Shown in pieces: positions 1-64,000 of a DNA stretch of 64,000 nt. How positions within the stretch are numbered: position 1 is the stretch's first letter; each line of letters starts with the position of its first letter. Under the pieces are notes generated by a model. It was not told the DNA's origin. It worked only from the letters and a program-made list of their open reading frames with translations, and made no database searches. Where the stretch lies: contig OZ020248.1 in assembly GCA_963971285.1 (NCBI GenBank), positions 12,276,001 to 12,340,000 of the forward strand, read 5' to 3'. This DNA comes from Astropecten irregularis. Lineage: Eukaryota > Echinodermata > Asteroidea > Paxillosida > Astropectinidae. A program made the position numbers and the translations under genes.

Positions 1-850
1 AGCTTTTCAATGGTATGCCGGACGCGGTATGTACACTCAGCTATCCCAGGTATTCCATGTAGGCCTATATCTGGCAAGATTATCATTCACAGGCCACACC
101 CACAGGATAATTAAAAAAGCTTCTCACACTGTGCTCATTGTCACACGTGTACGTGCGCGGAATGAGCAAAATCAACGCACACACACACGACAACCAGTGT
201 CTTGCAATGCTGATGGGCATTTAGCACTGCGACCATTAAGGCTGGGATTGAACAACTCAATGCGCGGGGATGGAATTCACCAAATTATTGAGTTTTCACG
301 CACCAGCCCTCCTGACCGCTGCACTCCACACCCCTATTTTATTTTCAGGTTAAATATTGATCAACACCTTATAATGATTCATCACCCACACCGTAATTAA
401 AACATGAAATCAACTTCGAAATAAATAATTTTCCCACCACCACCCCGTGCACGGAGAAGAGTTAAAAACTATTAGCACCAAAACACGGAAAAAAATCATG
501 GAAAAATCATGCTTTGTAATGTGATTAATAATGAAGAAAGTAAAACGCTCGCATATTTTGCTGTCGCCAAGTGCACTTCACGGGCACGGCGCGGACTGGA
601 TGTACGAATGCAATATGCCCCGATAGCCCCCTGTACGAGATTCCGTCGAAGTATAGGTTTTTCCGGCCGTTTTTTTTTTACCGTTTAAATTGATGTTCCG
701 ATCATTTCAACTTCACACCAAATGGAATGGACAGTTAAACGTACATCTTGATTTTGGAACAAGTGCAGTAACATACAACGCGTGTTCGAGGTGTCTGGAT
801 TTTTTGTAACAGTAATTCATTTCTAAACACGAAGCGGCCGACACCTGATT
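1..850. other. Non-coding stretch, no gene recognised
   Basis: AT-rich sequence with short open frames that show no protein-like composition, no recognised motif and no convincing splice-site pairing. It lies beyond the 3' end of the minus-strand peroxidase gene. I see no repeat shared with the rest of the window. Confidence 0.4.
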
Positions 851-854
851 TAAT

Positions 855-1002
855 GGGAGACTTTTGAGAACAGGCATTCAAGTCAACAGCGCACGCGTAC
901 GCAATTTATTGTGAGCAAGCGCGCGTTGTTTTGCGCCTGCGCTGTTGTGCGTGCGCGTGCGCTGTTGATTTGAAGACCGGTTCTCAAAAGTCTCCCATTG
1001 CA
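855..1002. repeat. Foldback MITE, GC-rich stem
   Basis: About 148 bp whose two ends are inverted copies: GGGAGACTTTTGAGAAC on the left and GTTCTCAAAAGTCTCCC on the right. The interior is alternating purine-pyrimidine (GCGCACGCG and its complement). A second copy lies at 53885-54015 with the same ends and core. It is a non-autonomous hairpin element with no coding capacity, and an open frame running through it is an accident of composition. Confidence 0.7.
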
Positions 1003-1299
1003 TAAAAAGACCTGCGCAATTGTTATTATTATTCAAATTCCGTCGCCGGGGACAGAGTTTGCCATTTAAATGCGAGTTCTGATTCGTTTTTTTAGCCATA
1101 CAATATTAATGTAAATCTTGAGTGTTAATTTGTTACCACTTGAAAAAGATTGTATAATATAGGGTCTGAGTAGATGTGGATTGTATACATGAAAATATCA
1201 ATATAACGTATCTCCAGCTATTAAACATAATGATAACAACCCCGATGAACAGAAGGAAACGTAGACAAAGTAAACAAGTTCTCAGTGTCGATCAAACTG

Positions 1300-1664
1300 T
1301 TAAAGGTAGTATCATACTTTGGTAAGAGACCAAAACAGAAATGTTCACAGATTTACATATTACTTTCAGGGTATGAAGGTGATGCTGGTAGAAACCTACC
1401 GTTAAAATATTTCCGCCTGAAATGGTGTATTCATCCAGAAATTAATAAAACAACGACCGAAAATCTTTTTGATCTTTTAAAAGATCAAAAATAAAAGAGA
1501 AAAGACATAAGAAATACCGTGGCCGTTTTTCACTGTTTTCTCAAAACGTGAGCACAGTATGGGACTGAAATTTTCAAAGATGACTGTTACTGTATCTTCC
1601 TTGATATTTTTGCCCATGAATCTGTATTTCTTTGACAACAACCAAAGTATGATACTACCTTTAA
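1300..1664 (+). mobile_element. TTAA-flanked MITE, family A
   Basis: The element runs from AGGTAGTATCATACTTTGG to its inverted copy CCAAAGTATGATACTACCT, about 357 bp, with TTAA on both sides (1300-1303 and 1661-1664). The interior is itself partly palindromic around GATCTTTTAAAAGATC. Other copies are at 3405-3736, 28480-28845, 53167-53530, 59977-60339 and 60480-60846. TTAA target duplication is typical of piggyBac-type transposons. There is no transposase here, so it would need help from an autonomous element. Confidence 0.75.
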
Positions 1665-2435
1665 TTTTTGATACATTTTGGCAGATCCCGAACCTAGTGA
1701 CATAATCTCGAGTGTTTTTCGCGAATACCAGAAAGGACTCATCAGTGTAAAAGAACTTAAAGAAAGAATGGGAGTATAATCTAAATATAAAATGTATAAG
1801 AACTTAATGAAATGTTTATATTCTTCTATTCCTTCTGTCAGTTTGAATGTTTTGCAGTTTGCAAAATGTATAGCTATAAAACGAATTTGAAAGCTCGAAC
1901 TTCATGTGCCAAACTGTTTCCGATCGAGCTCTTGCACGATATAGTTTGCTTATTTGTTTTCAAAATAATGGAATTACTCGCGAAAACGAATGTTTCTTGC
2001 AAAAAACAATATTCGTGAACAAATGAAGAATTTGAAAGTGCAGAAACACAACAATTTGATTGTAAAAAAAAAAAAAAAAACATCACTTATTGGAAACCCA
2101 CACGAAATCGAATTACGGTTTAACCAAATTTGGGTGGAGAAAATGAAAACAAAATATACTTAACGCGTGGCAACCAGTTTTCCACCTACATTCGTTGAAA
2201 GAGAAACACTGTCTGCCAATTGCCAAACTGCCCATTGACAATCTGTATCATGACTGATATATTATTTTAGTCCATTCTTTAGTCATGTACCATTTTTAGC
2301 ACCCCGTTGTTAAGTTCGGTTCTATATACTTTATGCGAAAACAGAAGAGGTTCGGCTATATGCATGATTATAATAAATAATAAGAATTGTGACAATATTA
2401 TTATTAATTAACTTATATTTTGCGCCGTCTTCTTA

Positions 2436-5400
2436 CTAGAATTTGCTCAGATCAACAGTCGGTATGTTTGCTGATGTGCAGCTTTGACCTCTACGTTTGT
2501 TGTTCATACCATCCAGGAAGGCCCCGTCCTTGTTAGGCCAATTGCCGGAGCGGCTGTACTCGTAGAAGGAACTCTCTCTGTGTAAAGTCAATGGAAAATA
2601 AAAGTCAAAAGAAATTGCGTTAAAGGTTATATCTGAAATCAAAACTCATACGAAGTTAAATAGGCCTACATCTCTATTGTATTCTTTGTGCAAAAAAAAA
2701 TATTGTACGTAAAAAGGAGGTTTTTAGACCCATAATTTAGAACCCCACTTTTCGCGACGAAAACCTTGCTACGTCACCGGCAGAATGCCACGCAGTATGT
2801 GGCCTGCTGTGGCTTTGTAGTCCGGGCATGTTGAACTCAAGACTTGTGGTCAATCTACAGATTGTGGGTTCGAAGGTGAATTCCCATTCGGACTTGAATA
2901 GCCACTGGAACTTAACACACATTTTAATTTTTTTTTAGCCTCATTCACGTGACTAATGGCAGCCCCCAGACTGAGTGCGCGTCTGATACACGTTTCCCAT
3001 ATTCTTCTGATATCTAGGGTTCTGCCGAAGGGATAATACGCATCATTGCTTTGATCGGTTCCAATGGGGAATTTTGGGGGCGGGGCATAATAATTATTAA
3101 TACATGTACAATATTTGTTAACTTTGGGGTCAAAATGAAGCACCTAAATAAAAATTTAAATTTGTATAGTCTTTGTCTGTCAGTCTTGTTTTAAGTCACT
3201 ATATAGAGTATCCCTCTTTTGTTCCCACTCACCCGTTGCCTGTGCCGTATTTCTTGTTCTTGGCGAACATGTACGGTTGCACTCTGTCGACCCCTTCCAC
3301 GTTATCACACAGCAGTCGTGCCATAGTGGCCTTCTTGATCTCATCAATCTGGCCTATATAAACAAAACAAATATCGTTTTAGTGCGCATAAAATGACACA
3401 GCAAGTCTTAAGTCTTTTCTCTTTTATTTTTGATCTTTTAAAAGATCAAAACGATTTTCGGTCGTTGTTTTACCAATTTCTCGATAGGCCTTTGAGAAAA
3501 CAGTGAAAAACGGCCACAGTATTTCTTAAGTCTTTTCTCTTTTATGTTTGATCTTTTAAAAGATCAAAAAGATTTTCGGTCGTTGTTTTATTAATTTCTG
3601 GATAAATACACCATTTCAGGCGGAAACATTTTAACGGTATGTTTCTACTAGCATCATCTTCATAGCCTGAAAGTTATATGTAAATCTGTGAACATTTCTG
3701 TTTTTGTCTCTTACCAAAGTATGATACTACCTTTAAAGTGAACTTATTTATTATTATTATTATTTTTTTTTTTTTTTCTCTCTTTTCTCGAAGTGTGGTT
3801 CTGGAAAGAACCACGGTGAGAAGTTGTCTCGACGTTCCGGACAGTGTGCTCTATGGCTGTCCTCATGAGAGAGTTGCGCACCCTAATTTTGGCGACCGTT
3901 TAATATATGCATTATGTTTAATAATTGAAGGACATCAAAAACGCAAATATGAACGTCAGTTTTAAAGTCACGGTTGAGAATCCTTTAACAGTATTGAGAA
4001 GGTATAGGTGGCAGCCACTCTGTTGAGTATTTATTTAACCTCAAATTACTCTGAACAATGATTGTGGGAACCGTGCAAAATGGCGCAGTCTGTGGACAAA
4101 AATGAGGTTATCACGGTCCTCGTTGTCCATCGAGATGGATGTTGACTGCTTCAGCTTGACTTCCGTGTGCCGTGGTCGCGGAGATGGCTGGTCAGGCCAA
4201 TCCCTCGATCTGCAGGCGCGGGATCGTTGAACACTTCGGACGGGGGAAGATACTGAGATTGAGACGCCCGGGCCAGCCGATGATGGCTGTGATGCTTTTC
4301 GTCACTCCCGGGCTTCTGCTACCTCAGTCCGGCCGACTTCTTCTCTGGTGAGGGTTCGCTACTCAGATTTTCACTGATCAACGTTTACGTTTTAAACCGA
4401 ATTATCCGTACTGCAGATTATTTACCTTGGGTGAACTGATCCAGGTTCGTGTAGAAGAACCGGTCACCGAATTTGAGTCGATTAAACTGTTCGGCAAGTA
4501 TGCAGGCCAGAGTGGGTCCAACGATTGCGTTGGGCAGATGCTTCTCCAGTACGAAGCCCACGAAGGGGTCAATGTCCTGCACACCGTTGGCTCTGTGAAC
4601 AATGTGAACAAAGTGAATTGGAACTAGATGTGTTTGTTGACAAACACTGAGCTGTTTCGCGTATGTTTTTATAAATAATATGAAAAACAAACATTAACGC
4701 AATTGTCCCAGTACAGAGAAATTGCGGTGTTTTAATTGTCGTAAACAACTATAAGGAGCGTCGTCACTCGTCCATTAATATACATATAGGTACATGTACA
4801 TACACACGACCATGAGAAACACAGAAATGGCAGAGTCTACTATAGGCCAGCGCGCAAAGTATGTATGGTTGTGCATGGGCGGTGGAAACAGCAAAATGAC
4901 TGATTTTCTAGCTCGTCGTACTACGTTTACATGTACACAATTGGCCCACTACTATGGATAGCCGTATCAGCGGTCCAAGAATTTCCAAGGCCCGTGTTTT
5001 GTGTTATGTTTGACTCTAAATGGCAAAATTAATGATTAAAAAAAAATCAATAAAAATTCAATCGATGACGTCATCGTGACGTCACTTCACATAAGGGATA
5101 CTAGTACCATTTCCTACCTACCCACCAAGTTCCATTTCGATCGGATATTCGCTTCTATGTGTTTCCGTGAAAAAATGGCAAAATTAATGATTCAAAAATC
5201 AATAAAAAATCAGCCGATGACGTCATCGTGACGTCACTTCAGATTTAGGATACTAGTACCATTCCCTACCTATCCACCAAGTTTCATCACCATCGGATAT
5301 TCCCTTATATGTGAATCAGAAAATCGGCTATTTGATGACGTCATCATGACGTCACCACTTTTTGGTATTTTGTGGCATATGCCTGTAACATAACAAACAT

Positions 5401-8400
5401 TTTACCGAAAGAATTTTGAAATTGCGATTTGTCGTTCAGGAGATATAAAGAAAAGGTCAAAAAATTGAATAATTCGTATAAAATCACACGATGACGTCAT
5501 CGACACGTGACTGCAATTTTTGTCTATAACACGTCCCCATATACTTGCATACCAAGTTTGAGTTGCATCGGACTTGCCGTTCCGGAGATAAAGAGCCCTA
5601 AAATTTGCACTTTTCATGACGTAATTGTGCACGTGATGACGTCACGATGACGTACTTACGAGGGACACTATTCGGGGTGTTGGTCTAACTATGTGCCAAG
5701 TATAAAGTTGATCGGAATTGGCATAATGGTAGAAGTGGCTCTTAGAAAACCCCTGTGTTATGTCTATGGGAAAAAAGTGGGGAAAAAAAATAATAATAAT
5801 AATAAAAAAAGGAAAAAAAATAACAAAAATAACAAAAACAAAAGCTGTTCCGCCGCATGCGAAACAGCTAATTAACACACTGGGCAACATCTTACATGAC
5901 AAATAGTGGCTTAGTGGTCTGGTGTGTCGTACTCAAGATTTTGTGGTCAAGCTACAGAATGTGGGTTCGAATCCAGCCATAGCCTAGTGGTGCTTGCGTC
6001 CTTGGGCAAGATGCGTTGTCACATATTGCTCCTCTTCACATATAGGTGTAAATGGGTACATGTGAGGCTAGAGATAGATGGCTTTGTGCTTGCATGATGA
6101 GCCTTCGTGTGCTTATATAGCAGCCGGGGCTGTAGTGTATACTCCCCAAAGAGTTGAGAGGGTTTCAGGAATGTAAATGTAGCCCACTGACCAGGGATAA
6201 TGATAATACGTCATGAGCGCCGTTTACGGCGGATACCGGCGCTATACAAAATATTCATTATTTTTTATTATTATAAATTCCATTCAATTGTTGACTAACA
6301 AATCGATCTATGCAAGTAACCCCCCCCCCCCTCCCCCCAACCCCCCAACCAAAAACAAAACAAAACAACAACCAAATGCCGGGCTAAAAACAGACCAAAT
6401 AATTATTGTTACGGTTATATCTGACCAACCTTGCAAGCAGTTGAATTGTACACCAATGTTGGGCGAAGCAAATGCCCCTGATGGTGCATATGGCGGCGTC
6501 TTTAACTTTGATAACTTAAATATTTTGCATTGGATTGACTGTTGTATATGTACGGTTCACGCGAGGTTTGATAGAATATAATCCCGGATCTTCTTACCCG
6601 TATGTGGTTTCGAGGGAGCCGACATCCGCATTACTCATGATGCCTTCGTTCCGCAGTGTCCGGTAGGACGAGATGTCACTCAGGCCGCAGAAATCCTTTC
6701 TGATCTTCGGGTAGCTCGGCAGACCATGATCACGCCCCCGCTGGATGTTCAGCGCCGGCAGGTCGAATCCGTCTCTATACGAGGGAAAATAGACGAGACA
6801 ATACGAGATTCACATGATTCATTAATTGATCATCAGCGAGATTTCTATGTCCATAAGCAAACCTTGATAATAGCGCGGACATTGGGGTACTTTCATTCCA
6901 TGAACTTGACAACCGATGAAAACCAACAGGTAGATGGCGCAAGCTACGGACGAATCACGCTCAAACCGCGCGTCGTCGAGAATTGTTTTCCGAATATCTT
7001 TGTCAAGAAGCAGAAATCGTGTTATGTACATTGTTGAGTCCTAGCTTTTCATCAGACAATAATACTTTGAAGTACCGTATAGGCCTACTAAGATTAAACA
7101 ATTCCGGCAGCTTTTTGTCTTAAAACCCATTCAACTTGCTGCTTTGTTTTCATCGCTCCAAGATCGGCGAGTTGGAATGGCGTCATTCCGCGCTGAGCTA
7201 TAACACACTGCAGTCAGACCTATTGGAATATCTCCATCGATCTCTATTTTTAATTTGTTCAGGACTCATTATATGTACAGGTGCTTTGATATCCATGAGC
7301 AATATGACAATAGTGTTAGTCTGAGTATCACTCGTTAAACTCCGTGCCACTGTACTATATGTAAACGCAGCTGTACGATAAGGCGTCTATCACATAGACT
7401 TTACAACTTGTTACAAGTTCAGGTTAAATTTCAGTAGCCCCCTCATACACACACAAGGCCACCATTAATAGGCCTAACATGATGTAAAACATTCAGAAAC
7501 AGACCAAGGGTTGATTTCAAAGCCCTTCGATCGATCGTAACTTGAGTTACGAAGGGTAACCCATCGTATCCTACGTAGGGCTGAAATTCATCATTAGTTT
7601 GAATATGATGATTGATAGTAGTAAGGTACGATGAGTTTGGGCCCATATAATGTGTGTTCGACTGCAGTGTGACATTGTAGAGGAACTTGACGACTACCCT
7701 GGGGCCAATTTCTTAGAGCTGCTTAGCACAAACAATCGCTAAGCATAACATTTCTGTCTTAATAAAAACAGGATTAACAACCAAATTTCCATGTGTTGTG
7801 TATCACTTGCAATTTGGTTGTTGTTCGCTGACCATGAATATCAAATCGAATTTTCAATGGTGGTTTGTTTTATATATTGGGCAAGCCATTTTTGTGCTAA
7901 GCGATTTTTTTGTGCTAAGCATTTTTATGAAATTGGCTCCGGGATGTGCAGTGTCTGAAGGGGATCAATACTGTTGGATGAGTCCTATTTTACTTCAAAA
8001 GTAAATGACACACTTACCTAACATTTCCAGGATTGCCGAAGAGTTCTGTGATTGCGTTTGGGAAGCTTCCATCCACGGCATCCAGTGGTTGCTGCGCCAT
8101 ACCTCTCAGTATGGAATCGACCGAACCATCCTCAATAGACGTGTCTTTGATGAAAGTCGCATTGAAAAATGCCTCCTTCATGTTGATGTTGGAAATGCCG
8201 GCCTGCGCAAAGTTCTTGTTGACACGATGAATTTCGGACGATGTCTGCGTGTGGCCAAAGCGGAACGCAGCCGCAGCGAACACATTGAAAATGGACGCGT
8301 CGGCGTTTGCGTCGTATGCGTACGTTGCGCTCGGTGCGAGATTCTTAGACTTGTACAAGTCCTCTCCTGTGATCAGCGGCAGGTACTCGTTGTAGATAAT

Positions 8401-11400
8401 GTGCTGCCATTCGGCTCCCAGGATCTTGCGGGCTTTGTGGTAGACGTCGGTGGCGCTCAGCGTGCTATCGAGGGTGCGTAGCTGCTGGGCGATGCGGTTG
8501 TGCTCCCGGAGGAACAGCGTGTGGAGGGAGGTCAGACCGGGCTGCTCTGCGGCGCGAAAGTCCCCGGCCTTTCCGCAGAAGATCCCTGCTGCTTCGTCCT
8601 GTCCCGCACAACCGTCGATGCCCGTATCATCTGGCAGCAGCGCTAGTCCAGTCACGGAGTCCGTTCCCTTCTTCAATAAGCCATCGGCTGCAATTGTGTT
8701 GAATGGAGCAAAACAAAAATTAAACGCGCACTTGTGATTTTGGTTGGGCAGGGTACTTATTTTGAGGACAGTCAAGTCCAAACATTGAATTATGGGGGGC
8801 AGGGGCGGATCCGGATGTCTGGGGCGTTTCTTTCAGCAAAAGAAAACGACATATATATAGAGACAGAGAGATCCAAAAAGAGAATAAAAAGGAGGGGGCA
8901 AATTTAATTCACGTCAGGCCCATCTGACCGTAACCTGCTAGCTTTGATTGCACTGATCACTGCATCGCTATTAAATTGGTGCATTTTATTTCCATGTTCC
9001 CCCGGAAAATCCAGGATCCGCTCCTGGTTCCGGGCAGCAACGGAAAACAAGTATTTGTGACATTGGTTTCTTCCCGGATAAATATTCACCGGCTGAATTT
9101 TCTACTGACTTTTGTCATTTTCTACTCCACTCATCTTTCCTGATAATACTTCATCGATAGACATAACTTATTTGCACGTTTGCCGGCTAAAGGTCATGCA
9201 TTGCATAGGTCAAACGCTATGGACTTAAAAGGCATACAGGCGCGACCGTTTCTCTCTGGTATGTGCAGTCAGCTGGAATGATGTCGTTTTCTATTACCGT
9301 TCACTGGAAAGTTTCTTCGGCATTATCATTCCCAAACTAGGATAAATACCAGCTAAAATGTTCACTGAATTATCCGGATAATGGCGGTGGATGTCATTTT
9401 CTTTTTGCGAAAATAAATCCGGTATATGCCGGAAAATGGGTCGCAATAGAAAAACGTCCATGTTTCTGGTGGTAGCTGCTTTCTTTATTTATCGTTTTAG
9501 AACTATTTTAGACTGTCACTCAGTTTAACTTTTAACAAAGCCATAAGAACCATTGCAATTTGTAAAAACCGTCTCTAGCTGAATTATACGAATGCATTGC
9601 AGGGCAACAAACGCTGTTGTGAGATGTCTTAATAGACCTTATTCACGGTGCATTCATCCTCATTGGAAGCAGTGTAATTAAACCGAGGCTTGGATTCGAA
9701 ATAGTCTGGTACACGTTTTATTTTAAGAATAGGTGCTTTCCCAAAGGGTATACAAGGAAGGTGATCAAAAGGTGACCAAGTAAGGCTGTGCCGTGAAAAA
9801 AGCGTATATTCGGTGGTGGAATAATCATGGTCAATGATGAAATAGAAATCAGGTTCTCCGAACTGATCTAAAAATTTGCTTCTTTTTCTGTGCATTGTTT
9901 TTAATATAGGGTTGCATGGACGGTCAGAATCAGAACAAAGGTATATACAGAGACGTGATTTGTATACCTTCCTTCAGTGCAGCCGCTTCTGTGTCATCGG
10001 AGCCGTACACAAACGAGGCATCTATATAGCTCGTGATGGAGTTGACGTGCTGGCGCACGCCAGCCGAGTCAGTCTGGAAGGCCGACCGCCTGAAGTTAAA
10101 GCAAAGCCCGCTACGGCTGCCAAAGACGGGATCGGATGCGGTCAGCGAGATGGGGAAACATTCGCCGGCCGTCGAACAGGCTTCGCATTTACCTGTAAGT
10201 TGATGATAATTATTGTTGCACGTAAGGGTACAGTACAGGATTGGTAACATACCCAAACAGAAAATGCTCACAGATTTACGTTTAACTGTCAGGGTATATA
10301 CATGAACATATTATTATTATTATGAAGATGGTGCTGGTAAAAACATACTGTTAAATTATTTTCACCTGAAATGGTGTACTTGCCCAAAAATTAGTCAAAC
10401 AAGACCGAAAACAGTTTTGATCTTCGGGGTAAGATCTTTATGTTATTTATGTTTTATAAGAACAATTGAGTCGGGTTTTCAATGATCTCTCGTGACTCAG
10501 ATGTCCGATTGAGCTCAAATTTTCACAGGATTATTATTTTATGCCGGATCAGACAAAGTGTGAGTGCTATTCGGTGACCTTTACCAATAGCATGATTATA
10601 TAATAAGCCGATTAGGTTTTATACCATGTGCTCAATGCTGTTGCGTTTCTGCTGCATTGCTGTCGGCGCGTTTTTTTAACGTAAACGGATGATTTTTAGC
10701 CACTTACGAATGTAACTGTGATGCCCGACAATCCACGTTACTATCCAAAATTGGACGAAAACGAGTTCGTAATGTATCGGATTTTTCCGTAAAAGTACCC
10801 CAAAATTTTGCTTTTTTTGGTCACATGCTCCTCCAGTACATATAGCCGATAACGGACCCTAGAATTGACAGATAATAGTAGGTGATTCTTGGTCTGGGAA
10901 CCAGACAATAATTTATAATGTTCTAGGACTAAAAAATGCTCTATAACCATTCAAAGAATTATAATGTTGAATTTGTCGGAAACAAAATCGAACAGAAATG
11001 CGCTGTTAAGAGAGTTTGTAAAGATTGATTAACAACGTCACGTAAAAAGATACAAAACAAAAAATTGTTTGCAAAAAATGTGCTTGTCCATTTATAAGTC
11101 TTATCCTGAAATGAGGTTATAAACAAAATGAGAGGAAAGACATGGTAAATGAACAGTGCACGTGCAATGGTTATATACACGGGTTTACACTTCGAAAAGT
11201 GCGCATGTGTGGAAGTGCCTCGTTTTGAGGTTGCGATTAAAACCGTTGAAGTGTAAACCGGTGTATACACGGGTTTACACCACGGCAGCCATCTTAGATT
11301 TTCATCGCAACTTCAAAACGAGGCACTTCCACTCATGCGCACTTTCCGAAGTGTAAGCCCGTCCATTGTCGAAGACAATACGCGGGTTTACACTTCGGCG

Positions 11401-14400
11401 GTTTGGATCGCGACTTAGAAACGAGGCACTACCACGCATGCGCTTTTTTAGAAGTGTAAACCCGTGTATTGTAATTTCTTAATACACGGGTTACACTTCG
11501 AAAAGTGCGCATGCAAGGAAGTGCCTCGTTTTGAAGTTGCGATCAAAATCTTAGATGGGCACCGAGGTGTAAACCCGTGTATTGCCACCAAGTAGTCTCC
11601 ACATTCAGGCTCTTACCAGATACTCCGTGCACCGCCGCCACGTCGTGGTCCAGGAGCTGGCCGACGTGGGAAGCAAGCGTAGTCAGATCGTTATTGTTAT
11701 TCGCCACGTTGTTGAAAACGCCTAGAGAAACGGCCCTTGCACTGGGCAGTAGGGCCGATCCGCTCGTGGATTGCGTGCGCGGCGTTGATAACCCTGTATT
11801 CGCAATTACAAAGGAAATGACATAATGAACAATTACTATACTACCTGTACGATGAAAAAAATGCAAAATGCATATTTATAATTAAAGGTTTACTGGAATC
11901 AAATTTCATTTGAAGATCAATACATCTGTATTGTTATAAAACTCAACCTGTCTATCATTGTTTGTGCTAAAATATTGAATTATAGAAAATGGAGGCATTC
12001 TATACCCATTTTTAGCACCCTACTTTTCGCGACAAAAAACCTTGCTTACGTCGCATGCAGAATGCCACGCATTATACTGTGCCGCGAGCCTATTAGGTGA
12101 CGTCACACGCATTGTTGTGTGAATCGGTTCCATTTTTTTTGGGGGGGGGGCATACATGTACTGATTTTAACCTTTTCTTCAAAATTAAGCACTTACATAC
12201 AAATATGAATTTGAAGTAATTAATAATGTATTAAGCAATAATGTTAAAGCTCTTTCATCCCTTTCCCAGAGAACCTTTAATGTCCTGTACAGTACCCGAC
12301 TAAGGCTGCAAATTATAATACAGGTTGAAATGTTTCGGTACAAGTTTTCTATTGAAGTTGGAATTTGGTTCCCTGTTCGAACAGTTCATCTTCTTAAAGA
12401 CATAGTTGTTTGATGCGTTCTACTTGAAAATGGATGTAATGGGTATAAAATGGTTGGAACAAGCCAATGTTGTGTACATGAATAAATTGAAAGGGACCAT
12501 GTGCGTAATCTACGGCGGTGAGTTTATTGGCAGAATATCCTGTACTGAACGCTACCATGTATAGATGCGTGCCACTTGCCGTTTGTGTTGAGTGGGTGTT
12601 GGAGAGAAGTGTTGATATTGCGCTCCTAATTCCAACTTCTGGTGCCAATTTAAAAACAATTCAGACAATTTGAAATTGAAATCTTTCTTTGTTCACAGTT
12701 AAATTAGATTTCCCAATAACTTCAGCAGTAGGCCCATAGCTAAACTCTTTGCCTTTACTTTATTTGCATCCCCTGATGGTGTGTGAGCTGCTGAAAGAGA
12801 TGGGTTAGAAATTATACTCACCGTCACCATACCCATTGCCTGCCACTCGCTTTATCGTCGACCCAGCCGCTCCTTGCTCTGGTTTGTTCTGATTGTTACA
12901 CCTCCCGTCCAACGTACGGTACGGTGAACTCATGTCGCACGGGGTTTGGCGAGTCTCCAGAATTCCCTTGATCTTCTGGATTTGTGACTGAATCTCTTCT
13001 TGGGAAAGCCCACTGTATCAATAACAAATAACGCGAGAACTGAATGAATATGGGGATCGTTCGTCTGTTTATCTAGAAGACAGACCGGCAAATTTAGCAA
13101 TCAATGCAAGTGATTAACTCCTACAGACTGCTCATCAACCAAACCATGTAACTCAAAACCAAACCTGACAGTATACAAGTTGTATAATTTGACTATATTA
13201 TTGCCGCTAAAGGGTAAATCTGTCCCAGCCCCTCTAAGGGCCTGTTTGTTTCACGCAAAGGATCATGAATCCTTCGGATCCGGATCCCATTTTAGCGTAC
13301 CCTGCATAGGAGGTGGATCCGAAAAATGGGATCCGGATCCGCAGGATTCGTCCGAAACAAACAGGCCCCAAATGTGTCAAGGGGACAGAATAACCAAGGT
13401 AAAAGTGTCCCCGGACAACTGTACATGGACACAAGCGTGTAAGTGTGTCCCCAGACAACTGTACATGACTACAAGCCTGTAAATGTGTCCCGGACAACTG
13501 TGCATGGCCACTCGCGTGTAAATGTGTCCCGGAATACCTGTAGGCCAACATGGCCACATGCGTGACCCTGAACACCCGTACATGGCCACAAGCATATGAA
13601 TGTGTCCGGTTGGACACATTAGGGAGCATATTTAACCTTTACACCGCTCCCTTGTGCCGAAAAGGCAATGTGATACTTAGGCCCAATGATACGCGATGTT
13701 CATACAGTTAGCCAATCAAATGACACAGATGAATTAGATTATCTTTTTGAAAGCTAAAATATTTATATAAATCTCAACAATTTGGATGGCACCTCTAGAG
13801 CTCCGTACTAGAGCTCCGCGATATAAACCTAAAAGAACCGGTTACGAGGCGACGGTGTTTGTAGCTTTTCATTGTATATACTAGGTATCTTATTCAATTT
13901 TCTCTGTTTAAATGAATGACAATTGGCAATCATTCTTGTCTTGTATGATGCGATTGAGAGTACTCACCGCATGTGTTCTCCTTCCACTTGCTCAAGCTGT
14001 CTGAGGTATGCGACGAGTTTCCCTCGGGTCATGGGCGACCACCGGGCACTGTTGAACTGGTTCAACATGTCATCGGGTGATCGAACTCCGGACGCTTCTG
14101 CATATCAGTACACATTTGAGGGGATCAATTATCAGAGATGTATGTACGGTCTTTCCAGCGTTATTCAGAGTCGCTGATGAGACGTCTCCGCAACGTCTCA
14201 TAGGTCTTTCTGATCCCCAGCAGGTCTCTGTGACGTCTCTGAGACGTCCCGGAGATTGGAAAAAGTCTTTAAAGGCCGTATCACACCAAAGGAGACGTCG
14301 CTGCGACGTCTCCAACTTCTTATCAGTCGCGGAAACGTCTGAGATATCATTAGTCTCCGCGACGTCTCCAAAAAATCGAACATGTTTAAACTTCTTGCGA

Positions 14401-16302
14401 TTGCTCGGAGACTCCATTATTTTTAGGATACGTCTCGGAGACTTGTGCACAAACTTAACTTACCTATCTTTACACATTTTCCAAACCAATGAAATTTAAA
14501 TTGACATATGTTCATATTGAGAGCATTCTCTGTCTTCTATCAAAATTTGGCACAAATGCTCACGGTGTCTATACAAGGCCGACCTCAAAATGTCGCCCTA
14601 TTATAAGTCCAGTGGTCGCCCTAATGTTCATTTTCAAATAAAAACTGTTCTCTCTATTTGTTAATAAGCTAATTTTTTATCTGAAATGCATCAAATTCTT
14701 GACGTTAAAAAGGTCTGAATTTTTTTTTAATTATCCTAGCAGGATCTTTCTCAAAGGCTAAATGACATAGCTCCAAGTAAATTAAATGTCATCATACAAC
14801 CACTAGGGAAACTGACTGGATTTAAAGTCATTGAAAAGTGAACAAAGAAAAAAAATGACGAGATTCGAACCGGCCACCTCCTGAACACCGTTAATTAAAC
14901 ATAGTTAGTCTTTATTTCATTCTTGCGCAGAAAGAATTGAGACACAATCTGAAGTGCTTGAGATATGAAACGTGTGAGAGGCATTGAATGGATTGGACAT
15001 ACCCCTTTTAGCACGCGATGCATACATCAGGTCGTCCCTCATGAGGTCTTCCACCTGAGTCCACTCTGGACCTGACAGAGCCTCGTCGTTATCCCATGGC
15101 ATCTCCATGCCAGATTCCGCCGCCACGAGCACCACCAATGCCAGCAGCCCTAGGTACCTTCAGATATTGAGAAAACGTGCTAGACATCAGCCGTAATAAT
15201 AATGATTATAATCAAACATTATCTATGCGCTCTTCAAAATCCCTGGTCATCGGGCCATAATTTACATCCATGAAACCATCTCAGCTCACTGGGTAGTACC
15301 ATGGAGCTATTTATAGCTCCATGGTAGTACACAGCCCCGGGCTACCGTATACACGGGTTTACACTTCGAAAAGTGCGCATGCGTAATAGTGCCTCGTTTT
15401 GAAGTCGCGATCAAAACCGCCGAAGTGTAAACCCGTGTATTGTCTTCGACAATGGATGGGTTTACACTTCGAAAAGTGCGCATGCGTGGAAGTGCCTCGT
15501 TTTGAAGTCGCGATCAAAATCTAAGATGGCCGTCAAGGTGTAAACCCGTGTATTCTGTGCACAGAGGCTAATCAAATCACAAAGCTACCTCTACCCTCGC
15601 ATGTACCTATTTTACTTGAAGAGAAGCAATATGTGACAAAGCGTCTTGCCCAAGGATGCAAGCACCACTAGTCCACATTGCTGGAATCAAATCCTTGAGT
15701 TCGACATGCCAGACCACTAGGCAACAACACTCTGACTCTTTAGAGTTAACCAATACTAAACCAATACTTTAAACTGTAAACTAAGTCAAATGCCTTCAAC
15801 ATCATCAAATAACCACAATTTAAACTGACTGGTTGAAAAGAGATCATAGAACAATTGACTGGAGCGGGATTCGAGCCCGGCACAGTATTCGGGAGGTGCC
15901 TGGTTCCGAAATCCCGCTCCGGTCATTTTGTTCTTGATTCACTTTTCCATGACTTACATTTCTTAAGTTAATTATCGACCACATTTATCAGCATGTAGCC
16001 ATGTACACACATGCTTTACAAACCCAAACGTATAGCGTTTGAAATTGAAAAAAAAAAGAAGAAGATAGAAGCTCTAGACATGAAGTCATTATCAGTATCT
16101 TGGGAGCATATTCAAAATTGGCTTTCCAATAAATTATACTTTTGTTTCAACAATGGAAAACAAACGAAATTAGTTCTTCCAAGTTCCACTGCCATGGTTT
16201 TGTGTTGGCTTTCGTATACACAACGTTGTTGACTACACTGCTCTAAGTGGTAAAGTATAAGATAATTTTTCTCCTCGGGGAAAAGACATCTTACCTGATC
16301 AT
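2436..16302 (-). CDS. Secreted animal haem peroxidase, 11 coding exons
   Basis: Oxidises halides or phenolic substrates with H2O2; secreted or granule-stored. Coding exons in order: 16302-16295, 15157-15003, 14097-13968, 13012-12822, 11793-11617, 10192-9968, 8687-8018, 6774-6598, 4592-4426, 3353-3233, 2577-2436. All introns are GT-AG, the phase is continuous, and 2163 bp give 720 residues plus stop. Residues 1-16 are a signal peptide ([12 protein letters not shown]...). RAKR at 51-54 is a furin-type site that would release a propeptide. Family residues present: distal GQLLDHD with His211; calcium loop TSYIDAS at 274-280; R340 and E343 (the catalytic Arg and haem-ester Glu positions); LREHNR at 355-360; proximal His441 in FRFGH; N528 in [13 protein letters not shown]. 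The position of myeloperoxidase Met243 is Gln344, as in lactoperoxidase, so no sulfonium haem link is expected. An in-frame ATG at 16320 would add six residues; I prefer 16302 because the signal peptide then starts cleanly. Whether it is an ovoperoxidase or a myeloperoxidase/peroxinectin-like enzyme is undecided. Confidence 0.93.
2735..3145. repeat. Composite repeat with nested SINE head
   Basis: The outer parts (CCCACTTTTCGCGACGAAAA at 2753, and the G-rich block near 3055-3090) match the repeat at 12010-12200. Between them sit a tRNA-like SINE head (about 2828-2880, with the B-box-like GTGGGTTCGA) and a segment at 2935-3010 (CTCATTCACGTGACTAATGG) that matches the subterminal part of the P-like element at 47754. 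It lies in the last intron of the peroxidase gene. Confidence 0.5.
3405..3736 (-). mobile_element. TTAA MITE family A, internally duplicated
   Basis: Reverse-oriented copy of the family at 1300, ending in CCAAAGTATGATACTACC with TTAA at 3733-3736. The central hairpin segment (GATCTTTTAAAAGATC followed by the CGGTCGTTGTTTTA block) is present twice, at about 3413-3470 and 3530-3600, so this copy carries a tandem duplication and its far end is missing. Confidence 0.65.
3737..4425. other. Peroxidase intron, no element identified
   Basis: Intron between peroxidase coding exons 9 and 10. The part at 3990-4370 is GC-richer than its surroundings, like an old repeat, but I could not match it elsewhere in the window and no open frame across it looks like protein. 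Confidence 0.4.
5028..5875. repeat. CRE-rich non-coding repeat with A-rich end
   Basis: Two to three diverged ~140-bp units, each containing GATGACGTCATCGTGACGTCA followed by a CCAAGTT..GATCGGATATTC segment. TGACGTCA or near matches recur about nine times over 600 bp. The block ends in an A-rich tract with repeated AATAAT/AACAAA and a terminal hairpin (AGCTGTT / AACAGCT). This looks like a dispersed non-autonomous element rather than a regulatory region. It sits in the intron between peroxidase exons 8 and 9. Confidence 0.5.
5905..6270 (+). mobile_element. tRNA-derived SINE, family 1
   Basis: The head resembles a tRNA (GTGGCTTAGTGGTCTGG as A box, GTGGGTTCGAATCCAGC as B box). The body holds a conserved block near CTTGGGCAAGATGCGTTGTC. 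The tail GGCGCTATACAAAATATTC with an ATT-rich end resembles L2/CR1-clade LINE tails, suggesting mobilisation by such a LINE. A reverse copy is at 15600-15745 and a head fragment at about 2828-2880. Confidence 0.7.
7700..7941. mobile_element. MITE with GGGGCCAATTTC ends
   Basis: Left end GGGGCCAATTTCTTAGAGCTG and right end ATGAAATTGGCTCC are inverted copies, about 240 bp apart, with internal CTAAGCA/TGCTAAGC inverted segments. Related copies lie at 31136-31276 (shorter) and 41698-41936. No coding capacity. Confidence 0.65.
8688..9967. other. Peroxidase intron with one dispersed repeat
   Basis: Intron between coding exons 6 and 7. The segment 9635-9900 is a repeat: its reverse complement matches 57715-57960 (shared blocks CACCTTCCTTGTATACCC and AAGCCTCGGTT). 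The rest (8790-9630) holds no feature I can support. Confidence 0.5.
10215..10610. mobile_element. TTAA-type MITE, family B
   Basis: Contains GATTGGTAACATACCCA, CAGATTTACG, the CCTGAAATGGTGTA block, and on the far side GACTCAGATGTCCGATTGAGC followed by ACCATTACCAATA-like sequence. Related copies: 18310-18440 (partial), 21003-21330, 31955-32325 and 47200-47380 (partial). Family B shares internal blocks with family A but has a different distal half. Confidence 0.55.
10690..10955. mobile_element. Fragment of Mutator-like element
   Basis: Matches the right half of the element at 61679-62246: shared CGAAAACGAGTTCGTAATGT, a TTTTTTGGTCACATG-like block, TAGCCGATA, and the terminal GGGAACCAGAC. The left terminus is absent, so this is a broken copy inside a peroxidase intron. 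Confidence 0.55.
11165..11585. repeat. Four tandem foldback units
   Basis: Four ~95-bp units, each bounded by ACACGGGTTTACACTTCG and CGAAGTGTAAACCCGTGT (about 11170-11268, 11265-11375, 11380-11475, 11490-11583). Inside each is an arm AAGTGCGCATG... GTGCCTCGTTTTGAAG. Units alternate in orientation. Two further units lie at 15347-15556. The cores contain TGCGCATGCG-like sequence. Several copies side by side suggest repeated insertion into itself or replication slippage of a hairpin MITE. Confidence 0.7.
12005..12230. repeat. Dispersed repeat, intact relative of 2735 block
   Basis: Begins TTTTTAGCACCCTACTTTTCG and includes CAGAATGCCACGCA, a CGGTTCCATTTTTTTTGGGGG block and ATGAAGCACT-like sequence. 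The same order of blocks is seen at 2735-3145, where other elements have inserted. Non-coding, in the intron between exons 4 and 5 of the peroxidase. Confidence 0.5.
13227..13370. repeat. Foldback MITE with GGGCCTGTTTGTTTC ends
   Basis: Left arm GGGCCTGTTTGTTTC and right arm GAAACAAACAGGCCC are perfect inverted copies. Subterminal GGATCCGGATCCCAT is also inverted (ATGGGATCCGGATCC), giving a long hairpin of about 143 bp. No coding content. Confidence 0.7.
13400..13625. repeat. ~39-bp minisatellite in peroxidase intron
   Basis: Five to six diverged units of the type GTGTCCCGGACAACTGT followed by ACATGGCCACAAGCGTGTAA. Divergence rises toward the right end. It lies between coding exons 3 and 4 of the peroxidase, directly beside the foldback element at 13227. 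Open frames through it on either strand are repeat translations. Confidence 0.65.
14160..14450. repeat. GAGACGTC-rich palindromic repeat
   Basis: The motif GAGACGTC and variants (GACGTCTC, GAGACTCC) occurs about a dozen times in both orientations, around a central GGCCGTATCACACCAAAGG. The arrangement suggests one or two collapsed hairpin MITEs. It adjoins peroxidase exon 3 on its upstream side. Open frames on both strands here come from the repeat. Confidence 0.5.
14855..14895 (-). mobile_element. SINE family 2 fragment
   Basis: On the minus strand it reads ACGGTGTTCAGGAGGTGGCC followed by the B-box-like GGTTCGAATCTCGT, as in the SINE family 2 copies at 34725-34970. Only the B-box half remains. 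Confidence 0.45.
15297..15326. repeat. Perfect 13-bp hairpin
   Basis: TACCATGGAGCTA (15297-15309), a 4-base loop, then TAGCTCCATGGTA (15314-15326). It lies just outside the foldback units at 15347. Confidence 0.6.
15347..15556. repeat. Two tandem foldback units (family of 11165)
   Basis: Two ~95-bp hairpin units with ends ACACGGGTTTACACTTCG and inverted copy, each with an AAGTGCGCATGCGT arm. They lie in the first intron of the peroxidase gene, about 750-950 bp downstream of the start codon. Confidence 0.7.
15600..15745 (-). mobile_element. SINE family 1, reverse copy
   Basis: The reverse complement reads GCCTAGTGGTCTGGCATGTC, a diverged B box (GATTCCAGC), then GTGGTGCTTGCATCCTTGGGC and CACATATTGCTTCTCTTC, matching the copy at 5905 over its 5' half. 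The tail is missing. Confidence 0.65.
15855..15930. mobile_element. SINE family 2 fragment, rearranged
   Basis: Contains GACTGGAGCGGGATTCGAGC, the reverse complement of the family 2 3' end, followed by GTATTCGGGAGGTGCCTGGTT and a second AATCCCGCTCCGGT in the opposite orientation. The two halves face each other, suggesting inverted rearrangement. Confidence 0.45.
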
Positions 16303-16834
16303 CTTGGAAGTATGAAACATCAACGATGTTAACGGTCGTTCGGAAGATTTGTTTGTTTCGAGTCCTTCTTGTTGCAAAACCTGCCCGACTCCTGACCAAA
16401 TGTTTGGCACAGCCCTCTTTAAATACTTGTCGTATAACACCTGGAAATCCAAACCTATAGGAAGTAGGCATGCCACACCGACCAATCATTGTTCTCGCTT
16501 ATACGCGTCACTGGCATGTGCACCACCACTGAGCCTCCTGATTGGTCGATTGGACAATTTTACAATAAAGTAATCAGCCACTCACATTGCATGTTGTTTT
16601 CGTCTATTCAAAACGGCATTTTTTATGGAGACGGGCATTTTTAATAGACAGCCGCGTTTGCATTAAATTAATGCACAGAATAATGATATTGCAATTTGCA
16701 CGCACGTTTTGTCTTTAATTGCCGTCAGTTTGGAATAAGCGGGTCTGTTTTTACTTCGCTTTGGATTGTGTAATTACGTTCCCATAATGCAGGATAAAGT
16801 CTCTCCTTGTATATAAATCATTCCAAACCATATT

Positions 16835-16938
16835 GGAATAATGGGCTGTAATTGGACAATGTGTAATTCATTAACCGTACGGTATAGGAATAATGGGCTG
16901 TAATTGGACAATGTGTAATTCATTAACCGTACGGTATA
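16835..16938. repeat. Perfect 52-bp tandem duplication
   Basis: Two adjacent identical 52-bp units (16835-16886 and 16887-16938), starting GGAATAATGGGCTGTAATTG and ending CCGTACGGTATA. The absence of differences points to a recent duplication. It lies upstream of the peroxidase start. Confidence 0.7.
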
Positions 16939-17171
16939 GAAGTCAATAAAACATACGGTTTCATATTGTCCAACAAATTAACGCCTGTTGTAATGCATAT
17001 AATCATAATTAGTATTATCATTATCATTTTACGATTATTACAAGTGGACCATATGGATTGGGAAAATGTTAAGTTTTTAACCTTGACACATTGTGACCGA
17101 TGTAGAGAGACAAACACGAGCTCTATAATCAGGCAGATGATGCAAGTCTAAGTTGGAAAAGATTGTCATCA

Positions 17172-18012
17172 TCAGGTCGAGCAAACTCGGCATTCCTTAA
17201 CGCAATCTTTCCATCTGTCATTATCCGTCACGAGTGCTGATAGATCCTCAGGGTCACAGCCAATATCATCCACTATGTGGTCGATGTATGTTGTTGAGGG
17301 TCTCCCACGGCTTCGCTTTCCATGTGCAGGTTGCCAATGTACCAAGTCACTAGCCAGTTCCCCTTTGGTCGATGTATGTTGTTGAGGGTCTCCCACGGCT
17401 TCTCTAGTTCCATGTACAGGTTGCCAAAGTACCAAGTCACCGTGGCCAGTTCCCCTTTGGTCGATGTATGTTGTTGAGGGTCTCCCATGGCTTATCTAGT
17501 TCCATGTACAGGTTACCAAAGTACCAAGTCACTAGCCAGTTCCCCTTTGGTCGATGTATGTTGTTGAGGGTCTCCCATGGCTTCTCTCTTTCCATGTGCA
17601 GGTTACCAAAGTACCAAGTCACTAGCCAGTTCCCCTTTGGTCGATGTATGTTGTTGAGGGTCTCCCACGGCTTCTCTTTCCATGTGCAGGTTGCCAAAGT
17701 ACCAAGTCACTTGCCAGTTCCCCTTTGCTCCTGTAACAGTGACCAGCGAACCTCAGTCTTCTATCCCTAACTATTTCACTGATTGGTGGAAGATTTCCGT
17801 ACAGTTCTTTCTTGGTAGGATGTTGATTCCATGACATGTTTAGAGCTACTCTTAACATTCTATCATAGCCACCATCCAGAGTTTTTTCTAGTGATTCTAG
17901 TGTATAGTGTCCATGTGGTTACTCCATACACAAGGATTGATTCGACAGTTGTTCGGAAGAAGTTTATTTTCAGATGTGTTAATAGTAGCGATGACTTCCA
18001 TATGTTATCTAG
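17172..18012 (-). pseudogene. LINE reverse transcriptase 3' fragment
   Basis: Minus-strand translation gives, in order, a thumb-region segment FFRTTVESILVYGVTTWT (about 17960-17905), then RDRRLRFAGHCYRSKGELAS (around 17780-17720), then HGKRSRGRPSTTYID, and finally a tail ending DLSALVTDNDRWKDCVKE near 17180. This order is typical of the C-terminal part of non-LTR retrotransposon polymerases in invertebrates. Frameshifts and stops interrupt it, there is no upstream polymerase core, and the segment between HGKRSRGRP and the tail has expanded into tandem repeats. It is a dead, truncated copy. Confidence 0.7.
17280..17725. repeat. ~90-bp minisatellite derived from LINE coding DNA
   Basis: About five units of roughly 90 bp. 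Each contains TTCCATGTGCAGGTTGCCAA, GTACCAAGTCACTAGCCAG, TTCCCCTTTGGTCGATGTATG and TTGTTGAGGGTCTCCCACGG. The terminal units grade into single-copy LINE sequence on both sides, so the repeat arose by amplification within the LINE fragment. Some units are 3-5 bp longer and shift the frame. Confidence 0.75.
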
Positions 18013-18309
18013 TTAAATTAAAGCACTCCATGCTTTTCCCAGTCTGATTTCAACATCTCGTATTGTTGGCGCGATGTTGCTTCGCATAATAGCTCCAATC
18101 AGGCAGATGCGACTCTTAAGTTGGAAATGGTTTGCAAAGAGCCGAAAGAGAGGATATTGTGGATAAACGTCTTGAAAAAGGGAAGAGAAACGGCAGATGG
18201 AAAGGAAAATAGGAACATTTTGTGAGAAATGGTCATTGGGAGGCCTTTTCAAAGAACAAACCATTAATGGAGTATGTAAAATTGTAATCATTCTCTGTAT
18301 TAATTCTTA

Positions 18310-18440
18310 AAGGTAAATGCATGATTGGTAAATATAATAATAAACCTGTGAAAATTTGAGTTCAATCGGACATCTGAGTCACGAGAAAATAGCGAAAACC
18401 CGGCGCAATTTTTCTAATAAGACATGAAGAATAGTTTACT
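18310..18440. mobile_element. MITE family B, partial
   Basis: Holds AATTCTTAAAGGTAAATGC, then CCTGTGAAAATTTGAGTTCA and ATCGGACATCTGAGTCACGA, matching the distal half of the family B copies. The other half is absent. Confidence 0.5.
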
Positions 18441-19783
18441 TTATGTTTGTTCCAAAAATCGTTCAGACGAACGATCTTTGTAAAAGAAACTAAATCTTGA
18501 TTTCCTTGAAAACCCCAGCATCTGATGAACCAAGATTTCCCATGGTGACTGTTTGCACTGTTTACGAACTGTTGAGTCCATTTTCTGTCACAAACTCAAT
18601 AAATCTTTTTTGGAGGCCTTGCAAATCCTATATGCTCCCTTTAAGTAAGTAAATAACTAATTGTATTATTTCACGGGGTCTCCACATGACAATCTTCCTT
18701 GTTGGAGACCCCCTGCCACCACTTGATCTATATACCTCTGTCCATATCACCATCGTGCAAAATGACAAAATGCTGTTGTCTTTCGAGAATGAATGGATAG
18801 GCTGTTCCATATCCAGGGGAAATATCCGCGGGAAGCAAACACCCTGTCGATAGTTGTTAACCTATTGCAGCTGCATGGTGGTGTTTCCTCCCTCTGTAGA
18901 AGGAATGTTCTATAGACTAGTGAAAGTGCACAACACCTCGCGTCTTTACTGTGGTCAATAAAGATAGAAATTTGACTCTCAGATCAACTTCGCGTCGGCA
19001 ATTAAGTTGGCATTAGTTAATTTTGCTTGCTCCTTAAAAACCATCTGTTGTTGAAGATGAATATTTAATTTCCCGCGAGATTTATGATTTGAAAAACCCA
19101 TAGGATTAAGCATTCATTACCCGCACCTTGTTCATAATTGCATATCGGGATGCGCGCCATGCTCTTTCCAGTATAATTTGGATGTGCGTAATCCTTCAGT
19201 AATTTCTATGAGTTGAAGTCACCCATTCCAAAGATACGTGCTTATCTAGTGGCGTAGACTGGTCTTCAGATCTGAGAGAGTACCATAAGTCGTAGTTTCA
19301 TAATGTAAATCACAAGCTTTGAATTGAACAGAGGCCACGGAGGCCATGACCTTCGTAGCCCTGGTTCTTGGCCTATGTGCCCCTTCAAATATTTCCATAG
19401 ACATTATGATTTTCCAATGGAGGTGTCCCTTGCAATAGAACAGTGGCCTAGCTATAATAGCTTGCCCATTTCAGAACCAAATTACAGGTCTGAAATCAAA
19501 TATTATAATTGTGTGTGTATGTACATGTATGTACGTGTATATCATATACATACACGAACAAGTTGAATGTTTGACAACGCGAGGCATTATTTTGTAAAAC
19601 CTTAAAAGTTGTAACTGCTTGTAATTGACATGTCCAAACTTGATCATGTTCCTAACTGTTGTTCCCTAGTATTATTGCAACTGTTGTTATTGATTTTTTT
19701 AAACTGGCGTGTATTGCATAATTACTATGGTTTCGCTTTCCCCCTGATATAAACCCGAGTGATGATATAAACACCGTCGCGAC
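18441..19783. other. Intergenic stretch without recognisable genes
   Basis: No open frame with protein-like composition, no paired splice sites in a long frame and no repeat shared with other parts of the window. A TATGTACATGTATGTA-type simple repeat lies near 19515-19555. Confidence 0.45.
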
Positions 19784-19807
19784 GGGGACGCGACGCGTCG
19801 CGTCCCC
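19784..19807. repeat. Perfect 24-bp CpG palindrome
   Basis: GGGGACGCGACG followed at once by its exact reverse complement, with no loop. It carries eight CpG dinucleotides in otherwise AT-rich DNA. It lies 60 bp outside the Harbinger-type MITE that follows. Confidence 0.7.
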
Positions 19808-19868
19808 CACGTAAAAGTATACCTCAACCCGCGCTTTCTACGCCCCGCCCCTGCGTGCTTATGTATTA

Positions 19869-20213
19869 GGCCATACAAAAAAAATTGTTGTATTGGCGTA
19901 ACAGAGGTTTGGAAAATAGGGTAGGGCGGGCGGATATATTTTTTTTATTCAATTTTTCCTGGGGTATTAAATGCTTTTCCCCCTGTATAATCACAGTATT
20001 TGACGTGTCAAATAAAGACAAGAAATGACATAACAACTTTAACCAGTCTGGTTTCCATCTGTTGCTCCATTTAAGCTTTTAATCTGCATACAAATTTGCG
20101 ATTTTTATTTATTTATTTATTTTTTTTTTTTTTTTTGGTTTAAAATGTTTACGGTCGGGGCATATTTTTGGGTCGGGCGGGTTACGCCAATACAACAATT
20201 TTTTTTTATGGCC
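19869..20213. mobile_element. PIF/Harbinger-type MITE, copy 1
   Basis: Ends GGCCATACAAAAAAAATTG and its inverted copy ...TTTTTTTTATGGCC, with a subterminal GTATTGGCGTAAC inverted pair. TTA flanks both sides (19866-19868 and 20214-20216). A three-base TWA target duplication is diagnostic of PIF/Harbinger elements. A near-identical relative is at 39678-40052, with TAA flanks. Confidence 0.8.
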
Positions 20214-20224
20214 TTACTGGTGTC

Positions 20225-20495
20225 TCAGACCCAATCATAACCAGAGCCACATCTACCCGTATACTCAAAATCACACTTGGCTTTAGTATAACATAGTTTC
20301 ATGTCTGCGTTATACATGTCGCACTGGGGTCGGGGTGCAGGTTTCGTACAGCATGGGACTTGCATACTCAGGCAAATACCTAGCATTGAAGTGTCCATCT
20401 TCAACACAGCCAATGTACATGTACCCTCTCTAGCCATGAGTCGCGCTTTGGTTTCAGAAACGTATACCGCAAGTATAAAATAACGTGATCTTCCT
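20225..20495 (-). CDS. Possible last exon, small cysteine-rich secreted protein
   Basis: The open frame ends in a stop at 20225 and runs back without interruption to about 20495. The translation begins with a hydrophobic stretch (YFILAVY) like the end of a signal peptide, then AREGTC, LGICL, QVPCCTKPAPRPQCD, MKLCYTKAKCD and YTGRCGSGYDWV. Eight cysteines, including one CC pair, lie in about 65 residues, and composition is protein-like. There is no start codon upstream in this frame before a stop, so the first exon must lie further upstream (higher coordinates) if the gene is real; GAG or AAG acceptors exist near 20490-20500. I do not recognise the family. The Harbinger-type MITE at 19869-20213 lies 12 bp past the stop, so the 3' UTR would include it. 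Confidence 0.4.
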
Positions 20496-20667
20496 CACAA
20501 AGCCGTATCCTCTTTGAGTGATCTCCCATGTACCGTTTCCAGTTTGCAGCATTGCTGCGCGTATATCGGTGAAACGATCCCTGGGATATGGCGGTGTGTG
20601 CGTGGTTTCATGGCTTCTTGCTGCCAAACGAACAAAGATAATTGACTTTTGGGGTCACCACCAAAGT

Positions 20668-20735
20668 AGGGCTGGATAGCTCAGTTGGTAGATCGCCTGT
20701 ACGGTATTCAGGAGGTCGCTCCAGTAAAATTGTCA
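20668..20735 (+). mobile_element. SINE family 2 head
   Basis: GGGCTGGATAGCTCAGTTGG (A box) followed by TAGATCGCCTGTACGGTATT and CAGGAGGTCGCTCCAGTAAA. The B-box segment GGTTCGAATCCC seen in other copies is deleted, so it cannot be an intact tRNA gene. Confidence 0.6.
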
Positions 20736-21002
20736 TTGAAAATAGATGTTGTTCTCTTAGTCTCGCCGCAAGTCTTTTTAGTGTTTTTAGGTATAATTTT
20801 CTTTGTAGTATAATTATCATCTGAAACAAACGTAAACCCATATGGAAGTGACAAAATGGTCGGTGAGCTTCAAATTGAAGAAAGCCTTGGAAGTTTCAGT
20901 TATTTATCGGCCCCCTGATACACTAGTGTACTTTTCTCTACTCCCATTATGATGCTCTCATGGTCGATTATTACAAACTACTAAGAGAGGTATTGATTAC
21001 TT

Positions 21003-21330
21003 TAAAGGTAAATGATTGGTAACATACCCAGACAGAAATGTTCACAGATTTACGTATAACTTTCAGGATATGAGGATGGTGCTGGTAGAAACATACCGTT
21101 CAAATATTTCCACCTGAAGTTGTGTATTTATTGAGAAATTAGTAAGACAAATACCGAAAACAGTTTTGATCCCAGAGTAAGAAAAAAACCAAACATTCCT
21201 CCTGTTATTAAACAAAAATGAGTCGGGCCTTTATTTTAGTGATTCAGATGTCCGATTAAGCTCACGCTTATTATTTCATGTGGATCAAGTACGGGCGCTG
21301 TTCTGTGACCATTACCAATAATGTATTATA
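21003..21330. mobile_element. MITE family B copy
   Basis: Starts TTTAAAGGTAAATGATTGG with TAACATACCCAGACAG, then CAGATTTACGTATAACTTTC and the ACATACCGTTCAAATATTTC block. The far half holds GATTCAGATGTCCGATTAAGC and ACCATTACCAATAATGTAT. Closest to the copies at 10215 and 31955. Confidence 0.55.
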
Positions 21331-21703
21331 CCTTTGAGTAGCATCTAAAACTATCTGAAAATGCAATTGTTCTTGCGAAATACGGTGTGTTCTAAACACC
21401 TGCTTCAATTATTTAACAGAGCAAAAACAGCACCGGTATTGAGATATTAGAATTGATGATTATAGGATATAAAATGTGCTCTTCAGTAGTCATTATGATG
21501 TCAGCACGACTGCTTTATCGCAATATAAGTTACCGTATGCTTTATTTTAAGATGCGTGTGCGCAACAAAAATTCAAGTGTGGTGTATTAAAGCGGTATTA
21601 ACTTTGAGGAAAAACCTCCGATTCACTTTGACTGCGGCTATCCGATAGACTCAGTATTGAGGAAGAAATTTCAAACTCTAGCGTAAAAAAGTGCCTCATA
21701 GTC

Positions 21704-21870
21704 TTATAGAGGTTATTCACCGACGTCATAAAATCACGTGATTGGCCGTCAAGCTTTTCTATGTTGTCCATGTTTACCCTGTACGTTGCGTGTGCACTGA
21801 CGCGTATTGTATGGCGTTTGCAACCATTGTGCTTGACGGCCAATGACGTCACGTGAATAACCTCTATAGT
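21704..21870. mobile_element. TA-flanked hairpin MITE inside satellite
   Basis: TATAGAGGTTATTCAC at the left and GTGAATAACCTCTATA at the right, with inner inverted segments GTGATTGGCCGTCAAGC / GCTTGACGGCCAATGACG. Neighbouring satellite units read CTTATATTGCAG across this point, so the insertion site and the TA (or TATA) duplication can be read directly. About 165 bp, non-coding. Confidence 0.75.
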
Positions 21871-21926
21871 GCAGTTTTTATTTTGCCTTCTCGGCTGCTT
21901 TCTGGCATTACGTGTCATGCTATACT

Positions 21927-22962
21927 TAGTCTTGGTTTCAAGACCTTCGTTGATGCTTTCCCGCGGCCATATAGGGCGCCCCCGCGCGGCGAATATGGGA
22001 TAATTCTGTCTCGGACATCTAATTCTGGACCGTCACGAAGGTCTTGGATATTTTATATTTGAGGGCGGGGCTAGATTATGGTAATAAGGTACGTATGGTG
22101 ATTAGATATGCAAAATGCCAGCTACAGGAATTAATGAGATAATTGGAGCTGTACATACAGTACAAACACGGAGGACAGCGAAGCTTTTCCTTCCTCCATG
22201 GTACAACAAAGCCATGGCGTTTGCGTGTGGCCGTCTTGGTCAATTTATTCCCTTGAAGGAATTGCCATATAGGCGACAATAATGTTGGAGGACATGGGAT
22301 GCGGCTTTTGGGATGATTTTGCGAATACGACATTAAATCGATAAAATTAAAGCATTTCCAAAAATGATACGTACGTAATGATTTCAACGATACGAAATGA
22401 TTTCAACGATACGAAATGATTTCAACGATACGAAATGATTTCAACGATACGAAATGATTTCAACGATACGAAATGATTTCAACGATACGAAATGATTTCA
22501 ACGATACGAAATTATTTCAACGATACGAAATGATTTCAACGATACAAAATGATTTCAACGATACAAAATGATTTTGTTTCACTCGTTGGGCGGCAGATGT
22601 TGCACAAAGTATACCGTTTCTACCTCTTGGGATTGAACATTGAAACCTCTTTGACTAATGATAATTTTTCCTGGGATTCTGTTCCTACCTCCATGGTGAG
22701 TTATAGTTTTTGCAAGAAATTAACTGCTTTCCACAAATAACGTATATAACCGTGTTCAGGCCATCATGTCGACAGCGCGACTGACGGTCGCTAGCTCGTC
22801 GTTGAGCTAGACGGCATAGAAAATATGCACTGCCAAGTTAAACGCAAGCTCGATTGCGTAGTACATACTGTACAGTCCTCAATATCTTTCCCCGAAAAGT
22901 TTACAAAATACTGCATGATATGCAGCGTGACATAGGCTAGGCCCCAGGCCATCGAACGTACT
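21927..22962 (-). mobile_element. Truncated Mutator-like element
   Basis: Begins TAGTCTTGGTTTCAAGACC with the ~120-bp terminal repeat of the intact element at 35441-36860 and follows its sequence in reverse orientation: AGATTATGGTAATAAGG block, 19-bp repeats, the GCAAGAAATTAACTGCTTTC block, then AAACTTTTCGGGGAAAGA in reverse. It stops at the point matching about 35699, so the other terminal repeat and ~260 bp are deleted. It inserted into the satellite array after GTGTCATGCTATAC. Confidence 0.7.
22378..22575. repeat. 19-bp minisatellite within the element
   Basis: About ten copies of ATGATTTCAACGATACGAA with only a few substitutions near the right end. The related intact element has only a few diverged units at 36120-36260 (AAATGATTTTGTATCGTTG type), so the array expanded in this copy. 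Confidence 0.8.
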
Positions 22963-24972
22963 ATGGCTCAAACCATAACATCCTGTAGAGAACATTGGCG
23001 GCTTCATTTCGACAGGTTTCAGCTCGATAGACTTAGTATTGCGAGAGAAATTTTAAACTCTAGCGTAAAAAAAGTGTCTCGTAGTCTTATATTGCAGTTT
23101 TTAAGGCGCCTGCTCGGCTGCTTTCTGGCATTATGTGTCATGCTTTACTTGGATTTTCGGCTATGAAAATGACTTTGAAATTTGACAACTATGTTACCAT
23201 CCTGTAGGGAACATCTGGGACTACATTTTGTACAAGTTTCATTTTGATCGGCTTAGTATTGAGGGAGTTATTTCCAACTCTAGCGCAACAAAATAGATGT
23301 CATCCCCTTATTTGCAGTGTTTTGACGGCAACTAGTTTGATTTAACTAGGTGCAAGTGGTGCTACACTTGAAATGACTTGGAAATATGACAACTATGTTA
23401 CCATCCTGTAGGGGACATCTGGGGCTACATTTTGTTCAAGTTTAATTATGATCAGCTTAGTATTGAGGGAGTAATTTCCAACTCTAGCACAAAAAATGGA
23501 TGTCATACCGTTTATTAATTTGCAGTGTTTTGACGGCAACTAGTTTGATTTCAATAGGTGCAAGTGGTGCTATACTTGAACTTTCGGCCATGAAAATGAC
23601 TTGGAATGTGATAAGTATATTACCATCCTGTATCTCGGGCAACATTTTGTACACGATTTATTTTGTTCGGCTTAGTATTGAGGGAGTGATTTCCAACTCT
23701 AGCACAAAAATGGATGTCATACCGTTATTTTGCAGTGTTTTGACGGCAACTAGTTTGATTTCACTAGGTGCAAGTGGTATTATACTTGAACTTTCGGAAA
23801 TGAAAATGACTTGGAAATGTGACAACTATGTTATCATCCTATAGGGAACATATGGGGATCCATTTGTTCAAGTTTCATTTTGATCGGCTTAGTATTGAGG
23901 GAGTTATTTTCAACTCTAGCTCAAAAATGTATGTCATACCGTTATTTTCCACTGTTTTGACGGCAACTATAGTTTGATTTCACTAGGTGCAAGTGGCGTT
24001 ATACTTGAACTTTCGGAAATGAAAATTAATTGGAAATGTGACAACTATATTATCAACCTGTAGGGGACATATGGGGCTACATTTTGTACAAGTTTGATTT
24101 TGATCGGCTTAGTATTGAGGGAGTTATTTCAAACTCTAGCGCAAAAATGTATGTCATACCGTTATTTTGCAGTGTTTTGACGGCAACTAGTTTGATTTCA
24201 CTCGGTGCAAGTGGTGTTATACTTGAACTTTCGGAAATGAAAATGACTTGGAAATGTGACAATTATGTTACCATCCTGTAGGGGACATCTGCGGCTACAT
24301 TTCGCACAAATTTCAGCTCGATAGACTCAGTATTGAGGGAGAGGGAGAAAAAACTCTAGCGTAAAAAAAGTCTCTCAGTCTTATATTGCAGTTTTTATAG
24401 CGCCTGCTCGTTTGTTTCTGGCATTACGTTTTATGTTATACGTGGATTTTCGGCAATGAAAATGGTTTAGTAATCTGGCACACCCATACCATCCTTTAGA
24501 GAACATCTGCGGCTACATTTCGCACAAGTTCCAGCTCGAATAATTTATAGACTCAATATTGAGGGAGAAAATAGGCACTCTCCTCTCACCAATGTGTCCA
24601 AGGTTCTATCCCTGTTTGGGCCACGATTTGTGCGTTGGTCCACTCCTGTGCTCGGCGAGGGTTCTTCTCCGGGTTCTTCGGGTTTTCTTTCCTTCACAAA
24701 AGTCAAACACTTTCAATCCCAGGCTTTGCTCCGTGATCATAATGGATTTAATTGTGATGGCAGCCAATGGAGCCGCTGTCAACTCAATCACGTTGTAGTC
24801 GCATCCTTCTCAATTCAGCACCCCAGCTGATGCGAGTAAGGATGATTAGCCTCCCAAATTATTATCATTAGTTGTATTGCTCTGCATTTTATAATTCCTG
24901 AATAGAAATGTCTTTTAATTAACGTGGCGTATAACCGGTATCGTCTTTTAGGAAACATCCGTGGCTTAAAGG

Positions 24973-25347
24973 GATGGTACAGAATTGGTAAGACGAAATA
25001 CACTTCATGATCACAGATTCACATAAAACTTACACATTATAATGGTGATGATAGGAGAAGACATCCCATGAAATGTTTTTGTCTGAAATGCCATATTCGT
25101 TGAGAAATAAATGAAACTATTTTCCGATTGGAATAAATCGCTTCGAAGCGTTTTATTCATTAGTCGTTGAAATGTGTACAGTTCTCTGTACACGGGTTTT
25201 CACTATTTTCTCGTGACCCAGATGGCTGATTGACCTCAAACTTCTACAGGTTTATCAGTTAAGGGATATGATGGATTACATTATGTGCTTTCACTGTTAG
25301 CAACGATTTTGTCGCAAAAACCAGTTCTGTTCCATCCCTTTAATTTT
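24973..25347. mobile_element. TTAA-type MITE, family C, copy 1
   Basis: Left end AAAGGGATGGTACAGAATTGG and right end CCAGTTCTGTTCCATCCCTTT are inverted, with TTAA at the right side. The interior includes a CGCTTCGAAGCG palindrome and CCCAGATGGCTGATTGACC. A close relative is at 52818-53170. Confidence 0.7.
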
Positions 25348-26172
25348 CCTACAGGTATCAGGTCAATAGCCTCACTATTGAGAGGAATTGATGACTAGGC
25401 CTATAGCATACAGATTTTTCCCAGTTTGCCCTAGAAATGTGCAGGCAGATTGAGAAGATTGTGCTGAGAATGTAGCAACTTCAATGCGCGCTACCATATT
25501 GAAATACACATAGAACGGTATTGCTTGATTTTTAAATCATTACTGATTTCGCTAAACAGGGCCATTTCAGGTTTAAAAATACATGATCTCTGATCTAGAC
25601 TGAAAATAAAAAGACTCGTGTAACTGGAATGTTCCTCAGTTTGCCCTAGAAATGTTCAGGCAGATGGAGAAGATCGTGTTCAGAATTCACGATTGCCACC
25701 GAGCGCTACCTTTAATACTTGGTCGTTAGAAAATAACTTCACATGCTAAGCAATGCAGTAAAACAAAAATCATACAGATGCCAGAAATCATTTAAAAACA
25801 TTTTTGTCAAACATGAACAAATGGTACTTCAGTGGTACTTACGGTAATTTTGAGTATTGCAATGTCGATCCAAATTGTTCCCCGTGTACATGTAGGCCTA
25901 TATAGTAGTATATATAATTGTAATGCCAGCGCAGCTGTTTTCTCGCGCTAAAATTAAGTCATGTTGTACTTGGAATTTCGGGAATGAAAATTTCATTCAA
26001 AATGTGGAAAAACTGGAACCATCCTGTAGAAAAACAATTATCGGCTTCATTTTCGCACAAGTTTCAACTCGATAGCATCCCTCAGTAATGTGAGAGTAGT
26101 TGCCAAATAGAGCATAAAATGCATCAAATAAAGCGCGGCTGCATGCCTTCTCGCCCTAAATTCATGCCATAC

Positions 26173-26796
26173 TTAAAAACTCATCACTTGTATAAAAAAT
26201 GGCTTTGTAGAGGCTGATGCAGGATTTGTTTTTTTCTTCTTTCTTTTTCGCCGGGGTTTGGGCAGCTTGCTGGAACCGAAGGCCTCCGTGCCAGCGGGGT
26301 CAGTCTGGGGGACCGCCCCAGGAAAATTGATCACGACCCCCTTGATCCGTGGGGTGCTTTCGGGTAATGGGACAAGCGGTTTTATCTTGCTCTCTTTTCC
26401 CCTTTGTTCTCCGGCCTCCATGCCTGCCCCAAATGTATGTTTCTCTGCCTTTGTGTTACACACGTGCTTGTCATAATGAATGATGATGTATTTTTGTTTG
26501 CCATTGGCAAAGATTTGCAACAAAAGGATACTGTGCAGAAGCAATTTAAGCAGAGTGACCATTTTCGGTAACATTTTTGGTGACATGGTGCCCATAGGGC
26601 ATGCAACACACCTGGGCAACACGACTTTGGGCCCTGTGTACACTAGCAACATTTGGCCAACATGTTCCGATGGGATGCAAGGATGGGAAGTAGTTGTTTT
26701 TCTTTCAGGTTTTTTCTTAGCTGGCTGGAGAGAAGCAAACCCATCTGCTAGGAACAAGATTAATGTACACAGGGCCATGGTGGTGACAGGGACCAT
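26173..26796 (-). CDS. Signal-peptide ORF with embedded MITE
   Basis: A single uninterrupted frame of 207 codons. Residues 1-22 form a good signal peptide (MVPVTTMALCTLILFLADGF). Residues ~43-83 (SEHVGQMLLVYTGPKVV and onward) are encoded by part of a MITE of family D, recognisable by CATGTTGGCCAAATGTTGC and GTTACCGAAAATG. The C-terminal 90 residues look like ordinary protein, with a strongly basic patch PKPRRKRKKKK near 185-195. I do not recognise the family. It may be a young gene, a gene damaged by in-frame MITE insertion, or a chance frame. The basic stretch could be a heparin-binding or processing region, but that is speculation. Confidence 0.35.
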   Translation of the reverse strand: MVPVTTMALCTLILFLADGFASLQPAKKKPERKTTTSHPCIPSEHVGQMLLVYTGPKVVLPRCVACPMGTMSPKMLPKMVTLLKLLLHSILLLQIFANGKQKYIIIHYDKHVCNTKAEKHTFGAGMEAGEQRGKESKIKPLVPLPESTPRIKGVVINFPGAVPQTDPAGTEAFGSSKLPKPRRKRKKKKTNPASASTKPFFIQVMSF

Positions 26797-27177
26797 GAAG
26801 CACAGGGCTCATCACTTCAGTCTAGGGGTACATTACTGGGCCCTCTGGGGGTGCAGACTCCCCTAAATCATCCCATTCTTCCTTGACACAAGTCCTTCTA
26901 AACAGAAAATGCTTCTGGGGGTCAGGCGGGGACACGTACTCCTGTGGTCCCCCAGTTCAGGGGAGAGGGGGGGGGGACAATTGACAATGTATTTGGTCTG
27001 TGACTTTGCACTGACTGACATGAAACTTGTCTCGTAAATAGGACTCAGACACTCTGAAATCAACAACAATTCAGACTTCGGAGTATAAGTTCTAAATTCG
27101 GATGTATTGTGATTGTGCAATGTGCACAGGTGGTTGAGGAATGAATTGGTATTCAAATACAAGATAAAGGCACAATC

Positions 27178-27358
27178 AGAACATGTTGGCCAAATGTTGC
27201 TAGTGTACACAGGGCCCAAAGTTGTTGCTGCGACATGTTACCCAACTCGTTTTCCTCTGTTGTGTACACTGGCAATATTTTCAGCAACAAGGTACCCAAG
27301 CAACATGTTTCCGAGATAGTTACCGAAAATATTTACAGTGTACACTCTGCTTATTAAA
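27178..27358. mobile_element. MITE family D, partial
   Basis: Contains AACATGTTGGCCAAATGTTG, CTAGTGTACACAGGGCCCA, GACATGTTACCCAACTCG and ends AATATTTACAGTGTACACTC. It is the right two-thirds of the family best seen at 29147-29392. Confidence 0.6.
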
Positions 27359-27399
27359 GCAAAATTCTTCCACATGCAAAAGATATTTTTTTTCACACA

Positions 27400-28470
27400 G
27401 GATTCTCTCTTGAATTCAACAGAATAATCAGTCAACTGCACATGTCTACAGCAGGCCTGCCGAATTGTCGTTTCATCCCCACTACATTATACAAATCGCA
27501 GACACTGGTAAGCAAACTGATATACTCATTATACTGCCATTACAAAAGATGATTGTTAGGTCTTTTCCTACCTCCATGGTTTAACTTTGATGTTGTCGGT
27601 GTAAGGTTATTGTTAGTGAAGGTTTGGAGCAGGAAGACGACATAAAATGATGTTGTACGTGTACTGTAAGGGTTACTTAAGGGGTACCATACCTTTACAA
27701 CTTTTTGTAAAGAGGCTTACCTAAAAGTACGTTCGTGGTGTCCTCTTCAATATTATTACCAAGGCTTTGATTTTTGAGGGAAATTATGGGGTAAAAACGG
27801 TAACAAAGATGCCACTTTTCACGGACGCACGGAACGGCCACATACGAGAATAGTCTGGTTTTTACTCTCATTGTGTGGATTTTTGATACGTTGAGTGTAA
27901 GTACCAGACTAAACAAGACTACCGAGACCAGACAAAATGGCAAACGGGCTGTTTTCAAGTTCGCAACAAGCGCGTAAAAATGTTTACACTGAAATATTGC
28001 AAAATTTTCTTCCATCTGGGTTTTTTTTTGAGGACTCGGGAACATTTGCTGAAAGTCTAAAATATGATTTTGGAACAGTAGAATCTATTTAGTTGTTTTA
28101 TTCCCTTATGTGTATTGTACCAAGGCTTACCGTTGTACGTAGTTCCTTCAGGAATACGTGAAAACAACAAGCAAGATGAAAAAGGCATGAATTCACATGC
28201 ATGGATAGGTGCCATTTTTAAAAGGTCCATTTGAAAATTACTTTCGGCAGAATAATTTGACTCATAAAACAGTAAGAAACTGGGTTGTCGTGGCCTGTCG
28301 TAAAAGAATTGTCCTGTAATTAATGGTGCGCAATGGACTGTAATGTTACATGTAGGTTTCCAGTTCGCGTCACAGTTAATATGGCAACAGGACTGTTATG
28401 GATTTTTCTTTTCGCTACCTTCATTGCGTGCTTTCTCCCTGGCCTCGAGCTGTTCCAGTAACTGCTTGCT
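27400..28470. other. Non-coding stretch
   Basis: No recognised element or gene. Open frames are short and of AT-biased composition. Confidence 0.4.
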
Positions 28471-28479
28471 TGCTCGTTT

Positions 28480-28845
28480 CCTGTAATATCATACTTTGGT
28501 TTTTGTCAAAGAAATGCAGATTCATGCGGAGCAATATCAAGAAAGATACTGTAACAGCCATTTGTGAAATTTCCAGTACCATTTGGAACGTGCCCATGTT
28601 TTGAGAAAACAGTGAAAACGCTCACGGAATTTCTTTGATCTTTTTACCATTATTTGTTGTCTTTGAAGCCCAAAAATATTTTCGGTAGTTGTTTTTACTA
28701 ATTTCTTGATGAATACAGCATTTTTTCGCGAAAGAAATGTTAACGGCATGTTTCTTCCAGCACCATCTTTATACCCTGTAAGTTATAGGTAAATCTGTGG
28801 AGATTTCTGTTTCTGTTTCCTACCAAAGTATGATAGTAGCTTTAA
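28480..28845 (-). mobile_element. MITE family A copy
   Basis: Left side TAATATCATACTTTGGTTTT, right side CTACCAAAGTATGATAGTAG with TTAA at 28842-28845. The central GATCTTTTAAAAGATC hairpin is degenerate, so this is an older copy. Confidence 0.65.
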
Positions 28846-29146
28846 GCGAAAAAAAAACAATCTCCGATGTAATGTTGTTGCATGTTTTGGGGGGTTTTTT
28901 TTCGTGGAACAACCCAAGCATAATACATGTACATGTACTAAAACAAAATGAATTTGCAAAGATGGAGTGGAATCCCAACAATTCGATTTGAAAAATTGAA
29001 TGTATACCATTTCTCAGTGATATTTTGAAATGAAATTCCGTCGCAACAGGTAACGAAATGATTTAAAAAGGTCACGGTGAATGACATGGTTGGTAACCTG
29101 ACCGTTTGAATGTGGTTCTGGGTTGACACCAGTTCATCCACTCAAG

Positions 29147-29392
29147 AAGAGTGTACACTGTCAACATTTTCGGTAACAATCTCGGTAACATGTTGCCAAG
29201 GTACCTTGTTGATGAAAATGTTGTTAGTGTACACAGAGCAAAACAAGTTGGGTAACATGTCGCAGCAACATCTCGGTAACATTTTGGACAAATGTTGCCA
29301 ACATTTGTGTATACAAAGGGCCCAAAGTCGTGTTGCCAAGGTGTGTTGCCCTAACTGGGCAATGTGTTACCGAACACTCTGCTTTAATCTCA
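29147..29392. mobile_element. MITE family D, full-length reference copy
   Basis: Left end AGAGTGTACACTGTCAACAT with TTTCGGTAACAATCTCGG; right end GTGTTACCGAACACTCTGC. Between them are several inverted ACATGTTGCC/GGTAACATGT segments and the block GGGCCCAAAGTCGTGTTGCC. Further copies or parts lie at 26570-26680, 27178-27358, 35232-36916 (interrupted), 38785-38985 and 55210-55800 (interrupted). Confidence 0.65.
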
Positions 29393-30020
29393 CTTCCCAA
29401 TGTACTTAAGTTTTACCCTTACTTTTTTCACAAAGAGGGGCTACAAGTTACTTATCCCAACGGATTCACTCAAATAGGGAGTGGGGCATAGGAGAGGGGA
29501 ATGGGCGGAATCTGAATTATGATTTTCAAGAGTCCAAGCTTTGTTGCGCCAAAGCCCAGACGCATTGTATCCTTACTGTTTATGCGGTTGATATGGCAAC
29601 TCAGCATGGGCGTAGATCCCGGGGGGGCTAGGGGGGTTGCAACCCCCCCCCCCCAGGTTTTCACTTTTTATATATATATAAAATGATTTTGTGCACAAAC
29701 GTATATGGAAGTACGAACCAGCTACACGATCAATCCCCCCAGGTCTGAGGACGTGTCTACACTACTGCAACTCAGCGTGCGTGACTGCGCAACCACAGGC
29801 GTGCCAATATGATTTTGGTTCACTGAATTCTGGATGCCAACGTGTAGATTGCTGCTAGTATATCTGTTGCACAGCCACAGAAAAAATAACCACAGAGAGA
29901 AGCCGACTGAACTACGAAGGAATCGTGATAAAAGTAGACGAAGTAGGGTCTGAACATTTGAACTTGGCGATAGTTATATTTTTTATCCAAAGTTACTTCA
30001 AGACAAAATACTTTGAGAAA

Positions 30021-33000
30021 ATGTTGTTGGTTGTCGGTTATCTCGTGTTAATTCAAAGCCTCTTGGCTCAGGCCGCTTTTGGGTTCTCGGGCAGAGCGTG
30101 CGCTGACGGGTGTCCACGAGAGGTACCCGCTGATTTCAACGGCATAGCAAACCGGGCCCTGTCCGGTCACGGCTACCGCAGTCTGACGGCCAATCAGTCG
30201 AGAGTTGTATGCGCTCGGGACTGCGCGATGGACGAGGGCTGCTTCTCTTTCCAGTACTCAGACCGGGAAAAGAGATGCGAGCTCAACGGGGCCACAGCGT
30301 CGCGTTTCCCGATGGATCTGAAGGAGAGCTCCGGTACTTACTACTTTGAGCAACAGGTAAATCACGTTCGTTGTTACATTAAAAACAATTTCGAAAAAAC
30401 AAACCACCTTCAGGCCCATGAAATAGGAAGAAAGCATTTGTTCCATAGCCAAGTCTTTACCGATAAGTTGAAAAAGGGATTTTTAGGAGGCCTACGTTTT
30501 CAATTCAAAATTCTAATTTAACAGGGTATAATAAATCATTAAGTGATTAAGGGGATTAATATGGGTGAAAATTTTTTTTCACTGTTTTCTCAAAAAGTCG
30601 GCACCGTATGGGACTGGAAATTTCACTGATGGCTGTACATGTATATTTCTTGAGATATTTACCCATGAATCTGAATTTCTTTAAACAAAATCATTATGTA
30701 CAGTATGATATTACCTTTAAAACACGGCCTTGTAAATTGTATTGTATTTTATTTCAATTTTATTAGTGCAATTTGAGCCAATTATTTTACCACTTTTCGA
30801 ATACAACAGTATTACAGAAAATTATAATAGGCCTACTAGTCTTGTGAGTTTTTCAGACCCATCCGTCTTCATGATTACAAACATAAATACAGACAATTGT
30901 GTTTTATTACATGCTTATCTTGACATCTTACATTATTTTGTATACAACTATGCAAATTATGGTCAGTTGGAAAAACAAATGCATAGCAATTTTCCATCTA
31001 CAAATCGTCCGCGGAGGGTAATATTTCGCTTCCACAGTCAACCTAACGAAAAGATTCTGACGCCCTATGTCGGTAACTTTGTCAATCACGTTGCCCAATC
31101 AGCGTGCGCGTTGTGTGGTAACATTGTTACTGACCACAGGGGCCAATTTCATATAGAGCTGCTTAAGCACAAAATCAAAACCAAATTGTAATGAGATGTT
31201 TATTGCTTTTGGCTTGTTTTCAGCCATTGTTTGCTGAGCATTACATTCACAAGATTTGGTAAATTGGCCCCATTTTGCTCGGTGTACGTGATGAACCAGT
31301 GCCTACATGTTAACAAAACGGAGGCTCATGCACAGGTTCAGATTCTGGCTCTTTCATCCTGCATATGCTGAAAATAATAGCTTGTGTTTTTTTTTCATTG
31401 AAACATATCTACTTCTGAACCGCAGCCCAAAGCCTCTATTTTGGTTCCCAATATTGTAGAATTAATTCACGAAAATGGAGCCTGACGGAGCCCAAGCCTC
31501 CGTTTCGTATACGCCCTATGACTTGTGTGCGTGTCAGGTCCGTGTAAAAAAGTGTCCGTGGGGCATTTTGTGAGGTTTTGGGGGCTGTCGATCGGCAGAA
31601 AGTCTTTCGCGTTTGCGGCGGCTCAATATTGCCAGCTTGAAGTCGGGTGGAGACGAACTCTATCGAGTATTATTCGCCAAAAGACATCACGTCAACCAAA
31701 TTGAAAGGGAACTAGAAACTAGACTCGATAAATACAATATTTAAAGGCATATTATCATTTACGGGGGAAAATATTGGATTGAAAACGCTGTTTTTATACG
31801 CCTCATAATTATAAACAACTGTATATCAACTTGAGCCAAAGATAATAATTCAGAAAAAAGGAAGAATCAATCATCTTTGTCTCCAATCTGATGTCCTGAT
31901 GTAAAGAAAGGATTTTATGTCTGGTCCCTTTTTATGAAACGACACTTTCAGGGACTTTAAATATAATTATAATACATAATTGGTAATTGTCACAGAACAG
32001 CACCCACACTTTGTCTGATCTAGCAATTAAATAATAAGCCTGTGAAAATATGAGCTCAATCGGACATCTGAGTCATACGAAAATAGCGAAAAACCGAATC
32101 CATTTTTGTTATTAAACATAAAGAATGGTTTTCATATTACCCCGAGGTCAAAACTGTTTTCAGTCTTTGTTTTACTAATTTCTGGATAAAGAAAAAAACA
32201 CTAATTCAGGCGGAAATATTTTAACAGTATGTTTCTACCAACACCATCTCCATACGCTGAAAGTAATAGGTAAATCTGTGAATATTTCTATTTGGGTATG
32301 TTACCAAATCTGTACTGTACCTTTACATCCTTGTTCCAGTTGTGTATATAGTTTATCCAACGACTCATATAAATACTCATATACTGCCAAATGGAATGCC
32401 ATTAAACTGAAGAAATACCAGTACACTCTATGGCAAATTAGAGGACTTTATTTAATTAAAATGGCACATTTTAACCCCCCCCCCTCTCCTCCCCGTTTCT
32501 TGAAACCTAGATCCGCCCCTGAAACGTCGATACCAATACTTGAAAGCAGCTCCTGACTAGATGAGCAGACAATATAAACGTGCTGCAATAATGCCAATTA
32601 TCAAGCCCGTATGAATAGACAATTTATTGCCAACTAAAAAGCCGAATATAATGTGGAGCCAGGAAAACAGTGTAATGAAATAAACGACATAAAAGAACAT
32701 AATGTGTTGTTTACGGTTTACACCCAAATTGAATTAAAAAACATGGCAACCAAATGAGTAACATCGCGAACAAACCACGAGGCTCCTTATTATTAAGTTT
32801 GCGTATTTATCACCAAGCTCCAGACATTATGCCAGATGATTAACGATAATGTAGGACTGAATACTGCAAAATGTTTTACATGTAAAAAATAGACACATTG
32901 ATAATAAAGCAGTTTCCTTAACTAAACTGCATATAATTATACATGTATTTTACCGGTCTTTTCAATATGTGATCGTCATCATGCCCAATGAAGGCTTCCT

Positions 33001-36000
33001 TTGGCAGCAAGATATACTCCATAGTTCCACCCAACCCATCACATGGTCTTTTACCATGAGCCATGATAAAAGTTGCCTCAGTGCTTCCTGTTCTGGTAAT
33101 GGGCAGATGATTCGTCCTAAAAAATAAATTATAATGCATGGGTTTCCTTGGTCTAGGCCTATAATTAGGTTTGTTTATGTCAAATGTTTTTTGGGGGAAA
33201 TTGTATTCAGTTGACAACCCTTCCCCGGCCCCGGCGCCTAACCCTGCCCCCTACCCATCCCCGGCCCCATGCCTAACCCTGCCCCCTACCCATCCCCGGC
33301 CCCGTGCCTAACCCTGCCCCCTACCCATCCCCGGCCCCGTGCCTAACCCTGCCCCCTACCCATCCCCGGCCCCGTGCCTAACCCTGCCCCCTACCCATCC
33401 CCGGCCCCGTGCCTAACCCTGCCCCTAACCCATCCCTGGCCCCTACCCATCCCCGGCCCCGTGCCTAACCCTGCCCCTAACCCATCCCCGGCCCCCTACC
33501 CATCCCCGGCCCCGTGCCTAACCCTGCCCCCTACCCATCCCCGGCCCCGTGCCTAACCCTGCCCCTAACCCATCCCTGGCCCCTACCCATCCCCGGCCCC
33601 GTGCCTAACCCTGCCCCTAACCCATCCCCGGCCCCCTACCCATCCCCGGCCCCGTGCCTAACCCTGCCCCCTACCCATCCCCGGCCCCGTGCCTAACCCT
33701 GCCCCCTACCCATCCCCGGCCCCGTGCCTAACCCTGCCCCCTACCCATCCCCGGCCCAGACGCCTAACCCTGCCCCCTACCCATCCCCGGCCCCGTGCCT
33801 AACCCTGCCCCCTACCCATCCCCGGCCCCGTTCCTAACCCTGCCCCCTACCCATCCCCGGCCCAGACGCCTAACCCTGCCCCCTACCCATCCCCGGCCCA
33901 GACGCCTAACCCTGCCCCCTACCCATCCCCGGCCCCGTGCCTAACCCTGCCCCCTACCCATCCCCGGCCCCGTGCCTAACCCTGCCCCCTACCCATCCCC
34001 GGCCCCGTTCCTAACCCTGCCCCCTACCCATCCCCGGCCCAGACGCCTAACCCTGCCCCCTACCCATCCCCGGCCTCGGCCCCGGCACCTGCCCCTATAA
34101 ACCATACCCCTTTTAACCCATCCCCGGGTCCAGTATAGCAGAACAGGAAGAACCGAAGCCAAGTGACATTTAATTACTCGACTCGAGTGGAGTCACTTCT
34201 TTAAAATGACTCGACTCGACTCGAGTCGCAACAGAAAACAGGGACTCGTTACAACTCTGCATAAAGCACCAGTCATGACATCCTTTCTTTGCATTAGGAC
34301 ATCAGAGACAAAGATTATTCATTCTTCCTTGTTTCCAAATTATCCTTGGCTCAAGTTGAATAACAGTTAATAATCGTGCATTTACAATCCAAAACTTCCC
34401 CCGTGTAAATGTAATGTATGCCTTCAAATAACGTAATTACCAAGGCTAATTCAAGGGAACTTCATTTTCACCCGGCCCCGTGACCGTCCATAACGCCGTA
34501 TTTTGACCGAATTCTAATTTCGCGCTCTGCATAGGACTACATTAATCACAAAAGTTCATTCATAGTTTTTTTTATTTCCAAGGTATCAACATTATGAGTG
34601 ATTATCTTCTTCTTTTCCCTTTTTTGTCAGCTGAGCCAGATTCTACAATTACTAGCCTCCGAGAAAGAAGGTAAACTCTTTTCGATTTCTTTATATATTT
34701 ATTTTTATTCATTGAAAGTTGAATACAAATGACTGGAGCGGGATTCGAACCAGCGACTTCCAGAATACCGTACAGACGCTATACCAATTGAGCTAGCCAA
34801 CCCTACGTTGGTCAGTTGTTTTTGTTCTGTTGGCAGTTCAAACGAACAAACATGATTGATTATTAGGGACATCACCAACGCATAGAGCTGGATGGCTCAG
34901 TTGGTATATCGTCGGTATGTACGGTATTCAGAAGGTCGCTGGTTCGAATCCCACTCCAGTAGATTTTGTTTTGTCCAATTTCCAATGACTTTAAATTCAG
35001 CAAGTTTTCCTTGTGGTTATTCTGGTTATTAAAATATGCATTATTAATTTCAAACATCATATCCCTTTTAAGATCCGTTTGGCACTGGCATAATTTATAG
35101 GGTTGAATGGTCCGGAGGTTTTCAACCCCCTAGCCTGAACATCCAGGAAGAAAATGTCTAGCTTAGTACTTTTGTTGTCTCGTTTCCATTCATCTTTATT
35201 CTTTTTTACCCTCACCCTGCAATATTATTTCTCCATCTTCCTTAAGTAGAGTGGACATTGTCAACAACATCGGTAACATGTTGCCCAGGTTGGGATACAC
35301 GACTTTGGGTCCTGTGTGTACACTAGCAACATTTGGCCAACTTGTTACCGAGATGTTGTTGCGACATGTTACCCAACTCGTTTTGCTCTGCGTACACTTG
35401 CAACATTTTCAACAACAACGTACCTGAGCAACATGTTACCTAGTCTTGGTTCCAAGACCTTCGTTGTTGCTTCCCGCGGCCCATAGGGTGCCCCCGCGCG
35501 GCGGATATGGGAGAATTCTGTCAGACTTTTGGATTGTCACGAAGGTCTTGGATATTTTGTAAAGCGATGTTGAACTTTTCTTTACTTTTCGTTGAATCTC
35601 CCTTGGATTTCCAAGGGAGCCAATCAGCGAGCGAGTTTCAGCTCACATCATGAATTATTCATGTAAGACAAACATTGTTGACCGTAGGCTGGTGTATTTA
35701 CGTACGTTCGATGGCCTGGGACCTATGTCACGCTGCATATCATATGCAGTATATTTTGTAAACTTTTCGGGGAAAGATTTGAGGACTGTACTGTATGTAC
35801 TACGCAATATATCGAGCTGGCGTTTAACTTGGCAGTGCATATTCTATGCCGTTTAGCTCGACGACGAGCTAGCAACCGTCTGTCGCGCTGTCGGCATGAA
35901 TTGTTCATGGCCTCAACACGGTTATGCGTTATTTGTGGAAAGCAGTTAATTTCTTGCAAAAACTACATTTCACTTAGATCTAAATACCAGGAAAAAATAC

Positions 36001-37888
36001 CATACGTCCAAAAAATTTCAATGATCACAAGAGGTAGAAACGATATATTTTGGCAACACCTGCCGCCCACAAATGAAACATGGTGGAAGGAAAACAGAAG
36101 TATAAAACATGTGATTTAAATTAAATGATTTTGTATCGTTGAAATGATAACGTCATATGTTCATTTTATTAAAACGCTTTTATTTTCTCGATTTAATTTT
36201 GTATTCGCAAAATCATTTCGTATCATTGAAATGATTACGTCATGTTGTATCGTTGAAATGATTTCATTTTCTTGATATTATTTTCACAATTACAAACAAC
36301 ATGAACAAAGTTTGGTCTGACTAAAAAAAAACGGCCAACGTTTACAAACTATATACAGGTTGTTGGTTGGCGTAGGAGTTGGTTGGCGTACAAGTTGGTC
36401 GACGTACGAGTTGGTCGGCATACGAGTCGGCCGACGTACGAGTTACGTTGATCAAACGGCGTACGAGTTGGTCAGTGTACCAGTTGGTCGGCGTACCAGT
36501 TAACCTCCAACATCATCATAATGTTGTCGCCTATGGCAATGCCTTCAAGGGAATGAATATTGACCAAGAAGGCCACATACTGTACATGCACGCCATGGCT
36601 TTGTTGTATTATACCGTATACAATGTCATGTACAGGTCAGATTGTCTCATTAATTCCTGTAGCTGGCATTTTGCATATTCAATCACCATACGTCATACGC
36701 ACCGTGCCTTCTTACCATAATCTGGCCCCGCCCTCAAATACAAAATATCCAAGACCTTCGTGAAGGTCCAAAAGTCTGCCAGAATTCTCCCATACCCGCC
36801 GCGCGGGGGCGCCCTATGGGCCGCGGGAAAGCAACAACGAAGGTCTTGGAACCAAGACTTCATGTTACCGAGATTGTTACCGAAAATGTTGACAGTGTTG
36901 ACACGGCTTTAATCCTCTGTCTATACCCCTTAATTATCTTGTTATCTCTGTCCCCCATGCCCCATGCATCTTCATCCTTTGTAGTTGTCTACCTTTGATC
37001 TTGCCTACCCCAGACCCCTTAATTTGTCCCCTTCCCCTCAGACCACACTTGTCTACCCCTCCCCTCCGTTGTTACTCCTACCCACCCCCTTGCTCTGATC
37101 CTCTCATACATTTACATGTATGTACATCTTTGCTTGCATATTCTCGTCCTCTTGTCATTCATCCTTTGTGAAAGATCCTGCTCGGATCGAAACGTCAGGC
37201 CCTCTTAACTCCAAGGCTAATTAGGTTATTAGATATTTTTTCAGAAGCAACCAACTTAAATTATGAAGGTACCTTAACACCAACAAAGACCATTTAAAAA
37301 CCCTCTAAAAAGTGGTAACATGTAGGAACAATATTTTGATATTTTATAGGTCACCTCAGCCTCACCGACTGCATGTACAACCAACAAGAACTGGCCTCTG
37401 CAGAATGTCAACGGACCGACCAGCATCTGTGTCTAAAGTGGGAGCTACAATTTGCCTACGAAGAAGGCCACGTGGCATCGGCACCCAAAGGCGCCTGGTA
37501 CGCCGAGCCTGACCGCCAGGCCGTGCCGACTGAGACCGGGCTGACCTACCAGGACCCACCACTCTACGTCCCGTCTCCAGCCTTGTGCTGCTCGTATCGC
37601 CACCCGATCACCATCACGAAGCAGAGCTACAATCTGTCCGATCGTGTGGGTCAGGCAAACGGCTGCTCTGCCCTGGCTGCTCACCCCTGCACTCTGGCCG
37701 AGTTAAAGGAGGCATACCTGGTGGGATATCGAGGACTTTGGGCATACTTCGCAGAACCAAACCGTGATGTGAAAGTCACCGTTTGTGGGCCATATCACAC
37801 TGGCTCGGAGTGCTACTCTGATAGGCTCATCCCAAACACCCCTAGGCCAGATCCCCGTGCACAGGTATACTGCTGTCCCGACCCGTGA
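30021..37888 (+). CDS. PAN plus duplicated CC-module secreted protein, copy 1
   Basis: Three coding exons, 30021-30356, 34631-34670 and 37350-37888, with GT-AG introns, phases 0 and 1, and 304 residues. Signal peptide MLLVVGYLVLIQSLLAQA, then a PAN/apple-like domain ending in VCARDCAMDEGCFSFQYSD and KRCELNG (C-x3-C-x5-C-x9-C). The 40-bp linker exon encodes LSQILQLLASEKE. Exon 3 carries two modules: C-x7-C-x3-EL-x2-AY-x2-G ... PALCC, then NGCSALAAHPC...EL-x2-AY ... VYCC. PAN domains usually bind protein or sugar, so an extracellular binding or matrix role is likely but unproven. Unlike copies 2-4, sequence homology upstream stops about 10 bp before the ATG and the X-box promoter is missing. 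An ATG-like extension upstream is less likely because the signal peptide would be buried. The introns are long (4.3 and 2.7 kb) and full of repeats. Confidence 0.85.
31136..31276. mobile_element. Short MITE with GGGGCCAATTTC ends
   Basis: AGGGGCCAATTTCATATAGAG and TAAATTGGCCCCATT are inverted ends about 140 bp apart. It is a deleted relative of the copies at 7700 and 41698, in intron 1 of gene copy 1. Confidence 0.6.
31311..31515. mobile_element. TIR element, GAGGCTCAGGC family
   Basis: Ends ACAAAACGGAGGCTCATG and AGCCTCCGTTTCGTATACGC, inverted; includes TTCATTGAAACATATCTACTT. Better copies lie at 49945-50140 and 50266-50513. Confidence 0.55.
31955..32325 (-). mobile_element. MITE family B, nearly full length
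   Basis: The left half holds CATAATTGGTAATTGTCAC and AATCGGACATCTGAGTCAT; the right half holds TTTTACTAATTTCTGGATAA, AGGCGGAAATATTTTAACAG and GGTATGTTACCAAATCTGTA with ACCTTTA at the end. Reverse orientation relative to 21003. Confidence 0.6.
32954..33116 (-). pseudogene. Orphan exon with HGK-x-PCDG-x-GGT motif
   Basis: An open segment of 163 bp on the minus strand, bounded by an acceptor (TTTTTTAG at 33117-33118) and a donor (GACCG then GTAAAA at 32953). It reads TNHLPITRTGSTEATFIMAH, then GKRPCDGLGGTMEYILLPKE and a HILKRP end. The HGK-x-x-CDG-x-GGT signature recurs in transposon-derived proteins of many invertebrates. No partner exon is visible nearby, and it sits inside intron 1 of the plus-strand gene copy 1. 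I regard it as a stranded piece of a transposon or a transposon-derived gene. Confidence 0.35.
33237..34080. repeat. 35-bp C-rich satellite, ~24 units
   Basis: Unit CCTAACCCTGCCCCCTACCC plus ATCCCCGGCCCCGTG. Variants AGACG or GTTC replace GTG near the end in the right half. A four-unit (140-bp) block containing the variant CATCCCTGGCCCC is present twice in identical form (starting near 33374 and 33514), a higher-order repeat. The G-rich strand (GGGGCCGGGG, GGGTAGGGGG, GGGTTAGG) can form G-quadruplexes. CCTAACCCTG resembles telomere repeat sequence, but the array is not telomeric. It lies in intron 1 of gene copy 1. Confidence 0.9.
34725..34970. mobile_element. Head-to-head pair of SINE family 2
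   Basis: The left copy (34728-34805) is on the minus strand: its complement reads TTGGCTAGCTCAATTGGTAT and GGTTCGAATCCCGCTCCAGT. The right copy (34880-34965) is on the plus strand: GAGCTGGATGGCTCAGTTGG and GCTGGTTCGAATCCCACTCC. Both have tRNA-like A and B boxes but lack a foldable acceptor stem, so they are SINE heads and not tRNA genes. Another plus copy is at 59650-59720. Confidence 0.7.
35441..36860. mobile_element. Non-autonomous Mutator-like element, intact
   Basis: 1420 bp with near-identical ~119-bp terminal inverted repeats (TAGTCTTGGTTCCAAGACC at the left; the right end reads GGTTCCAAGACTT-type sequence in reverse). A 9-bp target duplication, CATGTTACC, flanks it. Long terminal repeats plus a 9-bp duplication fit the Mutator superfamily. 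The interior holds no transposase, only a ~15-bp minisatellite (36360-36505) and diverged 19-bp repeats. A truncated relative is at 21927-22962. It lies in intron 2 of gene copy 1. Confidence 0.8.
36360..36505. repeat. ~15-bp minisatellite in Mutator-like element
   Basis: About nine units of GTTGGTCGGCGTACGA with frequent point changes, close to the right terminal repeat. Confidence 0.65.
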
Positions 37889-38784
37889 GGAGTAATGGCA
37901 CGACCACTCCCATACCCTCATCCCTGCTGCATCGCAGAGATCATCACGACAGCAATCGAACGGGAGTTAACGCATCTGTGTTTGTACAGAAATCTAATTT
38001 AAAAACACAGTGGCAGTGATCAAATTCGTATTCTCGCGTGGTGTGTATAATGTGTCAATGTCAAGACAAGTGTTAGCGAATAGCAATGTGAACTTCAATT
38101 ATTCATGATAATGCGTACAGACTGTTTTAGTCGGATAAACTCTCTGTCCCTTTGCTGAATTCTATGGTGAAACATAATCTGATGAACTGTAATAATAGTG
38201 TCACAATGAAGTATTGGGACTCTACAGTAAAGCACTCAAAAATCAGACGACAGATGAAGAAGGACTTTCCATTAAAAGGACCAATTAAAAAACTGGAGGA
38301 GACGGCGCCATCACAACCTGTGCATATAGTTTGAGTAACCAACATGATCTTATTCGAGTGTTCATTTTACTGTGATTTGTTTAATTGTATATATAACTCC
38401 AAGTGAAAAGGAAATTGTTGTAAAAATGTCCAATGTATAATGCACAAGCTTGCACCTGCAGATAACGTTACGTTGCTGTGTTGTCCTGGACCCACGATAC
38501 TTTGCCACAAGAGGGCGATGTTTGCGAATATTGCATCCTGATATATAATTATTGTATAAGAGAAAACATAAACGAAAAGCGGAAATCTAGAAATTGCAGT
38601 TTTATTACTAATCTGTCAGACTCAAATTTCTATTATTGTTAATAATGACATCTGACTTTATCGAAACCGAAAATTAACCTCCAATAAATTGCTGCCAGCG
38701 ATATTAGTACCCCCCCCCCCCCCAACTTACCCCCACACAACCACCAACATCTTCCGTGTCGAATACAATCAACTTCTGGCTTAA

Positions 38785-38985
38785 GCAGAGTGTACACTGT
38801 CAACAATCTCGGTAAAATCTTTGGTAACATGATGTCTATTTAGAGATACACACCTGGGCAGCACGACTTTGGGCCCTGTGTACACTTGTAACATTTGGCC
38901 AACATGTTACCGAGATGTTGCTGCGACATGTTACCCAACCCTTTTTGGTCTGTGTAGTCTGTATACACTGACAACATTTTCAGTT
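38785..38985. mobile_element. MITE family D, partial
   Basis: Starts AAGCAGAGTGTACACTGTC and continues with CGGTAACATG-type blocks and GACTTTGGGCCCTGTGTACA. The right terminus is missing. It sits in the 3' flank of gene copy 1. Confidence 0.6.
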
Positions 38986-39544
38986 TTTTTTTAAATTCCA
39001 TATAATGTCATTTTTTGGTATAAAAGCGTGAGATTCATGTAAAGGTATGCTCGATGTAATTATTGAATTGTTGATTTATTGATTTAGTATACAGTCCGTG
39101 CGCTAGTTCCAGTCCATAAATATTATTGAATAGTGAGTTTGCTTCAGAACATTTTGCATTTATTATATTTTTTCTGTAATTTCATATTTTTTAGTAAATG
39201 TCAGAAACAAAAAAGTGGTTTTGTGAACGGAATTTAACGTGAGATGAGAGATTTGTGTCTGAAGTTTGTACTAACTTTTTCATAGATAAACTATAGTATT
39301 GAATTCCTGAGATGTCTCTACAAGTGCCATGTTTTAGCAATTCATTACATGTATTTTAATCAGCCCCGTTGACAGCTAGCGTATAATGAAGAGGACAGCT
39401 CCGTGCTAGGGGGCACATCACGATAACAAAATACAGGAATATGAAATAATTATCGGGCTTACCGGTTGGAGGAGGGGCAGCCTACTCCCAAAGGGCGGTA
39501 CCTCCACCCCCAACCAACGGTTTTAAACTCAACCGTCATCCAAA

Positions 39545-41345
39545 ATTGATATATTTACAGCCAATTAGGCAATGGAGACGTTTAAATTGTTAACACGCGA
39601 CACTCAGCTGGAAGTTGTAGCATCGTGTGGGTAGGACTAAATATAGCCCAGTGATCAATATACAGAAAATAACATAAGGCCATAAAAAAAAAATTGTTGT
39701 ATTGGCGTAACGGAGGTTTGGAAAATAGGGTAGGGCGGGCGGATTTTTTTTTTTTATTTAATTTTTCCTGGGGTATTAAATGCTTTTCCCCTGTATATCA
39801 CAGAATTTGACGTGTCAAATAAAGACAAGAAATGACATAACAACTTTAACCAGTCTGGTTTCCATCTTTTGCTCCTTTTAAGCTTTTAATCTGCATACAA
39901 ATTTGCGATTTTTGTATTTTATTATTTTTTTACCGATTTTTATCTATTTATTTTTTTTTTATTTTTATTTTTTTGGTTTAAAATGTTTACGGTCGAGGCA
40001 TATTTTTGGGTCGGGCGGGTTACGCCAATACAACAATTTTTTTGTTATGGCCTAAGCTAAAAAAATACAAGGTCTCGTATTATCACAGAAGGGAACCCGA
40101 AATAAAGAACGAAAGATTCAAGAAATGTTGTAAAAATATGCTTTTGGTGCACTGTTTCAGTCCTGCAAAATGTGAGGGTCCCATAAGAACTTAGAATGAG
40201 GATCGTTCAAATCAACATTATTCTCTAGTTATACGTGTGTATATGCCTTTTATAATTGTCTTCTATATCACCAGATTGAACTTGAACATGCACTAGGCAT
40301 ACGATAGTCCTAATATTTTGCAGATTATGACGTCTGTACATAAACAGGAACGTGACATTTAATTGACATCCTTGCTACTATGTGCACAGCTAGCGTTTAT
40401 ATCAATTATCAATTATCTGTTCGTAATTGGGTGGGCAGCTAGCGTAATGAGTTACAATTGAGTGGGGACTTTTACGTATTAATACACACGGTAGTGTTTG
40501 CTAATTGATATATCATTCAAACGGGTTGATGTTTATACTTATAGCAATTCTGCAATACAAAATAGTAGTGCTTAGTGTTCCAATCTTAGCAGGATTGAAA
40601 CTAACTCTGAACGTTAAGTAATAAATTTAAGTGTGTTTTATTTTTCGCTAATCCTTTATACTCAATTTTTCAATCATGCACGATATTATCATAATTATTA
40701 TGGTCCATTGTCTGGTATCAAACTTAACCTGAAGCACTATAATAAAGACTTAAATGAATGGCACATTTGGTATCTATCCTTGAAAAGCATCAGGCCTGTG
40801 CAGGGGGAAATGCACGGTTATTATAATGGCAACTAAACACATACTTCCGGGCTCACTTATTGTTATTGACAAGTTGTATTGTGTGCACATTGGTGAACAA
40901 AAAAAAACCAATTAGTAAACAATTGACAGTGTCTAGAGCCTCGGCAATCAGCCATTGAATTTGTCCACTCTTCTGAAAACCATTTAGCCGCTGTCATTTA
41001 TCCCTATATATGATTATGATAAACGAACGAAGATAATTGCCATTTCAGTGTTCCCTTGAACAAAAAAAAACACACAATATAGTCTGAAAGGCTATTTAGA
41101 TGTCCTTGGAAAAGAGCCAAACAACCCGTGTCTCCAAAATGGTTGGATATGCCGTTCCAACCTTTCATGTAATGTAATGAACGTTATCGTACTGTTGAAC
41201 AAAAAATAAAAACAGCATGGGAAATGAACACCAACGTTATTTATATGGCTTGGAATCGATTGACTTGTTAAATTGGCTTTTAACGGTTAAAGTTAAGAGA
41301 ACAAAAAGCCATTACACCTACGATAAGGCTACATGTAATTTGAAG
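39545..41345. repeat. Spacer segment, inverted duplicate of 57040-58110
   Basis: Anchors matching the reverse complement of 57040-58110, in order: CCAATTAGGCAATGG with GGACTAAATATAG; TGCAAAATGTGAGGGT; AACGAACGAAGATAATTGCC with TTTCAGTGTTCCCTTGAAC; GGCTATTTAGATG; GGCTTTTAACGGTTAA. The Harbinger-type MITE at 39678 is an insertion private to this copy. A third, direct, partial copy is at 46985-47200. No genes. Confidence 0.7.
39678..40052. mobile_element. PIF/Harbinger-type MITE, copy 2
   Basis: Same ends as the copy at 19869 (GGCCATAAAAAAAAAATTG and inverse), with TAA on both sides (39675-39677 and 40053-40055). Length 375 bp. Internal blocks TGACGTGTCAAATAAAGACA and CAGTCTGGTTTCCATCT are shared, with few differences, which implies recent activity. 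Confidence 0.8.
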
Positions 41346-41697
41346 GCTGTTTTCATTGGCATTTCGTCCTGAATAGGCATACTCTATGTACTAATCTCAT
41401 CGTTAACCTTGACATTATGATAATCATAAAGAATAAATTAATAGATATTACTTTTGGTCTTTTTTAAGAAGCATGCCAAGCTAATCCCCGGATCCGAGTC
41501 AGAAAAAATAATAATAAATAATAATAAATGATAAATGTAGTAGAGTGACTTCGTGTGGTAACATGTCATTTCTGTAGTTTATAATTATCTTGTGAAATTG
41601 TCTCCAAATGAACCTTCTCTTCAATGTACTTACTTATAGGGCCTATGTTCACCATGAGCAACATGTATGACTGGATATAATTATGGCATAAGCTCTG

Positions 41698-41936
41698 GGG
41701 CCAATTTCATAGAGCTGCTTAATAAGCAGAAAATTTGCTTGAGCATGAAAAGTCTTCCTTGATCAAACATGATTGCCAACCAAAATTGTCATGTCATTAC
41801 TATTTACCTGTATTCGGCCGTCGTTTGCTGACATAACATTCACAGGGAGTTTCGGCTGGCATGCGGATTTTGTTTATCAAGGGTTTGGTGCTTAAGCAAT
41901 TTTTTGTGCTTAAGCAGTTCGATGAAATTGGCGTCA
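41698..41936. mobile_element. MITE with GGGGCCAATTTC ends
   Basis: GGGGCCAATTTCATAGAGCTG at the left and CAGTTCGATGAAATTGGC at the right, with inverted inner GCTTAAGCA segments. About 238 bp, upstream of gene copy 2. Confidence 0.7.
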
Positions 41937-42372
41937 GGTCAATACAAAAATAACGACTGTGCTTAGAACCATTCAGTGAGGAAGCGTGCCCACCCACACG
42001 TTCCAGTAGCGGGCTTCAAATGCAATGCACGCACCACAGACATGATCCGCCCCTGTGATTGGTCAGAATCAAAAGGGGCGGGGTAGATCTTAAACAATCC
42101 CCATTAAACTACGAATGTGCACATCATTCATGTAAAGAGAAGAATGATTTTTCGCTATTTCACCGTGAATTGTTCGACGGATGGAACTTAAATTGTTAAC
42201 AAATTTGCTGGATATGCCTATGTCGTGTGTGAGCCTTGAACAACAAAAACGTGTTACAGTAAATGTATGTTTCCTTTAACCAGTCTCATATTGTGCAACA
42301 TGACTGTTTTTAAGGTCGACTGAAGCTGTAGGAACACCTTTAAGTCACAGTGACAATGAGTACTTATGATGC

Positions 42373-42388
42373 GGTTGTCATGGTAACC
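42373..42388 (+). promoter_or_regulatory. RFX-type X-box, gene copy 2 promoter
   Basis: GGTTGTCATGGTAACC, an almost perfect inverted repeat matching the RFX factor consensus, 200 bp before the ATG. It lies in a block (about 42310-42589) conserved in copies 3 and 4. Confidence 0.6.
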
Positions 42389-42588
42389 TGGTTTGCTAGC
42401 GATGCTGCCAAGGGCCTGACATTATTCTGTGTTCATGAAATCCTGAGTGCAGTCTGTTACAGTCGACACAATCACCAATCCCCGCACACAAAAGCAACTG
42501 AGAAAATTGCGAATGTCGGCAAAATAAAAGCTTAAATTAAACGACAGATGTATTCTCATCTAAGTCATCTGATAACCTGTTTGAGAAA

Positions 42589-45500
42589 ATGTTGTTGGTT
42601 GTCGGTTATCTCGTGTTCAGTCAAAGCCTCTTGGCTCAGGCTGGCGGGTGTCCACGGGGGCAGACCGCTGATTTCAACGGCGTAGCGAACCGGGCGTTGT
42701 CCGGTCACAGCTACCGGAATCTGACGGCTACTTCGAGACTTTCATGCAGTCGGCACTGCGTGAAAGACAAGGGCTGCTTCTCTTTCCAGTACTCGGACCG
42801 GGAAAAGAGATGCGAGCTCAACGGGGCCACAGCGTCGCGTTTCCCGATGGACCTGAAGGAGAGCTCCGGTACTTACTACTTTGAGCAACAGGTAAATCAC
42901 TTTCGTTGTTATATGTTTATGTTTTATGTGATCCTATCAGTTTGCCTTGTGATTATCTGATGATAAGAATTATATTTAACGAACTACTATTAGGTAGGCA
43001 ACGATTTAAGGTACTATCATACTTTGGTAACATAACGAAACAGAAAGCTTTACAAATTTAGGGGTCTATAACTTACAGGGTATAAAGATGGTGATGGTAG
43101 AAACATATCGTTCAGGTTTTTCTGCATGAAACGCTGTGTTTATCAAGAAAAATGCAATTCCCTTCGTTGTGGAAAATTTTCGTGGACAGCCTTGCTATGA
43201 AAACAGGAGATTTGCTTTAAAACTAGATATCGAAGCCGTAACACCATGCACAAATTAGTATAAGTATCATTTTACCTCATTTTCACTTTTTGAATTCTTA
43301 GTTATTCCTTCTGATTGTTTGTCTTATTTTTTAAAAACAAATGCATAATGGAGACGGGTTAGCATCAGAAAATGAACATTTGGGAAACATTGGTCAATAG
43401 GGAGACATTATTTTGTCTATACCCAAACAAATGGCTCAACCTTTAAGACGTATTTTACCGTCCATATTTGATTGGTTTGGGGGTATTGAGAAAAAGGTCA
43501 GCAAAGTCGTGTCCATATCCCTATGGGTACGTCTCCCTAAGTACCCATTATCGGTAATTATTATTACTATATTAATATTATATCATTATTGCAACTAACA
43601 GAACGAAATATAAGCCGAAATGGACCGATCTCGATTAGAAATTAATGGCCGTATATCTCCTGAATAATTCAACTAGTGTTTTAGCTTGATACATTCGAGG
43701 ATGCGACCTTCAGCAACTCTTATACAAAACTTATGAGGTAACAACACTCAGGTCATGGTCACAATAATAGTGTCGTCACGTATTTGTGTGGCCGCCATGA
43801 TATATGACATTATGGGCGAATCACAACCACTAACAGCACTCCGTTATAATAACTGTTTGTTTACATTTCACTTGAGTTGTTCGTACCGTGTCTTAGCGGC
43901 GGATAAAACCGATCTGGTTTAGATAAATAACTGTTTTAGAGCATCCAAACACATATTGCTAAAAACCGATCGGGTTAAAACAGTTGTTTTTGCGAATCTA
44001 ACACGCTGTCTGAACGTACCCTAAGTAAACAAAGATTATTCAGAAAAAAAGTCATGCCACATAAGAACAAACACACAAAGAAAATGTGTGCAGATTTATG
44101 ATGAACGTTATATCGCACGACATTATGCGCACATTATATTTGCATGCGAATTTGTGATGTACGAAGTATCAAACATCACGCCCAGATTATTTTCTGATGT
44201 GCGGTATTCAGGAAAAATGGAAATTTATCACAATAAAGAAACGAAAGAAACGTGCCAAATTCACGCACAATGAAGGTTATTTTGTTAATTGTTTTCTCAA
44301 AATCCCCATTGAAATTTTTGTTAAGACTCCTTCACCTGTTACTTTTATGACATGCATTGTGTTGAGTTCATGACTGTTGGTTGTGTAATGAATCACGCAA
44401 GTTGTCTCTCTTCGCGTTCATGTTGTCTTGATTCAATTCCATTCTTCAACTTAGAGATGAGTTTACTCCATCTTCGTCGATTCTTAACTTTTCGATATTT
44501 TTAATCGATTCTTAACTGTCTTTCCTGCGACTAACTTGATTGTTGTTTGTGATTAGACCTTTCCTCCGATTCTCAACTACGATTTGAACTCGGGTCGATT
44601 CCAAACGTCTAATTCCATTCCATACTAAACTGAAAGTCGCTTGATAATTCTTGAATTTTTAATCAGTTCTGTCACTTATTCTCTGTCAATCGTTCGGTGG
44701 AGTTGTATTTAAAGAGCGCCCTCTGTAGACAAACGTATACGTAGAACCGTATCATGAGCTCAAACAAACATTATTTCAGTCATTTTGTTGAGCAATTATA
44801 TTGACCTTTCTTTCATTTTCATTTTCGTTCCAGGTTGGCGGGATCGCTCAAGGAGGTAAGTTAAAGGGTTCATGCAGTGCTTTTTTCAGTCAGATTATTT
44901 TATTGCCTTCATACAGAGAATACACTGACGGATAATGAATGGCAAGTTTCATTTTGGTTTGAAACTAGCATTTGGTTTTCATTTGAATGGCTTTGGAAAA
45001 AGGGGGATTTCCATGCATGCTCATGTTGGGAACCAACAGCAAAAATATAATGAGACAAAAAAAAGAAGAGTCAAACTTGACCCACAGAAATGGTTTGGCA
45101 AAACAAATGACACCACCAGTTGAGTGAAAGGAACATATTCAGCACAATAAAACCCATTGAGGTCTGTCAGGAAAGCTATTAAACAACCCCAACTTCTTGT
45201 GCACAAATCAATGAGGTTACTGCTCTCAGTTAACCATCATATGGTTAACTGACATCATAGTTATGAATATGGAAATTCTAATTAGTATACAAAAAAAAAT
45301 ACATACAAAAGCATACAACAACAAAAACCTGTTGTTAACCCTGAAACAGTGTGAGGAAGTGGGTAAAATCACAGGCCCCATAACACACTTGCTTTTTGGC
45401 ACATGTTCAAGCCATAATTTTCCTATTGCAGAGACCCTTTAAATGGATCAAGCTTAAGGCAGATCGGCCTCAAAAACCAAAAACATAAACATTGAAAGAG

Positions 45501-46472
45501 ACTGGGAGTCTTTATCACAACATAATCATGTTAAGACCGCCTGTCGTGAATGAGGCTGATAGTATGATATTGAATGTTTATGAGTGGAATGGTAAGAAAT
45601 GTTCCATTCCACGAGGTGAATCCTCTTACCATTTCACGAATGTAAAAAGGTTCACTGTTTGTTTTATAAAATGCCTGATGCATAAATCAAAATCCAATAT
45701 AATGTTAGCAGAAGAAACGTTCTCGGTTATTAATATCCGCCATTTTGCAGATTCGTTTCACTAACGCGAGCGCCACCTACCGTTATAATAGTACCGTGGT
45801 GGACGGCACTCGTTTGATAATTATAACGAATAATTTAGTGACATGTGATCAAGATCCACCAATTAGATGACGGGGTTTTATACTGCCATGGTTTTAACAA
45901 TAATTATTATTTCATATTCTAAATATTTAGGTCAGCTAAGCCTCACCGACTGCACGTACAACCAACAAGAACTGGCCTCTGCAGAATGTCAACGGACCGA
46001 CCAGCATCTGTGTCTGAAGTGGGAGCTAGAATTTGCCTACGAAGAAGGCCACGTGGCATCGGCACCCAAAGGCGCCTGGTACGCCGAGGCTGACTATCAG
46101 GCCGTGCCGACTGAGACCGGGCTAACCTACCAGGACCCACCGCTCTACGTCCCGTCTCCAGCCTTGTGCTGCTCGTATCGCCACCCGATCACCATCACGA
46201 AGCAGAGCTACAATCTGACCGATCGTGTGGGTCAGGCAAACGGCTGCTCTGCCCTGGCTGCTCACCCCTGCACTCTGGCCGAGTTGAAGGTGGTATACCT
46301 GGTAGGCTATCGATCTGAATCCTGGCAATACTTCGCAGAACCAAGCCGTGATGCGAAAGTCACTGTTTGTGGGCCTAATTACACTGGCTCGGAGTGCTAC
46401 TCTGATGGGCTCATCCCAAACACCCCTAGGCCATACGCCCGTGCACAGGTATACTGTTGTCCCGACCCGTGA
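42589..46472 (+). CDS. PAN plus duplicated CC-module protein, copy 2
   Basis: Exons 42589-42891, 44834-44855 and 45931-46472; GT-AG introns, phases 0 and 1; 288 residues, the shortest member. Signal peptide MLLVVGYLVFSQSLLAQA runs straight into GGCPRGQTADFNG, so about ten residues around the first PAN cysteine (the RACAD segment of the other copies) are missing. Later PAN cysteines (SCSRHCVKDKGCFSFQYSD, KRCELNG) remain. The linker exon is only 22 bp (VGGIAQG). Exon 3 has both modules: AECQRTDQHLC...EL-x2-AY-x2-G ... CC and NGCSALAAHPC ... VYCC. An odd disulfide count in the PAN domain suggests altered folding or pairing. The 5' flank matches copies 3 and 4 and includes the X-box at 42373. Confidence 0.85.
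43008..43150 (+). mobile_element. MITE family A, half copy
   Basis: TTAAGGTACTATCATACTTTGG followed by GGGTATAAAGATGGTGATGG and the TAGAAACATATCGTTCAGG block. It stops before the central hairpin. The rest of intron 1 of gene copy 2 (43150-44830) shows no element or gene I can support. Confidence 0.55.
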
Positions 46473-47745
46473 GGAGAAATGGCACGACCACTCCCATACC
46501 CTCATCCCATCTGCATCGCAGAGATCATCACGACAGCAATCCAACGGGGATTGACACATCTGTGCCTGCACAGAAAACCGAATCAAATTTAAAAGCACAG
46601 TGGCGATGATTAAAATTCTTATTTTAGCGTGTTGTGTATAATGTGTTGATGTCAAGTGTTCGCGAATTGCGAAGTGAACTTTAAAGTCTATAATGTGTAT
46701 AATTATACAGACTGTTTTGGTCGGATAAACTCTCAGCTCCTTTGCTAAATTCTACAGTAAAACATAACCTGTTGTACTCATAATAGTGTCAAAATTTAGT
46801 GTTAGAAGAACCCAAAATATTGGGTCTTCTAGCCCCCCCCCCCCCCCCAAAAAAAAATAATGGCTCTTCTAGCCCCCCAAAAATTTTGGCTCTAGAACCG
46901 CGCCTGAGCATGGGCTTTCAAATATCACGCCCACAAAATCAGACGACATCACGACAAAGGAAGATGGAACATTGAACTTTTCTACGGACAAATTAAAAAA
47001 CTAGAAATTGCAGCATCGTGTGGTTAGGTCTAAATATAGCTCGGTAATCAAAAAAAAAGGAAAAGAAATACAAGGTCACGTATTGTCACACAAGGGAACA
47101 AAAATAAAGAAGGGGAGATTCAAGAAATGTTGTAAATAATGCTTGTGGTGCACTCTTACCGTGTTTTGCCTGCAAAATGTGAAGGTCCCTAAAAACTTAC
47201 ACCGATATCAACACTATTTTCGGTCTTTGTTTCACGAATTTCTGGATAAATTCACAATTTCAGGCGGAAATGTTTTAATGGTATATGTTTCTACCAACAC
47301 CATCTTCGTACCCTGAAAGTTATACGTAAATCTGTGAACATTTCTGTTTGGGTATGTTACCAATCCTGTACTTACCTTAAAACAATTAACTTATTTATTT
47401 ACCCATAGGCCCTCTATTATTCGAGTTTTATTTAAAGTTTCGGGCAAAACATAAATATTAACCTTCAGATGGCGCCAATAATAGATTGACTTCATGTGGT
47501 AAAAATATGTCCATTCTGTAGTCTATTCAGTCTATTCATTTTGTGAATTTGTCTTCAAATGAAGCTTTACTTCAATTCACTTTTTCTTTCTTATCTCATA
47601 AATATAGAGGGCCCATGTCAACTTTGAGCAACCAGTAGATGAAATAATTGATTGAAGATTGAAATAATGGAATATGAACCTACAGTTAACGACTCATGTG
47701 CATAGAACCAAGTTATAAACAAGCGTGTCCTTCTAAAGACACACG
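46473..47745. other. 3' flank and spacer after gene copy 2
   Basis: The first ~180 bp match the 3' flanks of the other copies (TGGCACGACCACTCCCATAC, GCATCGCAGAGATCATCACG). A C-tract low-complexity patch lies at 46830-46860. 46985-47200 is a direct partial copy of 39590-40190. A MITE family B part lies at 47200-47380. 47480-47660 matches 41520-41690 upstream of gene copy 2. Confidence 0.55.
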
Positions 47746-47753
47746 TTCCAAGA

Positions 47754-49787
47754 CATAGATATAGAATAATAAAAACTAGTTCGGACGCGCGTCTGATACG
47801 CGCGTTTTAACTGGGCGCCGCCATTAGTCACGTGAATGAGGCAAAAATTTGAAACGCGCATTTTGTCGGCGTGGCGATCACTTTGTAGAATGGTAGTATT
47901 TCTGCTGGTCATGAACCTTCTCGGGGCCCATAATGGAGTCAAATTGTGCAACAGCATAGAAAACGGAGGAGGGGTCCTGGAGGACAGTTGCTCAAGAAGG
48001 TAACATTTCATGTGTGAGTACCTTAATACATAAAATTGACCTTTTCAGACCGTGTTTTCGAAGAAGATATATAGTTTCAAGCATGCGATGTGGTTAGGAT
48101 GCGACACCAATGGGGATTAACAGTTGGGTGTGAAGAATGCTGCATTGCTTGAAGGGCTAGCTTGAGGAAAGTAACAATCCACTCCTGAACACACATCTAT
48201 GATTAGGTCTATAACCTATTAGTATATTTCTTATTTTTCTTTACCATGTCAAGGAAGATTAACTGTATTTGGAAGTGTGCCGTGAAATGTGCCATGGGTC
48301 TGCTGAACTTTGTATAACTTTATAACTTTTTTAACTTGCAGACGTGCATATCGACAGCTCCTGAAATGTCATTTCTGTGCGTCTTCAAACACCAATGCGA
48401 CCGTACAAGATGAAACCGAGCTCCTCACTCCCCCACATTCCACTCATCCTACATGTACCACCATCCCATCTGTGCCTAAAGTTCTCAGCCAATTCAGCTG
48501 TAATGTGGTTGCCTACATTGCTGGGTATGTTGTCAAGAAGCTGTTAAATTATGTCAAGTGTGCGAAATGCATGGAGGCACTTGTGCGGCACCGAACAACG
48601 ATGTCCTTGCACCTTCCCCGCCTGACCTGTACCTATAGCTCATCAAAAAAATATGGAGGCACTGATATAATTGCAGAGAGCGTGTTTCGGTAGTAACAAC
48701 TATCCATCCCCGATGTCCGGGCTACTTGCTACAATGGAAGTCTGCACAATGGGGGAATTGATCGGAAGTGGTGTGTTCCTGTCTACTGACCATGCTTCCG
48801 ACGCATCCATGGGCGAAGATGGTCATGGCATCACCCTGATACGCCAAGTTGCCCGGCAATATCCGCGAATTGGGTCATTTGTCATCTGCAAGAAAACTAC
48901 CGAGGAACTTCAAGGTCAAAAGATAAGAAGACTTTATTGTAAGCTGGTTCTATTCAAAGGTCAATGAGAACAGCAGTAAGCAATGTTTATAGGCCGAGTA
49001 ACCCTCTAAATCTTCCAAGAATTGTATTATCAACCCCAGGGTTCATGGAGTGGGTGCATATGAGGCCAAATCCCCCTCAGGTAAACTTCTAGATTTTGCG
49101 TAATTCCTGGTTACTATTTCCTGGAGCATCAGTCAATGTTTGTATAACGGTGATTTTCATGCAGAAGATAATGCTGAGAGAGCCCATTCGTAAATAAATT
49201 CCGCCATCAACAATTTATATAATAATTTGTTGTGCATGCCCATCGTATTACTCAACCGTCTCACTGTAGTTTTGTCGCGGTAATTTTCGGCTTGTTGGGC
49301 AGAATAAAATGTTTCCGTAATTCTTGCAGTAGCTCGCACTAGGACGATGAGTTTGTCGTGGAAAAGAGAATAATTATGCACAGGGCATTTTTGAAGAACA
49401 TTGCTATCTCCCAAGAAAGTTATTATGATAGAACGCAATTAGTATCATCGTATGCCTCGAAAGTTCGTGGGAAGGTCAGGAATATTCTTTGAAGATTAAA
49501 CTGTGTTCTTTTTACAACAAAATGAGTTTACAACAGCCTTGAGTGTTTTCTTTGGTTCATATAAAACAGTGTTTTCTTATTGGTTTTTATAAAACAGAGG
49601 GCATCATTTACACGCTGATTTTGGTGTTCGGCCTGTTTCCTTATCACATTCAGCAGTTATCCTTTGCGCGTCGCCTCATTCACGTGACTTTTCAGCGCGT
49701 CCATGGAGAACACAAACAATTTGTGCACAGTGAATGGCGCGTGTGAACGCGCGTCCGATCTAGTTATTTATTATTTTGATATCTATG
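47754..49787 (+). mobile_element. Degenerate P-superfamily transposon
   Basis: 2034 bp, starting CATAGATAT and ending ATATCTATG, with the 8-mer TTCCAAGA on both sides (47746-47753 and 49788-49795). Subterminal inverted segments continue: AACTAG.TCGGACGCGCGT and, further in, GTCACGTGAATGAGGC. An 8-bp duplication and the CA..TG ends fit P elements, and the interior holds a P-type transposase remnant. The homologous spacer upstream of gene copy 2 lacks this element, so it inserted after the spacers duplicated. Confidence 0.75.
48330..48690 (+). pseudogene. P-element/THAP9-type transposase remnant
   Basis: The translation includes SQFSCNVVAYIAGYVVKKLL followed by NYVKCAKCMEALV. The pattern YIAGYVV-(R/K)-K-L ... 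C-x2-C is characteristic of the C-terminal part of P-element and THAP9 transposases. The frame ends at 48693. A second frame at 48671-48967 may continue it after a frameshift, but its similarity is weak. There is no THAP zinc finger and no full catalytic domain, so it is not functional. It lies within the element at 47754-49787. Confidence 0.6.
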
Positions 49788-49944
49788 TTCCAAGAGTGTA
49801 CTCCATACTCAACGCGCGCGCGCATACCAGACATTATCCGCCCCTGTGATTGGTCAGAATCAAATGGGGCGGGCACATAGAGCTATATTATATTTTAATA
49901 TAGCTCTAATGGGCGGGCATTATCTTAAAGAATCCCATCAAACT

Positions 49945-50140
49945 GTGGGCGTTTACGAAACAGAGGCTCCGGCTCCTTTTTGTGAATCTATTTTTAAATA
50001 ACTCCACTAGATTCTCTAGTTTGAAAAGGAAAACAGAGCTACAGCTTCAATGAAAAACCACAAACTATATATTAAGCATAATTATGTATAAACAGAGCTG
50101 GAACCTGAGCCTGAGCCTCGGTTTCGTAAACGCCCCATGA
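49945..50140. mobile_element. TIR element, GAGGCTC family
   Basis: TGGGCGTTTACGAAACAGAGG at the left and GCCTCGGTTTCGTAAACGCCC at the right; inside TTCTCTAGTTTGAAAAGGAA and CAATGAAAAACCACAA. About 195 bp. It splits the spacer block (GTGATTGGTCAGAATCAAA) that is continuous upstream of gene copy 2. Confidence 0.65.
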
Positions 50141-50265
50141 ATGTGCACAACATTCATGTAAATGGGCGTATGGTTTTTCGCTATTTCACCGTATTTCAAT
50201 CAAGGAATTGGTCTTAAATTTTAACAGATGGCCGTATGTCGTGCAATATATGCGTTGGAACCATA

Positions 50266-50513
50266 TGGGCGTTTTCGAAACGGAGGCTCAGGCTCCGTTT
50301 CAGGCTCAGGCTCCATTTCGTGAATCCATTCCAAAACAACGGGCATCAAAATAGAGACTTTTGGCTGCGGTTCTGAAGTAGATTCTCTAGTTTGAAAAGG
50401 AAAACAGAGATTCAGTTTCAATGAAAAACCACAACCTATATTTTCAGCATATGGATGTCAGAGCTGGAGCCTGAGCCTGATCCTATAAGCCTCCGTTTCG
50501 AAAACGCCCATAG
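50266..50513. mobile_element. TIR element, GAGGCTC family, full length
   Basis: Perfect ends TGGGCGTTTTCGAAACGGAG and CTCCGTTTCGAAAACGCCCA, with TA on both sides. Interior shared with the copy at 49945, and a tandem GGCTCAGGCTC near the left end. Non-coding. Confidence 0.7.
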
Positions 50514-50955
50514 AGATACATACTAATAAACTAGAGGGCGGGCTCGGCGAAATTTCTGTGATAACATGGGGATCGAACCGCCATTACTGAAAAAGGCACT
50601 GTGCCGGCGCTTTACTATCCTTGATGTGTACGTACGGCGTAGGCCTTTGTACTGTAATTATTTTATGCAAGTGCTCCGTCAGCATATCATTCCCTGGTAC
50701 GCATGCGTATACGTAATTCGTGCCTTTAATAGTAATGGCGGCACAGGCCCATGCGATCACAGCGCCACAGTACAGGGGAGTACAGTGCGTCAGCCCTCTA
50801 GTTTATTTATCTCGATGGTAGGAACAGATGTATGCTTCATTTAACCATAGAGTTGAATATTTTATTTAACTCTGATGGTTTCAATAATGACTGGATTTTA
50901 AGGTCAACTGCGGTAATAACGCCTGTAATTCACAGTGACGCGCCTTTTATGATGC

Positions 50956-50971
50956 GGTTGTCATAGTAACC
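50956..50971 (+). promoter_or_regulatory. RFX-type X-box, gene copy 3 promoter
   Basis: GGTTGTCATAGTAACC, one base from the copy 2 site, 212 bp before the ATG and within the same conserved upstream block. Confidence 0.55.
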
Positions 50972-51183
50972 TGGTTCGCTTTAATAGCAATATTTCCAAG
51001 GCCTGACAATATTTTGTTCATGAATATAGCCGATAATAGACAGAGAGAGAGAGTAAAACGATGCAAGAATCCTGAGTGCAGTCTGATGTTACAGTCGTTA
51101 CAAAGTGCCCGAAATAGCAATCAAGAAAATTGCGAATCTTGGCAAAGTAAAAACTTGTACTAAGCGATAACCTGTTTGAGAAA

Positions 51184-54100
51184 ATGTTGTTGGTTGTCGG
51201 TTATCTCGTGTTCATTCAAAGCCTCTTGGCTCAGGCCGCCCTCGGATTCTCGAACAGAGCGTGTGCCAGTGGCTGTCCACGGGGGCAGACCCCTGATTTC
51301 AACGGCGTAGCGAACCTGGCCTTGTCCGGTCACGGCTACCGCAATCTGACGGCCAATTCGAGCGTTTTATGCGGTCGGGACTGCGCGATGGACGATGGCT
51401 GCTTCTCTTTCCAGTACTCGGACCGGGGAAAGAGATGCGAGCTCAATGGGGCCACAGCGTCGCGTTTCCCGATGGACCTGAAGGAGAGTTCCGGTACTTA
51501 CTACTTTGAGCAACAGGTAAAATAATCACTTTGATTGTTACACATTTTCGTTCGAAAAGACGACATTTTGAAGACAGCCAATGAAAAGGGATAAAATATT
51601 TGTTGCAATGATGCATTGCCCAGTCTTTACCAATGAGTTGGACATTTCTAGTTATTAATTAGATTATTAACTCATTGGTCTTTACCAATGAGTTATAAGA
51701 CTCATTGGTCTTTAACCAATGAGTTGGACATTTCTAATTATCAGTTTGATACCTTAAAAATAATTTGGTACACCGCCAAGATTTCCCTTAAGGTTATTTC
51801 ATGATTATAGGTATAGGCAAGGATTAATTTTCTTCATTGTCGTGAACAAGCTCACTGTAGGAAAGAATATACAGGAAATTATTTTGCTTGATATCTAACT
51901 GTCGAATAGCCACAATACCATGCACAAATTAGTATATATTATCATTTTACCCCAATTTGATCTTCTTTTAAAAATTGTATCCTATTCCGTCTTATGTTTT
52001 AATTTTTCTATCATTTCGGTATTAGTCGTTTGTTATATCTTGTTTCATAAAAGAACACAAGCCAGAAACAGAAGCACAAGTCGCCAAACGATAAGAGCCG
52101 ATCTCGTTTGGAAAGAAAATGGCTGTATAGATCAGCGCGGACATCCGGGTACATGTACTTTCAATCTCATAACTTGACGACCGATGAAAACTAACGTGTA
52201 GATGGCGCAAGCTATGGACAAATCACGCACAAACCGTCCGTCGTCGAGAATTGCTTTCCGAAATGTTTTGTCAAGGAGCAGAAATCGTGTTCTGTACGAC
52301 TTTCATTGTCAAGTCATAGTTTTTCCTCAGACAATGATCCTTCTTTGATGTACCGTTTACTAAGATTGAACAATTCTGGCAGCTTTTTGTCTTAAAACCC
52401 ATACAACTTAATGTATTGTTTTCATCGCTCCAAGGTCGGCGAGTTGAAATGACGTCATCCCGCGCTGATCTATATCTCCTGAATAATTCAAAGCGTTTTT
52501 AGTTCATGCATTCGATGATACAAAAAGCCTTCCTTATGAGGAAACAACACTCGGGTAATGGTCTCCATAAGTGCAATACAAGCAGATAATTATCCGTACT
52601 ACCACGCCGTCAGCACTAATCACATTAAATGATAAATTGTTTATCATAAGTAAGATGTAGGAGATTGGCAACGGTAATGAAACCCCCAAAACTTTATTTT
52701 GGTCTGAAAGCTGACGAACTCAGTCGATTTGTGACATCTAATGCCATTCCATTCTGAAATTGGAATCTCGAAGACCATCGATAATCAATTTTGAAGCAAA
52801 TGTACTCGGTCAATTGAAAGGGGTGGTACATAAATGGTAAGACAAAATACACCGTCAAGATCACAGATTCACATAAAACGTACACAGTGTATGATAGGAG
52901 AAAACATCCCATGGAATGTTTTTGCCTGAAGTGCCATATTCATTGAGAAATAAATAAAACTTATTCCGATTGAAATAAATCGCTTCGAAGCGTTTTATTC
53001 ATTCGTTGAAATGTGTAAACGGGTTTTCACTATTTTCTCGTGACCAAGATGGCTGATTGACCTCAAACTTCTACAGGTTTGTCAGTTAAGGTATATGATG
53101 GATAACATAATGTGCTCTCACTATCAGCAACGGTTTTGTCGCAAAAACCAGTTCTGTACCATCCCTTTAAAGGTAATATCATACTTTGGTTTTTATCAAA
53201 GAAATACAGATTCATGGGCAAAAATATCAAGAAAGATACAGAAACAGCCATCTGTGGAAATTTCAGTCCCATACGGTGCCCACTTTTTGAGAAAACAGTG
53301 ACAAACAGCCACAATATTTTTAAAGTCTTTTCTCTTTTATTTTTGATCTTTTGAAAGATCAAAAAGATTTCCGGTCGTTGTATTACTAATTTCTGGATAA
53401 ATACACCATTTCAGGCGAAAAAAATATTAACGGTATGTTTCTACCACCACCATCTTCATACCCTGTAAGTTATACATAAATCTGTAAACATTTCTGTTTT
53501 GGTTTCTTACCAAAGTATGATACTACATATATTATGTAGTTTGATCTGTGTAGTTGGATTAAAAGAGCGCCCTCTTTGGACGAACGACCAAGAATCATAT
53601 CTTGAGTAACACAAACATAAGTTTTTATTTTGATGAGCAATTATACTGACCTTTCTTTCATTGTATTTTCTTTTCAGGAAGGCGGAATTCTTCGTCAACT
53701 AGCCTCCAGGATCGGACATGAAGGTAAGTTCAGTGAATCAACAGTAAATCGACCTTAAACCAAAACAAAAGCCTGTATAGGCTATACTGCATAGACCTAA
53801 ACCTCTCCAGATACCAATTATAGCGACTGTCGTGCATGAAATAGATAAAACAACATGAAATCTAAAGAAATTAATATATGTCTCCAATGGAAGACTTTGG
53901 AGAACCGGTATTCAAGTCAACAGCGCACGCGCACGCAATTGTGAGCATGCGCGCGTTGTTTTTCGCATGCGTGCGCGTGCGCTGTTGACTAGAAGGCCGG
54001 TTCTCCAACGTCTCCTATTACTTGTGTCAAAGAATATTGGGCAAAGTGATGGGCAGAACGTTGAAACACGTCACACACAGCGCCATGTAGTGAAAGATAT

Positions 54101-54925
54101 TGGCCTATTACACAGAAGCTTTTATGAGATCATTTCTTGAGATATTTGATGTACTTATTGATAATACAAGCCGCTGATCAAATGAAGGAAAGCCCCATGG
54201 ATGCAGTAAAAGGAGACCTGGAAATTCTTGCAACCTGCCATGCGCAGACTGTACTGTACAGTTATACTCTTCCAATGGCATTATTGTGCACGTGACTAGA
54301 ATTTACCCGTATGCACCAAACATATAAAAAAGAAAGGAGTGATCGTGACATAGGAACAAATATTTTATATTCTATATATTTAGGTCACCTCAGCCTCACC
54401 GACTGCACGTACAACCAACAAGAACTGGCCTCCGCAGAATGTCAACGGACCAACCAGCATCTGTGTCTGAAGTGGGAGCTAGAATTTGCCTACAAAGAAG
54501 ACCACGTGGCATCGGCACCCAAAGGCGCCAGGTACGCCGAGCCTGACCGCCAGGCCGTGCCGACTGAAACTGGGCTGACCTACCAGGAACCACCGCTCTA
54601 CGTCCCGTCTCCAGCCTTGTGCTGCTCGTATCGCCACCCGATCACCATCACCAAGCAGAGCTACGATCTGACCGATCGTGTGGGTCAGGCAAACGGCTGC
54701 TCTGCCCTGGCTGCTCACCCCTGCACTCTGGCCGAGTTGAAGGAGGCATACCTGGCAGGCTATCGATCTGGATCCTGGCTTTACTTCACAGAATCAGACC
54801 GTGAAGCCTCTGTCGTTGCCTGCACGCATTATCACACTGGCTCGGAGTGCTACTCTGATGGGCTCATCCCAAACACCCCTAGGCCATACGCCCGTGCACA
54901 GGTATACTGTTGTCCCGACCCGTGA
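51184..54925 (+). CDS. PAN plus duplicated CC-module protein, copy 3
   Basis: Exons 51184-51516, 53678-53723 and 54384-54925; GT-AG introns, phases 0 and 1; 306 residues. Signal peptide MLLVVGYLVFIQSLLAQA, then FSNRACASGCPRGQTPDFNG and VLCGRDCAMDDGCFSFQYSD, a complete six-cysteine PAN-like domain. The linker exon encodes EGGILRQLASRIGHE. Exon 3 module 1 is almost the same as in the other copies apart from K and D changes (AYKEDHVASAP). Module 2 has its own loop (SGSWLYFTESDREASVVACT). The promoter block with X-box lies 200 bp upstream. The 3' flank matches that of copy 1 for over a kilobase, in pieces. Confidence 0.87.
52818..53170. mobile_element. TTAA-type MITE, family C, copy 2
   Basis: AAAGGGGTGGTACATAAATGG at the left, CCAGTTCTGTACCATCCCTTT then TTAA at the right. 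The final TTAA (53167-53170) is also the left TTAA of the family A element that follows, so one element inserted into the target duplication of the other. Confidence 0.7.
53167..53530 (-). mobile_element. MITE family A copy, abutting family C
   Basis: TTAAAGGTAATATCATACTTTGG at the left and ACCAAAGTATGATACTACA at the right; the right TTAA has mutated. GATCTTTTGAAAGATC marks the central hairpin. It lies in intron 1 of gene copy 3. Confidence 0.7.
53885..54015. repeat. Foldback MITE, second copy
   Basis: GTCTCCAATGGAAGACTTTG to CCGGTTCTCCAACGTCTCC with the same alternating GCGCACGCG / GCGTGCGCG core as the copy at 855-1002. It lies in intron 2 of gene copy 3. Confidence 0.65.
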
Positions 54926-55209
54926 GGAGTAATGGCACTACCACTCCCATACCCTCATCCCAGCTGCATCGCAGAGATCATCACGACAACAATCGAACGG
55001 GGATTGATACAATCTGTGTCTGTATACAGAAAACACAGACTAAGTTTTAGTCGGATAAATTCTCTGTTCCTTTGCTGAATTCTACGGTGAAACATATCCT
55101 GGTGCAGTCAGTGTCATAATGAAGTACGTGTACATGTATTAGGACTCTGTGGTGTGAATATAAGTTTTCAAATATCACACACACAAAATCAGAGGACTAA
55201 CGAGAAAAA

Positions 55210-55800
55210 AAAACAGAGTGTACACTGTGAACATTTTCGGTAACAATCTCGGTAACATGTACGTTGCCAAGGTAGGGCAACACTCTTGGGCAACACGACT
55301 TTGGGCCCTGTGTATACACTACATTTGGCCAACATGATACCGAGATGTTGATCAGATATGTTGTTTGAATAATGTGCGGGAATGAGCATTTGGTTGGTTA
55401 ATTTCCCAATTTAGTTGCAATATCTTACATTGCAGCTTTCTATTTGGTTGTTCAGTTTGCTTGTGACATCCCACAGAGGGGTACATGCTACCCATAACTC
55501 GATTACGTTTTTCTCATTGTCTTTAGACCCCTCCGTAGCTGCCATTTTGTCAAAATCACATGATCGCATTAGGTCAGGTGACCTACAGCCTACTCCCGGT
55601 TGGTTCATGTGGACAACATGTCTGCGAAATGAATGCATTTCTATTCTTTCGTCAACATCTGAGCGACAGTTGGGCGACATGTTACCAACTCGTTTTGCTC
55701 TGTGTACACTGGCAACATTTTCAGCAACAAGGTACTTGGTCAACATGTTACCGAGATTGTTTCCGAAAATGTTGACAGTGTACACTCTGCTTTAGGAGCT
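55210..55800. mobile_element. MITE family D interrupted by ~310 bp
   Basis: The left part 55212-55360 begins CAGAGTGTACACTGTGAACAT. The right part 55670-55797 ends GTTGACAGTGTACACTCTGC. The intervening 310 bp are unlike the family and have no visible inverted ends, so their nature is unknown. Confidence 0.6.
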
Positions 55801-56339
55801 TTTGACTTAGGAGCTTTTGGCTTATTTAAGAACAAATTGAAAAACTGTGGGGAGACGACGCCATAACAACATGTGCATATTAATTATATAGTTTGAGTAA
55901 TCAAATTGATTTAATTCGATCTAAAAAATCTTTTTACAAAATTTGTATAAAGAATTCTAAGTGAAAAAGAAATGGTTGCACAAAATTGTCAATGTATGCA
56001 CCAGTCAGCACATGCTAATAATGTTAGTTAGTTCCTAACGTGTAAGTTGCTCTGATTATTGGACTGCTGATGCATTGCCACAAGAGGGCGTTGTTTAAGT
56101 AGGTTGCACCCGTGGCCCTATAATGTAAGAGTTAAAAAACAGAAAGGATACATGAAAAAACGAAAGCTTATAGCAGTTTTAATTGATTTGCTTACTTTAG
56201 GCCGAATAAATGGCAAAACCCTTTTATAATTGTTGTATAGCTCAGCATTATAAATACAGCGAATCGTTTTTATCTACATGTAATATAATAGCATGCATTT
56301 CGTAAAAGTTTATATTGTTATTTGTTTCAATGTATAATA

Positions 56340-56905
56340 GCCTACAGGTATGCTCGATGTAATTATTAATCTAGTATACAGTCCGTGCACGAGTTCCAGT
56401 CCATAGACATTATTGAATAGTGAGTTTGTTTAAGAACATAATTATGCATTTATTCGATTTTTTTCTGTAATTTCCTATTCTGTATGAGTAAATCAAAATG
56501 TCAATTAAAATAGAGGTCTGACGTTTGTAGTATGATGTCCCAGAATGACTATAGTATTGGAATGAGATGTCTGTACAATTACTGCCATCTTTCGGTAATT
56601 CATTTGGGGGTAATTTCATACTATCAAAGAAATGCAGATTCATGGGCAAAATTATCAAGGAAGAATACAATTACAGTCATCTGTGACATTTTCAGTCCCA
56701 TACGGCGGTGCCCACTTTTTAAAGAATACAGTGTAAAACGCCCACAGCATTTGTAAAATCTTGTCACCGTTTTGTTTTTCTTTAAACGATTAAAATACCT
56801 TTTGGTTATTGGTTTTACTCTTTTCTGGATAATTACAGCATTTCAGGAAGAAACAAAACTTACGGTATGTTTCTACCATCATCTTTATACCCTGTACGTT
56901 ATACA
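56340..56905. other. Spacer shared with gene copy 1, plus MITE A part
   Basis: 56345-56460 matches 39040-39160 (GGTATGCTCGATGTAATTATT, AGTATACAGTCCGTGC, CATTATTGAATAGTGAGTTTG), showing that the flanks of copies 1 and 3 derive from one duplication. 56605-56905 is a degenerate MITE family A copy (AATGCAGATTCATGGGCAAA, TTTCTACCATCATCTTTATA). Confidence 0.55.
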
Positions 56906-57039
56906 TGTAGGTAAATATGTGAAGATGCTACCGAAAGGAGCACATAACGAAATTATACATTTATTACATTTTACATTCATTCCGTAGTATTATCATAATG
57001 ACAAGGTTTATAGTTATAAGAGTAGTGCGTGCAGTAAAT

Positions 57040-58110
57040 GTATATTCAAAACAGAATGCCAATAAAAACTGTAAATTGCGTGTATCCTGACGGTGTAATG
57101 GCTTTTTGGTCTCTTAACCTTAGCCGTTAAAAGCCAATTCAAACAAGTCATTCGATTCCAAGCCATTATCATTACGGTGGAATTCCTATACTCCCGCTTT
57201 TTCAATGCGATAAGGTTTTAAAAGTAAATTACACAAACGGTTAGAACAGCATATATCAACCATTTTGGAGACTCGGGTTGTTTCGCTGTTTTCCCGAGGG
57301 CATCTAAATAGCCTTTCAGAATATTTAGTTTTTTGTTCAAGGGAACACTGAAATGGCAATTATCTTCGTTCGTTTATCATAATCATGAGGTATAAATGAC
57401 AGCGGTCAAATGGCTTTCAGAAGAGTGGACAAATTTAATGGCTGGTGCCTAGGCATTAACGCTGCGTGCATTTTCCCTTGCACACAGGCCTTATGATTTT
57501 CAAGGCCGGTAACAAATGCCAATCAGTTCAATCTTGTGATATAGAAGACTGAAGACAATCATAGAAAGGCCTACACGTAGGCATACCTCAAATTATGTCG
57601 ACAAAAAGACTGGACTATATCGGTTTTGTTTTGAAAATAATTATATGAATAACGAGCATCATCTGAGATCTTATAGCAACCCTCACATTTTGCATGCGAA
57701 ACACGCCCGCTTATTAGGCCTTATTCATGGTGCCTCCATCTTGTCACCTTCCTTGTATACCCCTCGGAAAAGATAACACCTATTCTAAAAAGAAAACGGT
57801 TACCGGACTATTTTTTAAATCTAAGCCTCGGTTGGATTGCACTGCCGCTTCTATTAGACGCAGGATGGTGCACCGTGATAACAGTGTTTACACGTATATT
57901 CAGAATAATCTTCAAATTATTCCCTTTTTTATTGCGGTTCCCTTCTGTGACTACGTGACCTTGTATTTTTAGCTTGTTTTTCTCTGTATATTGATTATAT
58001 TCATCACCGACCTATATTTAGTCCTAACCATACAATGCTGCCACTTCCAGGTGACTGAGCATCGCGCGTTAACAATTAACGCTTCCGTTGCCTAATTGTC
58101 TCACGCCTCG
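57040..58110. repeat. Inverted copy of the 39545-41345 spacer
   Basis: The reverse complement carries the same anchors in the same order as 39545-41345. An unrelated repeat (57715-57960, family of 9635-9900) is inserted here only. No genes. The region 58110-58800 beyond it shows no feature I can support. Confidence 0.7.
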
Positions 58111-58921
58111 TGCATACGATGAATATAAACATTTCTAGTTTCTTCTTTATTTATTTTTTACTGCAGCAAAATATTATAGCTCATCTGAACACTGTATAAT
58201 AGGCCTACATCCAAGGCTCGTGATCGTTGCATTGGGAAGCTGACAATGGCAAGCTATATGTACTGAATATGCGGCACTAGGCCCCGCGTACGACGACATA
58301 ATGCCGCCATCTTGGAAGTAAAATTTAATCATGAAAATGGAGATGTGCAACCGTTAATATGAATGCCTAGCACGCGAACTAAGGGCGCCCAACTGAAATT
58401 ACGTCATGTTATAAAATGAGGTTTATTTATTCAAGCAGAAAACAAAATCATATCATGCGGTCAACTTGATCAACACGTATTATACTTTACGCATAGTATA
58501 GGCCTACATACCACGTTCTCACAAGATGGCAATATAATAGTCAAAGGGTCGTTTGAATACTCTGATGGATTTTACAGCAGACCTTTGCAAGATATGCAAG
58601 GTAATCGCGAAATATTGTATTCATTGCAGTTAATATGATACAAATCCGTTACTAAGGTGAGTGTTGGCTAGGGGTGGGGCTACCGCCCCTGATGGGAGTA
58701 CCTGGCCCCTCCTCCATCCGACAAACCCGTTATTTCATAATCTTGTGTTTTGTTATTGTGATGTGCGGCCTCCTATAGCTGTTAATGGTGTTCCGCCATT
58801 ACCCCCTGTTATATGTATGTTTCCTTTTACCTGTCTCGTATTGTGTAACAGGACTGGTTTCTATAAAGTCGACCGCGGTGGTGACGCCTTTAATTCACAG
58901 TGACGTGTCTATTTGTGATGC

Positions 58922-58937
58922 GGTTGTCATAGTAACC
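58922..58937 (+). promoter_or_regulatory. RFX-type X-box, gene copy 4 promoter
   Basis: GGTTGTCATAGTAACC, identical to the copy 3 site, 198 bp before the ATG. Confidence 0.55.
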
Positions 58938-59135
58938 TGTTTTGCTTGACTGACATTGTATTTGTTTTGATGAAATCCTGTGTGCAGTCTGTTACAGTCG
59001 ACACAATCACCAATCCCGCACACAAAAGTGTCAGAAACAGCAACTGAGAAAATTACGAATCTCGGCAAAGTAAAAACTTGATTTAAGCGACAGATTTATT
59101 CTCATCTAAGTCATCTAATAACCTGTTTGAAAAAA

Positions 59136-62100
59136 ATGTTGTTGGTTGTCGGTTATCTCGTGTTCATTCAAAGCCTCTTGACTCATCAGGCCGCCCTCGG
59201 ATTCTCGAACAGAGCGTGCGCCGACGGGTGTCCACGGGGGCTGACCGCTGATTTCAACGGCGTAGCGAACCTGGCCTTGTCCGGTCACGGCTACCGCAAT
59301 CTGACGGCCAATTCGAGCGTTTTATGCGGTCGGGACTGCGCGATGGACCAGGGTTGCTTCTCTTTTCAGTATTCGGACAGGGAGAAGAGATGTGAGCTCA
59401 ACGGGGCCACAGCGTTGCGTTTCCCGATGGACCTGAAGGAGAGCTCCGGTACTTACTACTTTGAGCAACAGGTACATTTCTTTCAGTGTTACATTTTTTT
59501 TTTATAGAAAAGACCACCTTCTGAAGACAGCCAATGAAATGGGTGGAAACATTAACCTCCAAGTATTCATTGCTAAATCTTTACAGATGAGATGGAAATG
59601 TTTAATACACAATTAATTTTGATAATTTACAATTTGGGACACCGCTAAAATAGGGCTGGTTTGCCCAGTTTGTAGAACACCTGTATGGGGGTCGCTGGTT
59701 TGAATCCCGCTCAAGTCAGTTTTTCTTTATTCAGTTTAAATAACTTTAAATTAATTTTGTCTGTCTCCCCTTGTCATTATTCGATGATTGAAATTAAATT
59801 TTTAACCCACGACTTAGGTAGGCAAGGAGTTGAATTTTCTTCATTGTGGATGCAATGGAAAATGGTAGTAAACAGGCTCATCATTATAGGACTGAATATA
59901 AACCAATATGTCGCAGCTATAACGCTATGAACGAGTCCGATTTTCAATTGTTTTGTTTTTTCTTTGCATCTCAGTTTTAAAGGTAGTATCATACTTTGGT
60001 AAGAAACCGAAACAGGAATCTCCACATATTTACTTTTAACTTACAGGGTATGAAAATGGTGGTGGTAGAAACATACCGTCTTTTTTTCACCTGAAATGGT
60101 GTATTTATCCAGAAATTAGTCAAACAACGACCGAAAATCTTTTTGATCTTTTAAAAGATAAAAAAATAAAACAGAAAAGACTTAAGAAATACTGTGGCCG
60201 TTTTTCACTGTTTTCTCAAAAAGTGGGCACCGTATGGGACTGAAATTTTCACAGATGACTGTTACTCTATCTGTCTTGATATCTGTGCCCATGAATCTGT
60301 ATTTCTTTGACAAAAACCAAAGTAGGATATTACCTTTAAGTTTGTTTTATTATTATTCTTTTATTGTATCGTATTGCATCAAAATACAATAAACAGAAAG
60401 AAACCAAAGAACAAGTCGGCAAACGATAAGAACGGATCATATTTTTTTGGCCGTCTGCGTAAAAAAAAATTAAATTGTTTTAAAGGTACATGTAGTATCA
60501 TACTTTGGTAAGAAACCAAAACAGAAATGTTCACAGATTTACATATAACTTACAGGGTATGAATATGGTGGTGGTAGCAACATACCGTTAAAATTGTCTC
60601 CCTGATATGGTGTCTTTATCCAGATATTAGTAAAACAACGACCGAAAAAATCTTTTTGATCTTTTAAAAGATCAAAAATAAAAGAGAAAAGACTTAAGAA
60701 ATACTGTGACTGTTTTTCACTGTTTTCTCAAAAAGTGGGCACCGTATGGGACTGAAATTTTCACAGAGGACTGTTATCTGTCTTGGTATTTTTGCCCATG
60801 AATCTGTATTTCTTTGATAAAAACCAAAGTATGATACTACCTTTAATGTTTGCTCCAAGTACAATTTTGTTTGTCGTACACAGTTTCGATCTCACGACTT
60901 CGGTCTCTTGTTTCACAATTACATTTTTATTATCACTGGAAAATGTTCAGGTTAATTGTTTTCAATTGTTGAGAAATAATGGTGAATTTACCTTGTAATT
61001 GTACGACTTTGTTTTGTGTGTGGTTGGTGCATGTACTTGGTTGTGCGATCCAACCCCACTTAAGTTCATGCTATGGTTACTCCAGCCTGCTATTATACGT
61101 TGGGTAATACATGTACATGCAATGGCAGCGTGAGCCATGGCGGCTTCGCTGTTTTATATTTGATGAGCAATTATATTTACCTTTCTGTCGTTTTTTGTTT
61201 TTTCAGGTAGAGGGAATTGTTCGGCGACTAGCCTCCATGATCGCACAAGAAGGTAAGTTAATCAAAATCAAGGGCAGATCGTATTGAAAACCAAAACAAT
61301 TCAGCCTTAACTGAAAATATTTGACATTTGAAAGAGATCGGCAGTCCTTACTACAACATAATCATTTCAGGCCAGTAATAGTAAGTAGAGCGCGCATGTC
61401 ATGTACGCGCTATACGGATAGACCTAAAACCATAGATATATATATATATATACAGTGTATATATATATATATTTATATATCTATGCCTAAAACAGCATGC
61501 AATTTTAATGAAAATCACCAATCGCTTCTGACAATCGCTTCTGGGCGAAAGGGCAGTCCATAAACTCCGTACGCATGGGGGGTGGTACCGATGTTTACGC
61601 CATGCATACGGGGGGGGGGGGGTGTTTTAGGCCATTTGTATTTTGCAAACATTTGCATAATCATATCGCTCGAAAAGCTAGTCTGGTTCCCTGCCCAAAG
61701 ATTCCCTGACGACTCTTATTAAAAATCTTAGGTCAGGTATCGGCTACGGTTAAAAATAGAACATGACACAGCTGTCATGTCTGCGCGGGCGCGGAAGCTA
61801 GTTTTAGAGTTTAGCGAGATTCCATTTTAGCATTAATTTTTGCAATTTTGTAAGCACATGCAATTTTATCTGGGCAGAATAAGATTTCAAAGAGTGGAAT
61901 AAAAACCATACAACAAACTCCTCAAAAGTGCATAATAGGAAGAGTGCTCTGTTGTATGTGGACAATAATTATGCTCTATTTTAGCTAACTGTAGCACGGG
62001 TGAAACATTAATACACGACTTGCCTTGTACTGTGCATCACCTTGCGTGACCTGTCGAAAAAAAGCCGACAGTCCACGTAACTATCCGAAGTCTGGCGAAA

Positions 62101-63007
62101 ACGAGTTCGTAATGTTTCGGATAAATCCATAAAAAGTCAAAATTTGACTTTTTTGGTCATGTGACCCTCCAGTGAATTTAGCCGATACCTGACCCTATAT
62201 TTGACAGACAATAGTCGGGAGCTTTTTGGGTCCGGGAACCAGACTATCGAAAAGCCAGAGGGGGAAAAAACATTTTGCAGACATTACTAACGCGAGCGCC
62301 ACCTACCGTTAGAATGGCTGTTTTATTGAACGGTACTCATTAATGAATAATCTCGTGACATGTGACCAAGATCCACCAATCAGATGACAGGGGTTTATAC
62401 GTCTTTGGTTTCAAACAATTTTTTTTTCTTTTTCTTTTTATTATATTTAGGTCACCTCAGCCTCACCGACTGCACGTACCTACAACAAGAACTGGCCTCT
62501 GCAGAATGTCAACGGACCGACCAGCATCTGTGTTTGAAGTGGGAGCTACAATTTGCCTACGAAGAAGGCCACGTGGCATCGGCACCCAAAGGCGCCTGGT
62601 ACGCCGAGCCTGACCGCCAGGCCGTGCCGACTGAGACCGGGCTGACCTACCAGGACCCACCGCTCTACGTCCCGTCTCCAGCCTTGTGCTGCTCGCGTCC
62701 GATGAGCTATCGCTCCCCTGTCATCTCAGAGCAGGTCTACGATCTGGCCGATCGTGAGGGTCAGGCAAACGGCTGCTCTGCCCTGGCTGCTCACCCCTGC
62801 ACTCTGGCCGAGTTGAAGGAGGCATACCTGGCAGGCTATCGATCTGGATACTGGCTTTACTTCGCAGAACCAGACCGTGATGCCTCTGTCGATGCATGCA
62901 CGTTTTATCACACTGGCTCTGAGTGCTACTCTGATAGGCTCATCCCAAACACCCCCAGGCCAGCCTCCCGTAAAAAGGTATACTGCTGCGCCAACCGTGA
63001 GGAGTAA
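59136..63007 (+). CDS. PAN plus duplicated CC-module protein, copy 4
   Basis: Exons 59136-59471, 61207-61252 and 62451-63007; GT-AG introns, phases 0 and 1; 312 residues. Signal peptide MLLVVGYLVFIQSLLTHQA; PAN-like region with cysteines in RACADGC, VLCGRDCAMDQGC and KRCELNG. Linker exon VEGIVRRLASMIAQE. In exon 3, module 1 spans about 147-208 (C147, C155, EL 159-160, AY 163-164, CC 207-208) and module 2 about 236-307 (C236, C244, EL 248-249, AY 252-253, CC 306-307). The intervening strand (RPMSYRSPVISEQVYDLADR) and the last residues (SRKKVYCCANREE) differ strongly from the other copies, which share YRHPITITKQSYN and end CCPDP. It is the most divergent member in module 2. The function of the modules is unknown to me. 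Confidence 0.87.
59650..59720 (+). mobile_element. SINE family 2 copy
   Basis: AGGGCTGGTTTGCCCAGTTTG (degenerate A box) and GGTCGCTGGTTTGAATCCCG (B box). It lies in intron 1 of gene copy 4. Confidence 0.5.
59977..60339 (+). mobile_element. MITE family A copy
   Basis: AGGTAGTATCATACTTTGG to CCAAAGTAGGATATTACCT with TTAA at 59977-59980 and 60336-60339. The central GATCTTTTAAAAGAT is present. Confidence 0.75.
60480..60846 (+). mobile_element. MITE family A copy, ~140 bp from the last
   Basis: AGGTACATGTAGTATCATAC to CCAAAGTATGATACTACCT with TTAA at 60480-60483 and 60843-60846. The left terminal repeat carries a 6-bp insertion. Same orientation as the neighbour at 59977, in intron 1 of gene copy 4. 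Confidence 0.75.
61434..61486. repeat. AT microsatellite palindrome
   Basis: ATAGATATATATATATATA, a short ACAGTGT centre, and the mirror TATATATATATATTTATATATCTAT. It can form a cruciform. It lies in intron 2 of gene copy 4. Confidence 0.6.
61679..62246. mobile_element. Second intact Mutator-like MITE
   Basis: 568 bp, TAGTCTGGTTCCC at the left and GGGAACCAGACTA at the right. The 9-mer TCGAAAAGC is on both sides (61670-61678 and 62247-62255). Subterminal GTCAGGTATCGGCTA is inverted (TAGCCGATACCTGAC). The end sequence resembles that of the 35441 element (TAGTCTTGGTTCC). A broken relative is at 10690-10955. Confidence 0.8.
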
Positions 63008-63206
63008 TGACACTACCACTCCTATACCCTCATCCCAGCTGCATCGCAGAGATCATCACGACAGCAGTCGAACAGGGAAAATGACGTATAATATTCTAAA
63101 TATAGTAATGTGCCAATGATTAATAACCTGTATAGTTTCGAATCTGTGTCAAAACTGTTTTTTAGCAAATAGCAAGATGGAAAAAAATGTCAATTACATG
63201 TGTTAT

Positions 63207-63212
63207 AATAAA
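63207..63212 (+). terminator. Possible polyadenylation signal, gene copy 4
   Basis: AATAAA 200 bp after the stop codon. No equally placed signal is obvious after the other three copies, so this is a weak call. Confidence 0.3.
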
Positions 63213-63589
63213 GGCCTTCTGTCTTCAACATGTTTACTTGATAAACAGTGCAAGCTCACACAAATTAACGATTGGGATCACAATTCATGTTCTTTACATC
63301 AGACACCGAGGCCAGCAACCAATCAAACGTATATAGTGATATATGTCAGACATCGCTTGCACTGGAAACACTGTTATACAATGTCATGATAAGATTATAC
63401 AGACACAAAATGACTGATGAACATTCTCACGCATTGTCTTCAAATATGAATCATATCTACTGCACTTATAAATGCGCGACATGTTTACATAGGACAGCTG
63501 TTTTGTGAAGACGCTGTTATAATTATGTTTAATACACCATAACATTTATTCTTATTGTTTAAGCGTGACGCTTGAAGGTTATTTCATAT

Positions 63590-63905
63590 TATATAGTTTT
63601 TGTCAAACAAATGTAGAATCATGGGCCCAACAATCAAGGAAGATACGGTAACAGTCATCTGTGAAAAACGCCATCGGTACGTTTAAAATCTTTTCACCTT
63701 TATATATTTTTTATCTTTCGAATAACAACATTGTTTTCAATCATTGGTTGTGCTCTTTTCTGGATAAATTCAACATTTCAGGCAGAAACATTTTGACCAT
63801 ATGTTTCTACGATCATCTTTAATTCTTTATACACTGAGTTAAAGGTAAAATCTGTGGAGATTTATGTTTCGGTATTCTACCAAAGTATGATGCTACCTTT
63901 AATAT
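63590..63905 (-). mobile_element. MITE family A, degenerate
   Basis: AATGTAGAATCATGGGCCCA, GGAAGATACGGTAACAGTCA, TTCAGGCAGAAACATTTTG and the right end CTACCAAAGTATGATGCTAC with TTTAA. The left terminus is lost. Confidence 0.6.
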
Positions 63906-64000
63906 ACAGTAAGTGCTTTCAGTGTCGAACTTTTTGTGGTGGAAATAAATTCAAGGAGTAATTGTATGTAGTCTTTATTTGCCGATTTTGTTTTGATTTT

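Follow-up and report, generated by a model that had tools for sequence, protein, structure and literature searches.

A tandem array of PAN genes carrying divergent Link-like units in the sea star Astropecten irregularis

The window analysed here, a 64,000-nucleotide stretch of the Astropecten irregularis genome (contig OZ020248.1, positions 12,276,001 to 12,340,000), contains four intact three-exon paralogues, g1–g4, arranged head to tail on the plus strand at positions 30021–63007. They encode proteins of 304, 288, 306 and 312 aa, respectively, all with a signal-like N-terminus. Intron 1 is in phase 0 and intron 2 in phase 1 in each gene, the intron ends are GT..AG throughout, and intron lengths range from 660 to 4274 nt. 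Thus the four paralogues, their three exons, phases, signal-like N-terminus and single orientation are all present as given in a preliminary description of this DNA. That description looked to echinoderm and hemichordate proteomes for relatives, and the mitochondrial contig of the genome supports the echinoderm hint, as it indicates an echinoderm, very probably a sea star. Its picture of a four-gene array holds for the window, but the array itself continues beyond it with two more copies, both inverted, and has six copies in total. Of the inverted copies, one retains an open reading frame in exons 1 and 3 and the other is frameshifted, which leaves these exons open in five of the six.

In g1, exon 1 (30021–30356, 112 aa) encodes the signal-like peptide and a PAN domain, exon 2 (34631–34670, 40 nt) is tentative, and exon 3 (37350–37888) encodes Link-like units A (37352–37591) and B (37592–37885) followed by the stop codon. 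The other genes repeat this plan on the same strand: g2 has exon 1 at 42589–42891, with a 10-aa stretch absent N-terminal of the PAN domain, exon 2 at 44834–44855 (22 nt) and exon 3 at 45931–46472 (A, 45933–46172; B, 46173–46469; stop); g3 has exon 1 at 51184–51516, exon 2 at 53678–53723 (46 nt) and exon 3 at 54384–54925 (A, 54386–54625; B, 54626–54922; stop); g4 has exon 1 at 59136–59471, exon 2 at 61207–61252 (46 nt) and exon 3 at 62451–63007 (A, 62453–62692; B, 62693–63004, with a 4-aa insertion; stop). The length of exon 2 is 3n+1 in every copy. The least certain exon of the set is exon 2 of g1, which was identified through its partial match with g3 exon 2 (26 of 52 positions) and has GT..AG ends and the correct phase; a rival position scores equally but is without splice sites. 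Intron 1 of g1, the longest in the set, hosts a minisatellite of 24 copies of a 35-bp repeat (33217–34075, no strand assigned).

Exon 1 of each of the four genes scores above the Pfam cut-off of 21.4 bits for PAN_1 (PF00024), with 38.6 bits for exon 1 of g1 and 30.9 bits for the full g3 protein. C31, C63, C67, C73 and C85, which we take to be the PAN core cysteines, are invariant in all four copies. The difference from PAN/apple domains as known from this Pfam family is that here the domain is joined to Link-like units. The exon 3 product consists of two related units (hhalign E 9e–6), A of ∼80 aa and B of ∼95 aa, and in the window proteins no membrane anchor was seen by eye C-terminal of the last unit. 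Four further loci combine a PAN exon with one A unit and one to three B units, which brings to ten the loci where units and a PAN exon share a strand.

The preliminary description called the C-terminal part a novel module. We abandon this view: the part is made of two related units, its longer paralogues match Xlink in Pfam and profile searches link it with Link domains in both directions, so that it is most likely, judging from these similarities, a diverged version of a carbohydrate-binding module already known. Two of the four paralogous exons exceed the Xlink (PF00193) cut-off of 27 bits, with 37.0 bits (E 4e–9) and 33.6 bits (E 5e–8), and the remaining two lie under it (21.5 and 13.0 bits). 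The value of 4e–9 is a sum over related repeats and overstates the match, as single units give E 0.007–0.09, and just 4 of 17 unit rows match Xlink at all. No Xlink match was found in two control sequences, one reversed and one shuffled, and none was listed for the four window exon 3 proteins (E up to 10) or for two queries containing exon 3 (E up to 1).

Profile comparisons extend this picture. A 17-row unit profile searched against 177,635 PDB sequences at E up to 10 returned one match, aggrecan with Link modules, at a whole-sequence E of 0.41 with no single stretch passing. Against a set of 2,413 sequences the same profile first recovers frames of the family itself and then aggrecan Link 1 (E 0.02), TSG-6 (E 0.1) and aggrecan Link 2 (E 0.45); CD44 comes below five unrelated frames, and neither LYVE-1 nor the Link exon of this genome is among the listed matches. 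In the opposite direction, a Link profile finds three paralogues in this set (E 4e–6, 2e–5 and 2e–4), and places one unrelated frame (E 0.09) above the C9 exon and those of the window. Aligned with hhalign, units and Link score 19.0, compared with 10.9 for the top of 100 column shuffles, at a low probability of 7.8%; a profile of unit B from the four copies does not beat its column shuffles, two of 58 scoring higher. Lectin_C, the C-type lectin family of Pfam, was not listed for the family proteins at E up to 1 or 10, in searches where HMMER filters drop most weak matches. Taken together, the family is statistically related to the Link domain.

The alignment with the Xlink proteins (TSG-6, CD44, LYVE-1, aggrecan and link proteins) is collinear along the unit and shares the first cysteine, a T-x-x-E/Q-L core with the A and G that follow it, the W after the core and the terminal cysteine. 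Both groups would be extracellular, if the window proteins are secreted as predicted, and tandem units occur as in aggrecan. The Link domain has two disulfides, C1–C4 and C2–C3. In the units the C1 and C4 positions are filled, but the second Link cysteine is absent in all 17 aligned rows, C3 is also absent in unit A, and extra cysteines occur in H-x-C and ECY motifs and in a CC end. The C9 unit B has a cysteine near the C2 position, after the W. Because the window copies alone stay under the Xlink cut-off and the units lack one of the cysteines that define Link, we term them Link-like rather than Link. The weak scores of single units, the low hhalign probability and the altered cysteines could also be read as a separate disulfide-rich module, unrelated to Link, whose helix motif is convergent. 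We consider this unlikely in view of the reciprocal profile outcome, aggrecan as the sole PDB match, and the two paralogues that pass the Xlink cut-off alongside two negative controls.

Other relationships were considered for exon 3. A ricin-A-like stretch was rejected: the PDB matches are short (36–44 residues, best E 0.018) and disappear with a broader profile. The top two phmmer rows have E 0.038–0.13, one of them not ricin, small profiles give 0.025 and 0.018, phmmer with the four-unit paralogue has no match in PDB at E up to 10, and the Pfam family of ribosome-inactivating proteins (RIP, cut-off 21 bits) matches 20 residues of one paralogue at 11.2 bits. A bacterial or viral origin was also set aside, with no confirmed relative among viral contigs, phages, plasmids and prokaryote genomes in contig searches that detect close relatives only (the four-unit paralogue being the query for prokaryote genomes); the best E values are 2 for phages, 0.9 for plasmids and 0.08 for PHROGs, and NCBIfam gives one match at 0.17. 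Elsewhere in the same genome, at C22:275000–305000, lie one or more apparently matrix-like, multidomain genes; exons resembling C-type lectin, EGF, TSP1, fibrinogen and laminin G were recognised there by eye. This locus resembles our family in having a Link exon (72.6 bits) with a PAN exon 3 kb from it on the same strand, but its Link is single and canonical, with four Link cysteines, in an apparently large mosaic protein. Duplications of invertebrate Link domains are described for XLINK genes of lancelet, mussel and sea urchin, with up to 32 domains reported in Branchiostoma belcheri and sea-urchin matches mentioned as grouped with bacterial ones (PMC12383584); PAN combinations and sea stars are absent from the relevant passages of that paper. 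Our literature search found no paper recognisable as being about this PAN and Link-like family.

Among the roles listed in the preliminary description, descent from Link speaks for the binding of glycans or matrix, if the kinship is as the profiles suggest. Each gene would encode a small, probably secreted protein with a signal peptide, one PAN domain, a short linker from exon 2 and units A and B, which probably descend from the Link/C-type-lectin fold. Such a protein most likely acts outside cells as a multivalent binder: the Link-like units may hold on to a polysaccharide, either a glycosaminoglycan or some other acidic or mucus one, the PAN domain may engage a protein or a sulfated glycan, and both together could tether or cross-link matrix, mucus or coat material. 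Avidity would be tuned by the number of units, which is two, three or four among the relatives, and tandem duplication with exchange between copies would yield versions that differ chiefly in unit B. Of the earlier wording, cysteine-rich, tandemly expanded and apparently maintained are supported, as is the signal-like N-terminus; secretion itself, like fold, glycan binding and site of action, is something we infer. To this full reading, secreted multivalent glycan or matrix binders with PAN and two Link-like units, we give about an even chance.

Divergence between the copies bears on this reading. For pairs of g1–g4, dN/dS of the complete coding sequence is 0.44–0.75 and pN is below pS in four of six pairs (one-sided P < 0.05), so the copies are under mild purifying constraint, in agreement with the proposal that the family is maintained, for which a dN/dS check had been suggested. 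Within this frame most differences between the copies lie in unit B, and there are hints that the copies have exchanged sequence. Soluble lectin-like receptors for microbial surfaces, with unit B as a variable contact face renewed through duplication and exchange, might leave such a pattern: unit B dN/dS exceeds 1 in three of six pairs, amino-acid differences among g1–g4 and g6 concentrate in central unit B, where a 25-codon window holds 24 of 73 (matched in 10 of 10,000 permutations), and g1 and g4 form a mosaic, with 2.9% differences in unit A and 21.5% in unit B. At synonymous sites this last contrast is 3.5/55 versus 17.8/70 (uncorrected P = 0.0085), and it falls below 0.05 in this one of six pairs. 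Clustering is less clear for silent differences (770 of 10,000 permutations), but these too are frequent in the clustered stretch, where the ratio of amino-acid to silent changes is not significantly raised (Fisher P = 0.63). The clustering is real, yet for this reason we make no claim of positive selection. With these values and an array of just six copies, lacking any large expansion, a role in immune recognition seems improbable to us. Reproductive proteins, active in egg-coat or sperm recognition, commonly diverge rapidly between tandem copies of secreted cysteine-rich genes, and the concentration of differences in one stretch fits them, but overall constraint instead of positive selection makes this role still less probable.

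Decaying duplicates or an assembly artefact, to which one frameshifted copy in six and the apparent exchange of exons could point, are hardly credible given that five of six copies keep exons 1 and 3 open, that the four window copies preserve splice sites and phases, that exons are much more alike than flanks, and that pN is below pS in four of six pairs. Identity to g3 is 84–86% over ∼180 aa for exon 3 and 85–94% for exon 1, while introns align in short pieces only and flanks diverge by 17–51% among the four copies; this contrast of conserved exons with diverged introns and flanks is far above chance. Misassembly of a single gene had been named as what would undo the array. The array does not have the look of one gene collapsed or duplicated in assembly, because coding segments differ at 3–22% of sites, intron lengths are unequal and one copy has a 10-aa gap.

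Returning to glycan or matrix binding, a bolder form of this reading can be put forward tentatively: sea stars may have evolved their own Link-like branch with an altered disulfide plan, fused to PAN in a conserved gene layout with two to four units, and the tandem copies that trade unit B may be secreted binders of some glycan that is not hyaluronan. Link modules are known above all for binding hyaluronan, a matrix sugar, in vertebrates. A divergent, multiplied and PAN-linked Link-like form in an echinoderm bears on what Link-type modules bind beyond it. Our analysis also puts a name to a module that goes unnoticed when the window copies themselves are scanned with Pfam, and the array offers a testable system for the diversification of secreted glycan binders through tandem duplication.

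The tandem array of four paralogues proposed in the preliminary description is borne out by spliced models. Four intact copies (g1–g4) lie in a single orientation on the forward strand of the window, and their models yield 304, 288, 306 and 312 residues, respectively. They share the expected three-exon layout, with intron 1 in phase 0, intron 2 in phase 1 and GT..AG at every intron. Exon 1 encodes a PAN_1 domain (Pfam scan) after a hydrophobic N-terminus that, read by eye, has a plausible cleavage site, in agreement with the signal peptide assigned earlier; exon 2 measures 22–46 nt, and exon 3 encodes the C-terminal module and the stop. Identity to g3 is 85–94% for exon 1 and 84–86% for exon 3. 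Exon 2 of g1 is tentative, as it was located solely via partial similarity and matching splice sites. Intron 1 of g1 holds a 35-bp C-rich minisatellite of 24 copies (33217–34075).

A search of the genome (475.7 Mb, 168 contigs) shows that the array runs past the window, with two further copies in inverted orientation on the same contig, C11: one with exons 1 and 3 open (exon 3 at C11:12354680–12355216) and one whose exon 3 is frameshifted (C11:12347312–12347849), the position of exon 2 not being pinned down in either. Between the window end and these copies is an open frame that, by eye, resembles a RING finger and carries a long tail rich in glutamine (L013:5227–6003). Exon 3 gave at least 16 matches at E up to 0.001 among 19 scored candidates and unit B, the second of two units in exon 3, at least 16 at E up to 10 among 16 scored candidates; these counts are lower bounds, and all matches fall in the same ten loci, six of the array and four distant (C9:10.11 Mb, C10:2.62 Mb, C11:5.79 Mb and C29:4.03 Mb). 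At all four distant loci the units are preceded on their own strand by a PAN-like exon (E 1e–24 to 3e–6, query g3 exon 1), that at C11:5.79 Mb scoring 19.8 bits, just below the Pfam cut-off. Of the exon borders inspected, the end of exon 1 is followed by a phase-0 GT (C11:5.79 Mb and C10, two of the four loci) and the start of exon 3 is preceded by a phase-1 AG (all four). PAN domains themselves are common in this genome: all 150 scored candidates, from 750 first-look candidates, exceeded the cut-off. Upstream of the C11:5.79 Mb paralogue there is a long tandem repeat, with open frames recurring every 1,508 bases, four times (L021:834–6061). The first 10,000 bases of contig C168 (16,335 bases) are mitochondrial and place the window in a sea star: COX1, COX2 and ATP6 share one strand and ND1 and ND2 the opposite one (genes named by eye), 16S rRNA being on the ND1/ND2 strand, and an inverted 16S/ND1/ND2 block is typical of asteroids. 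In COX1, AAA is found at the Asn of STNHKD and at four other usually Asn positions, in line with the echinoderm code.

Elsewhere in the window, three open frames on the reverse strand (8014–11875) match Pfam An_peroxidase (E 3e–56, 1e–17 and 5e–6) and are thus exons of a gene for an animal haem peroxidase. Tandem repeats occupy 17278–17727 (90 bp, 5 copies) and 22979–24530 (about 218/437 bp), and a dispersed repeat of ∼365 bp, perhaps a mobile element, is present in both orientations, about 77–90% alike, at 1300–1670, 28483–28845, 53167–53531, 59974–60344 and 60477–60852.

Exon 3 comprises unit A (80 aa), which runs to the first CC, and after it unit B (95–99 aa to its CC). The A-versus-B alignment score was matched by 0, 19, 90 and 0 of 2,000 shuffles for g1–g4, respectively, and by 13, 327, 385 and 1 when cysteine matches were set to zero; the relation becomes firmer with the distant loci added (hhalign E 9e–6, probability 63%). 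In a tree built from 23 units plus 6 Link modules, which has several long branches and unsure deeper joins, first units cluster (95/90) and so do later units (84/96). This grouping suggests a two-unit ancestor, with extra B units gained at C10 (three units) and at C11:5.79 Mb and C29 (four units). Two four-unit paralogues on different contigs (L011 and L012) share the same residue at 375 of 427 aligned positions; this similarity suggests recent copying from one chromosome to another.

The exon 3 module had been regarded as novel, and this is where the preliminary description most likely needs revision. Searched alone against Pfam, PHROGs, NCBIfam and PDB, g1–g4 returned nothing convincing for exon 3, and a unit-B profile of the four copies did not beat shuffles against Link, a domain that binds hyaluronan in vertebrates (2/58 scored higher). 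The four distant exons give Pfam Xlink scores of 37.0, 33.6, 21.5 and 13.0 bits (cut-off 27), sums that overstate the evidence because the units within one protein are related; single units matched in 4 of 17 rows (E 0.007–0.09), none evidently from the window, and the controls, one reversed and one shuffled sequence, had no Xlink. Against PDB, the 17-row unit profile found aggrecan as its sole match, at a whole-sequence E of 0.41 without any stretch passing alone. Against 2,413 open frames plus Link modules, its own-family frames were directly followed by aggrecan Link 1 (E 0.02), TSG-6 (0.1) and aggrecan Link 2 (0.45); CD44 stood at 3.1, beneath five unrelated frames; neither LYVE-1 nor the genome's own Link was listed at E up to 50. 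Reciprocally, a six-member Link profile reached the C11:5.79 Mb, C29 and C10 exons (E 4e–6, 2e–5 and 2e–4), then one unrelated frame (0.09), the exon at C9 together with three from the window (0.2–0.5), and g2 (3.3). With hhalign, units against Link scored 19.0, the best of 100 column shuffles reaching 10.9, at a low probability of 7.8%. Common descent of the exon 3 units with Link is judged likely, short of proof. Since the second Link cysteine is missing in all 17 aligned rows and the window copies stay below the Pfam Xlink cut-off, we call the window proteins Link-like on these sequence features and do not file them as Link family members.

The genome search for Link itself found one canonical exon (at least one match among 4 scored candidates), but it was insensitive, as it overlooked the Link-like units. 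This exon belongs to a mosaic region of C22, where a PAN exon of the same strand lies 3 kb away. At C22:275000–305000 (L015–L017) large mosaic extracellular gene(s) combine canonical Link, PAN, TSP1-, C-type-lectin-, EGF-, fibrinogen- and laminin-G-like exons, assigned mostly by eye.

Among the six array copies, exons are far closer than flanks: exon 1 differs by 4.5–12.2% and exon 3 by 4.7–14.7%, as against 11–52% for 300 nt upstream and 6–40% for 250 nt downstream (17–51% for the flanks of the four window copies). That the family looks maintained, as had been proposed, agrees with pN below pS in four of six window pairs (one-sided P < 0.05). Copies g1 and g4 form the closest pair in unit A (2.9% differing) but one of the most distant in unit B (21.5%), a contrast that holds for synonymous sites too (P = 0.0085 without correction; the sole pair below 0.05 among six). 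Such conflicting segment histories suggest exchange between array copies. Amino-acid differences are concentrated in the middle of unit B; we dropped selection for change as a reading, since silent differences occur in the same stretch and the amino-acid/silent ratio is not significantly raised there.

The signal-like peptide and the lack of an anchor suggest a soluble secreted protein. A published catalogue of sea-star footprint proteins names lectin domains, but its main text, searched for these terms, did not contain PAN, apple or Xlink (PMC9382459). Unit B might have a role in immune or gamete recognition. Known ligands are proteins or sulfated glycans for PAN domains and glycosaminoglycans for Link modules. 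One Link protein, from Ciona, is reported to bind other glycosaminoglycans and not hyaluronan (PMC12383584), so by analogy a ligand other than hyaluronan is plausible for the Link-like proteins. Judged from domain content, the economical reading would be a two-headed or many-headed binder of matrix or mucus.
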